NCBI RefSeq assembly: GCF_032854445.1
Contig: NC_088295.1
Location: forward strand, 48,967,385-49,031,384
Length of the DNA stretch: 64,000 bases
From: Liolophura sinensis
Lineage: Eukaryota > Mollusca > Polyplacophora > Chitonida > Chitonidae
Direction of reading: 5' to 3'
Shown here: positions 1 to 64,000 of the stretch, piece after piece
Position numbering within the stretch: position 1 is the stretch's first letter
How the letters are laid out: every line of letters begins with the position of its first letter
Position numbers and translations under genes: made by a program
The notes under the pieces: generated by a model
What the model was told of the DNA's origin: nothing
The model's input: the letters and a program-made list of their open reading frames with translations, nothing else
Databases searched by the model: none

Positions 1-36
1 ATGGTTCACCAGGTCTGTCCTGACCATATTACCTAC

Positions 37-1563
37 CTGGACTGTACTGGCAAACAACAGCCAGTTTCCTAGAGCAGTCCGCATCATGCCAGCCATGTAA
101 TTTTTCCCCTCTGATGATACAGGCCTGTCTGCTGCCGCCATTAGGCTGGTCACTTGGGAACTCATGGTACGTCTTGGGGCTGTCGTCTAACCAGCAGAAC
201 TCGCCTTCCCGACGAATGTCATTCAGCCCGATCCAGTAATCATCTCTTGATGTTCAGGAAACGGAATTAACAGAAATGACACTATATCACCGTGTAACAC
301 GCAAAACAACTATTGTGTCAAACATATGCAGGTAGATGTGAGCCTTGATGACATGGACTGAACGCAGTTGTAAACACAGCCATAATACACAGTTATAGAC
401 ACGGTCACACCACAGCTATCATACACAATTATAGACACGGTTACAACACAGCTATAGACACGGCTACAACACAGCTATCATACACAATTATAGACACGGT
501 TACAACACAGTTATAGACACGGTTACAACACAGTTATGGACACGGTTACTTTTTTATTTTTTTTTTATTTTGATTGGTGTTTTACACCGTACTCAAGAAT
601 ATTTCACTTATACAACGGCGGCCAGCATTATGGTGGGTGGAAACCGGGCAGAGCCTGGGGGAAACCCACGACCATCCGCAGGTTGCTGGCAGACCTTCTC
701 ACGTACGGCCGCCAGCATGAGCTGGACTTGAACTCATAGCGACCGCATTGGTGAGAGACTCCTGGGTCATTACGCTGCGCTAGCGCTTTAACCGACTGAG
801 CCACGGAGGCCCCATGGACACGGTTACAACACAGTTATCATACACAGTTATAGACACCTTTACAACACAGTTATCATACACAGCCATAATATATAGATAT
901 AGCCACGGTTACACCACAGTTATCATACACAGTTACAAGACAGTTATCATACACAGTTACAGATTCGGTTTCAACGCAGTAATCGTACACAGTTATAGAC
1001 ACGGTTATAGATACAGTTATAGACACAGTTACAACATAGTTATAGACACGGTTACAACACAGTTATCACACACAGTTATAGACACGTTTACAACACAGTT
1101 ATCATACACAGTTCCAGACACGATTATCGTCACAATATGGCTGCAAAATTGCCGATGTGGCTTTAAGCCATAATCATTCATTCATTACAACACAGTTGTC
1201 ACACACAACTATAGACAAGGTTAGAAAGTTATCGTACACAGTAACAGATACGGTTAAAACACAGTTATGTACATGCCGTGAGACAGTAATAACAATTATC
1301 ATACACGGTCATAACAAATATAAAACATTTGTCCATGCAGTCATGCAGTTATTACGCACACTTGTATAAAAGTACTCACACGTTTGCTTGCTTGGCGAGA
1401 TTGTTGACATGTTCATTAGTTACCGATTCCCCGATTTTCACGATTTCTGCGTTGAATTGTCGACAGTACAGACGGCACTTTATCCACGTCCCCAGGGAGG
1501 TGCCCACCTTGTAACATTTGCCGTCAGAATAAGGGGAGAACCCCGTGGGGCAGGACACCGACG
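37..1563 (-). CDS. C-type lectin-like domain gene, partial (two exons)
   Basis: Two minus-strand exons encode one C-type lectin-like domain: 1380-1563 (acceptor TTTCAG, donor GTGAGT) and 37-245 (acceptor AAG, donor GTAGGT). They join cleanly, two bases plus one. The first exon gives the domain start, SCPTGFSPYSDGKCYKV, then cysteines and LAKQAN. The second gives DDYWIGLNDI, a WLDDSP element, a QPN tripeptide, WHDADC and a final VVCQY. In calcium-binding members of this family the sugar-site tripeptide is usually EPN or QPD and a WND triplet follows; here they read QPN and WHD, so sugar specificity cannot be predicted and calcium binding is uncertain. The donor at 31-36 shows the gene continues beyond the window start, and the phase-2 start of the upstream exon means earlier exons lie above 1563; I did not find them. 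The intron holds a minisatellite and a SINE. Confidence 0.85.
361..1364. repeat. AT-rich minisatellite in the lectin intron
   Basis: Degenerate short units built on 'acagttatagacacggtta' and 'caacacagttatcatacac' are repeated across the intron, interrupted by a SINE at 549-813. Near 1126-1190 a copy of the dispersed motif 'attgccgatgtggct' followed by cattcattcat is embedded. Forward open frames here are repeat translations, not genes. Confidence 0.85.
549..813 (-). mobile_element. tRNA-derived SINE (family A), near full length, reverse orientation
   Basis: Read on the minus strand it begins GGGGCCTCCGTGGCTCAGTC (tRNA-like A box), has the B-box-like GAGTTCAAGTCC, then a conserved body and the tail motif TATTCTTGAGTACGG, ending in an A/T-rich stretch. 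The same order recurs many times in this window; the best copy is at 53229-53482. It sits inside the minisatellite, so it inserted after that array had formed. Confidence 0.85.
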
Positions 1564-2703
1564 CTGAAACATGTGTATGACGCTGTCTTATATATGCGGT
1601 GAAGAAAAGAATAAATATTGTTCATGGCTTGGAAGGCGAAAATTACTATGGTATAGACAATGATCCGCTAAAGACAAATTAGAACTCAAACCTTTTAATG
1701 CGTTTAGTTCAGAGAAAAGAACATACAAACACATAGAGAAAATACTTGTGGATTTACACGTATTTTAATTCAACTCCAGCCAGTCCAGATAAGTTCACAT
1801 AATCCAGGCTCAAACAAAGGCTAAAAAGTACCAGAGTTGTACTGGACTGCGCTCAGCAGGCATTGAAATGGGTTTTGCACAAAGTCATACGATACATATT
1901 TAGGAAAGGTACCGTATTCTACATACTATCCCTTTGTGTCCACCGTTAGTTTGTAAATTTTTCACACGTGGGTAAGTTAGTTAGAAACTCGCCAAGTTTC
2001 GGTGGATTACTTGGAGGAACCCAGTTTTCTTCATCTATAAAACTGACCGCCATCAGTGAAATTAAAAATTCATGAGTATCGCTGTTAGCAAAAATAAATC
2101 GTTCAAAGCCAAAGACAGAGACAAATTGTGTTTTCATTTTACCAGAAACTTGGAAAAATATATGATTTCGTAGTAGGGGCCTACTTGTCATAACGTCTAT
2201 CAAACGTCTTAAATAAATACCTGTGTGTAATGAGAGACTCTGCCAAAGAACACAAACTACGGTAAAAACGTTTCGTTTTCTGTTTAACGTTGAAGAGCTT
2301 GAACACTAGGGGTCCTGCTATTATACGGAAGCACCGGCGTCGCCAGCCTAGCCTAGCCAATCGTGTGACGTTATTCGCTGTTATTGTTCCGTGACTGGTC
2401 CAAAGAAGCTGGCGATACCGGCGTTTCCGCATAATCGTAGTCGCCCCCAGGCCACCTACTTAGGAGGGTTGTGGTTACTTGGTATACCGAAACACCTTGC
2501 TGGATTCCCCGCCTTAACCGCGTTGGAAAAAACTCCGACCTGTGTGATATATTCTGCCCGCGAATTAATCTGACTGTAGGCGAGAATTTATCGTGGGACA
2601 TATGTTGGGCTATCAAAGACTGAAAGACAATCGAAGAGATGCAGTCCACATGAGTTTGAAATGTACGTGCACTGTGGTCATAGAACGTGTGCGACAACTG
2701 CTG
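1564..2703. other. Intergenic stretch, no gene supported
   Basis: Short open frames occur on both strands (for example minus 1946-2203 and 2371-2712) but have no recognisable domain, no coherent splice sites and no repeats that explain them. It lies between the 5' side of the minus-strand lectin and the promoter side of the plus-strand membrane gene, so it may hold control sequence for both and missing 5' lectin exons. Confidence 0.4.
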
Positions 2704-2876
2704 TGACGTCACAACAAATGATGGTCAGAATTCAGACGTCATTCCACGAACGTTTTAACGAAAACGTCATAGATATCTATAGCGTCATAGAGGTTTACGT
2801 CACTGATCCGCTATTGTGGTACATGCTGCAAAGAAGCCGACAACTTCACTTGCTTTTCTTGCAAGTTTTGTGACGT
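2704..2876 (+). promoter_or_regulatory. Cluster of CRE-like (CREB/ATF) sites upstream of a start codon
   Basis: A perfect palindromic CRE, TGACGTCA, is at 2704-2711. Half sites follow: ACGTCA at 2736, 2764 and 2797, GCGTCA at 2782 and TGACGT at 2871. Six related sites lie in about 170 bp, ending some 60 bp before the ATG at 2938. No TATA box is obvious. CREB/ATF-type bZIP control is an inference from the motifs alone. Confidence 0.4.
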
Positions 2877-2937
2877 TTTAATGTGTTTTAAGTGCGGAGA
2901 GTAGATTAGTTTTGACGATAAGAAGGTCCGGACGGTC

Positions 2938-5900
2938 ATGCTGTTTTGCATAGTGTCGGTCTCGGCTGTGTGTTTGGCTCTGGCCATCAACGGCTGGGTC
3001 CCACCAGATCCTCACGCCTCAGCCGTGACATACACGGGACTTCTGACAATTAAACAACTTAGTAAAAAGACAAGGTGAGTTATACACTCGAATTATTACA
3101 CTAGTTATAAAAATTTACGTTTTAAATTTGTTCGGAATTCTACTAAAGTGATGTGTCGCATATTCTTTTACAGGCATATCGTAATGTTATGACGTTATTT
3201 TGCTCCACAGATACGTTGTTTTCTTATCGACATGGCGCCTCCAAGAATGGTTGGATATATATCGCATTCCGTTTGACGTAATTACTGGTGAAAATCCGGA
3301 TGACTTCTGCTCCTGTAGACCTGGGATTAAGAGATCAATGCAGGAGTCTGACCGAATCTTTGTATCGTACTCGTGTGGGACCACACTGATGACCTACCTG
3401 GAGACCGGGTTAGCTCAGATGAGCGAGAGTTTATCAAATGTACGTTGATCTTATAATAAAATGTATGACCTCTTATACGCAAATGTTTAACATAACAGGA
3501 AGCCTTTGTTTCGTAAGATTTTCAAAAGTAGGTAGAAATGATGGATGCATCAAATCGTCGATTATGATGGCTGATGTTTGGTTCATTATATTCACTGTTT
3601 AAGAAAAGGCTTGGTTAGATGGTGTACAACCAAAATTTCTTTATATTCATCTTTTCACGATAACTGTGCCTAAAATACGGACAAAGTGTGCATGTACATT
3701 AAAATATATATATCTGTCATTGTCATATTAGGTATTAAAACAATTTGATACGATTCGTAAGGTTTTGGCATTCATTTTGATTTAATTATTGCTATATTTA
3801 TTTTTTTATTATCAAGTGTATATACGTTCAGTCTCATATTTCTGGCTTATCGATTTGTTATATTTTCACTGTTGCGGTGTGTATATACATGTGTCAGCAT
3901 GAAAAGATTTATCATATGAAAGCATGTGACATTTGTTGGATTTAATCATATGTTTTACAGGCCGTTGACTTCATCTTAACCAATGCTCACGCAGTCATCA
4001 GTGAGGCAGACTACCTACACGTAGACGACACCTTTCCCATGGCCACCTGGTGGACAGACACTAGATTACACGACACACACATCCGAGACTTGACGACTGG
4101 AGAAATTTTGCAAAGAGACCACGTCTTTTTCTGCCTGGGATCTTGGATTCCAGTCCTGCTCGTATTTGCCCTCGTCGTCCTGAGAGGTAATATCTGCCTT
4201 CTTGTTTGATACCAAAGGGTTAAACATTTTTGAACTGTAAATATTTCCTTCTCCAATGCCAAGAAAATGTCATTTATTTTTTATATCTTTCACTTGACTT
4301 GCCAATCATAGACTGTTTTGATTCAGACAGGATTAGGAGGAATTTTAAGACATAATTTAAATAAGACTATCTGTATTTATCAAAAACCGTCTTTTTGTAG
4401 GTAAGAAGAAAAAGATCAACCGTCACTATGTGGTCAGCATGAAGGAAGTACAGAGGGCTCTGGCCAGTAAGTCTTTTTTTGGTAATCAAGTAATATTAAC
4501 GAATGAATAATTATCAGTGTGCATAATAATTCTTGCAAACAGTAGTGTAGCAAAAATTTTAAATATTTGTTTTACTTGAATTTACATACTACATGGCTGG
4601 TTTATAGACTGCGCAAATCTTCATGCGGTGTAAAATTCATTTACAAATGGTTTTTTTTTTGTTTTAGAGGGCAGACGCAAATCTTCTCATTGCGTAGACA
4701 GTTACACATGGCTGAATAAACCTTTACCGAAAAACATGAACTTGTCAAGAGGTAAAATGGAAGGAAGAATCCATACTGATTGTGTTGTGTTCAGTTTAAA
4801 AAGATCTTTATTCGACTAAATGTATATCATGTGTAAATTACATGACGCCTATTGATAATTCTTCGTTCAATAGTAGATGCCCTGTAATGCAAATAAATAC
4901 TTCAGTTGGAAGTAAAAAGCAGTGATTTAAGACGGGTAGTTGAATGTCCCACATTTAATCTTATACAACAATGGCTGACAATCAGAACTGCCACATTGCA
5001 TTTTGGTTTGTAAGATAAACTGTTACTTTGTATTTCAGATCACTCGCCACTTCAGCCAGTCTTTGGACGCGGTGACTTCAACCAGACATTCAAGATGGCC
5101 AACGGTAAAACTCGTTGTGGAGAAACTCAAGCCTGTTGTAGAACAGCCTTGTATGGTCTAAACGTAGAAAACGACACATTGTGTATCTCTTCTTTTACAC
5201 CTTACCAATTACTGAGATTCATTTTGATCTTATATGGACACTTTGAGTACTGTTTAAACCTGTTCCCACAAATACAGTTCATAAGTTATTGTGTAAACCC
5301 TAGTTGATGTATTGATTAATTCACATAAATTACACCGCTGTTGATGACTTCGTATGAAGTCGAAACATACCGGTATATAAACTTCAGAACAACTTTACTG
5401 AACAGAAAACATTTTGATGGAACAGTCACTTCAGATCTTTTTGGAAGAAGTTATTTGATACATAAATCATATGTTTATATGATGTACATACGTATGGTCA
5501 TAATAAAAGAAAAAACTATTTCATTTGGATGTTAGTTAATTGTTTTCTCATTTTTATCGTTGACACCATATCCGAATGTTAAATTGAAGCCTTGTTAAAT
5601 GATTGGCCTCAGCAGCCGGGAAGCCCCTTATCCATGACGTCGCTGACTTGAATCCAAATCTGGCTGGTTTGGGTGCAACTTCAAGTCAGAAATGGCCGGT
5701 GATATGCTCCACAAACCATCGCTTCTTACACCATTCATATATAATACAAAACACCAGATGGACCGGCACTTCGTTTATTCCTTTTTTCCCCCGTATAATC
5801 AAGGATTTTTTTCACTTAAAAAGCTTATTTATTTATTTATTTATTTATTTATTTCATAAGTGTTTTACGCCGTACTCAAGAATATTTCACTTATACGACG

Positions 5901-6058
5901 GCGACCATCATTATGGTAGAAAGATGGTGGTCAGTTTTATGCCTGAGGAAAACCATCAACCAGTGATGTATACGTCATATTGGTGGACAGCAAGTGGCCT
6001 CCAGCGGACTTCATGGAAAACCACACAAGAAAGCAACGTTAGATCATTTCTTACCTGA
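2938..6058 (+). CDS. Single-pass type I membrane protein, family not recognised
   Basis: Exons by phase: 2938-3074, 3211-3439, 3961-4186, 4401-4466, 4668-4751, 5039-5104, all with good GT-AG sites and one continuous frame of about 269 residues. Residues 1-19 (MLFCIVSVSAVCLALAING) look like a signal peptide. An ectodomain of about 155 residues with few cysteines includes STWRLQEWLDIYRIPF and AVDFILTNAHAVISEAD. A membrane span lies at about 176-196, followed by GKKKK, which sets the tail inside. The tail is short and basic. The 3' end is unsure. A seventh exon from 5613 or 5616 (a CAGCAG tandem acceptor) continues in frame with AGKPLIHDVADLNPNLAG; it stays open to a stop at 6058, but past about 5823 it is SINE sequence. 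Alternatively exon 6 reads through to a stop at 5307 with AATAAA at 5502. I recognise no domain and propose no function. Confidence 0.7.
5823..5995 (-). mobile_element. SINE family A fragment, reverse orientation
   Basis: A (TTTA)n run leads into the inverted tail 'ccgtactcaagaatatttca' and a diverged body. If the last exon of the upstream gene is read to its stop, its C-terminus would be made from this SINE, so either that exon ends earlier or the element has been exonised. Confidence 0.75.
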
Positions 6059-7289
6059 TGTTTCTTTGCACGTGAGCAATGAAGTTAGCGCAAAAATAGT
6101 TGCTTGAAAACTGAACCAAATCATCTTTCCACTATTATAGAATTACCCGCTGCCAACTCTATAGCGCATGCTTGACTTAAAAGATGTAGTGCCTCGAGTC
6201 AGGAATCAACGTATACAGAACACATCCACGAAGGCCTCCTAACCAAACAGGGTAATAATGAAGACATGAAGTAGTCAGCCAGTGATATATCATTCATACA
6301 GAAATCGGACAATCCGTGAGGTAATAACAAACGTAATTTCTAAGACTGGCAAACCATTGCCCTCAAGAAGCAGAGTGGGATGCATTATTTATAAGTCATA
6401 TTGAGTTTTCTAGGATTTGTCTGTTTTGTTCGCCGAACATGCTGTAGAAACATTTAGTGAGATCACAGAGATTACGCACGTGTTACGGTTCAGCACACGC
6501 TAACGGGATATAACGGTCTGATTGGTGTTTCTTATCATTCCTTGTGGTGTAAACCTTATTCAACCTTACAGGCAACCAGTGTCGTAACTAAGGCAGTTAC
6601 GTGTATGCATATTGCTACAGATACGCAATGACACACCTCTCCGTTACCTTATACACCTTATAGTCTCTATGACTTAAGTCTGTTATATAAGTACCTATGT
6701 TTTTGGATATATTTCATCAATCAACCAAGGAATCAACCAATCAATCAGTGAGCCTATCTATCATCAAATTATATGATGAATAAAAGTTTAGTTTAGTTGG
6801 AGTAGAAATTGCATTGCATATAGGCCTATACCGGTATATGTCATGTTCGTGTTGACGATCCGAAATATTTTATATCAACACACAGAATGTATACCATTTT
6901 TGAAAGCGACAAATATGCACAACTGTTTGAATAGTTTTCGTTCAATCTGTCAATCAATTCGATCCCTGTCGTTATATTGGTCAGGTGAATGAACGAGTAT
7001 TTGTGATAAGCATACCATAAAGGGAGACCACTCTGACAGTGTTACGCTGTATACTTGAATCACATGCACCAATACCGTGAAAATCTAACAGGCCTTCGAC
7101 AAAACTTAAAAGAGACAGCAATATTTCGACTTAAAAACACTCTAAAGCTAGTTTACCAAACATTAATGTTAATTCTTCCACAACAAAGCTATTGTGCATT
7201 TTTATTTATCATGATAGTAAGACTACAGTGAAACACAACTTTGATAGGTAAAAGTTAGAAAAAGATATAAAATGTGGACACCACGAAAA
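6059..7289. other. Non-coding stretch
   Basis: No domain, splice-coherent exon or tandem repeat was seen. An AATAAA lies near 6779. The sequence becomes LINE-derived at about 7290. Confidence 0.4.
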
Positions 7290-9952
7290 CTATCGATTTT
7301 TAGGAGAAGTTTACTTCCTACAGGAAAGGGGCTTTCCCGACTCGCGCATATCTCGTCCCTTCTAGCTATGCCTAAAATGTACAGTCATCAAATAAACAAA
7401 GAAATAGTCCAGTTTTTTTTGACAATTATCGACAGGCATAAAGATAAAGATAAAGAGAACATCCCTTTGTAAAGAACCCAATGAAGGTGGCATTAAAGCT
7501 AGAGATTTTTATGAACATAACAAAGCTCTAAGGTTGTCATGGTTACCGAGGTTTTTCTCTAACACACTCTCATCGTGGAAATTAAGTGCAGCAGAAGTCT
7601 TGGTATTTTGGTGGTCCAGACTTTCTTTTGCAATATAACTATGATGTATCAAAATTAGACAATTCTATTGCTGTTTTTTTAATATATAAAGAACTACTTT
7701 CAGTTTGTTCTGAAGTTAAAGCTGAGGAGAAGTTTGACCCTTACAATGTCACTATTTGGAACAATAAAAACATTTTACTGGGGTAAAAATCAATCTTTAA
7801 TAAAGAGTTGTATGATGCCGGAATCCGCTTTGTTAAAGTTATTTATGACCCCAATGGAAGGCTCCTGATCCAAAACAAGTTTCTATTTCTGTGTAAATCT
7901 TAAAGAATATTACAACATTGTTACTGCAGTATCCAACTATATCGGTTCTAATGTCTGCAATTAGAACATGATCATCAGAAAACTAAATGAAATCCCAAGG
8001 GTAAATGTCTGCTTTTCAGACAATGCTCTTTTTCTCCTGTAAAATTTAATATATTATCTTACATTCTACTAGAAAAGGTCAGGATAATTTTGATCATAGT
8101 AAGTGGAACATTCCGAATAATATTAACCCTGAACATATGTGGAATGTCCCACAAAATCTACCTACTGAAAATAAAAAAGCAACTTAAGTATAAATAATTA
8201 CAATCAATTATAGCGTGCAATACGTATTTACACGAAAGACTGAAAATAAAACAAAATTCTTTGTGTGATGTATGTGGAAATGTTGATAATGTAACTCATT
8301 ATTTCATAGAGTGTCCACAATGGTTCTGGTCAGATGTTAACAACCTCCTGTATGAGTACACACGATGTGATGTACGGGCCTTGCCTTGGTCTGCATGAGT
8401 ACACACGATGTGATGGACGAGCCTTGCCTTGGTCTGCATGAGTACACACGATGTGATGGACGAGCCTTGCCTTGGTCTGTATGAGTACACAAGATGTGAT
8501 GTACGGGCCTTGTCTTTGTCTGTATGAGTACACAAGATGTGATGTACGGGCCTTGTCTTTGTCTGTATGAGTACACACGATGTGATGTTCGGGCCTTGTC
8601 TTTGTCTGTATGAGTACACACGATGTGATGTACGGGCCTTGTCTTTGTCTGTATGAGTACACACGATGTGACGTACGGACCTTGCCTTTGTCTGTATGAG
8701 TACACACGATGTGACGTACGGACCTTGTCTTTGTCTGTATGAGTACACACGATGTGACGTACGGGCCTTGCCTTTGTCTGTATGAGTACACACGATGTGA
8801 CGTACGGACCTTGTCTTTGTCTGTATGAGTACACACGATGTGATGTTCGGGCCTTGTCTTTGTCTGTATGAGTACACACGATGTGACGTACGGACCTTGC
8901 CTTTGTCTGTATGAGTACACACGATGTGACGTACGGGCCTTGCCTTTGTCTGTATGAGTACACACGATGTGACGTACGGGCCTTGTCTTTGTCTGTATGA
9001 GTACACACGATGTGATGTTCGGGCCTTGTCTTTGTCTGTATGAGTACACACGATGTGACGTACGGACCTTGTCTTTGTCTGTATGAGTACACACGATGTG
9101 ATGTACGGACCTTGTCTTTGTCTGTATGAGTACACACGATGTGATGTACGGGCCTTGTCTTTGTCTGTATGAGTACACACGATGTGATGTACGGGCCTTG
9201 TCTTTGTCTGTATGAGTACATACGATGTGACGTACGGACCTTGCCTTTGTCTGTATGAGTACATACGATGTGACGTACGGGCCTTGCCTTTGTCTTTTTG
9301 AGTACACACGATGTGACGTACGGGCCTTGCCTTTGTCTGTATGAGTACATACGATGTCACGTACGGGCCTTGCCTTTGTCTGTATGAGTACATACGATGT
9401 CACGTACGGGCCTTGCCTTTGTCTGTATGAGTACATACGATGTGACGTACGGACCTTGCCTTTGTCTGTATGAGTACACACGATGTGACGTACGGGCCTT
9501 GTCTTTGTCTGTATGAGTACACACGATGTGACGTACGGGCCTTGTCTTTGTCTGTATGAGTACACACGATGTGACGTACGGACCTTGCCTTTGTCTGTAT
9601 GAGTACACACGATGTGATGTACGGACCTTGCCTTTGTCTGTATGAGTACACACGATGTGACGTACGGATTTGTCTTTGTCTGTATGAGTACACACGATGT
9701 GATGTACGGGCCTCGCCTTGGTCTGTACTATATGGCTACATAGGGAATGACTGTTGGTCTGCATCGCGATACAAAAGTGGAGTTAATTATATTTTAGTCA
9801 AAGCGAAGTTTTACATCTATACATGTCATATTATAAGCAAAACTCCAGTGTTTCAGCATTTTATGAATTGTATTAAAAGGAATATAGTTTTGCTTCAGAA
9901 GTTAAATAAAGACCACAATGTGACAGCACAACTGACTCATTTAATTATTTAA
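7290..9952 (+). mobile_element. Decayed LINE, 3' part of the reverse-transcriptase ORF
   Basis: Conceptual pieces in shifting frames match the order seen after the catalytic core in L1/Tx1-like ORF2 proteins: EGGIKARDFYEHNKALRLSW near 7477, VTIWNNKNILLG near 7747, a terminal Cys/His knuckle (CDVCGNVDNVTHYFIEC) near 8265-8320, and after the minisatellite a closing segment NYILVKAKFYIYTCHI near 9785-9835. Several frameshifts and stops show it is dead. The 5' part and the catalytic core are absent. Clade assignment rests on these C-terminal signatures only. Confidence 0.75.
8349..9723. repeat. 43-bp minisatellite, about 32 copies, inside the LINE
   Basis: The unit starts 'tgtatgagtacacacgatgt', is 43 bp long and repeats for about 1,375 bp with point variants (gatg/gacg, gggcc/ggacc, tgtc/tgcc) and one copy slightly shortened near 9667. 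Early units carry 'cttggtctgcatg' and are more diverged from the rest. Because 43 is one more than a multiple of three and no reverse-strand stop falls in the unit, all three minus frames stay open for hundreds of codons; these are not genes. Confidence 0.95.
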
Positions 9953-9967
9953 ACTTAGTTTTCACTC

Positions 9968-10066
9968 TGTCCGGTTTCCTCTCACCATAATGCTGGCCGT
10001 CGTCGCATAAGTGAAATATTCTTGAGTGCGGCGTATATAAAACTCCGATCAAACAAATAAATTTAC
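9968..10066 (+). mobile_element. SINE family A, 3' fragment
   Basis: Starts within the 'ccggtttcctctcaccataa' body, continues through the tail 'gtgaaatattcttgagtgcg' and ends in CAAACAAATAAAT. The tRNA-like head is missing. Confidence 0.8.
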
Positions 10067-10689
10067 CTAAACCTTTTACTTCAGTCAACACTTGGAAACA
10101 ATAGCGAAGCTAAGGAGATTTCCTACAATGAAATATCCCGAATGGATACTTTCCGCCAGCACGCGTTGCTGTATAACGCGTATGTACACACAGTTTGGTG
10201 TATATGTGGTGGTACTAACAAATTTTCTTGAACACAACACTTGTTAGCATCCATAGTCATGTGTACAATTTTACAACAGAAGGTTTCCAATAAAAAAACT
10301 CACCTGTTTGTTTTTTATTCCTGTAAAATTAAATCTTTTTGTATAAATATCTTGTTACTATTTTTATATGGTATAGACTGGGAAGTACTAACGTCTGGTG
10401 AATTTTTTCCATCCAGAAAGGACACATTTTTGTCTCTGTTGACCTCCGCAATGCTGAACAACGATTGTCCAGCTTACTAGCCTACGAATGATTCACAATT
10501 TGCCCCACGCATGGCTTACGGCTGACATGCACTATCGCAACAAGCCTGTCTACTACACTGACTGACATTTGCCTCTTTTAACATGGAAGTTAAAACGAAC
10601 TTATAGACACGCAAGGGCGTAATGGATGTATTTTTCACAGTTTGGAATTGAACCTTGTACATATGCATTTCTGTACAGAATATGAATGT

Positions 10690-10830
10690 ATATTTATTTG
10701 TTCATTTATTTATCTATCTATGTATTTATTCATTTATTTATATTCGGGGAATTGAGAGCCATGGAGGCTTATATGATTCTTGTTTAACGCCGTAATTAAG
10801 AAAGTTTTACTTACACGACGGTGGCCATGT
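10690..10830 (-). mobile_element. TTTA-rich tract with inverted SINE tail remnant
   Basis: Imperfect (TTTA)/(TCTA) repeats from 10690 to 10745 are followed by 'gtttaacgccgtaattaaga' and 'acttacacgacggtggccat', the reverse complement of a diverged SINE 3' end. Confidence 0.55.
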
Positions 10831-11682
<852 letters not shown>

Positions 11683-12982
11683 GCTCATTCAATACAGCTT
11701 TAGTTGAATAATCCGTGTAAAATATGTATAGAATTATACGTATGAATGAGATATCTATAAATGGACTCAGAAGGTACAGTCGGGTAGATCTCAGTATCAG
11801 GGGTGACCATCAAAGTAGACAGCCATGAGTCACTGACAATTCTAAACATACATTTTAAATGACTCACCGTTTATTGTTTCACATATCTCACAAATTAAAT
11901 GAGATGTAAATTGTTTGAAATGCAATGTTTGATACACCTAGGCTTCCGTGACAGGAATTATATATACACTCACAAAACAGAGACTGATTATGCAAAGTGA
12001 TAAAAACCACTAGAATATCATCACGAAAATAGCACTAAGCCCAACATAGGAATGATATTTCAAAATTTTCTATTTATGTCCTTTATATAATATTTTTCTA
12101 CATTTATATTTTCCCTCCAGCATCAACGTTCCTGGCTATTGTGGAGAGTTTGGGGGGACCGAGAAAGCCAAATACATCAGGATCTTTCCCACATTATCAA
12201 AATGATCCCACGCTATCGACAGACGGTTCATTCGTCATTCGTGTTAATCCTGTAGATTGTTTCACTTGTCTGAAGGCAGTTAATTGGCTTTAATATGGCG
12301 AAGGGGATTAAATTTTTTTCCGACTAAGAGTTATGAACACAGGATATAAGGCTATAAAAGTTGTATAAGTTGTAATCAGATCTACGTCTATACGCATGAC
12401 TCGACTAAAGCGCGCAAGGATACTATAACAGACATCTATATTATATATATACAGGTCTCACGAAACGTGAAAAGTCAGTATGGCACTTGTAGCGATATGT
12501 TGGCCTGTTTCGTTACTCCATCCATTCCTGTAACAATGCGGTAGACCACCTGTACTCATCCCCATGGTAACCCGCTAGAGCTTATTCATATCAACACCTG
12601 GTATGCTTGATCGACTGGTTTGGCAGGTTGTCTCTGGCTCGTGCAGCCATTTATTTTGATAGCCCTAATTCTGACAGCTCGGACACAGATAAAGATCTTA
12701 CTGGCTCTTGTGTCATCTTCTAATTAAGTCATTCTACATGTAAAACTTGCTTTCTCAGCTTTCCTTGACGTTTACAGCAAAATAAAGCTTTTATCAATTA
12801 AAGTGGAAGGCGCCCCCATCGCCAGGAGTATAAAAGTTGTTCCTAACATTACAGTTGCGAAAAAAAAAATGCAGAGAAAAAAATGAAAAAACAACAAAGG
12901 TTTATATAAATACGTCCCTAATAAAGCGTGTGTGAACTGCTGGCACACGATAACAAACAATTCTACAAAATATATACCCCCG

Positions 12983-13097
12983 ATCGTAGGTGGGAAGGTC
13001 TGTCGGCAACCTCCGGATGGTTGTGTGTTTCCCCGGGCTCTGCCCGGTTCCCTCCCACCATATTGATGGCCGTAAAACCTAAATCAAATAAATAAAA
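12983..13097 (+). mobile_element. SINE family A, internal and 3' fragment
   Basis: Contains 'gtgggaaggtctgtcggcaa' and 'ccgggctctgcccggttccc', with a deletion before the A-rich end AAATCAAATAAATAAA. Confidence 0.75.
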
Positions 13098-14899
13098 CAA
13101 CTACAACATAAAATAACTAAAACATATATACTTCCGAGTTTTTAGTCCATGGCTGATCACTTAGTTACGTGGAGTTATCTAGATATTATCTACGAAGTAG
13201 TTTCAGTAAGAGTATTGAGTAGTATTGGTAAGTGGGCGTGGCACAGATTCTAGTACCGACGGACAGTTGGCTGAGGCTACTCTCGAGCCCAAAATATGCT
13301 ACTACACCGTCCAGAACTATTGATCAGTACTTTCTGTCCTGCTTCTAAATAATAATGATAGGTATAACTAACGGAGCAATGAACTGCAAACTAGCATTAT
13401 GCCTTTCTGGTCAGAAGGAGCATAGCTACAACTGAATGGATATTCGTTTCCCGAACGTTATTTACTAGTATATAACGTGGCCTCAAATTCTAGGCATGCA
13501 ATGGAATAATGTCAAACAACGATAGGTCCGTTAAGCATTATTTTACTTGGCTTCTGCAAGGTCCTGCCTTTTTTTTCACTTCAATTCAAACAGCAATTAG
13601 CAAAAACCAGGAAGTATTTTTGCTATTTGTAGGCAGATCTCTCCTAAATAGCTTAGGTTGACTCCCTGGAAGAGCAAACCCATTCTGTAAACAACTGTCT
13701 TGATGTGTGTTTCACGAGAATGGGGTAAAGATACATATGTAACAGAATACCGCGCAAAACTGTTCAATACTCTTCGCCAAACGCCTGGCTGTTATTTGAC
13801 GTATTTTATCGCCACGATAGCTGGGAAAATGAGAGTTGTGTTCCGAACAAGAACACGTGTCCGCGAGACTTAGGTGACGTCAGAGAACATATATCACACT
13901 CCCATAGCAGAAATAGAAAATGACTTTATTTAAATGGATCAACATTTGCATATTGGATCATCTACATCTGAAGCAATGAAACAAATAATTAAATAATTTT
14001 GCAACAATAACTTTTCTTTTGTAAATACTCGTCTGTGAATCATATGGGTTTGTATCGAGACATATAAAAATAAAGAAAAATGGCTTATTAATTACAACTA
14101 CGACATGATATTCGATCGTGTTTGATTAAGCTATTGCAATGGCCTTATAAACTTACAGCTTTCAGCTATAAGTGGTGTGAGTCAGGGTGAACTGTTTTAG
14201 GTGTGGTTGAGCATATTTATGTCTTGTACGTGATAATGCGCTGCGTGTGCTGTAAGTCTTGATGAACAGTACACACATGCCTGTTTGGGCGTTACGCTTG
14301 TTAAAGCTTTGCTTATGTTTATGTGCTAAATATAATAAATATAAGTAATACAACAAATATTACAAAGAAGTGTTAATAAATCATGAAGATAGAAACACTC
14401 ATTTATAACAATACCAAACGATCCGAAATGTCCAACATAACATACTTCACAATTTCCTAGTCATGTACATACATCCGCAATTAAGCAAATTACTACTGAT
14501 GAAAAATTACTTGCTCCAACTTTTGAAAAATTAGTGATCTTCACATTTACAAGTTTCTATGAGCTATTAATTGGAAAATAAGGTTAAACATATTCACGAC
14601 AAAACTATAAGATCTTCTCCACATCATTGTAGAATGCGCTAGCATCTTTAACAGAAAAAAAGTCCTAAGCTTTTGTATCATTTCTTGTTTTCTTATTTTC
14701 GCTACGAAAATGAGCAAAAACTCGAAAGTGGGAAAACAAAAAGACATAAATTCGTCATGTCTTCATGGCCAGGTGTAGCCGTTAAAACCAACCTGTTTAG
14801 TTTTACAAAGTTGCCAAACGTCAAGATGTCGGAGAAATATCAAACTTTTTGAAATTACCAAATTAGCAAAAATAGCTGCAATATAAACTATGGTTTTAA

Positions 14900-14982
14900 T
14901 GCCCACTGCTGGTCGCCGACGTATAAGTGGAATATTCTTAAGTACGGCGTAAAACACCAGTAAAATAAATAAATAAATAAAT
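14900..14982 (+). mobile_element. SINE family A, 3' end fragment
   Basis: Starts at the 'gctggtcgccgacgtataag' body, then the tail 'aatattcttaagtacggcgt' and (AAAT)n. Confidence 0.8.
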
Positions 14983-15550
14983 CACAGTCTCATAAATGAA
15001 TACCATGAAAAAATTCAGGATATCTTCATACAAGGGTGGATGAAGACATAGGGCAGACAACAACTGAAAGAGAACTGTCTGATGTCCATACTAAGACAAT
15101 GTGTTTATCATAATGGATCAAGCAAAATATGCCATCAAATTTACAAATTACTTAGGAAGTCAAGCTGAAATGGGGATGTAATGTGGGGAATCATTTGAAT
15201 TTGTCCTCAAATCCGTTGCATTACCGAGGTCATTCATGACCTCAACAGCACAGCAGTTATACACAAAGCTTACTTCTCGATAGTACAGTGCTTGCGCGCA
15301 CCATGAGAAGACGAGCATTTCTCTGCTGATGATGTCCGTTTCACATCCTGATGTCCAAACTTTTTCGTTCACATGAAAATAATTAATTTAATCATGAAAA
15401 TCTAGGTATGGCTAAATAATATCAAATTGAAAAAAAACCTTCTTCAAAATTTGTTAGGACAATACCATTCCACGTAGAAACTAATGATTATTCCACCATG
15501 CGTGGTATACATCTTACAAATCACGCAAAGTAAGTGTCTTTCCTTTACAA

Positions 15551-16434
15551 CTAGTAACACACTGCAGCCTCGGTACTTTTTGCTTGCGACTGTCTACCAC
15601 TTTGGAAGTTTTCGTAGTCCTCCGACGGATCAGACGGGTTACTTGATTTGATATTATCGCCCTCTAGGTTACTATAGGGGTTATCTTTGTTCGCGGCCTC
15701 GGATTTGCTTGGCGTTTCGTACGCCGCCTCACTTTTAGCCTCGGTCTCGTTCTCAAGATCCACATCAACAAATCCCCCATTATCATGGTGTTCCGGCACA
15801 GCTTCCTTCGTGTTTTTCTCTGCCATTTTGAGCTCTTCCGGGGGCTCTTCATAATGTTTTGCGCCGAGGCCCTTTTCGGGGTCTACATTGGCACGGCTCT
15901 CTTTTCTTTTGTATTTGCCATTTCTAAGCTCCATTGAGTTATTTGAGGCGTTTTCTTTTGGTCGGGTTACCCTGGGAAGGAAACATGTGTAGACGTCAAC
16001 AATGCTCAAGACACAGACCTTGTTTATTTCAGAACAAAACAGTACGTTGAGCCCCACACCCTCCATACTGGAGGAAAAGTATTATAAGATGAAACATGGA
16101 TGAAACGGTAACTGAAATCAAGACGATTTAATTCGCTCTATATGGGCTAATGTTGCTGTAAATTCTGAAGGAAATGACTAGTATCAAGGAACTATTCAAT
16201 GAAAGTTGTTGATTGTGTTTAAGAATACATTTTAGCAACAGTTTTCAAATCCAGTAAGCCAAATTAGCAGCTTATGATCTGACAACAAGGATAACAGAAA
16301 ACGGTAAATTGTGACGATGTTCAGTGGAGTGTTGATGTATTACCGGCGTAATATTAAGGCAATTCCAACCAGGACCAGATTGAAGGCCACCATTCCGAAG
16401 AGCGCCCCAAGGGCACGTGCTGTCTGGACTTCCT
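15551..16434 (-). CDS. Receptor-like gene, membrane-span and cytoplasmic-tail exons (partial)
   Basis: Two minus-strand exons join in frame: 16344-16434 (acceptor TTACAG, donor GTAATA) and 15971-15551 (acceptor TTCCCAG, stop TAG or equivalent at 15551-15553). The first is a complete membrane-span exon, phase 1 to 2, reading ALFGMVAFNLVLVGIALILR then a basic end. The second encodes the whole tail of about 139 residues, rich in Glu, Lys, Ser and Asn. Tail tyrosines sit in KHYEEPP, AAYETPS, NPYSNLEG (a YxxL and YxN) and EDYENF (YxN), contexts suited to SH2 or PTB partners. The exon layout and phases are the same as for the last two exons of the three tandem genes at 35.7-63.7 kb. The preceding exon must end in phase 1; I could not find it upstream, so the ectodomain is unknown. 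Alternatives include an unrelated scavenger or adhesion receptor. Confidence 0.65.
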
Positions 16435-16442
16435 CTGTAACG

Positions 16443-17000
16443 GTGAAAAGAAAGAGAACTCAGGTGACAAGTAAACAGAACTAACACCACAGTTGACAAA
16501 GAAACAGAATATACACCACAGGTGAAAAAGAAACAGAATATACACCACAGGTGAAAAAAGAAACAGAATATACATCAGAGGTGACAAAGAAACAGAATAT
16601 ACATCAGAGGTGACAAAGAAACAGAATATACATCAGAGGTGACAAAGAAACAGAATATACACCACAGGTGACAAGTAAACAGAATATACACCACAGGTGA
16701 AAAAGAAACAGAATATACACCACAGGTGAAAAAAGAAACAGAATATACATCAGAGGTGACAAAGAAACAGAATATACATCAGAGGTGACAAAGAAACAGA
16801 ATGTACACCACGGGTGACAAAGAAACAGAATATACACCATAGGTGAAAAAGAAACAGAATATATACCACAGGGGACAAAGAAACAGAATATACACCACGG
16901 GTGAAAAGGGAATAGAATGTACACCATAAGTGACAAGAAAAGGAAATATTTACCATAAACAGGTTGCAAAGAAACAGCATATTTGCGGAATAAACAGAAT
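16443..17000. repeat. 29-bp minisatellite beside the membrane-span exon
   Basis: Units of 'gacaaagaaacagaatatac' plus 'atcagaggt' or 'accacaggt', near 29 bp, repeat about 18 times starting just upstream (in gene direction) of the acceptor at 16434. On the minus strand each unit has a TTTCTTT pyrimidine run. The hydrophobic minus-strand frames here are repeat translations. Confidence 0.9.
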
Positions 17001-19264
17001 GTACACCACAAGGGAAATGGGCTTCTTTATCTTCGACTCTACAATTTCCACTCTGAGAATGAACACACTGGTCTTTTTCCCCTATCATGCTTGCAAATTG
17101 GCATATTTAATGATTAACAGAAGATACCAACAGTATATTATCAAAAAGAACAAATTTTAAGCTTTGGGAACAATGGGAGAGAAATGGAATATTGCAGCAT
17201 TTGACTCTAAGAATAGGCTCTCAAGCAATACACCACAATGTTTTCGAGATGGCGGAAACGTTAGTCAAGAGACAACCACACCCAACTGTGTCATTTGATA
17301 GGACAGGAAGATGGTTTGATAAACTTACTAAACGATGGCGTTCCTTCATCCCCGGACGACATTTTCTACAAATATAAGAAGAAGAAAAGATCATAAACGA
17401 TCATTAAACGACTAACCCTCGTTAACATTTTCTATTATCCATGTAATTTGTCTATATATATCCAATCTGCATCGTACTTCACAACTTTTCAGTCATATGA
17501 CGAGAGGGAATCATTAAGTGTGTGCACGTATACTGTGTCTGCTGATAGCAGGGATGCCTCCACTGAAGCATGATGCCGAAGACAAGAGACATGACTCCCA
17601 ACCAGACATGTTATATTGACATCGGGTCAGCAAGTCCTGTTTCCGTGCTCTAATCTCTCAGTGTATACATAGCGCCAAGCGAGTCAGCATAATGTACCGT
17701 TTTTAAAGTCTTTGGTAAGACCCGACCCGGATTGGATCCCAGATCCCCTGACTTCGACCTGACGTATTGATATAGTACATGTACAAGAATAAATCACAAT
17801 ACTGTATAAACTGCATATCACTATAAATCCCAGAACGTAACTAGACCGCTGACAGATTCAGTAAACGCTGTCTAAAGACAATGGATGTTTACTGAACCTC
17901 AGTGTCGTGGCCTATGATTGTCGCCTTCAACCTCCATCAGTCCACACAGACATTTCCTTCTGAAAAGGTAATTAGGCATAAAACCAGTTAAAGCTTACCA
18001 TGTATTGTTTTATATCCAGACTGAATCGTCCGCCTTTTTGCTAAATATTTCGGTAAGAATCAGAGCGTACACTTGTATTAGGTATCCTTTGTCTTAGTTA
18101 GACAACTAACTGTACAGTATATAATCTGAAACAAACAGGTTGGCCCGGGGTGAGAGTAATACCACTTCCTAGGGAACCAAAGCGCTGGCCTGGGACCGGA
18201 AGTATGACATGAGATGTTGTTCCGGTTTGGTTCACATTGTGAATACCCGTGATTATAACCTTAGTAAACATATGCTTATTGCTTTAAACAGACGCATCCA
18301 GGGTATGGTGGTCAGTCGAGTTCCCAAGTATCAAAGGCCTACATAAAAGACTGTTTTCTCCCATTCGTTCCGTTATAACGATTTGGTTCATGCTCTAAGA
18401 GTTGTATTCTTTGTAAATTCACAGCGTTTACTCATATGATTTTTAACATCTGACTGGATATAAGCTGAATAGTTCCAGGCATCTCCATAAGGCGAACCTC
18501 ACCTGCACTATAATGACGTTTTAAGTGGGGAAAAAAGACAAATCTCCTTGGGTAATGCCAAGGAGAAACAACAGGGTAGAAATTCATTGACGTATAGAGA
18601 GTTAATGAGCTGAGTTAAAGTGAGCAGATTTGTAACGATGTCAAGAAGACAAGGTCAAAATTATGGGCAGAAATTGTCTTTCAATAGCATATGCCATGCC
18701 TGGAAATAAACAGCAGGACAAAGACATTGCGCCCAATATTATTCTGACAGGGGCCATGTATAAATAACATTGTAACTTTTGTAATAATTTGAATTGCTGT
18801 AAGATTTGCCAATATGACCTGCACCAACTTTAAAATTATTTCCAGGCTTGACCTACCAGCCAAATTCAAAAGTATTTAAGCCGGCTTTTATGGGCAGCAA
18901 TTAAGAAATTATATATGCTCTGTGTCAGTCTATTCAACATTAATAGCTTACAACACCTTATGGTCCGGTTACCGACAGTTTTCTTTATTTTTGGATTACG
19001 TCAATGAAACCAGAGTTTCGAGCGATATACATGAACATTTTTTGCCACAGATCGGACTGTGTGGAATATTATACGTACCGTTTATACTGAACAATATTAA
19101 ATCTGGCTGTCGACCAATAAACCCAATGTAACAAGAAATGGTCCATTTTTAATAATACCTAGTCGTGCTATGCTAACTCACTATTTTCCCTTTAAAAGTA
19201 GTATTTATTAAGCTTGATTCATCAGAATCAGTACGTTCAATACTAACATTTTGCCCTCTGTTCT
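17001..19264. other. No gene found; possible hidden upstream exons
   Basis: The missing 5' exons of the minus-strand gene at 15551-16434 should lie in or beyond this stretch, but no minus-strand exon with phase 1-1 and a recognisable ectodomain was found. A perfect 9-bp-stem palindrome (TCTCCTTGG...CCAAGGAGA) is near 18544-18567. Confidence 0.35.
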
Positions 19265-19520
19265 TAAATAGTAATCTGTTACATGCATTTATCAAAAGTC
19301 TGTCATCTGATTGATGCTACAATGTAGGCCCATTCTGTTCTTGCAGCAGATTCTTTCTTTAAATATAGCATAAATATTCGGGTAAATCAACATAAAGATG
19401 GCATCAGACTATAACAGGATATTATGTTGAATATGACACAGTATATTATGTGATAATAACAGAATACATTCTGGCTTCACAACAGACTTTCTGTTAAACT
19501 TAACAGATTACATTTTGGTT
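19265..19520. mobile_element. Foldback (MITE-like) element, copy 1
   Basis: Left arm near 19270-19330 has TAATCTGTTA, AAAGTCTGT and GATGCTACAATGT; the right arm read in reverse has TAATCTGTTAAG, GAAAGTCTGTTG and AGAATGTATTCTGTT. The same family occurs at 42079-42335 and 44545-44767. Confidence 0.6.
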
Positions 19521-20779
19521 TGTGCCAGTGTGCAACAAACTCTCCCACGACTACCCAGGTGCTTCGCGTGCGTCGAATTGTCAGTGATTTATTATATCTC
19601 AGTTTGGCTTCGCTCAAGGCTAACTTCAGCTGCATCTGTGCGAGTTCTGTGTCAATCGATGTGCATTCTCTGATCACTGGCCTGACCTCAATTAAACTAA
19701 TGGACAAAGATCCCAATAAAGGCCATGTTCATATAACAGTGATGCAGGGAAGACCACCATTGCGTTACATAGAAGAGCCGTTAAGCCGTACTAAGATGCC
19801 CTTAAGACTCAATGTCTACAGGCTGTACTTCTATGTTTAACAGAGTTGAAGGCAAACATTTGACACAAAATTTCATAAAACGAGCGCAAATTCGCCGCAT
19901 GTGACATCCCGCAAAGAGTTGATGTCGTCTCCTCTGAACGGCCCATGTTAAAAGATAGAATTCCCGACCGAGTGACAAACACGGTATATATATGAGCTAA
20001 ACATAAGATATTTAAGACATTATGTTCCATGGTTCTAGACAGCAGATTTTTCTACGTTCTCACCACAGAAAGGCTTATAGTTCCTGTCACTTGTACGGCT
20101 TGTTCCAAAACGCTGCATGGTGTTTTGTTGTGGGCTTATGTCTGAAGGTTTGTAAAGTACAGGAAGTGTGGTGGTTTGTCACGTTTTCTGTTCAGTTTTC
20201 TCCTACCAGAAAAGTTAGCTCTAAATTATACCATCACGTTCACAAATGCAGCATTTTTTCTATGCACGCTTATTTGCATGTAATTCCACGTGGGCATCGT
20301 GTAATATAACTCTGGTGGTGGACTTGATACTTCAACTGCACACCTACATATATGAACAGATTTCAAAGAAAAGACAAAAATTTCTATAACCTTAGTTATT
20401 TCACAAGAAGGGTGAAAACAGGTCTAAATGGCTAGAGCCATTTTATTCTGACATGGTTGGTAACTTGGTATGAACCAAGTTTTAATCTGAGATTCTTACG
20501 AAGCGATGGGATACGCCATGTTAGAGAAACCGGATACGCGACGTCGCGACACTGGTACCTTACACTCAGGATCATATTGTTTTAAGACGATGCATGGTTC
20601 GAGTGACGCCAGGGTAACCAGCTGACGTCACAGGAATAATTCGCGTACCACTGGTTAAATCTGATAACATGGCATTACTTTAGATTTTCGTAAAGTAAGC
20701 GATTTAATTTAGATTAAACCGCGATATCTCGGTTATGGGTATAAAGGTAACTATACCACAGCAACGTAATGACATAGAA
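19521..20779. other. Non-coding stretch
   Basis: Open frames exist on both strands, such as plus 19520-19840, without domain, splice or repeat support. Nothing further could be assigned. Confidence 0.35.
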
Positions 20780-21765
20780 CCATGATGGTAGTTATATAAA
20801 CGTAACATTGTATACATGTATAAGCTTTATGTTCTGTATCCATGATATGGGGTAGATATATAAATGTAACGCTCTAGTTGCTGTGGTAGTTACATAAACG
20901 TAACGCTGTGTACCTGTATAAGCTTTATCTTGTGTATCCATGATATCGGTTAGTTATATAAACGTAACGCTCTGGTTGCTGGGGTAGTTATATAAACGTA
21001 AAGTTGTATACATGTATAAGCTTTATCTTCTGTATCCATGATATCCGGTAGTTATATAAACGTAACGCTCTGGTTGCTACGGTAGTTATATAAACGTAAC
21101 GTTGTATACATGTATAAGCTTTATCTTCTGTATCCATGATATCGGGTAGTTATATAAACGTAATGCTCTGGTTGCTGGGGTAGTTATATAAACGTAACGC
21201 TGTATACATGTATAAGCTTTATCTTCTGTGTCCATGACATCGGGTAGTTATATAAACGTAACGCAGTATACATGTTTAAGCTTTATCTTCTGTATCCATG
21301 ATATCGAGTAGTTATATAAACATAACGCTCTGGTTGCTGGGGTAGCTATATAAACGTAACGTTGTATACATGTATAAGCTTTATCTTCTGTATCCATGAT
21401 ATCGGGTAGCTATATAAACGTAAAGCTCTGGTTGCTGGGGTAGTTATATAAACGTAAAGTTGTATACTTGTATAAGCTTTATCTTCTGTATCCATGATAT
21501 CCGGTAGTTATATAAACGTAACGCTCTGGTTGCTACGGTAGTTATATAAACGTAACGTTGTATACATGTATAAGCTTTATCTTCTGTATCCATGATATCG
21601 GGTAGTTATATAAACGTAATGCTCTGGTTGCTGGGGTAGTTATATAAACGTAACGCTGTATACATGTATAAGCTTTATCTTCTGTGTCCATGACATCGGG
21701 TAGTTATATAAACGTAACGCAGTATACATGTACAAGCTATATCTTCTGTATCCATGATATAGACT
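20780..21765. repeat. Complex tandem array with higher-order duplication
   Basis: Built from 'tagttatataaacgtaacg' modules joined alternately to 'ctctggttgctggg' and to 'tgtatacatgtataagcttt' plus 'atcttctgtatccatgatat', giving a composite unit of roughly 97 bp. A block starting near 20990 recurs near 21440 with almost no changes, so a unit of about 450 bp has itself been duplicated recently. Confidence 0.9.
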
Positions 21766-22860
21766 ATAGTCCATGTTATAGTCATGGTTGGTATTGCAGC
21801 TGTGCTAGTTACAATACCAGTATAATACTCACTGTTTACATATACAACCCGTTAATTGCCCTATTATATCTAATGAGCAGTTCCCTCTGTGTGAGGGAGA
21901 AAAAATCGTTCCACACGGCTGATTTCCACTACATCATTCAGTGTCATAATCAGTGAGTGCCAAATAATAAAATACAGATGAAGTCATCACTACATGTTTG
22001 TGCACGGGTGTATAAGATAACACGCTTGGAATGGGTATACCCATATACTAAATACCACTATACAGGCAGGCACAGAGCTCTTTTGGCTTAATATGCGATA
22101 CCGTCTAGATACTTTTAACTTTCCATGACGCATTAGATATGAAATATCTAATTTATTAAGTGGCATATATAGTTTAAAGAAAAATGTGTTTTTTTTCCTC
22201 CCTCTTTCTCCGACCCTCCTCCGACCCTCCTCCCAATGCTTAAGGCAGCTGGTAGCAGCTTTGGCCCTATGTCACAACATGCAGGAGGCTGAATTTAACT
22301 ACTACAGAGAAGTCACGTGCTTGTGAAGGTCAGCAGCTGAATTGTTCAGCGCCGGATGGGCCTACATGACAAGACCCTACGCACATATACACATCAGATA
22401 TGCGCATACAAAAAACTCTTCCACAAACTTTCCGGTTTTTTTAATTAACGCAAAGCCACTGTGTAAATAACGGCTTCTGTGTAAAACGGTTAGACTTGAA
22501 TATATTCAAACAGACAGTTTGTTTGATGGGATCTAAGGTAGTAGATCCGTAGTGATGCAAGTCTCGTGACGCTCCGTCCGCAAGGCCAAAATTATTAAGT
22601 TGTTTGCTTGTTAACTTTGTGTCAGTATAGGTTTACATCGGCTAAATGTTTTAAAAGCATTTTCTTTTCTTTTTCTGAAGGATGAATTGTGTATCTAGTT
22701 TCTAAATTAATTCCCAACCTAATTAATGCAGCTTTACCTGCCACACATGCAGCAAAATCCCAGGCGTAAAAAACGTTAGAAAATTAAAAAATTTAATGCT
22801 GATTTATAGTTATAAAACGTTTATGCACATGATGCCTTTCCAGTGGGTAGGTACCGGTCC
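21766..22860. other. Non-coding stretch
   Basis: AT-rich with a short perfect palindrome at about 22130-22151 (ATTAGATAT...ATATCTAAT). A CT-rich tract lies near 22192-22235. No gene is supported. Confidence 0.4.
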
Positions 22861-23157
22861 CGATAGTTGGTAGAGTTGGTAGAGCGTCCGCTTCGGGAGC
22901 GGTAGTTCCAGGGTCAATCCTGGATTGATTCAATCGAATCACACCTAAGACTTTAAAAGACTTTGACGTTCAGCATGAAGGGGATAGCGTTAACAACTGG
23001 TTGACCCGTATCATTACAATGGCTCGGGCGGGGCTTCTCCGGTAAAAGAGCGGTGGAAATCCGTCCTGCAACAAGTAGGCACATTACATGCTTTCTAAAT
23101 ATTCCTTCCTTGTTGTATGATTGAAAAATTGTTAAGTACGATGTCACTCACTCACTC
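22861..23157 (+). mobile_element. tRNA-derived SINE (family B, V-SINE/RUDI-like)
   Basis: The head 'tagttggtagagcgtccgct', then TCGGGAGCGG and GGTCAATCCTGG, has tRNA A-box and B-box order. A body with GACGTTCAGCAT follows, and the end reads TGATTGAAAAATTG, then GATGTCACTCACTCACTC. That tail is typical of widespread molluscan SINEs of the V-SINE superfamily (RUDI is one). The exact family name is from memory. Confidence 0.7.
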
Positions 23158-26100
23158 CGGTAGGTAGGATTACCTCCAATAAACAATCAGCAAAACAAAA
23201 ACTGTAAGAAATGCTGAGTCTTAATTATGAACTAAACATTCATGTATATGGTGGTTTTTGAGTGAGTTTTTAAACAACTTTTTAAATTATGCCTCACTAA
23301 ATCAACACTCCGATCGTACTCAGAAATAGCTCTGGGCCTACCAGCATAAAATGAATGGTCGAGATTTAACATGCATTGCACCAGCACATAACGTTTATAA
23401 ACATGACATCTCTTAGTCACCTAGTATAGTATTAGAAATTGTTATAATCACGTAGTAACTTGTTTGCTGTGTAAACAGTAAACAGTACCCTCGGAATTGT
23501 TACTTTGCCGTACAGAAAAGTTTTATTCATCGTGCATGCAAGGAATGCGCGCGTAACACCATTCACGAAGATGGGCGTGTCATCATGTATGCCATTCTCT
23601 AGTGGACAACTGTTTATATACCACATTGAATGGTATGGTCTAAGTTCGTGGTCAATGATTATAGTAATTCTAAAGCTTAATTACAATTGGTATAAACGCG
23701 GTTAAGTAGACTATACGAGCATAAACACAGCCGAAATTAACACAGACCCACACAACTAGGCTAGTTATCCTAGTGTATGGTCTAGTACAGGAGATCCCAT
23801 AGCGTACAGCAGATATAAATGAAAGGGAAACTCGAAAAAAAAAAAAAAAGAAATAAGAAAAGGTTTGTCGCCTTATCATTACTATGGGTATAGCCAGGAT
23901 CTATTACCACCCCCTCCCATCCCTCCTCGCCTACCGCCACCCTATCCTCTACTCTCACGGTTTCTGGTCGTCAGCACTTAGACATGCTTCCTGATGGGAA
24001 TTAACACATTCAGAGCGACACAAGTGCAGACATCAACACGGTAAATCTCAACCTACACAGCTAATAAGAACACAGTAACCCTGTTAAACAACCCACACAA
24101 AACGCACATGGGCGACATGTAACCTCGCCATGCCTTTCACCATACAGCCAGCGTTATTCGCCTTTGACCTTATCCCGATGAATGCACCTGCCTGGTATTT
24201 ATAGATTTGTCATTCCGATTATATCAGACAAGACTGTGTCCTGTCTGTACGCATGTAAAGGCGCGCATGAAGATGTTTACACACGCATATATAGCTATAC
24301 GGGGTGCGGAATTATATCCGTAAATCATAGAGAGTATACAAAGCGAATTGTACATAGACATGTAGCACCTGCATTCTCTGTATGTATGTATGTATATATA
24401 CAGCATGTGAATGTATCAGAAATCGTACAATGGCAAACCTATAGTATAGTATAATATATAAAACGACGAGATCTACAGTGTATTTTATGAAGCAGATAAT
24501 GTAGATTTTATAAAGCCGAGAATACATTCACCATTAGGAATAAGATATGTTTAAGCCAAAATACTCTAAATTATGTACCCATTAATTGCTTCAGTGTATG
24601 ACAAATATGGCAAATTCCGACAGGTTTTGTCATAAGAGTTAATACAGGAAGATATAAAAAGCTAACCTGACATATGAAACAGATTTTCATAAAAACTGAA
24701 TTTCTCTGAAACTGAAACTAACTACACATGTATATTCAAAAATGTATGTACTTTAACAGGAATTCTTATAAGATTGGTTGAATGAAATACGTTTATCTGC
24801 TGGTACGGTTATTCATTTGCATGGGCTTGGTCGTTACAGAAAAGCGTTAAGAGCTACGGGGTATATAGATAGGCAGATTTTACATCCCCTTGGATAAAGA
24901 AACCGTAAACAACGGTAGACACAGCTACCGGTTACCGTTATATACACGTTACAATAGTGCATGGTTGGGCAGCTGTCACAAAATGTATTTACCTACGACC
25001 TGTGTCACGTAATCTCAAAACGACTATGTAAAAAGAAAATTACATTCATGTTAAAATAAGACCGAGCTCATGTAAAATTAGCAACATGTAGCAGGGGATA
25101 TATGTGCTAACATTAAATGGCCTTGTTGAAAATGACTGCTATAGTCCTTATTCATAATTACAGCTCAGGCGATGTTTACTGAGGAGAAAATAATCTCACG
25201 TATATACTTACCTTTCAGAATACTGACAGAAGGTAAATCCGCATGTGGTAGAAATCAAGAGCTGTGTATGGTAAGTAACTCCTAGCCTAACCTCTCCCTA
25301 TAATGATGACAGTATTACGTCACTTCAGGGCGGATGGTCTTTCCGTATTGGAAAAGTAATATATATACGCGATTACTCCGTGAGTAGTGACAACGTGACA
25401 GTTACAATGTTTCGGACTTCAGTGAAAGCAGGCCTGACACTCGCTACAGTCCATCGCTACTTGTTGGTGACATGCACACACTGAGCTCGTCGATGAATAA
25501 GTGATAGCTTAGTGGGCGGCTCTGCATCTACACACCGTGAGAGGAAGTATAAATACAGTCCTCAGTCCTCAGTGTGCTTTTGCCACAGCTCCCGAATTGC
25601 ATGTAGAAATGACCTAGATATTTTGTTGTATACTTAATACTCACTTGGATAACATTGTTTCCAGTGCCTTTCCCCAGATGACTTAGTGCACACGGCTATT
25701 CCTGCTATCCAATCCCTGCGCAGTTATTGTACGCCCAAAACCGTCAGAATCAACCAATCACGCAAGGTGCTACCTAATTATGCTGAAGGCATTATGATGA
25801 AATAGTACCCTACAAAAGACATCTTCACTGAATACACTGAATCCTGGTTCCTTGGACATCTCTCTTTCATTGTATTATGCAGCCTTGTGTTGACTCACGT
25901 ACACTTTCAGAACAAGGTCGCATCGAATGGTTCAGGATAAGTCCGCGCACTATGAAACGATTTACTGCGTGCAAATAATGTTTTTAACTTATTACAGTGT
26001 CTCTACAAATATAGATTTGAGTCTTTCACTACTTGCGACGGAAATAGCACATTTTCTTTGCATGACATATGGTTTTCAACGTATGAATATTAAAAACAAA

Positions 26101-26284
26101 ATAAATTTAAAAAAGAGCGAAATTGGGAAGATTTAGCCAGTCATTTACTTATTTATATATGTAAGGGATGTTGTACCTTTTAGGTGCATATGTCCTTGTT
26201 TATTATATTGGTGACGCTAGTCCGTCAAGTCGAACTTTGTTAGGTCAAGCTTTCTGAAAGTTGTAATATATTTTTTTTTTATCC
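23158..26284. other. Non-coding stretch with one possible core promoter
   Basis: No coding region is supported. TATAAATA at 25548-25555 is followed about 25 bp later by CTCAGTCCTCAGT, an Inr-like context, with a GGGCGGC box just upstream; the first ATGs downstream give only tiny frames. Poly-A of 14 bp is near 23837. Confidence 0.3.
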
Positions 26285-26515
26285 CTTACATATATTTATA
26301 TGATGGGAGTTTAGCGCTGTTCCTAAGAATATTTCATTTGTTACATGACGATCAGGTCTATCCCTGGCCCCTGCCCGGTTTCCACCCACCATAATGCTGA
26401 CCGCCGTCGTATAAGTGAAATATTCTTGAGTACGGCGTAAAACACCAATCAAATAAATAAATAAATCATGCATGTCTAATTCTGGCTTCTGGCTAACTAA
26501 CTGAGCCACGGAGGC
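26285..26515. mobile_element. Composite SINE family A rearrangement
   Basis: An inverted tail half ('cctaagaatatttcatttgt') at the left faces a plus-oriented body and tail at 26365-26465 ('gcccggtttccacccaccat' to (AAAT)n). Then an inverted head piece, CTGAGCCACGGAGGCCCCCG, ends at about 26520. Three differently oriented pieces abut. Confidence 0.7.
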
Positions 26516-26615
26516 CCCCGCCTTTTAATACGTCAGTTACATGCATGGTGTGCAGTTACTCTAGCTAATATATATGTACGCATGTGCATTGCTCTTTCAA
26601 CTCATTCAGCTATAG

Positions 26616-26833
26616 TGGGCCTCCGTGGCCCAGATGGTTAGCGTGCCAGCGCGGCGCAATGATCCAGGAGCCTTTCACCAATGCGGTTGTTGTGAGTTCA
26701 AGTCCAGTTCATGCTGGCTTCCTCTCCAGCCGTACTCGCGTGGGTTTCCCCCGGAATCTGCCCGATTTCCTCCCACCAAAATGCTGGTAGCCGTCGAATA
26801 TATTCACCATTCAAATAAATAAATAAATAAATC
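26616..26833 (+). mobile_element. SINE family A with internal deletions
   Basis: The head 'gggcctccgtggcccagatg' and B-box-like GAGTTCAAGTCCAG are intact. The body is shortened, the usual 'attcttgagtacggcg' tail is lost and (AAAT)n follows directly. Confidence 0.85.
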
Positions 26834-27419
26834 ATTTCAGTTCCATTAACATTAAATATAATATGGTACATATTCAATAGCCCGCAATCTCTCCCTATCA
26901 CACGCACAGAAGCAAGTCAGGGGTGTTGTTGTTAGTATGAGTCAACAGTTTTCCATCATAACAGTGCTGTAAGGGAATGTGTCTTGAGCATGGTGTGCTA
27001 TAACAGTGAACCAACAACCAATATCCAGAAAAATCTGTAAGAATATATGAGACAAGAGAGAATAATCTAGTCTATAACGGCAAATGATGACAGTTTACGT
27101 TTAATGTACTTAAATACTTAATTGTTAAGCATTCATCGCTTCAGTTGATTTAACAGAATAGTTGCCACATGGTAATATATGAGACTACAGCACAGAGAGC
27201 GGCGACGACAGTGAGATAGTTGGCAAATGATCACACGTAACCCGTGAAGTACGACCCTCTGTCATTTTACCTCAGCCTGGGTTTTGTCCTAACCTTTCAT
27301 GTAAATGCTTCAAATGGCAACGATTTACATGCCTCTTAACACCATGGCTTAATGTCAAAGAAAGCTAAAATATGAACTAATTTGAAGTAAGTACGGACAA
27401 CTGAAAACGATGTGTAAAA
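26834..27419. other. Non-coding stretch
   Basis: No feature is supported between the SINE and the foldback element. Confidence 0.4.
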
Positions 27420-27778
27420 ATGCTTTCATTTATTTTTTCAGGTTTTTACAGTGTTGAAAGGCACTCAAATATTTAAATACTAAGGTGGACTTTTTGAGCC
27501 ATAATGACGGTATCTAGGAACTCTGACGTCACTTCACTTTTTTTCCTGATGTACACCAGAAAAAAGGAATTTTTGAGAACATTACTTCAGTAATCCTTTA
27601 CTCATGGTGTAAAAAGAATTATTCCAGCATTGAGTGTCGTGATTAAAGTTGGAAACATTTCCTGTGACGTCAGGGTTCCTAAACTCTGACAATTTGGTCC
27701 ATAAAGCCCACCTTAGAATTCAAATGTTTCAACGTCTTCAACTCCTTTCACAAATTGTAAAAAATTAAATGAAAGTAT
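27420..27778. mobile_element. Long foldback element (MITE-like)
   Basis: Both ends, read inwards, run in the same order: CTTTCATTTA, then CTAAGGTGG.CTTT.TG near 27480 and (inverted) 27716, then TAGGAAC.CTGACGTCAC. Matching (ACTGAAAAC) continues a little beyond both ends, to about 27400 and 27800. No coding capacity lies between the arms. Confidence 0.65.
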
Positions 27779-27800
27779 ATTTGCACAAAGTTTTCAGTGG

Positions 27801-28445
27801 TCTATTGAATGACGAATATTTCGATTTATTAGAGGTCTTTTCCTTTAAGCAGATTAAGGTAGTGCTGTTAATTGCAGATTAGTAGACATCTCTGAGCCAG
27901 ACTTACGCAAAATGCTGTACTGGCATTGCGGTAAACTTTAAAAAAACAGCAACATTAAAGCAACATGCACAGAGCGACTTTTGTCTTTCCATGGCAGCTA
28001 ACCTTGTGCTCGTATATCTCTTTTCAGGATGCTATTACGATGAATCACGTGATGTGGTTGCAAGATATTCTAATATACATACCACGGAGTAAACAGCTAG
28101 ATTAGGAACAGTCCGATATGCACTCCTGGGCAGATATAAAGATAAATACCCTGGGATAATCCTATAGAATGTTTAATTTGATTGGAAGCTCTGCTAAAGT
28201 AAACTTACCCGGGTCAAATTTCCGTTTGAATAAGCAAGAAATTCTGTATTATACACACATACTATGTCACGGCTTGGAAGGCGTTCGACGCAGTTAAAAG
28301 TTTTGGCAATCACATTTCGGCAATTTACATTGACACAAATTAGCTCGATAAACATGCAAAAAAAATTGTCACCACGCAGTTTGTACAGAGAAACGCATTA
28401 TCTTGTGCAAGAATAGCGGCCTGTAGACAGTCACGATATGGCTAA
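27801..28445. other. Non-coding stretch
   Basis: A strong reverse-strand donor-like site (plus ACTTAC near 28205) has no supportable exon attached. Nothing else was seen. Confidence 0.35.
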
Positions 28446-28700
28446 AAATTTATTTATTTATTTATTTATTTGATTAGTGCTTTACGCAGTGATCAATAAT
28501 ATTTCACTTAGACGATGGCGGCCGGCGTATTGGTAGGACCCGGGTATGCCCACGACCATCCGAAGGCTGCTTGACAGACCTTCCCACGTACGGTCAAAGA
28601 GGAAACCAGCATGAGCTGGGCTTGAACTCACAGCGACCCCATTTGTGAAAGGCTCCTGGGTTATTGTGCCGCGCTGACACGTTAACCACGCAGTTCAGCG
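28446..28700 (-). mobile_element. SINE family A, near full length, reverse orientation
   Basis: (TTTA)n, then the diverged inverted tail, body with 'cagcatgagctgggcttgaa' and an eroded head ending near 28695. Confidence 0.8.
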
Positions 28701-29408
28701 TGCCTTAAGGAACTGTAGATGAAACTTAGAAGTGTCTCAAATAACTTGGATTGTTTCATTGATTCATCATATAGCCTGATGATTTTACTGCTTGCTTTCA
28801 GTTCACTTTTGTTTCTAACTTAGTATGAGGGTGTGTCTCCTTGATGCAGTATGGTTGGTAAAGCTCCACATACGTTAAGGCAGACTTCTGAGACAAATTA
28901 CTACACTATGGCGATATTGTCTCAAATTGGCACTCCATACTACTTTCCAAGGGCTTCTTTGTACCTGGCTTGACTTTCTAATTGGCTTGGGTGGGAGCTG
29001 TGCGTTCCACCGGGCTTCGTTGAAGTTTGACCTTTCCAAGTATCTTGGTGGCAACTAGGTTTTTCACATGATTTGGGTATGCGTTCCTCAGTGGCTGGAT
29101 GGGAATTGTGTGTTTCCCGGGGCTTCTGTGGCAGCTGACCATTCCACATGGTGTACTTGTGCAGAAAGTAGAAGTACTGACCCATGGGGGCCCCTAACAC
29201 AAATTCAAGGCTTTTAAGAGCCTTATATTAGGTTTATCATGGTGCGCGGTATCTCTTCTAGTCTTAAACCTACAACTTGTACGCCGACACTGTTAAAATG
29301 TACTTAATATCTATCTTGACCTTGAATGATTTATTATGTTATTACGTTGATTTATTTTGGATGCAAATACTTTGATGAGAGTCATATATAAAGTTACACA
29401 AACAAAAC

Positions 29409-29450
<42 letters not shown>

Positions 29451-29639
29451 TTTGATGTAACATATTTTTCACGAGAAAGAAAATAAAACTGTAGCCAAAG
29501 CTTGACGTTAAGTGCACTCACTTGCCTCATTACCTGATCATTCACAGCCTCTTTGAGATCATTCACGATGCCCGCCCCCCCCCCCCCCATAGTGACGTCC
29601 CTTTAGACGTTTTCAACTATTTTGCTTGCCACTATTATA
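28701..29639. other. Non-coding stretch with simple repeats
   Basis: Contains (TA)n(CA)n at 29409-29450 and a run of 15 or so C at 29573-29588. Between 28950 and 29200, diverged 'gtgtgtttcccggggcttct' and 'tggatgggaattgtg' motifs look like relics of internal duplication. No gene is supported. Confidence 0.45.
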
Positions 29640-29868
29640 GCCAGGCACCCAGGCATTTCTCACCAAAGCGGTCGGTGTGAGTTCAAGTCCAGCTCATGCT
29701 GGCTTCCTCTCCGGTCGTAAGTGGGAAGGTCCTCCAGCAACCTGCAAATGGTCGTGGATTTCCCCCGGGCTCTGCCTGTTTCATCCCATCACAACGCTGT
29801 CGTATAAGTGACGTATTCTTGAGTACGGCGTAAAAACACTAATCAAATAAATGCAATAAATAAACAAA
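29640..29868 (+). mobile_element. SINE family A, head truncated
   Basis: Begins around 'cccaggcatttctcaccaaa', keeps the B-box region GTGAGTTCAAGTCCAG, body and the tail TATTCTTGAGTACGGCG before an A/T-rich end. Confidence 0.85.
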
Positions 29869-30207
29869 TGCTTCAGCATTGTCGACACTGCGAAAATGTT
29901 AGATTTAATAATATTAAAGCTATATATAACATATAACTTTCAAGAGATTGCCAAAAAAAACCCCAGGCATTTGACAACTTTCATCCTATCGGGAAAACAT
30001 CGTGGACACATGCTGGATGATCTATTTTTATTCAAAGGTGGAGAAAATGAAAAAGTAAGTAAACCTTAGATGAAAGAATGTGAAAAGTTGTTTTCAATGT
30101 TTTTTTATTTGTTTGTTTCAATTTTTTTAAGGAGCAAAGGACATTTGAAAATAATTTTTGTATTTGGAATAAATTGTCTTGGCTTTGAATTTAGTCTTAT
30201 CACCTTA

Positions 30208-30412
30208 CAGTAGCGCGGCGTAATGACCTAGGAGCCTCTCACCAGTGCTGGCTTCCTCTCGGGCTGTACGTGGGAAGGTCTGCCAGCAACCTGCGGATGG
30301 TCCTGGGTTTCCGTAGGGCTATGCCCGATTTCCTCCCACCATAATGCTGGCCGCCGTCGTATAAGTGAAGTATTCTTGAGTACAGGGTAAAACACCAATC
30401 AAATAAATAAAC
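30208..30412 (+). mobile_element. SINE family A with internal deletion
   Basis: Runs from 'gtagcgcggcgtaatgacct' to (AAAT)n, but the B-box segment between CTCACCAGTG and CTGGCTTCC is deleted. Confidence 0.85.
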
Positions 30413-30810
30413 ATCACCTTACAGATGTGTTAAAACTGAATTTTAATTATATTTATATTTTCAGTATTTTTCTAATTATTATTATGAATCAGATTTAAAG
30501 AATATGTTTACACATAAACAACAAATTTACATTGCTATAAATTTATTATGCATTCATAACATGATAAGTGATGTCATGAGTTGACGTATAGCTGAATCAA
30601 GGGAAGATGAATTCTGACCGGTGACTTTCGACATGGAACTCTTTTTATCGCTAAAGGTAAAAAGCCCTGTACAATGCGACTTGTCAGGTGATCAATAAAT
30701 AATAGCCAGGAGAGATTGGCTAAGAGTTTTGAAAGAAAGTCTCAAAAAACAGTATACTAGTAGGCTTTAATTTTATTTGCAGCGACAAAGAGATTCATCT
30801 CAACACTTAT

Positions 30811-31019
30811 CTACACTCCTCTTACACTGACGGCTAATCGTGTAAGAGTTGCACCCCTTAATTCATAAAGCGCAGATATTTGAGAACTGACTTCGGTCGA
30901 GGCATGCGGTTTGTCAGTTACCTCCTCGCACTCGGATTCCTCCACTCTTAAACCTAAACCTAATTTATATACGTTGGAAGTTCTTCCCCGCAACATGATA
31001 ACCCCAGTGAAGTTATTAA
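30811..31019 (-). other. Open frame followed by a polyadenylation signal, candidate last exon
   Basis: A minus-strand frame of about 69 codons with acidic and polar composition (EESECEEVTDKPHASTEV) ends at 30811, and AATAAA lies some 35 bp downstream at 30772-30777 on the same strand. No convincing acceptor was found at its start, and no family is recognised. It may be chance. Confidence 0.2.
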
Positions 31020-31595
31020 CCGGTTATAGTATTGTTTCTTGCAAATTTGCCAACTATCATACTGTCGTTACTACTCATGTTTTACTCTAAATTCTGTAGT
31101 CTTTCGTCAGCAATGGTGCAAAAGTAATCCGGCAAAGCTTTATCCTGTATCTTATTATCGGGAATTCATCGGATTGTCTTACCGAGAGGAAGCTAGAACA
31201 GGCCCCACGAAGAAGTCTTGGTCTTCAGTCAAGCTTAACTTTTAAATATTGACTATTGTTATGAATTTCTTCCTTAATACTGAGATTTTTCTTCTTGAAC
31301 ACATGAAAAATTAACGTTTGCGTTTAAATCGAAATTCAGGGATAATACTAAAATTTAAGGCTAAGAGGAACACTAGTTAACGTGAGAGGTGTCAAATGCT
31401 GATTAGCTCTCTATCAGATGGTCTGCGGTTATACACTTCTCTGTTCCGCAACGTATGCCAATTTCCTAATGAATGTGCCAATCAACATTTCCTGATGTCA
31501 TTGCTTTGAAACCACGCGGTACGTTCTTGCATTTAAACTATTAACGCTTTTGCCACCAGAGCATAGCCACGTGACCACAGCTGAGTCAAAAACGA
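31020..31595. other. Non-coding stretch
   Basis: Nothing supportable; the forward frame at 31039-31245 lacks any domain or splice support. Confidence 0.35.
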
Positions 31596-31905
31596 ATTTA
31601 TTTGATCGATGTTTTACGCCGTACAGAAGAATATTTCACTTATACGACCTGGGTAAGCATTAAGGTGGGAGGAGACCGGACAGATCTTGGGGTAAACCCA
31701 TTACAATCCATTTGTCTTGCCTAGCCAAATCTCCGACAGGTCATCATCCAGCAGAAGCGGCCATTCTACATCGAACATAAATGCACGAACATAAACACAC
31801 AGCATGTTGGTGGAAGACAAGTAAACTTCAATGAACGTTAGTCTCCGCAAACAGCCACACAAGCGTTGTCGATCACTTGTCGTTACCCCAAGGTCCACCG
31901 AACAG
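31596..31905 (-). mobile_element. SINE-related element with a different body (family C), reverse
   Basis: The inverted tail 'gttttacgccgtacagaaga' is like family A. The far body has 'gtggaagacaagtaaacttc', 'aatgaacgttagtc' and 'aagcgttgtcgatcacttgt', shared with 54765-54965 and not with family A. Confidence 0.6.
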
Positions 31906-34900
31906 CGGAATCGTGAATCGTCTTTGTAGGCCTATTACTTAAATAAATAATACTGTTTAGTGTTTGTGGAAAATCTGGTCTTCATATTACAAGTAATAAA
32001 ACCAAAACCAGTTTTAGAAAAAATAAGCATAGGCCTATTTATAAGAGAAAGTAATATGTTAACGGTCATGTGCCATTTAATTTAACTGGAGCATTACAGA
32101 GTTAATGCCCATCGGTGATAATCCACTGGCATAATGACTGCTTCCACAAAATTCCAAGAAATTCATCTAGCTTGTGATATTCGCTTGTTTGCTGTGGTAA
32201 ACATCGTCCTTGCCATATGCACGGACATTTTTATGACGCGGGCAAAGTTGTTACTATTGTTTTCTTTTCCCTTAAATCAGTAAAATTAGCTCAGAGAAGT
32301 ATGCCACGCTCTCTGTATATGATTTCTAATCGCATGTAATCACAGAAGAAAATGCTAACACAACTCTATTTACAGACGAATATGCCATGATGCAATCTGG
32401 TGCGAAATTTTACATGAATATGACTGAGCGTGAATAAAACTCAGAACAGTCTGTGCCTACTGAATCTCTTGCGAAAGAGGTCAACTTTGCCCTCTTGTTC
32501 AAGACAGTTCAGTGAGTTTTAGCGTCGGTTTCCAAAACAACGGGAAGAATTACTTACCTCAATTGCTAAATATCTCACTAAGTTTAGTAACATCGCGCCA
32601 GTGCCCAGTCAGATGGACAAGGGCACAGACAAGACAATATAACACTGTGGCATACTTACCTCTTCATGTTCTTCTGCCGTCATTTGGTCGAAATGATCGC
32701 ATATAACTAACAGAATGCGACTAATGTTGTCATATAATGTGGTTACATCTATATGTGAAACGGACTATAGAGATGCATGATATAGACTGTATAGTTATGA
32801 GTGACTAGTAAAAGTCGTTTGCAGTTACAGACCGGTGTTCTTCGATAATTTACATGTGTACAACGCATGATAAATGTTTAAGAAGGCATGTACACAGATC
32901 AAATTCAGCTGTTGAAAGCTGAAGTATATATTTCGGTATATTTCTCCTCAAGAATAGATATTTTACCATCACGAAAGCGAAAGGACCTGGTATGGTAAGG
33001 CGGAGAATCGGCCCCAATGCAAGAAACTGTGCGCCCCAATAAGCGAAACTGACCATAGCTGTGAGTGACACCTGCTAACACACTTCTTTTTTCAGTTCTG
33101 TTTTACTCTTTTTTCCTCTGTTATATGGCAAGCATGCGACTTATAAAGCGCCAGTCATGCAATGAAGCAATGTATAGGTCATAAAATCGAAAACTGGTAG
33201 TCACACTGAAATATCTTTTGTTTTTTGTATTAGACACTGTGGACTGGGGAAAATCACTGCTGATCAAATAGTGTTGCCAAAAAGTAAATCGCAAAGTTTC
33301 GCACTGTTCCTGGAGGTGCAGTTCGTGGCCCATAGTAACTTCGTTAGTGTGAAGGATGTACAGATTTTAAACTTGCAAAAATGTAACAAAGCTGATCGCA
33401 TTATAAATTATAATTTTTACACATGAAAACAAACGTTAACCAACACTAAACCTTGACAGCAAGTAGAAATACACACATGAAAGTTTCAGTAAAGATATTT
33501 TTTGGTTAATGTTGATCTTCATACTATAGTTAAAGTCACAGTGCCGCGTTTGAACGAAAACATTGCGTTTTTTGCAGGCTATTACTAAGCAACCATCTCT
33601 TTTATGGCCATATAACTTTTATGTGCGATTAGAACAAGTTTTATACTTCTGATTTTGAATTCTACAAAATTATGCTGGGATTTTGAAATTTGCACTTTCC
33701 TATCGAACCACTGTTGGACCAATTCTCCGCCTTACTGAACCAGGTCATTTCTAGGCTGGAAAAATCATCCGCATGCTATACGGTATCACAACATGAAATA
33801 CAAAATAACCGCCATTGAGGGGTACTTTACGGCTGAAACTGAAGTGTCGAGAGACGGCGAAAGAATCCGTCCAATGAGAGGCTGCAAATTTTTGAATCCC
33901 ATAAGGTGACGCTCGTGTAAAGTAGGACCTGAAACCATGGTTACGTGAAAAACTCGTTGTACTTTTTTTTAAAATGTCTACAATGTTTCTACATTCTAAC
34001 GTTGTCCTGACTTTAATATAATGTCTTCATTATGAGCCTGGAAAAGGAGTCCTTGTGTGAAGCATTTTGCCGGGCCTCCTCTCAGCTGACAAGGTTGTCG
34101 ACCTTGAACTACTTCATGCGTGGAACCTTGAAGGTCTTTATTCTCATAATATGCAAAGCCCTTATCTCTCTAACCATTGGCGACCTCTCAGTACATAGTC
34201 CACTAAATTTACTAAGAAGTGTCTGTTTTTCTAATGCTCCAATGACTCATATGGCCGGGTTACACTGTAAGGCAGAGATTTGTGCCCAGCAACAATAAAT
34301 TGGCAACAGTGCGTAACATGTGTTTCGGTGGGATATTTTCTTTTCGAGCAGGGAGATGCTTGTCATGCTGTCATTTAATGATAAGGTATCTAGTATCACA
34401 GCTACTCTTTTAGGTCCGAGAAAAGCGATTCCCCGTTAAACCCTCTCAGGCGCCTGGCTTACCTCTAGAGGTCACACATTCCATGTCTCCCGCGGTTCTT
34501 TTAACGGAAATCATAGACGGCGTTAACGCATGCTTAGTATAATATAGCTAGCTCTCGTTGGAGTATGCAGAGAGGTGAAGTAAAAACGATTGTCACACAA
34601 GTGTGTGGAATCACGTGTTTCGCCGACCTCGGTTGACAAGGTCCACAGAGCACAACAACGTTTATGCGTAGTACAGTCCTACAATGGTCAGGGTAGCAAG
34701 AGCAAATTAACGATTTGCCTTTTGATCTATTTGTAACCCAAAGGAAACTGATACCAGTTGCCCACTCATCAAACTGTGTTAGTGTTCCCATCTCTAAATA
34801 TATCATGATTTTGAGATACTGAATTAAAATAGTCGGCTCCTACGTCCTATTGGCCAGGACTTTGCGGAATTACTAGCTCTGTGTCGTCTGCGGCTTCATG

Positions 34901-35756
34901 TCAGGGGGCGCGGTTGTTTCTTCCCCTTCCTTCGGTTCCTTGTACACGTAATCCTGACCACCCTCCAACAACTATTTATCAATATGATACATGTAATGAA
35001 CAATTCTACAGAAGTCTAGCCCAGAAAAAAAACAACGAATGGTGGATCGTATGTGACAAAGTTATCTAAAGATAAAACATATACACCCAATTATACATGT
35101 AATATTTGTAACGATCTAATGTATATATACTGGCAAGCTTCCCGGCCTATACAAAAACTTGAATATCAATGGGTGCTCTAGATAGCCCAAGGGATGTTTC
35201 CATTCTATACAGTAAACTGGATGGCTTTTATTCCGATATGCTAAAAGTGCACAGGCCTTAATACGTGTTGTAGAAGTATGCTTGTAGTGACAATAAATAT
35301 CTATTGCTCGAATAAAGTTAGCTTGTCAGTCCGGACAGGTTTTAGTATAGCCTATTTGGGCGGCTTGCGAAAGGATTAATGTATGTGAAGCAAATGTGGC
35401 CACAAAAGACTGCTTTTTCACACATGAGAACACCCGTCCTTGACCTTGGTTTAGTTTGAGTAGCATATATATATATACATATCCCCGCCCCGATTTGGAG
35501 TATCGTGGAGAAGCATGTTTTTTTTTTTTGCGTCTTTCTGTGACGCTGTCAAATGATTTCTGAGACAGTTAGAGATTTTTAATCGAACATGAAACAGTTG
35601 TTTGTGGCTGTCATGTGCAAGATCACTTCAACACATGTAGATCAGGCCGACATGAGCAAATGTTGACTTCTGATCCATTCACGGTAAACTTCTGGGAATT
35701 TTCCTGAGCAAGTTTGACACCTCGATACACCATATGGTGTCGCGGACTTGCTAATT
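31906..35756. other. Non-coding stretch before the receptor cluster
   Basis: No gene is supported. A 33-bp motif with GTAAGGCGGAGAAT near 32978-33015 recurs inverted near 33715-33752. A (TA)n run lies near 35466 and poly-T near 35519. Its last kilobase is presumably the promoter region of the gene starting at 35757; no clear TATA box was found there. Confidence 0.35.
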
Positions 35757-38700
35757 ATGCATCCTCAGCTCTCCATTTGGATACTTGTTCTTGGCATGGT
35801 GTTTTCTGATTTACTGGTTGTCACACCTGCCGTGGAGTACACACCAGGTAAGTCAAAATTCTCAAAATAGATAAGGGACATTAAACACATAATCTCTTGA
35901 GCACACTGTTTTGCTTTCCACATGCTGGATTTTAACAAAACGTCAACAATTGAAGGTAAGATAAACCTCGCTAGCTTACACCCGTAAATCGTTAGAGGAA
36001 AATGTTTAATAACAATAGTCCCACGTTTTTTCAAGCCTGATGTCCACATTAACATTTCTCATGTTATATGCATGTTTAAACACAATGTTCTGCCTCACAA
36101 GAAATCTATATAGCAACATGTGTTCTATCCATTCCACAGTATTTGTACCATGTTGCATCACTCGATACGTTGTACATGTCGTTTCCTATTGTTTCATTCT
36201 ACGTGTTATGCATACTTTGGCAAAGCACACTTCGCAAATCACATTTAGAGTAGCACATTTTGAAAACTAAATTGTTTCTGCCTTCGTTTCCTATTGTTTC
36301 ATTCTACGTGTTATGCATACTTTGGCAAAGCACACTTCACAAATCACATTTAGAATAGCACATTTTGAAAACCAAATTGTTTCTGCCTGCGTTTCCTATT
36401 GTTTCATTCTACGTGTTATACATACTTTTGCAAAGCACACTTCACAAATCACATTTAGGATAGCACATTTTGAAAACTAATTTGTTTCTGCCTTTGTTTC
36501 CTATCGCATTATTCTACGTGTTATGCATACTTTTGCATAGGACATTTTGCAAATCACATTAGGAAAAGCACATTTTAAAATGATTTGAATGATTTGAAGT
36601 GATTCCAGTACCCGATGATTCAACAGAAGCCTTATGTCTGGAGATTCTTAAGTTACATGGCTAGATGCGGTTGTTTTTGTTTTTTTTTTTTGGGGGGGGG
36701 CTTTATCAGGTCAGCCGCATGACCATTGTAGTAAAAAGGTGGAAAAAATTCTTATAATATATAATATAAATCATGTTGCCCTAAAGATAGCTAACCCTGC
36801 ATGTGGTTAATAAAATCCTTAGGCAGCATAGATTACCTCAAGCTTTCATAATATGGAAGCCGATAGAGGACATCTCGTTGCCTCGCTACCTATACCTTTC
36901 TAATACAAGGCGAGGCAGCGAAGTAGCGGAGCTAGGTAAAGAGGTAACGAGGCAGTGAAGTAGCAAGGTAGCAAGGTCGATTCACTACCTCGGTGACTCG
37001 CTAGTTCACAGCCTTGCTACCTTGCTATCTGCTTACTTCCCTGCCTCGCTGCCTCGCCCTGTGCAAATGTAGCGAAATTATGTTAATCTCGCTACCTCGC
37101 TGTCTCGCTGCTTCTATACCTCTCTTCGACGTAGCAAAATGTTCTCTATGAGCTTCCGTAATCGAGTGTGTTATAGATTTGATGTTCAAGGCTAGACATA
37201 ATGTCTACTATACTCTGCCTTTGTCTTTGTTCGTTTAAAATATATGTAATTAATAATGTCTGTGAATATTAATAGTCACCAATAGTCTGGATATAATTAA
37301 TTACTTGGATTTACTGAAACACTGTGACTGGTATACCCCTTGATGGAAAACAATTTGCGAGGGAATGAACCTGTACATTTACCATATGCACCACGCATTT
37401 ATATCTTTTTGATTGATGTTTATCTCCGTACTCAAGAATTATGAAATGGCGTTGTCGGTATGAAGGCTATACGTTGAGGCACGCGAAATGCCCGGACTAA
37501 ACCATCGTCATTCCATAGGTACTTGACAAACATACTGATTCAAAGCCGCAGCCGAATGAATGGAATCCGGGTTCGAACACGCGACCTCATTGATCAAGGA
37601 TCTGACAGCAGTAGCGGACCAGCGCTTTAACAGCCTATTCCTACAGGGCCCTATGTACATTTTATGACGTATCATGCTTACAATATGCCATGTGCAATAT
37701 ATACCAACAAATGCGTAGTTTATTGATTCTGCCATGAAAGAAATTCATGTTATGACTTCCCTGTAAATACGGATTCTTCCTAACTCTGTATTATGATAAA
37801 GTTGTCACGCATGTAATTTAAGAGTGAAAAAAATACCCAGAAAGTGTGAAGGTCTTGTATAAATTAAAACTTACCGCTTACAGATGGGAGGCACTATCAA
37901 ATGTAAAACCCTAGTCAAGACTTCCGATTATTTGATCTCTGACAAAGGATACTTTAGTTATGATGGTCTGTCGAAGTCGTTGAAGATGAGGCCTCCGTGG
38001 CCTAGTCGTTAGCCTATGACCCAGCAGTAAGAGACCCACGAATCTTGTTTCCAACTCATGCTTGTTTCCTTTTCGGTCGTACGTGTGAAAGTATGGGTTT
38101 CTCCCGGGTCTGATCGATTTCCCCCCCCCCACCATAATGCTGGTCGCCATGGGAATAAATAAAATATACTTGAGTATGGTGTAAAAATACAATGAGATAA
38201 ATAAATAAAATATCAAAGAAAAATGCATAAGTAATGTTTTTTTGTATTCACCTGTACATTTTCACAGAATCCTGTCCTGTTTTTCTATCTGTTAGATGGA
38301 CTGGAAATCCGGATGAACACAACCTGTCGTCAGATTGATATTGAATGTCCGTACAACCATAGTATAGAGATATTGTCGAAGCTGGATGGCGCCAAAACCT
38401 ACCACTGTCCGAATACTGAGCCAGAGTGCTGCTCTTTCAACGAGACAACGGACTGTTACCAGCCCACCACACCAGGGTTGTTAAGATTTCAGCGCCAGGT
38501 GTGTGAAAACCGAACTACTTGTACTATATACTTACCCGGTGGAATATCGGTAGGGTGTGCCATCAGCCAGTATGTGGTTGTCTCCTACGTGTGTCAATAC
38601 GGAGGTAAGGTTTCTTTTTTATTCTCAGATATTAATTTTTTGTCTCTGTAGTTGCTTCTTTGTCTGTCAGCAGTTTTAAGGAAAAAAAGTTACGCAAACG

Positions 38701-41700
38701 ACTTTGATGAAATTTTGTGCAAAGACCCGTTGTCAAAGAAATAGTTCGTTTAAAGTTCAGCCAACTTTTGGTATATATAATATTTGTTTAATAATGTTAT
38801 AAATAAGGACGTATCACATGGTTAGTATATAAATAAATAAATATATTTTTTCGCCAGACTTTGGTCTTTTCAGCTAGCAAACGTCTTCAGCCTGGATTTT
38901 GATCAGTTTTATGTTTTGATATATTCATAAATATTGTCACAATTCAGATTAAATGGATGTGTTTGGATGTAAACAGCAAATTTATATTCAAATAAATTTA
39001 TTAGACATGCATCAGATCCTTACTTAGAACAATATTATGCAGTGACAATGAATAACAAAAGGTGGTTTCAAATACCCACCAATCAAAAATGTTTTCAAAT
39101 ACCCTTTTCTCCTAAAAAAATCAAAAACACCTTATTTGCAAATAAGTTTTGACGCTCTTTAATCTGATTTTGTCCTCATTCTTCTTCTTTGAATTTTACT
39201 GGTAATTTGGATGTATGAATTTTTGAACGATCCTTCACCCGACAGAAAGGGCAGAAATGCTGATCACTGTCCCTTTGTAAGTAGTACGGAAATTTTTTGT
39301 GGCAGTGGTCTTACTCTAGGGTGACTTCGAAGTTTGTTTCATTAGATTCACCATAATTATATATATATATGGGTAAATCAAGTATTGAGACTAGGGGTGG
39401 TCGTGCTTGACGTTCAGAGAACCTGTTATATCCACAAACGAATACACACATTGTATCAAGACACTCCTAATAAACCCTGATTAAGGTACTCTTGACAATT
39501 CAAACCATGGCGCTGTTAACAATTTCTCAGCCAAGGAACTGTTAGCAAACCTCAAACCATGGCACAACTAACCGCAAGCCACGGCGATATTAACAAACCG
39601 CAAACTAAGGCTCTACTAACCGCAAGCCATGGCGCTGTTAACAAACCGCAAACCAAGGCACTGTTAATGAAATCAGTCAAGCCACTGGTAACACACCACA
39701 ATGAAAAGCACTGTTAACACACAACGACCAAGGCACTGTTAACAAATCCCAAACCAAGGCGTTATTAACCGACCACAAACCAAGACACTTTGAACAAACT
39801 CCAAATCAGAACACTCTTAACAAATCCAAACCAAAGCACTGTTAATAAATATGTATTCCTTAGCACTATTAATGAAACCCATGCCAAGGCGCTGTTAACA
39901 AACACCAAACCAAGGTGCTCCTAACAAACACCTAACCCAGACACTGTTTACAACCCCAAACAAAGGCACTATTAACAAGACACAAACCAAGTTGCTATTG
40001 ACAAACCCCAAATTAAGGCAAATTAACAAATACAAACCAAGGGACTGTTAACAAACCCCACACCAAACCATTTTTAACAAATCCAAAGGAAGGTACTGTT
40101 AACATACCCCTAACCAAGGCTCTGCTCACATACCCTAAACCAAGGCACTGTTAACAAACCCTAAACCAAACCATTTATAACGAATCCAAACGAAGGTACT
40201 GTTAACATACCCCTAACCAAGGCTCTGCTCACATACCCTAAACCAAGGCACTGTTAACATACCCCAAACAGAGGTACCGCTCACATAACCTACACCAAGG
40301 CACCATTAACAAACCTTGATTAAGGAGCTGTTAACAAATCTAAACCAGGAATCGAATAAAAACGAAAGCGTTGTTAATAACTAAATCATAACGCTGTTAA
40401 TAAACCCCAAAAGAAGCCACTGTTAGCAAAACTCCAAACCAAGACGCTGTTAACAAGGATCAAACCAAGAAACTGTTAACAATCACCAAACCAGGCAACT
40501 GTTGGTAAACCCCAGACAAAGGCTTTCGTAACAAATTAAAGTCATTGCGCTGTTAACAAACCCAGACCACAATGCTAAGCAAACGTAGGCCAAGAAATTG
40601 TTACAAATCCAGATTACCGGGCTGTCAAGAAAAAATCTTGGTTTGTTCACATAACCAGACTTAGTTGCTGTTAACCTACCCGGGTTTACATGTAGGTGGG
40701 GCTGCCAAACCCAAATCAAGTCGTTCTTAACAAACCCTGGTTAAAATGTTATTAACAAACTCAGATTTCTTTATTTATTGATTTTCTTAGTGTTTAACGC
40801 CCTCGCGTTTCATCTATATGTTGTTTCATTTTTTTATGGGTAGTGGAAACCGGAGTGTCGGAGAGTCAACCACCGGCCTTGGCCAGGTACCTGAGCTTCA
40901 TATGCTCACATTTAAGCGTTGGTAACAAACCCATACCGATCCGTTGTTAACAAATCCAGATCGAATGGCTGTTAACACACCCAGGTAGAGTCGTTGTTGA
41001 GAAATCCAAACCAAATCGTTAATAGCAAACCTAGATCAAGTCGCTGTCAACAAACCCAGACCAAGAGTTTGTCAACAAACCCAGATCAAGTCGTTTTTAA
41101 CAAATCCAGACCAAGTCGTTGTTAACAAATCCAGACCAGATCTTTGTTAACAAACGCAGACCAAGTCGTTGTTAACAAATCCAGATCAAGGCCCTGTTAA
41201 CAAATCCAAAGCGAGCAGTTGTTAACAACCCCAGAGCGCACAGTTATTAACAACCCAGAGCGAGCAGTTGTTCACAAACCTAGAACGAGCAGTTTGTTAA
41301 CAAACCCAGATCAAAGTCCTGTTAATAAACCCAGATCAAAGTCGTGTTAACAAACCCAGATCAAGGTCCTGTTAACAAACCCAGAGCAAGGAGTTGTTAT
41401 CAAATCCTGACGAACAGTTGTTAACAAACCCAGAGCGAGCATAAACCAGATTATGGTCCTGTTAAGATTCTCAGACAAAGTATTTGTTAATGAACACGTA
41501 GTAATTGTTTACAAACGCAGATGAAAGGGCTGTTAACAAACATAGGGTGACATATTTTCAAACCCAGATCATTGCGTTGTTAATAGAACCCAGCTCAGAA
41601 AGTATTCCTCATTACACCCAGATTTGACCTTTTGCTAATATAATGCGACAAAGTGGGCTATAAAGTGCCAGGTGAGGCGTGACCCATCCACTTTTATACA

Positions 41701-44700
41701 GCAAGTGTCAAAGCCGGTATTACATGGAGAAACGCGTTCGTCGGACATAATAAATACAGCCTATTTCTTTGCAGATGAAGTGGTCCAATACAAAATGTAC
41801 TCAAAGGATGTTCTTATAATGTTATGAGATTTTCCCAACCGTTCATTATATGCTGTCAGCATAACATTTGCTTGCAAACATAAGTTGAATATATATCTTG
41901 CGAACTGATATTCCAACTGAATGAGGGGTGGAGGTTGTGATCTCTTTACCTATACACAGTGTGTTCCCAGTGAACCGTATACAAATACATGTGGGTCATT
42001 CTAGGATTGCGGCCCAGTTTCTTCACAGCTTTTCCATGTTCAACATTTTGAATATTCAGTCACCAGACACTGATATTTACACTCAAAAAAATCAATCTGT
42101 TAATTTTAACAGAAAGTTTGTTGTCTGAGGGATGCTAGATTCTATTATGTTATTGAAACACATTATTCTGTTAAATATAACACATATTTTATACATTCAA
42201 TATAAAGATTCTATTAGACAAACAGAATATTATGTTGAATATCACATAGCATTATGTTGTAACAACAGAACACATTCTAGCACCACTCAGGCAACAGAAT
42301 TTATGTCAAAATTAACAGATTGATTTTTTGTGTGTCTCAAGCTCAAATCGCACCCAAACCGCACTACTACCAAACGTTCAAAGGCTTTCATCTGTCCATA
42401 CCTTTAACTCGTTGTTAGTTGTAGTTGTATAGCAAACCTTGTAAACTTACATCTTGGATTGACATTAAAGCTCGACATACATGGGAGCCTAAGAGCAAAC
42501 TCAACTCAACTCGACTGCAGCGTCGGGTCCTAAGCACCTGTGTATGCGAGACTCAACTGAAGTTCTACTCCAGTCGTTACATGGATTCCGGCCAACCTTA
42601 AAGTTATATGGTCACCAGCGAGTGGGACCGACAACATGTACATACCGCCAACTGAGCTGAATTGAGTGGTGTCTTGCAGGTTAAGTGAGTCAACTGAGAG
42701 GTGACTATCGTGCATAGCCTCAGAATTTTATACAAAACGAAATGACTTATGTTTTCGTTTCTTTGACGACGTTCATACAGATCAGGGCGCATATTTAACG
42801 TTTTTTTATAGACAAGTATAAAACTCAAATAATGCCACAAATGAAAAGCCTTGCTCTAGAAAGGTTAAAATTTGTACACTGTTTGGATTTTGGCTTTTTA
42901 ATGACTTGCAATGTATGACGTAAGTCTTAAGTTGCGTCATAAATTACTAGTGCTTAAGAAGCCACCTCAGGACAGGAAAGATCTCAAATTGTGGCTGTTG
43001 TATAGCTCTGTGGTTAGGAATCGGAGGGCAAATTTTTAACTTCTTAGATTGTAGCTGTGTTTGATTTTTGACTTAGCTTTAATTAAGAAGCTTGTGAAAT
43101 ATTGGCCCTGTTGTACGGAACTGTGTTCGCATTAACGTACCATTTCACGACAAGACACCAAGAACACAGAAATCTAAACGGCAGCTTTTAAACCTTGAAA
43201 ATGTAGATTGTCATGATAAAGGCTCACTCTTTATTTGTCCTCTTATAAAGCTGTTTATCATGATCTGTACTTTATATGCCCACAAATGTGTGTATTAGAC
43301 CATGCGTAACTCCATGTGTTGAAAGCAACAGTTGAAATAACAATAGTTATAATTTTAACAGTGGATACCACATGATACATCAATATAATGGCAGAATTGT
43401 GGTTTTCTAGTCTATAAAACATTTTAAGAAGTATTTTCCAACAGCACCAGGTTCCCCGTCCAACATAATCACCCTTAGCAAAGAAATATAGAAAGGAGCG
43501 TAAATGTATACATTATTGTTACAGTTAGTTTGATCTCGTGTGATTGAAATTTAACGTTGCTTAGCACGGTGCCTTTGTAATTTTACAACGGTGCCTTTTT
43601 GTCTCTTAACTAGATTTTCCAAATACCTACATCTTTTATGGTGCTGCCTCACTAGAACGCCATGCTTATGACACCAGACACAATGCCCAACCCTGACAAC
43701 GCACTCACTTAACCTGCTTCTTTATACTGAGCACCAGCCAAAGAAGTAACCCCTTCAACCGATGTTGAGAGGCCATGAATAATATTCCACTCTCAATCAC
43801 ATGTCCGAAGTTCATAGTTACTAAGAAATAGTCAAATGCAAAATTGATACATCATGGTAGGAAGCTCAAGTGCTAATATCACTGCTCTGTAAGGAAAACA
43901 CTCGGTTTGACATTTTGACTTGTTTTACCCTGGATCTAAGGAGACAAGTGTTCACACTCCATGCCGTATCGCCACGATATGACTGAAATATTGCCGATGT
44001 GGCGTTCAGCCATAATCACTCATTCATTCATTCATTCCATGCCGTGTATTTTACGTTTCTTATGTTAATATTCGTTTTATATCTGAATCCTTAATATAAG
44101 AATGTTAATATATGTTGCTAATTTTCTTTTAACTACAGGTCCTACCACTTTACCTAGCACAACACTTCCACCAACTCGACCTGCAGTCCAGAAAACAGAA
44201 GTAAACCGTAAGTATTTCTATCAGATTTCAACTGGGATAACTTTGTACAAAGTAAACAGTAGGACTTTCTGGAAAGACGTTATGGTAGGCGACATAAACG
44301 AGCCTAGTTTGTGTCAAAAGTTTTTACAAAACTAGTTCATTAAAAGGATATTAAATAACCTTAGGCAAAGTATGAATTACCGCTAGTCTGTCTGTGGAGA
44401 TAAACTGGATGTGTGTAAATATTATCATCACCAGTGTTTTTCATACATTTAGAAACCGAATTTAAAAACAAATCATCAAACGAAATACATTATTGTTTAA
44501 AAGAAAATGACACTGAGCTATAAGACCTCCGTACATATCGTTGAAAACTGATCTGTTAGATTTAACAGATTTGAGTGTGGCTAGAATGTATTTTGTCACT
44601 CCAGCAGAATTTTGTGTCAAATACAGCACACATATTGTGTTAATTCAACATAAAAACTGTATATAAGACTATATGGGACATTATGTTATAGTAAGGAAAT

Positions 44701-46792
44701 ACGTTCTAGCATCACTCAAACAACAGACTTCCAGTTCAATTTAGCAGATTATTTTTTTTTTAGTGTGGTATAGTTTTTTTGTGTAGTGTATACAAGTATG
44801 TTCTCTATTTTCTGTAGTTCTTGCAGCACTGATTGCCCCCATCGTCGTCGTGTTCGCTTTGGTCGTTATTATTTTGCTAGTGATTTACTACAGGTGAGTC
44901 TTAACATGGAAAAACATGACGTCTAACCATGATTTAAACTGCTTTACTCGAATATCATCTCAAGCATACATCCCATGGCCACAAACGGCATCGTTCCTTT
45001 CGACGTTTTTGTTGACCACATAGTAAAACGTTATGATATTTATGTCTGTTGTTCGGGTGGCCTTCGTGGCCGAGATGGTTAGCACGCCAACGCGGCGCAA
45101 TGACCCAGGAGCCTCAAGTTCAGCTCATGGTGGCTTCCTCTCCGGCCGTATGTGGGTAGATCTGCCACAAACCTGCGGATCGTCGTGGGTTGTTCCAGGG
45201 CTCTGCCCGGTTTACTCCCACCATAATGCTGGCCGCCGTCGTATAAATGAAATATTCTTGAGTACGGCATGAAATACCAATCAAATAGATAAACAAAAAA
45301 TTCTCTCCATTGTGGAACGTATTCAAAGTCAAGTACCATCAATCAACAATTGTCACTAAACACCCCCCCCCCCCACACCCCCACCCCCCACTATTGTCCC
45401 CAGAAAAAGCTAGAAAAGCCTTCTACAAATGGCAATTAATGTAGGGTTTTATACACGCTATATATTACCTTTAAACAAAATCCTGACATAGGTGTAAAAA
45501 TGTTCTTTTGCTAAGTACTGCTAGCAACTTTACTATTTTTCTCAGAGATTTATTCAGTTATGTTTAATATTTGCACCTAGTTATTTGATTTTCATGTGTT
45601 ATTTGATTTTCATATGTTATCCTCCAGATATTATCGAGGGCATAAGGACCTCCTAGAAGCCGACAAAACCCCTTCCTCTGTCACCCATCTTAGGATGAAG
45701 GTGGACAAATCACAAGCCCGAGTGAAGACGGCGCCGAGGTTCAAGCTGGACACGGGATTGTCAGGGCACGGATTAGGGCTACACGGCTCGAAATGGTCAA
45801 AGAGCAATATCGACTATCGAAAGTTTGGAAACTCCGAGTTACACTCACAGTATTCCTACGCGCCCACCGGAAACATATGGAAACAGGCAAATTGGATGAC
45901 ATCACTGTCAAGCCCGAATCATATTTATAAAAAGAGGAGAGACGACGACAAAGTGAGTAGGGCGCGATTCCTGATGGCAGCGAGGGATAGAGATTTAGAT
46001 AGCTTGGGCTTCGAGGACGACCTGGGCTTTCCTGATATCAGCATATTTTCTATTGCTCAAGCGAGACAAAGCCCAGACAGTGGCCTAGATAACCTCGGAT
46101 ACATATTGCCTGTAATTCAAGACCCGCCAGCAGCGGAATCGCCGGCGCTACATCGTCATTCTCCGGCGCCTCACCGCAGTTCTCCGGCACCAGTTCGGAA
46201 TTCTCCGGCACCGGCTCTCCGCATGGCGGCATATCACCGCAATTCTCCAGCATCGGCTCGTCATTTGGCGGCAAATCACCGCAGCTCTCCGGCACCAGTT
46301 CGAAATTCTCCGGCACCGGCTCTCCGCATGGCGGCATATCACCGCAATTCTCCAGCATCGGCTCGTCATTTGGCGGCAAATCATCGCACATCTCCAGTGC
46401 CAGTTCGACATTCTCCGACACAACCTCTGTATTCACCGGCGCTGAGCTCCAACCCTGCGACACCTCGTCCATCTCCCGTGCCGCATCACCATCATTCTCC
46501 ACAGGGTGCGCTTGACGTGGAGAGATTATTTCAACAACAACGTGATGCAGTCTTTCAAACGTCGCTCAGCCCCGACGATGCCTTAAGGCGACCTCAGTTC
46601 CGCCAGCCAACAGATCAAAGGCGACGCTACGACTCTGGCATCATTCCTGATCATGACCCAGTTTCTAATTGGACGATACCCACAAGCCCCAATAGTGCCT
46701 TCCAACCACATCAAAGCAACGATCATTCCGACGAAACAAACGATGCTTTTAGCAATTTGAGCTCAACTATTGGTACAGAAATGCTATACTGA
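35757..46792 (+). CDS. Cysteine-rich (SUEL-like) single-pass receptor 1, Ser/Pro-rich tail
   Basis: Five exons: 35757-35847, 38296-38604, 44139-44207, 44818-44893, 45628-46792, giving 569 residues with phases 1-1-1-2. Residues 1-25 form a signal peptide (MHPQLSIWILVLGMVFSDLL). Residues 31-133 are a cysteine-rich domain with NTTCRQIDIECPYN at the start, VCENRTTCTIYL near the end and VVVSYVCQYG closing it. This follows the SUEL (Gal/rhamnose lectin) plan loosely; it is clearer in the two paralogues downstream. The stalk (134-156) is Thr/Pro-rich (PTTLPSTTLPPTRP). The span is about 157-181 (LIAPIVVVFALVVIILLVIY). The 388-residue tail has VKTAPRFKLD, shared with receptor 3, then Ser-Pro-rich repeats. 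It lacks ITIM-like tyrosines. The introns are large and hold arrays and transposons. Ligand binding is inferred from the domain only. Confidence 0.85.
36181..36590. repeat. Four tandem copies of a 105-bp unit
   Basis: Units start at 36181, 36286, 36391 and 36496 with 'gtttcctattgtttcattct'. Copies 1-3 are very similar; the fourth is more diverged and trails off near 36580. It lies in intron 1 of receptor 1. Confidence 0.95.
36855..37157. mobile_element. Foldback element with a simple-sequence interior
   Basis: The ends GGAAGCCGATAGAGGACAT (36855-36873) and, inverted, GGAAGCTCATAGAGAACAT (37139-37157) match at 16 of 19 positions. The interior is made of degenerate 'gaggcagcgaagtagc'-type units on one side and their complement ('gctgcctcgctacc') on the other, so nearly the whole element can fold on itself. 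Confidence 0.6.
37408..37652 (-). mobile_element. Diverged tRNA-derived SINE, reverse orientation
   Basis: Read on the minus strand the head contains GTAGGAATAGGCTG and the B box GTGTTCGAACCCGG, a good Pol III promoter match. The other end has the inverted 'ccgtactcaagaat' tail remnant. Confidence 0.55.
37985..38215 (+). mobile_element. SINE family A, diverged
   Basis: The head 'gaggcctccgtggcctagtc', then the body with CCCGGGTCTG and a C-run, the tail 'tatacttgagtatggtgtaa' and (AAAT)n. It ends about 80 bp before the lectin-like exon of receptor 1. Confidence 0.8.
39430..41620. repeat. 2.2-kb degenerate tandem array
   Basis: Roughly 25-27-bp units on the theme 'ccaaggcactgttaacaaac' (later 'ccagatcaagtcgttgttaa') run through intron 2 of receptor 1. 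Units drift from one side to the other: AAACCAAGGCACTG in the left half and CCAGAGCGAGCAGTTG on the right. Imperfect HpaI-like GTTAAC sites recur. A SINE-like insertion splits it at 40768-40915. Confidence 0.9.
40768..40915 (-). mobile_element. SINE-like fragment inserted in the tandem array
   Basis: The 'tttatttattgattttctta' start, 'gtgtttaacgccc', then 'gtggaaaccggagtgtcgga' and 'caaccaccggccttggccag' match a reverse SINE end and body of a variant related to family A. It interrupts the repeats on both sides. Confidence 0.6.
42079..42335. mobile_element. Foldback (MITE-like) element, copy 2, best preserved
   Basis: Terminal inverted repeats: left ACTCAAAAAAATCAATCTGT, right (inverted) ACACAAAAAATCAATCTGTT, continuing into TTTGTTGTCTGAGGGATGCTAGA against TCTGTTGCCTGAGTGGTGCTAGA. 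The internal AT-rich part has no coding capacity. Confidence 0.8.
43960..44038 (+). mobile_element. SINE 3' end with CATTCATTCATT tail
   Basis: 'ccacgatatgactgaaatat', TGCCGATGTGGCGTTCAGCC and ATAATCACTCATTCATTC match a motif that also occurs near 1126-1190 and, diverged, near 62296-62352. Such ends are common in molluscan V-SINE-like elements. Confidence 0.6.
44545..44767. mobile_element. Foldback (MITE-like) element, copy 3
   Basis: The left arm has TGATCTGTTAGATTTAACAG; the right arm has 'tctagcatcactcaaacaac' and TTTAGCAGATTATTTTTTTT. It is related to the copy at 42079-42335 but more diverged. It ends about 50 bp before the membrane-span exon of receptor 1. Confidence 0.65.
45056..45298 (+). 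mobile_element. SINE family A in last intron of receptor 1
   Basis: The head 'ggtggccttcgtggccgaga' is followed by a deletion of the CTCACCAATGCGGT segment; the body and the tail 'aaatattcttgagtacggca' are present. A C-rich run follows at 45361-45390. Confidence 0.85.
46178..46450 (+). repeat. In-frame 105-bp coding repeats in the receptor 1 tail
   Basis: Two nearly identical 105-bp units start at 46178 and 46283, with a partial third at 46388. Each encodes 35 residues containing SSPAPVRNSPAPALRM and then AAYHRNSPASARHLAANHR. The serine-proline pairs are potential proline-directed kinase or SH3-type sites. The opposite strand is also open across this region (46050-46502), a by-product of the repeat composition. 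Confidence 0.9.
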
Positions 46793-49700
46793 GCCAGGCA
46801 TTTTATATGTACATAGTTGGTATCAAGGCCAAAGAAAATACGGTCCGTCATTGCCCACAGAAATAATAAGGGGGATAACCCAGTGCTGGCTTACGCCACT
46901 TATGTGCCCCATGAAAGCCCACTTAGTACATGTGTAGTAATCAAGTAGCTGTATATCACTGTGCATACAAGCAAACATGATATCGAAAACTTTCATAACT
47001 ATAGCCACACTTATCTTCGTGAAAAATCGCACGCCGAACGGGGTTCTTTTCCACAACCCCAACTTTAGCTGAAGGTTGATATGTAAGGTGTCATGCATGT
47101 TAATACTGTTACGTCCAATACAGACTGAAACTGGTGAGCAAAAATTAGACATGGACAAAAAAAGAAAGACTTATTGCATTTACTATTCCTGTAACAGCTC
47201 TGTGGCAATGTTAACAATTGCGTGACAATGCTCATACCGATACTTCCTTCACTTCCACTCTTTCCGTTTGTAGGGAATAAGAATAAGTCTGGAATCTAAT
47301 CCTTTAATTATATCAAATATTTTCACGTATTGTGCATTATGAATTCAATATACTTGTAACTATCGTTTAAAATCGGCTACATATTGCCCCCATCTATATA
47401 GAGTATGTAATACCTGTATTTTGGTTATAAAAAAAGTCCACTACCAAGAAGTATGCAACTTCCCTTCAGCTAGTCTCCAATGCACGTTACACATGTTACG
47501 TCAACTGTAGAAGCTCGCGCCACCTGCTGGAGAAATATGCCAACCTCTTGGGTGGAAATTGTGAACTGCATCTAATGTAATACAGTGTAATGTAAATCTA
47601 ATGTAAACGGCTGCTACAAGAACTGACCATATCTTGAAACCGAAACTCTAAAACCATTACCATCAAAAACGGTTGTTGCCCTTTTACAAAACTGTCCGTT
47701 GTCGTAATTTTTTAAAGTCTATTTCTCAAACGTTTGCTGCGCAATAGAGAAAAAAAATGCATTGCTGCTGAGATATATCACATAATGTGTTAGAAATCGT
47801 AGAAAAGTGTAAAGTGCCGTAGGCAATAGCTATAGGGAAGTTGCATACTTCTAGGTAATTGAGTTCTGATTATAAGACAGGCCACTTTGTATATAATCTA
47901 CTACGATTGGTTCTGTTCGATCACGTGATTAAGAAAACCCATAGCAACCTGTGCATGGATGGAAAATGGTAAAACTGAAAGAAACGTCACTTGATTTATT
48001 ATCATTTTATTGACATGTGGTATAATAAAAGAGTTTAGAATCGGTCAATGTAGATATAGCTCTATATACACATGTTGGGAAGTCGTTATGGCTGTATTAC
48101 ACATACAAACCCCTGTTAAGTTTCATACGTTCTCGTCACTTGTATGGCTTGGGCCACTGCAGCAATGCTCTGTTCAGTAAAATGAAAGGAACCATGAAGA
48201 CATATCAAAATTAATCTGAGGAAAAGACAACAGCGTCTCAGGTCATTGGGACAAGCGTTAGCAAAGGGCGCCATCTTTTTTCGTCAACGAGCACAGTGAC
48301 ATGTTTGGATTTTGACTAAGGTGTTGGTATATGGAACCTGTATAAATATCATATCTGTTAAAAGCAATAAACATAATGGGTAAAGTTAGTATTTTTTTTT
48401 CTTAACGCTATTAAAAGTCATCATACAACACATTTCCCCCCATGTTACTATATCCAGTGCCGTACTGGATGTTCATGACAACCGCTTCCATGTCTTTGGC
48501 CACAATCACTTGTGATATGACGTAGTGGGAGATTCAGAGAGTGTGTACCTCATAAAAGTCGCGTTCACACGGAGCGCTTTACATGGTGCGATGAATCGAA
48601 TTTAACAGATTGAATGACAAGATCTATCCTCCTTCCGTTGGACTAATGGAATCGATGGCTTGATACGACAAATCATATCATGTGAGGGCACCTTAATGGC
48701 CACTGGATGTCTTTTTTTCTGTTATGAATTGCCTATGTGACCATCTTTCACTGTCTATAATTTCTATGATCTATAATCCCTCCAGCAGGAATTTACAAGA
48801 AGTTGTGGCATGACCTATTTTTGAGATGTAATTGAGAACCAAACCAACGTTTTGTAAATTGTCTCGTTTTGGTTTTGGTTTGCTGCCATGCATGCAGGGG
48901 CCGAACCAGACCACATGGACGATATATTCGACTAAATGGCGCCCTAATCGTGTTAGAAGTTTGCCTTGTTTTTCCGATTCTCTTATTAGTTTTTCACGAA
49001 TGTCGATGTCAGATGAGTTCCAATTAAAGCTTGGAGAATCAGATCAATCCTTTCGAGGATACCGTAACATTTTGATAAGGTTAAGAAGTTAAGCGACATG
49101 CTGAGGGGGGTTTAAAAGAAAAGATGCATCGATATTAAAGAATCCCACATAAAGTTTAAAAAACATAACTTTTTGCCTTTGTGACGTTGCGTAGCCGAGA
49201 TATATCGGTTCAAAGGAAAAAAGTCGCGAGATTCTGTTCGCAAGGAGAAATTTGCACGAGAATTTCGACTGAAGTCTCTCTGGAATCTCGTCAAAATGTC
49301 GCGTTGTTATACTAATCTTTTTTGGATTTCGACAAGTCTTACAGAGTCGTTTGAATATCAGGTGTTCCTGTGCGTTTCTGTGGCTTGACTATTAACCACA
49401 GATACGTTGCAATTAACATGTTTGTAGAGAGAGTTTCATGGTCCATTTCACGGTCAACATATCTTTTCCCGTACTGTCTGTCTCCATTATATCAAGTTTA
49501 GTACCAAATGCACAGATATTCTATTTAAAGCTGCCTGGTATAGATATGTATATTTTGCTTTCAATGCAATGATTGTGTAAACTGTCCGTTCGGAAAACCC
49601 ATGCATATTGCATTTTTCTTGAAAGAAAACACACGTGTTTGTGACAAAGTTAATCGGTTACCATAGATCCTGGTTTTTGGAAGAAAACAGGTCAAAACCA

Positions 49701-50832
49701 ACAGATCCGGTTGTGTTTAGCATAAATCACGACTTACATCAGCCTATGTTGAACGCTACAACGACCGGCGCTGAGGGCTTCCATTGACTGGTTGTGGATA
49801 TACGTGTTTAATGTGTGCTATAAATCATGTCAGGTCGCACTTCCTGTGTGATAGTTTTACACACTTTACATTCGTGATATATACAGTGGATAATACGTAT
49901 TCAACCATTCTGAGGAAATTAATGATCAGTTTCGGAAAGAGAGACCAAGTCTGTTTTCCTTTCTTAATGTAATTAATTTTTTTTTATCTTCCAGCATTTG
50001 ATTGTTTTTTACATCGTGTTCATATTACCATTAAATTAATGCCCTTTCGCTTTATGGAAATAGAGCTGTCGATGATGTAGTCAGTAAAGTTACATATATA
50101 AAATAGCATCCCAGCATGTAAATTGCATTATCTATAAAAACGTGTGTATAAACTTATTAAAGTCTGCATTAAAATAGGAAACTTTGACCCGCATTGCACA
50201 CAAATATGCAAAGTAAGTCATATTAAGATAATTTGATACACAAGTTAATACAGTCCTCCATAACTGAGGCGGAGAAATACAGACATAGGTCTGGTTTAAA
50301 TGTAAGAGTCATGCATGAAGCGCCTTGACAGAGTGAGCTGTCCTGGATTCTAGAGTAACTGTGCCAACTATTATCCATCTAGGCGACAGATTTGTATTAC
50401 ATATATGCGAAGCAGAAGACTAGAGTTTTACAACAGTGGCTGGGTCACTTTTGCTTATATTCTCCGGAATGGTTCAGATGACGTAAAGACTGACCTGTAT
50501 ATAGCAGTCGGTGTGCTCTTGGGACGTTTCACATCGGAGGTTATTCGGTAGAAGCCAATTAAGATGTCTTACACAGGGGTATGTGCACTGATACAGAACA
50601 TTTGCAATATTGAAAAATGCACAAAGTGTATATACTTGCCACGAGTTTTGACTACTGCCAATGGAAGGGAGATATGATCCATTGCCTATAGAAAGCCGCT
50701 GGGGCCATAAATGAACTAATTCAAACCACTTCCTGCTATTTTCACACAAGAGCTAAAACTAATCATGCTTTTTGCTGGGTTGTTACGTTGACAAAGTGAC
50801 TGTTCCACAAACCTCTCCGACTCTGTCAAGCA
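46793..50832. other. Spacer between receptors 1 and 2
   Basis: Holds the 3' flank of receptor 1, a foldback element at 47441-47857 and candidate AATAAA signals at about 48025 and 48365. No other exon was found. Short frames such as plus 48832-49092 lack support. Confidence 0.4.
47441..47857. mobile_element. Foldback element with about 45-bp arms
   Basis: The left arm CAAGAAGTATGCAACTTCCC at about 47444-47463 matches the inverted right arm near 47834-47853, and matching goes on inward through GCTA and GCAC.TTACAC. No frame of note lies between. Confidence 0.6.
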
Positions 50833-53800
50833 ATGGACTACCAGGACATGTGCAAGGTATTCCTGCTCCTGGTAGCTGGACTTTTATCAACACTAGTGGC
50901 TTCACAAGGTAAACAGACAATTAAGTAGTGTTATTGAGTACCTGAGTTAACTGGAAGCTGGATCTCTCAAATGCTCTTGAGTAAAAGAAAAAGCTGACAC
51001 AACTCTGTTCTCATTGGTTCGTATACTGTTTTAATATAAACGCGGCTTTCATTTGGCTGGAGCTTCAAATCAGATTTGCCATGTACCTTGCTAAAATCAA
51101 ATAGCCTTGGATTATTAAACCCCTGTCAAACAAATAAATAGTTTTTTTTTTACTACTACTATGTTTGGATTGACAATCTGGATGTAAGCTTTCATCGGTA
51201 TTATAGAATGCTTACTTAGTGATGACAAGTTTGGATAAAACGACAAACGTAATAATACGGTGAAGCAGCTTCATCTATTCCATAGCCGACCGGTCTTTGC
51301 TAGTTTTGCAAATTCTATAAGATGGGTACATATATGCGAATACACCAATGTAAGGGTAACCTATTATTATGATTTATCTTCCAGATTTGATTTTTGCTCC
51401 ACTGATGTTGCCTTTATTTTCACAGCCGACACAAGATGGATATATATTTGCGTAAGCACCGCAGTGACGGTGGCCTGTCCGGAGAGACACCTTTTCAACA
51501 TAACCGATGCATCCGTAGCTTATAAAGCAGAATTCTGTCCCAGTAACCTCACTGATCCGGCGGACTCTGTTGCTGATTGTTATGAATCTTACGCTGCAAA
51601 AGAGAATTTTGTATCTGACACACGTTCCCGGTGTAACGGTAGTCGTTTTTGTGACCTTCGCTTTGACCAAACTGTTCTCCAAATGTGTGCTACTTCCAGT
51701 ACGGCCAACTTTTTAGCCGTCATTTACACATGTTACAATGGTGAGTATATATACAATATACTTTCTGACTTCTACTCTACTCAACAAAGTTAATGTTATG
51801 ACCTCCAATAATGTGCTGATATTAGCTGATCGTTTTGAATTTTATGCTGGAAAAAGGATTTTATATCTAACAAACCTTCCTTGTGTAACGGTAGACGTTC
51901 TTGTAATCTTATCTTTGGAGGATCTGTCATGCTGATATGTACCATTGTCCCTATGGCCAACTCTTTGGCCGTCCGTTACACGTGTTATAGCGGGGTGAGT
52001 TATGTCAACTTGTCTCAGTATCATCGTGTCAAGATTTGGGAACTGCCTCTTTTCGTTGTGAAATGGAAGCAACCGGCCACTTTACTGGATGAATAAATAC
52101 ATTGATAAATGCTAGTATAATACATGTGCATATAGTACTGACTGTTCCAAGTACGGGATAAAGAAGACATTATAGTGTTTTTGATTTACAAATGAGCAAC
52201 TGACCTATCAAGAAATATGAAGTGCATTATCACATCTGTATTTTGAGCAAACTTTTTTTTCTGGCTTTTCACTCCTTTCTTGGTGCGATTGTACTGTTAC
52301 AACGGTATTAAATATATCTTCCTGTTTTCTCGGGGAATTACAGTATTCTTCCCTTTGAGCAGCTCTGAGTTGCCTGAATGGCGATGGCTATAATCCCGGA
52401 TTCATATTGCTTGCTGACTCATTCCTAAAGCGTCCCCCCTGGCTACCGATAGGTTCAAGTCTATAATTAATCCGTTCATCGAATCTAACTCTCACTTATT
52501 CAGCTGTGGTTTAAATTAAATTCGTGGCCAAAATATGCTTCTTTGTTCATTGACCAACCGAAAAGTTTTTTTAAAAAAAAACCCCAAAAAACAATAACAA
52601 TACCGCCTGTGTAGGCTAACCGAAATATGTCCATGGTATGCTTCTGGTATTTCTAAACATAAAATCGGTTAAATTATGTAAAACACCGCTGTTACAAGTG
52701 CCATCCCAGTCTGGTGAATTTCCAGAAAATATTGTTTGTGGCCTTTTCAGTACATATTTTCAATCGTTTGCCAATTGTTAGGTATTATCCTTTGTGTTTT
52801 CAATATATTTTCCTTGCTGGCCCCCCAATGCATTTTGACTATCGGTACGTAATGTCTGATGCCTTTTCAGTATATGGTGTTTGGGGGCTTTCTGAATATT
52901 AGAAAGGCAGCAACGTTTCCTACTAGATGACAACACAATATTCTTTTGGTCGTCAATTTTCCCTCAGATCCGAACCCCCCTACAACTACCCAGTCAACAA
53001 CGACTCCAAACAGTACAGTCCCGGCATTCTCAGAGACTACAAGAGCCGCTTCTGCTACAGAGCCTTTACCATCCATAAGTTAGTGTCTTCATTCTTTTTG
53101 TTACCGAATTTTCTATGATTCGTGCAGGACTACGTTGGTATTAAAGGGACATTCCGCTGACGTCGAAAAAAATGTGCTGTTATTTTAGACGTAATTTATA
53201 TAAAGCTCAGGCTTCCAGGTGGTTTCGGGGGGCCTCCGTGGCTCAGTCGGTTAGCGCGCTAGCACAGCGTAATGACCCAGGAGCCTCTCACCAATGCGGT
53301 CGCTGTGAGTTCAAGTCCAGCTCATGCTGGCCTCCTCTCCGGCAGTAAGTGGGAAGGTCTGACAGCAACCTACGGATGGTCGTGGGTTTCCCCCGGGCTC
53401 TGCCCGGTTTCCACCCACCATAATGCTGGCCGCCGTCGTATAAGTGAAATATTCTTGAGTACGGCGTAAAACACCAATCCAAAAATCCAGGTGGTTTCGA
53501 GGTTTCCCATCGACCACCAATTCATTCAAGTCGCTGTATTTGGAACACCTGATGTTACCCCCCCTTTGTTGTCTAGACGACGAGAGATGTTCAGCGAACT
53601 TGAAATGTCAGACACATTATTGTGTTGTAATTATGCGGTCTACCAAGCAATTTCTGTTCTACCGTGCAGATCATTACGAATTAGAAAATACTTTCAGTCT
53701 TTGGCATTGTTTACTATTTTGACCCTCGATGGCGCTCAGGTGTTTAAGGCTACAAAGTTCATGATTCCGTTTCCTTCCTCACTAAACCTATTCACTACAA

Positions 53801-55457
53801 CATAGGTTAAGTACTCTATACTGTTATATGAATCTATTAACATCTGTCTGTCTGTTTCAGTTCCGATCGCTGTTGTAACTGTAGCAGTACTGATGGGACT
53901 CATCCTGCTCGTATCTATCACTATCTACCGAAAACGGTAAGTCTTGCCCTAGCATCTGTATCCGATGAAATAGTTTGCGACAGTTTATTGCTTACATTGT
54001 TACTAAGTGACATGATACGGAAATACATGGTGTCAGTAACCCTCATATTGGTTGACGCATCAGCCGATAAATAATTTCCGTATCCTATCATCAAGTAACC
54101 ATGTGACGAATTTATGCTGCGAAGGATCAAGAGTCAAAAATCGATGTATAGGTGAATTGCTTCAGTCGTGTGACAATTGTTTTCAAACCCGAACAAAGGG
54201 AGATAACCTAGTCAGCAGACACAAATGCCGTTGTCTACAATGTATTATTATTATCGTTGCCCACGTGACCGATGCTGTCTAATGGAAAGTGGCGTATTTT
54301 GTCTGATGCGGGATAATCCTCTATATTTGTGTTGAGATTTGGAAAGGCACGGATATAAAAGGCAGTAAACCTGAAAAATTGGGCGGTACAATTGAAGATA
54401 TCATTTATACATTAGAAATTTAAAATACTGTTGTTCATCTTTGTTACCTGTAGAGCTTGTTACATCTATTTATTCATTTGATTAATGCTCAACACAGTAT
54501 TCAAGAATATTTCACTTTCACGGCGGTGGCCAGCATTATGGTTGGAGGAAGCGGGGCATAGTTCAGGGGAAACCCAGAACCATCCATAAGTTAATGACAG
54601 ACCTTCCCACATACGGCTGGAGAGGAAACCAGTATGACTCACAGCAACCGCATTGGCGAGAGGATTTTGGGTTATTGCACCGCGCTGACGCGGTAACAAC
54701 CTCGGCCACAGAAGCCTCGGAGCTTCTTATAATGTTGTAGACAAGTTTGAATGATTAAAGATTTATTATTTATTTGACTGGTGTTTCACGCCATACTTAA
54801 GAACTTTGGAAAGCTTTCCAACATGTGACGAACCGCTACATATATGTTGACCATAATGGTGGAAGACAAGCGGTCTTTAATGGACGTTAGATTGCACAAT
54901 GGGCCTGGCAAGCGTTGTCGATCGCTTATCGTCACTAAGACCACACAAACAGTGAGTGGGTTCGTATCATGTCCATTCCAGGATTTGCACCGGCACCTCT
55001 TGTATCTCAAACTTGCAGGCAAGCTTAATTTATTTAAGTTCATACAGCTTAATATCTTGGAAATATTATGGTTTGAAATATAAGTGCATTCCACTGGCCC
55101 TTTCATTGTATATAGCCTGATGACGGGTACTGTTTGGTGTTTTATAGACGCAACCGAGGGGACAAGAGTGTTGAACGTCGGGAAGCCCAGGAAGAGAGTG
55201 TCACGTATTACAACGTGCAAATAGATAACTCGCCCAACCCACCAGGCCGGAGTGACTCTGAATTGAACATGAACAGTCCAGCCATATCTACAGAAAGTGA
55301 GGAGCCCCAACCTACGTCAGATTACGAGGGCATCTCGTCACAGAATGAAATGCCTTTCAGAGAACACAACTATGAGAAGATTAGCGTCAGCAACGAGACG
55401 TCGGCATACACCAGTATGGCCTTCACCCCTGATTACGTCAACGCTGAAGGGTATTGA
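50833..55457 (+). CDS. SUEL-lectin single-pass receptor 2 with ITIM-like tail
   Basis: Five exons: 50833-50908, 51426-51740, 52968-53078, 53861-53936, 55148-55457, phases 1-1-1-2, 295 residues. Signal peptide 1-24 (FLLLVAGLLSTLVAS). Residues 26-130 form one Gal/rhamnose-binding SUEL-type domain: VTVACPERHLFNITDAS, a middle DCYES, then RCNGSRFCDL and LAVIYTCYNG, the usual closing pattern. Stalk 131-167 is Thr/Pro/Ser-rich. Span about 168-190. The tail has tyrosines in VTYYNV (Y213), SDYEGI (Y252), SAYTSM (Y280) and DYVNAEGY (Y289). The first two fit the ITIM consensus [SIVL]xYxx[VIL], Y280 is YxxM and Y289 is YxN. This suggests an extracellular glycan or protein ligand and SH2-protein recruitment at the membrane; both are inferences. 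The ATG is in a good context (AAGCAATGG), shared with receptor 3. Confidence 0.88.
51835..51994 (+). pseudogene. Broken duplicate of the 3' half of the SUEL exon (receptor 2)
   Basis: Starting at GCTGATCGTTTTGAATTTTA, this stretch aligns with the second half of exon 51426-51740, keeps CNGRRSCNL and LAVRYTCYSG, and ends at the same GTGAGT donor. One base is missing before TATCTAAC, which breaks the frame, and no acceptor is evident. It lies about 95 bp after the real exon. Confidence 0.75.
53229..53482 (+). mobile_element. SINE family A, full-length reference copy
   Basis: Head from 53229 with A box TGGCTCAGTCGG (53239-53250) and B-box-like GAGTTCAAGTCC (53307-53318); body 'gtgggaaggtctgacagcaa', 'ccgggctctgcccggtttcc', 'accataatgctggccgccgt'; tail TATTCTTGAGTACGGCGTAA and ACACCAATCC. 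It sits in intron 3 of receptor 2. Confidence 0.9.
54463..54716 (-). mobile_element. SINE family A, diverged, reverse orientation
   Basis: Inverted tail 'cagtattcaagaatatttca', body, B-box region and the head ending GGCCACAGAAGCCTC. It lies in intron 4 of receptor 2. Confidence 0.8.
54765..54965 (-). mobile_element. Family C SINE-related element, reverse
   Basis: 'gactggtgtttcacgccata' then 'ggtggaagacaagcggtctt', 'aatggacgttagattgcaca' and 'aagcgttgtcgatcgcttat', matching the element at 31596-31905. Confidence 0.65.
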
Positions 55458-55693
55458 CTGGACAAAGTGGACGCAGAGCGGGGACTTGTGGGCATCGCAT
55501 CCAGTTTGCTTCCTGGAACCAGACAATCCAGACCACTGAACACGTGACGAACTATCGATGAAGGCCTGTCCTCTAATGTGGACATAAATTGACGTTGTAA
55601 AAATTGTATATGTTTCCAAGCTTTCAAACAGTGTGTTTGCACCTGTGTGTCCTCGTTGTTTTGTGCTTAACCAGTTTATGAGTGAAACGGTAT

Positions 55694-55699
55694 AATAAA
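55694..55699 (+). terminator. Polyadenylation signal AATAAA, receptor 2
   Basis: First AATAAA after the stop at 55457, giving a 3' UTR of about 260 bases. A second AATAAA follows near 55884. Confidence 0.6.
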
Positions 55700-58600
55700 A
55701 CGTTCCGATCAAAGCGTCAACACAGACATCTTTATACCTGTTGTCAAAAACATTGTGGACGTTTCAAATCTTTAATTCAAAGACTAGTTTCCAAATCAAC
55801 AGTTTTCAATCATGCCAGAATGGCTCACGGATGTTGTAGACACCTAAATTTACGCGTGGCGGAATGCATTTACACTGGTCGTAAATAAAACCTGACCATT
55901 CCCAGTCACAGCTGTGTTCGTTCCACCTTAGTGCAAACTTGATCTTGGGCATCTCGCTATACCGTTTGATTAAACCTATTTAACAACTGTGGAAAAAGAA
56001 CTAGCCGTGTTATACAATAAAATGCGCCAGATAACATAATTGCAAATTAGATTTCAATGGAATCGAGAGAAAGGACAACTTGTTTTTGACAGCTCCAATC
56101 TGCTATTTTTCCGTTAGTGTATTTTGGTGGTAACACACAGCGCATATATGTGCATTACGATTAAACGTGTACTTTAACACATATGTTTACATCTTGGATA
56201 ATGAACACGCTCAGTTACTAAACCCCTTTGTATAAATGTATCAACTTTGTAGTTGCATCAAATACATCAAATGTATGGACATGTATCTCCAAAGTTGAAA
56301 CCAACGCGCGACTGTGATATCTGCATTGGTATTCGACCTGTACATTATCCACTATGAGTTTAAAATTGACTAGATATCATGCCTAGAATATGTATTATAC
56401 TTTTTCCATCAAATCGAAGAATTCTTTTCTCTTACATGTTACCAGTTTTGTTTACTATTTATATAATTAATTCTTTGGTATTTGTTTGGGAATTGGTGTT
56501 ATAGGTTATTTTTGGACATGGATCTTGTGATAATCGTCTCAAACTCTATTCTTGGTTTGAGAGTGTTATACCAATGTCGGACTTCAGATCGTGACAAGTA
56601 GGCCTACATTCTACCTAACAATGCTGAATATAACTTTAGGAAGATATAATATGTGAGTAGTATGTTGTACATACGTCGCGTTTTGCTCAAATGTTGTTGT
56701 TTGCTGTTCAACATTATATCAAAAATTTGTTGTCTTTCTTTGTCTTTTTTATTGGGGGAGAGGGGAAGGAGGGGATCTTTCCAGGAAACAGATGCAGTAA
56801 GAATGGAAAGCTGATTTTCATTATTCTCCAGAGGTCTGATTTAAAGTGGTAGAGTGCTGATAGTCACTGAAAATCCTCCAATCATGATTGTCTGTCTTAA
56901 AAGTTGACAGAGCTAAATGTCATTTAGTCTAATTTGCACGAAGACATGATTTGGTCTGATTGTTGTTTAAAATCGTATTCGATATTCGAAGCAGAGGAAT
57001 CTCGAAAATCCTCAATGTCAGAATGGGACTGAACGAACATCTGGCGTGACCTATCACCTGGAAAGGCAAAGACTTTAAGGGTGTCCATATGCTGCATTTG
57101 TCTGATAATTTACAGATCTGTACTTGACTATCATTGTCCCTATTTTACACACGACCAAAACCAACCCATCAAAACAATCATCTGAACTCATGCATTAGTT
57201 TATAGATTAAACTCTAATTAAATCATTGCTAAGGCTGTCATATTTTGGAACATAATGCTATTGATTAGAGCATGCAGAAATTATCCTCTTAATTTTTTTA
57301 ATGAAACATGAAACTTTTGGCTTTTATTTGTTAATAAGCAGGCTCGCTTTGACAAGAACAACATATTAACCGAGTCACCATGCAAGGCCTACGTACACTT
57401 TTGCAAGTATAATATTTCCACATGCTGCCGGCTGACACTTATCCCGAAAACTGATTAATTTGCTACCTAGATGTTTTAGCAGCGACACTTTGCGCTCAAA
57501 AGCCAATAGACGTTGATACAGACGCCGCATCATTTAGACGTCTGTGATTAATTTGGCATGCTAGTGTTTCCACACTGACTCCGTTGGAGTATAATAGCCT
57601 CTTGGTATAAGGTTATTGGGCAGTGTGTTTTATGGTCAGCAAAAATCACACTGTTTAATTCACAAGCCATTCACTGGTTGATTGTTTATGTTATCGATCG
57701 TTTGACCGGGAGCTAATGGTCATAATGTTAATTGTTGTGACAATCGTTATACAAACGATATATCATTCTGTGCTCGATTAACACAGCTTTCGGGTTCACA
57801 GAAAGGGCAAAAAGGATGAGCTTAACGGTAAATTCGGGGAGGTTGGAATATTTCGATCGTAAATTTGGAACTGTGTTTGTTGGGTCATCGCAGTAGTGTT
57901 TTGACAAACGTGAATTTCTGTTATAAAGAGTTTTGACGATGACGTAAATGTTCATAAAGTGTTACATCCGACATAATATGTCATCTCAACTCCTGATTCA
58001 ACTGACGAATATATTATAAACTTCATCTCAAAGTTCCATATAACGCGTCACAGGAACGTTCAAAACACGTTTTCTACAGTTTGTCTCCGATGTTTCTGAA
58101 AGACATTTACAATTTTAAACTTCCGCTTTGTCATGCATGGTCATGCAGAATAAACCAAGGGAGATAATAATGTAAAGTGGTTGTACTTCACCGTATACGT
58201 GTCTTGCGCAGATATTGGCCTGTCTTTGGGATTAATGTCAAATTTTCTTAACCAGTACCGCGTCGTGGTAATTGCTGCCCCATTTAACCATCTTGACCAC
58301 ATTTTGTTCATCCAGTCCAGATGCGTGTGTATTAATTAGTACATTAAAATTAAACAGACTCGGTACAGTATGCACACAAAATACATACACTTACCCAGAT
58401 TTTTTTTTTTTACAGTTTGCTCGGTAAACCCTTCCATATATAGTATTCATAGCGAACCAGTCACACTGTATTTCCTTCTACTACATCTAGGCCTATACTT
58501 ACTCTTCACGCCTGCGCTCACACGAACATACTTGTTCCTTACTGGCTGCTCGCCTTTGTCACTGGACTGGCGAAGAATTCCAAAGGCCTTTCAGCTCTTT

Positions 58601-59462
58601 TTTGATTAATGACTTTATAACTGAAAACACACACAACTGGGTGCCACAAAAGCGTGTCTACGTTTGGTCAGGTAGGTTGTCGCAAACCTGAATGTGGGTA
58701 TAATGGTATACAAGCCCTGATCTTCTCTCAGCTGTACTGTGACTAAGACGGCCAAGTCTTACGTAGGACAACTGATCCAGCCTGTGTCATTTGTACTAGT
58801 CAATATTGTATGTATTACATGTTTTAATCCGTTTTATTACTATTTTAAAGTCACAACTCTCATGTGAAGGGTGGTAAGAATATGCAGAAGAGAGCGGTAG
58901 ACGGCTAGAGTGTTTAAGTTTGAAGCAGATTGAGCTTAAAGTTCCAGGTACCAGATGACGTAAAACCTCGCCCACATGACGTGTTGTAGTCTGTTTGTAA
59001 TCGTACAGGAACTCGGGAGACACGGTTGCTGTTGACGCCGTTTAAAACGTGGTTAAACCGGCAGTTGACATTTGGCTTAATGTGACAGCAAAGAGGCTGA
59101 GAGAAGGGCTAACCTTACAACGAAGACCGTTCCAAGGAAGTAAAGACGTTTGGTGCAAAAGCGAAGAAATGTACAGTTGACAGCAGTAAATAACCATCTC
59201 ACCTGTGAAAGACATCTTGGCACAAGAAAGGTGGCACAAGGAAGGACCATTGATACAGGATTTTGAACTCTTACACAGAAAAAAGGTCGTGTTAACATCT
59301 ATTCTTCAAGGGATACTAGTCTCGTCTACTTCCTGGTAAAAGGTTTCACTTTTGTGTTTGTGCTGACATGTAACGCTCAGCTCTGTTCGTGGATGTTAGC
59401 CATAATCATCTGACTGTTGTAGGCACAAACACATACAAACAAACTTCTGTTTTCCCCAAGCA
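55700..59462. other. Spacer between receptors 2 and 3
   Basis: AT-rich and without supportable exons; the plus frame at 58370-58609 is hydrophobic but has no splice or domain support. The sequence just before 59463 (CCCCAAGCAATGG) resembles that before the receptor 2 start, so the duplicated segment extends a little upstream of the ATG. Confidence 0.4.
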
Positions 59463-62400
59463 ATGGACCACCTGGGTATATACAAGCTGTCGCTGCTGCT
59501 GGTAGTGGGACTGTCGACGAAACTGGTAGCTTCTCAGAGTAAGATTTCATCATTTCTTTTTATGCCAAAAACTATCTGACCTTAAAGAGGCGGTCAATAT
59601 GCTGTCATATTCTTGAAACATAACTGTCCTCATGTAAAACTTCCATCTGTCTTACACTGTCTTACAATACTGTATTTCACCTAAATTTTGGTATGTAAAA
59701 ATGTACTTTTGGTTGCATATAAACACCGTAACTGATTCCTTCGATGCAAAGTTTTGCCAATAAGAAATTAACAATTCGTTGAGTGATCTTATAAGGCAAG
59801 ACTTCAATCACGAATGAAGCAAAAGTGTCACGTGAGAAAAGCTAAACTTAAGGTGAAATAAAGTATCATTTAGCTTTGAATTGTGACTTCAACTGCTTCA
59901 TACAACAAAGTTCTAACAGGTTTTCCTTTCCGCCCATTGCAATAACGAGCGTAGAACCGTCGTGTAAATGAAACCTCTTGAGTAAAGCCCTGTTTCTATG
60001 GACATACAATTGCTTAGCGCATTCGTCACTGTTCTTTCGTCACTGTTCTGCGTTGACGACTGTACATCCCTGTATAATCTAATACCTTCATCAAACCACC
60101 CCAGCAAAATCCTTTCCCAATGTTTTAAAATGGGTCATATTTCATTGGCTCTGCACTACAGCGTGTGTTAAAGAAACACCGCAGCGTGCCTTATGTTATG
60201 AATTATCGTGCGAGTAATCGCTAAGCAATTGCCAATCCGTGGAAACAGCACATTGGTGTTAACTTTAAATCCAGTACACAAGTGTACGTCTTTCGCTTCC
60301 ACAAAATCTGAAGTGCCTTGTATTCTATTTGGTTATAACAAAACTCTATTTATGTTTACAGACGACACAAGATGGACATATATATGCCTAAGCACTGCAG
60401 TGACAGTGGCCTGTCCGGAGAGACACCTTTTCAACATAACCGATGCATCCGTAGCTTATAAAGCAGAATTCTGTCCCAGTAACCTCACTGATCCGGTGGA
60501 TTCTGTTGCTGATTGTTATGAATCTTACTCTGCAAAAGAGAATTTTGTATCTAACACACGTTTCCGGTGTAACGGTAGTCGTTTTTGTGACCTTCGCTTT
60601 GACCAAACTATTCTCCAAATGTGTGCTACTTCCAGTACGGCCAATTTTTTAGCCGTCAGTTACACATGTTACAATGGTGAGTATATATACAATATACTTT
60701 CTGACTTCTACTCTACTCAACAAAGTTAATGCCATGGCCTCCAATAATGTGTTGATAATAGCTGATTCTTTCCCTGCAAAAGGGATTTTTATATCTGGCA
60801 CACGCTTCCGGTGTAACGGTAGTCGTTTTTGTGACCTTGACTTTGACTCAAGTGTTCTCCAAACAATGTCCTACTTCCACTATGGCCAAATTTTTAGGCG
60901 TCAGTTACACATGTTACAATGGTGAGTATATAGACAAAATATTTTCTGACTTCCATTGTATGCAACAAAATTAATATCATGGTTTCCAGTAATGTGCTTT
61001 TCAACATCTTACAAAACTGTGCACATTTATCTGTTCTAAATGTGGAAGAAAAACACATTTTAATTGAAAATAGAAAGTTCCAAATCTAAAATAATAGTAA
61101 CAATGACAGTCTCACGTGTCATGCATAACAATATCAGAATAATAAAATTAGCTAAATCAGATAACACTTCGTTATTACAAGTACAGTTTTGTCTGCTGTA
61201 TTTCCAGAAAATATTGTTTGCCGCCGTTTCAGTATATGTTTTCTTTTTCCTTTTTATTAAGTATTATCTCTTTTCCTTTCAAGACATTTTTGCGTGTTGC
61301 TCCTCTACTTCATTTTGATTCGAACATTCTTACTATCGTTTATCAATACCTGATGCCTTTTCAGCATATGGTGTTTGGTGGCTTTATGAATATTAGGATG
61401 ACAATGACGCCTGTTAGCAGATGATAAAACAATGTTATTTTGATCTTTAATTTTCCCTCAGATCCGAATCCTCCTACAACTACCCAGTTAACAAAGACAC
61501 CAAACAGTACAGTCCCGGCATCCCCACAGCCTACAACAGCCGCTTCTGCTACAGAACCCTTCCCATACATCAGTGAGTTTCTCTCTTTATATGTATAGTT
61601 TTGAATGTCTTGCGATACTTCCATATAAATTCGTTAAATAAAGAGAACAAATGATGATTACTGTCTGTCGACTTGTGTGAAAGTGACCGCTTCATTTGAT
61701 GGATCCTCTGGAAAGGCCACCAATGAGAAGCCCGGTTGATTCGCCTGCAATTTCTTCACAGGTGGTTTTCTCCAGGATTCACCAGTCTTTCTTCATTCAG
61801 TAACTTGAAAGCCATCATACAAGTGAAATGTTTGTCCGTTCGACGTATAACACCAATCAAATTCTGTAATCCATGTTTCAGTATACCAAATAAGTCTGAG
61901 TGGGCTTTGTACGAGAGTGTTGTCTAAAACTTCGGTTTGTCCTTTTCGACAAATTCCAATCTTGATTCCTCCACCCACCAATCTTAACATCGGGTCTAAG
62001 ACGTTAATATCTTCATGTTAATGGCTCCCGTCAGGGAAAAAATCTTGTTCATGGCCTTAAATAACAGTCAGAAAATTTAATAAATAAATAATGGCTCGTC
62101 AACTTGCTGAGGGCAAGAGCTTCTTGACACTTTGTCAAGTTTGCACATAATACCTCTGTCACATTTTAAATCACATTTTGGACAATCCCCACCTATGTTC
62201 GTCCATCCATCACTGTTACACGGTCAGAGGGACATTGTTCCTGGGTTGTTTATTGCCCAAGTATCATTAAAAGTACAAGTGTACCTAGGCCTTATGACCA
62301 TAATATGGCTGAAGTATGGCCAATGTGGTGTTCAACTCAAATGATCCCTTCATTCCTTGCTGTTTCAGTTCCGATCGCTGTGGCGGCTGGAGCTACTCTG

Positions 62401-63714
62401 GGACTTATTCTAATCATCTGTATTATAATCTGCTGTATATGGTAAGCAGCGCAGTAGAAGTTGTCATGCTAATCTCATTCCAGGGGAACATCAGTTCTGA
62501 TATCAGTTTTCATTTGCATACATTTCATCCGTGGAAAGAAATTACGGCATGTTAAACCTTATATTATTACTTTGTTGTGTTTTTTGCAGTATGTTGCTGT
62601 TTGTTTTTGTATGTTTGTCTTTTTCTTTTTTTTTTTTTTGAATTTTTCCTGAGCTTATTCTGAGCACAGATATTATCGGCAACAATGAATCAAAAACTGT
62701 GCCAATATTGTCAACAGGAAGAGTCCTTTTAGGGGTGAAGTTCAAGTCGTGCTTTTTACTGTTGAAAACATTAAGTGTGTTTCGATGTTTTGTCAAACCA
62801 GGATTGCCACATTCTAAAAACTAATGTCGTAAATTTAAAATAAAGCTTTTTCTGAGTGACCTCACAATAGATTGTTATTTGAACATAGTATTATGTTACA
62901 GACAACGCAGTATCCTTTGCATCGACAAAAGAACAAGACCTGTAAAACATAATAGTTTGTAGCGATATGCCATCTCTCAGAAAACATAGCCTGTCATTTT
63001 AGCAGATTATTTTCTAGTGTGCATTCGACTGCTTTGCCGTGTTCTGTTGCTTCAACATACCTATTGTTTCACAGGCGTAACCGAGGCAAAACGAGTATAG
63101 ATCGTCCAGATGTCAGGAAAGAGAGCGTCACAGAAGTGAACATCGTCAAGAGAGGTGACGACAACAGGGTGAAAACAGCGCCCAGATTCAAAGAGGATTC
63201 CAACTGGAACCGTCCTGATCTCACCCCCAGCACTTTTGACGACAATGGACAAGTAGAAAATCCATCCTACCCTCAAGGCCTTTACGCGCTTCCTCATAAG
63301 AGCGCTAAGGCGGCAGTCGTTACCATAGAGACGGAGGAGCCCCAACCGCCTTCTCATTACGAGACAGTCTCACCCGAGAACGAGACGTCTCCGGGAAAGC
63401 CTCTAATCAGACAGAACTATGAAAAAGCTAAGCTGAGCAACGAGGGTTCAACCTACACCAACGTGGCTTTCACCCCCGATGACGTCAGTGATGACGAGGG
63501 TTCTCACGATCCCGATAAAAACTCTCCTCCTGGCGGAAATCGCGTCAGATTTGCTCCCGACGACGAATACACCGGCAGAGGGAGTCCGGACGGTGGTCAT
63601 TCTGAGCAGGTCACACTGCGCGAGGGTCTCTCCGAGGACAGGGACAAGGTGATCAGTGGAATGTACGCTAAGGTCAATAAGCAAGGGGTACAACTAAAAG
63701 AGGACCCTATGTAA
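59463..63714 (+). CDS. SUEL-lectin single-pass receptor 3 with long ITIM-like tail
   Basis: Five exons: 59463-59538, 60362-60676, 61462-61572, 62369-62441, 63075-63714, phases 1-1-1-2, 404 residues. Signal peptide 1-24 (LSLLLVVGLSTKLVAS). The SUEL domain (26-130) differs from that of receptor 2 at about nine residues. Thr/Pro stalk 131-167; span about 168-191 (GLILIICIIICCIW). The tail keeps blocks of receptor 2 (EEPQPPSHYETV, NYEKAKLSNE, YTNVAFTPDDV) but adds VKTAPRFKEDSNW, found also in receptor 1, and a 70-residue C-terminal extension. Y287 (SHYETV) and Y319 (STYTNV, also YxN) fit the ITIM consensus; Y389 (MYAKV) is YxxV. RVRF at 348-351 fits the PP1-docking RVxF pattern. Probable role: surface lectin receptor signalling through SH2 proteins (inferred). 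No AATAAA was seen before the window end. Confidence 0.88.
59930..59998 (+). mobile_element. SINE 3' end remnant
   Basis: 'ccattgcaataacgagcgta', 'tcgtgtaaatgaaa' and 'cctcttgagtaaagcc' recall the family A tail in diverged form. It lies in intron 1 of receptor 3. Confidence 0.4.
60761..60921 (+). pseudogene. Broken duplicate of the 3' half of the SUEL exon (receptor 3)
   Basis: Aligns with the second half of exon 60362-60676 from GCTGATT onward, with CNGSRFCDLDFD preserved and an intact ATGGTGAGT donor. A small internal deletion and a one-base insertion near CTCCAAACAATG shift the frame. The placement matches that of the copy in receptor 2, so the partial duplication came before the gene duplication. 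Confidence 0.8.
61775..61870 (+). mobile_element. SINE family A 3' remnant
   Basis: 'gccatcatacaagtgaaatg' followed by 'cgacgtataacaccaatcaa' is a degraded copy of the family A tail, in intron 3 of receptor 3. Confidence 0.5.
62835..63022. mobile_element. Possible foldback (MITE-like) remnant, copy 4
   Basis: The right end CATTTTAGCAGATTATTTTC and TAGTGTGC resembles the right end of the copy at 44545-44767. An internal 'catagtattatgttaca' also fits. The left end is weak. It lies just upstream of the tail exon of receptor 3. Confidence 0.35.
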
Positions 63715-64000
63715 ATACTGATGAAATAGATGTAAATGTGTCATATATGGGAAAGACTGTAATGTCTGTCCTGCAGTCAGTGTTGGTAAACGCTCCAGAA
63801 TTGCTTGAAATAGTTTGACAACTCTGTCTTGTTTTCTTGATTTGTCATATTCCATGTACATGGTTCAACCAGCAGAGAACCCAATGTAAATATATCCAAG
63901 ATGGCAAACACTGGACTAGGCATTCTGTGGTTAATACTGGTAAGCGTTCTAGAACAGTTCGAAACTGTTGTGCAACTGTCGGGGAGTATCGTGTTGTGTC
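63715..64000 (+). other. 3' flank of receptor 3 with a diverged tandem duplication
   Basis: 'gttggtaaacgctccagaat' near 63782 recurs as 'actggtaagcgttctagaac' near 63937, and matching continues through TTGACAACTCTGTC against TTGTGCAACTGTC, a period of about 155 bp. This is probably the 3' UTR. Confidence 0.45.

Follow-up and report, generated by a model that had tools for sequence, protein, structure and literature searches.

A tandem family of probable single-pass SUEL-fold receptor genes with discordant divergence of ectodomain and tail

The stretch of DNA analysed here, a window of 64,000 nucleotides, raises the question of what a row of single-pass proteins with cysteine-rich ectodomains and tyrosine-bearing tails may recognise, and how the two ends of such proteins evolve. 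An earlier note, made from the window's letters, had read the row as an expanded tandem lectin-receptor family with ITIM-like tails. We added 100 kb on each side of the window and examined 264 kb in all.

Gene structure and extent of the cluster

The window was said to hold three adjacent plus-strand genes of five exons with exon-end phases 1-1-1-2, and this was borne out in the sequence: gene 1 (35757-46792, 569 aa), gene 2 (50833-55457, 295 aa) and gene 3 (59463-63714, 404 aa) all showed these phases, with GT-AG borders at 12 of 12 introns (Table 1). On a rough consensus score, the third donor was the weakest in each gene (1.7 in gene 1, -0.4 in gene 2 and 0.8 in gene 3). Signal peptides were judged by eye, and membrane spans were located by a hydropathy scan.

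Table 1. Positions of the features within the window
Feature	Position	Strand	Content
Gene 1 exon 1	35757..35847	+	signal-peptide-like
Gene 1 exon 2	38296..38604	+	divergent SUEL-fold domain
Gene 1 exon 3	44139..44207	+	Thr/Pro stalk
Gene 1 exon 4	44818..44893	+	membrane span, phase 1 to 2
Gene 1 exon 5	45628..46792	+	long Ser/Pro-rich tail, tandem repeats, without ITIM-like site
Gene 2 exon 1	50833..50908	+	signal-peptide-like
Gene 2 exon 2	51426..51740	+	SUEL-fold domain
Gene 2 tract 95-98% identical to gene 3	51426..51810	+	exon 2 and about 70 bp of intron
Partial copy of SUEL exon 3' half in gene 2 intron 2	51851..51991	+	
Gene 2 exon 3	52968..53078	+	Thr-rich stalk, weak donor
Gene 2 exon 4	53861..53936	+	membrane span
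Gene 2 exon 5	55148..55457	+	tail type A: ITIM-like Y213, Y252; Y268; YxxM Y280; YxN Y289
Gene 3 exon 1	59463..59538	+	signal-peptide-like
Gene 3 exon 2	60362..60676	+	SUEL-fold domain; protein 92% identical to that of gene 2
Decayed partial SUEL exon copy in gene 3 intron 2	60764..60998	+	
Gene 3 exon 3	61462..61572	+	stalk, weak donor
Gene 3 exon 4	62369..62441	+	membrane span
Gene 3 exon 5	63075..63714	+	tail type B: ITIM-like Y287, Y319 (also YxN); Y307

The row continued for 87 kb downstream of the window, giving a cluster of 11 loci across about 116 kb. Five genes were fully modelled, and these had the five-exon layout in common, with one SUEL domain exon each; gene I had two SUEL exons, and no membrane span was found in it. 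A genome-wide search using the domain of gene 3 gave 14 matches, of which 12 fell within the cluster, including all 11 with E < 1e-5 (only 15 candidates scored). When an ectodomain was sought for an opposite-strand receptor-like gene at about 16.4-31.4 kb, three frames of the minus strand gave no Pfam match, and the exon scan returned no first exons on that strand.

Fold of the ectodomain and tyrosines of the tail

By sequence homology, the ectodomains of genes 1 to 3 are SUEL-fold. The earlier note had seen the SUEL closing pattern in genes 2 and 3 and had suggested a search against PF02140, whose Pfam gathering cut-off is 31.4 bits; two of the three window domains matched, every score lying below the cut-off. 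The whole proteins of genes 2 and 3 matched at E 0.0049 and 0.042, respectively, and gene 1 gave no Pfam SUEL match as a whole protein. The gene 2 exon alone matched SUEL_Lectin PF02140 at E 0.00036 and 21.3 bits over profile positions 2-80 of 80. No Pfam domain reached its own cut-off in the three window proteins. The gene 1 domain matched the lectin domain of ADGRL2 (E 0.0058), and the sole match of the gene 2 domain alone was an antibody chain (E 0.7). When a profile of the three sequences was run against the PDB, all eight matches were latrophilin, with E from 7.1e-5 (best) to 0.77 and below 0.01 in only two. Seven of the eight latrophilin cysteine columns were kept in 10 of 10 aligned cluster domains, and the eighth was shifted by a few residues. 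Homology thus spans the whole domain with its eight-cysteine framework, while the PF02140 score stays short; the SUEL assignment came from the three-sequence profile. AlphaFold models from the three window sequences failed, with low confidence (pLDDT 44 and 38), and the fold therefore rests on sequence.

In the tails, the tyrosines singled out in the earlier note were all in place. Y213 and Y252 of gene 2 and Y287 and Y319 of gene 3 fit [SIVL]xYxx[VIL]; YxN sites occur at Y213 and Y289 of gene 2 and Y319 of gene 3, and a YxxM site at Y280 of gene 2. The two ITIM-like matches per tail compare with shuffled expectations of 0.15 in gene 2 (P 0.009) and 0.20 in gene 3 (P 0.015), and the gene 1 tail had none (0.37 expected) despite 10 tyrosines. 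Across the cluster, two such sites were found in each of genes 2, 3, E, G and H and none in genes 1 and J, so that ITIM-like tails are a property of two tail types, A (genes 2, G and partial E) and B (genes 3 and H), and not a general one. All five A/B tails carried the block S-x-YE-x-[IV] ... NYEK ... YT and shared one ITIM-like tyrosine, whose position is homologous between types separated by dS > 1. No other site fits the ITIM-like pattern in both types: Y213 is Glu in type B, and Y319 is YxxM in type A. Paired receptors have opposing activating and inhibitory tails; here both types carry ITIM-like sites, no ITAM was seen by eye in the tails inspected, and no tail was recognised as an activating opponent.

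Besides YxN and YxxM, these tails also hold Yxx-hydrophobic sites, and the gene J tail has YxN with no ITIM-like site. Such tails could belong to EVA-1-like adhesion or guidance co-receptors, in which the SUEL domain would bind a protein cue and the tyrosines would serve endocytosis or Grb2/PI3K rather than inhibition; the lectin-like domains of EVA-1 bind the protein MADD-4 (PMC4133157). We regard this as a possible but rather unlikely account, against which stand the single SUEL domain of the five modelled genes, the lack of any Pfam domain at cut-off in the three window proteins, and a tandem turnover unlike that of a conserved guidance gene.

Divergence of the domain exon and of the tail

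The homogenisation of exon 2 across tail types had gone unnoticed in the earlier note. Identity next to the tract shared by genes 2 and 3 was 0.67-0.71 in downstream windows and 0.36-0.53 in upstream windows, and the tract edge lay at the exon border. Among genes 2, 3, F, G and H, exon 2 dS was 0.069-0.144 in all 10 pairs. Between types A and B, tail dS was 1.07-1.30 (6 of 6 pairs) and exon 4 dS was 0.97-1.01 (4 of 4 pairs across types); within a type, tail dS was 0.02-0.17 (4 of 4 pairs). A young exon 2, old tails and a tract reaching into the intron point to gene conversion of the common ectodomain, and from these values we infer that this process keeps exon 2 alike in types A and B. Near-identical ectodomains joined to divergent tails and kept so by conversion are one mark of paired receptors, and the cluster shows this arrangement.

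Tail dN/dS between types A and B was 0.30-0.37 in all six pairs, indicating purifying selection on the tails. Exon 2 dN/dS was 0.36-0.93 in 8 of 10 pairs; the other two, both involving gene F, gave 1.79 and 1.52. Values this loose do not prove that the ligand stayed constant. Extra divergence of exon 2 after the duplication of genes 3 and H was considered and not borne out (P 0.41 against the rest of the gene; only against the tail was P 0.02).

Neutral gene conversion also happens between neighbouring genes. A neutral tandem cluster, converted through mere closeness and with chance ITIM-like matches in tyrosine-rich tails, would agree with the loose exon 2, the unremarkable divergence of that exon between genes 3 and H, the site-free tails of genes 1 and J, and per-tail P values of 0.009-0.042 in which same-type tails are not independent. 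We consider it rather unlikely: exons 4 and 5 are old whereas the tract falls on the domain exon, the tails are constrained, and types A and B have an ITIM-like site in common.

The sugar site, a proposed mechanism and known systems

In mouse Lat-1, the mutations E42A, E42R, K120R and K120A abolish detectable binding (PMC2430599). Among 10 aligned cluster domains, a count that leaves out the D fragments, additional copies in F and the half-copies lying in introns, the rhamnose contacts Lys120, Glu42, Tyr63 and Gly117, which identify a functional rhamnose-binding lectin, were kept in 0, 2, 1 and 1, respectively. Because these contacts are mostly lost, the word lectin in its sugar-binding sense is doubtful, and the cluster's SUEL-fold domain has probably lost its sugar site. 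The earlier claim of an expanded tandem lectin-receptor family therefore holds for a single-pass SUEL-fold family of 11 loci reaching beyond the window, and falters on the lectin. True sugar-binding immune receptors inhibiting cells through ITIMs, as first proposed, would suit the SUEL fold with its ITIM-like tails, the Glu and Tyr equivalents retained in the second domain of gene I, and the existence of oyster transmembrane lectins with tyrosine tails (PMC13027682); they are quite unlikely, given that the Lys contact lost in all 10 aligned cluster domains was kept, as read by eye, in 4 of the 5 SUEL matches at Pfam level that this genome has outside the cluster. Very improbable is a false haplotype duplication in the assembly (genes 2-3 versus G-H, about 48 kb apart), since gene 2 is more diverged from G than 3 from H and the A-B comparisons within the window are independent of any duplication, even though the tails of 3 and H differ at 10 of 640 sites and some parts are repeated with a spacing of about 48-49 kb.

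We favour, with a probability of roughly 0.55, a family of single-pass type I receptors on a SUEL fold that probably has no sugar site, evolving in the paired-receptor mode. The ectodomain would bind a protein or another non-rhamnose molecule. At least two phosphotyrosine tail lineages, A and B, would remain separate while gene conversion holds the ectodomain exon alike, and receptors for the same ligand would thereby engage different SH2 adaptors or phosphatases. This presupposes cell-surface expression, a common ligand and phosphorylation by Src-type kinases, with an SHP-type phosphatase possibly recruited at the conserved S-x-Y-E-x-[IV] and Grb2 at YxN. A fuller version is more tentative: an invertebrate paired-receptor system on a non-sugar SUEL scaffold, with one converted recognition exon and at least two tails, in which specificity and output might evolve separately. 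If true, paired-receptor evolution would arise repeatedly, on an unrelated fold and in a probable invertebrate; the cluster supplies concrete phosphopeptides and a common ectodomain for testing.

The latrophilin (ADGRL) lectin domain resembles the cluster domains by every PDB profile match, but no GPCR part was found in the cluster gene models and the sugar contacts have mostly gone here. EVA-1/EVA1C is likewise single-pass, with a SUEL-type ectodomain able to bind proteins (PMC2430599, PMC4133157), yet it differs in its two lectin-like domains and its short tail, in contrast to the one domain of the five modelled genes, their long tyrosine tails and the tandem array; because of this difference in domain number, the genes were not assigned to EVA-1. 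Oyster CgCLec-TM1 and CgCLec-HTM (hemITAM-type tails) and CgSiglec-1 (inhibitory effect) are also mollusc recognition proteins, but have C-type lectin or Ig domains rather than SUEL, and the excerpts on them do not mention conversion. In the library searched, a single paper brought SUEL or rhamnose-binding lectins together with ITIM, and its ITIM passage concerns fish Siglecs; further literature searches listed no closer system. In Siglec-11/Siglec-16 and CEACAM, an ectodomain exon is homogenised by conversion while the tails differ (PMC5701461, PMC5112662 and PMC2832619); these are vertebrate Ig-fold receptors with one activating partner, whereas the cluster has a SUEL fold and ITIM-like sites in both tail types. 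Within the literature examined, ectodomain homogenisation with divergent ITIM-type tails is described for vertebrate Ig-fold receptors.

Gene models and extent of the cluster

We joined the exons of the three plus-strand genes in the window, giving predicted proteins of 569 (gene 1), 295 (gene 2) and 404 (gene 3) residues. As the earlier note had described, each has five exons with phases 1-1-1-2, and its tail tyrosines in genes 2 and 3 were found at the positions it named. All 12 introns were GT-AG, and donor 3 was weak in all three genes. Exon 1 is signal-peptide-like, exon 2 encodes the predicted SUEL-fold domain, and exons 3, 4 and 5 encode the stalk, membrane span and tail.

The genome searched comprised 609 Mb in 632 contigs, and the cluster was surveyed with a domain profile (E up to 1) in the window plus 100 kb on each side. 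Neither the 100 kb upstream nor the initial 35 kb of the window contained a profile match; further copies ran downstream of the window, all on the plus strand (loci D to K, see table). Five gene models are complete (genes 1, 2, 3, G and H). The 264 kb contained eight distinct phase 1-to-2 membrane exons, seven of them in this row, which may extend past 164 kb in window coordinates. The gene 3 domain had at least 14 matches in the whole genome, at least 12 of them in the cluster; the genome-wide count is a lower bound because only 15 candidates were scored, and among the listed matches all 11 with E < 1e-5 fell in the cluster. The K domain had three genome matches: its own locus, gene 1 at E 0.021, and a third that was weak. 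Loci F and G carry SUEL-exon copies after exon 2, similar to the partial copies in genes 2 and 3.

Features of the cluster and its surroundings, in window coordinates
Feature	Position	Strand	Description
D	69.5-71.6 kb	+	partial
E	82.1-83.6 kb	+	limited to the membrane and tail exons; membrane-exon donor not conserved
F	89.9-92.3 kb	+	exons 1, 2, decayed copies
G	99155-103682	+	starts at internal ATG; counterpart of other genes' start absent
H	107696-111642	+	fully modelled
I	117.2-120.7 kb	+	two SUEL exons and a putative exon 1; membrane span looked for, none found
J	131.5-134.5 kb	+	exon 1 looked for, none found
K	146.3-151.4 kb	+	putative exon 1; tail uncertain
Retroelement-like pieces	~94.1-98.4 kb	-	between F and G; gag zinc knuckle and integrase (open frames, by eye)
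Partial decaying copies, 3' half of SUEL exon	51851-51991, 60764-60998		intron 2 of genes 2, 3
SINE-like element	53224-53482, 45052-45285, 38094-38186		repeated in introns of genes 1 and 2, 77-79% identity; SINE named by eye
In-frame tandem repeats, 42 bp and 105 bp	46142-46421		gene 1 tail; encode NSPAP/HR-rich sequence
Large minisatellite array	39501-41439		gene 1 intron 2; ~25-bp units around TTAACAAACCCAGA
Two more large minisatellite arrays	8348-9727, 20787-21760
Receptor-like membrane exon	16434-16344	-	phase 1 to 2; ectodomain exons for this locus (15551-16434) looked for, not found
One-exon tail	15971-15551	-	YSNL and YENF sites

Fold and sugar site of the ectodomain

The family had been proposed to consist of SUEL-lectin receptors. 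Pfam SUEL_Lectin matched two of the three window domains, with E values for whole proteins of 0.0049 (gene 2) and 0.042 (gene 3) and no match for gene 1; the gene 2 exon alone gave E 0.00036, and even this score fell short of Pfam's cut-off. Taken alone, the gene 1 domain matched the ADGRL2 lectin domain (E 0.0058), and the sole match of the gene 2 domain was an antibody chain (E 0.7). A three-domain profile searched against the PDB (E up to 10) gave eight matches, all latrophilin (E 7.1e-5 to 0.77, two of them < 0.01). Seven of the eight latrophilin cysteine columns were kept in all 10 aligned cluster domains, and the eighth was displaced by a few residues. The three-domain profile and the cysteines indicate that the cluster ectodomains have the SUEL fold.

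In mouse latrophilin-1, Glu42, Tyr63, Gly117 and Lys120 hold rhamnose, and binding of the E42A, E42R, K120R and K120A mutants was undetectable (excerpts of PMC2430599). Alignment to ADGRL2, which is uncertain near Gly117 and Lys120 for divergent members, showed that the Lys120 equivalent is missing in 10 of 10 cluster domains and the Gly equivalent is kept in one (first domain of I). The Glu equivalent was kept in two domains (F and the second of I) and the Tyr equivalent in one (the second of I). All four counts leave out fragments of D and extra copies. With the contacts mostly lost, a lectin in the sugar-binding sense is doubtful. Elsewhere in the genome, the K-Y-L lysine, read by eye, was kept in four of five Pfam-level SUEL matches. 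A SUEL domain at G000:C1:47461915-47462136, roughly 1.5 Mb upstream of this row of genes, is over Pfam's cut-off without the sugar lysine. For a protein ligand, EVA-1 provides precedent (excerpt of PMC4133157).

Divergence of ectodomains and tails

The tails comprised type A (gene 2, E and G) and type B (gene 3 and H), with dS of 1.07-1.30 in all six pairs across types and 0.02-0.17 in all four pairs within types. Among the short exons 1, 3 and 4, exon 4 tracked this old split (0.97-1.01 across types, 0.00-0.05 within) and exon 3 was intermediate (0.15-0.33 and 0.07), while exon 1 gave 0.82-1.07 across types yet did not sort cleanly, because gene 2 versus G, both type A, also gave 0.88. Exon 2 dS was 0.069-0.144 in all 10 pairs of genes 2, 3, F, G and H and did not group by tail type: gene 2 gave 0.077 against gene 3, 0.069 against H and 0.100 against G, with only 4.5-6.5 synonymous changes each. 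Exon 2 dN/dS was 0.36-0.93 in eight of the 10 pairs; the other two, both involving F, gave 1.79 and 1.52.

A comparison of genes 2 and 3 in 60-column windows showed a tract of 0.95-0.98 identity that begins with exon 2 and reaches about 70 bp into the following intron. Identity was 0.36-0.53 upstream of this tract and 0.67-0.71 directly downstream, and rose again to 0.88 near exon 3. The low synonymous divergence and the intron piece inside the tract argue for gene conversion rather than protein constraint as the source of the exon 2 likeness. Gene 3 and H showed similar divergence in exon 2 (13/315 differences) and the rest of the gene (127/3885; P 0.41). The dS values of exon 2 and of the tails indicate that ectodomain and tail have separate histories.

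We shuffled each tail 20,000 times as a chance test for ITIM-like matches ([SIVL]xYxx[VIL]). Genes 2 and 3 had two each, against 0.15 and 0.20 expected (P 0.009 and 0.015), and gene 1 had none against 0.37, in line with the earlier note, which had named ITIM-like tails for genes 2 and 3. Over the five A and B tails, which are not independent, P was 0.009-0.042. All five share the block S-x-Y-E-x-[IV], NYEK and YT, and dN/dS between types was 0.30-0.37. The sole site ITIM-like in both types was Y252/Y287; the Y213 position is Glu in type B, and Y319 of type B aligns with the type A YxxM site. The J tail had no ITIM-like site and one YxN. A TAPRFK stretch is common to genes 1 and 3, whose tails matched weakly (E 0.02) in a search of the window's frames.

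Comparison with known receptor systems

The literature searched, mostly without subscription papers, named no such family, an absence that is weak evidence. Within it, a single paper combined SUEL or rhamnose-binding lectin with ITIM, and its ITIM passage concerns fish Siglecs. Excerpts describe three SUEL lectins in the Aplysia immunome (PMC9334734) and SUEL domains in some large membrane-associated rotifer proteins (PMC8878817). The nearest mollusc systems among the literature matches, also from excerpts, were oyster transmembrane C-type lectins, which carry hemITAM (PMC13027682), and CgSiglec-1 (PMC5877582).

No activating tail was recognised among the tails read by eye, so classical opposition cannot be claimed for the cluster. 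By analogy, the divergence pattern matches the one known from paired receptors, for example Siglec-11/-16, in which conversion keeps the binding exon alike (excerpt of PMC5701461). The ectodomain exon appears homogenised here as well, on a SUEL fold.
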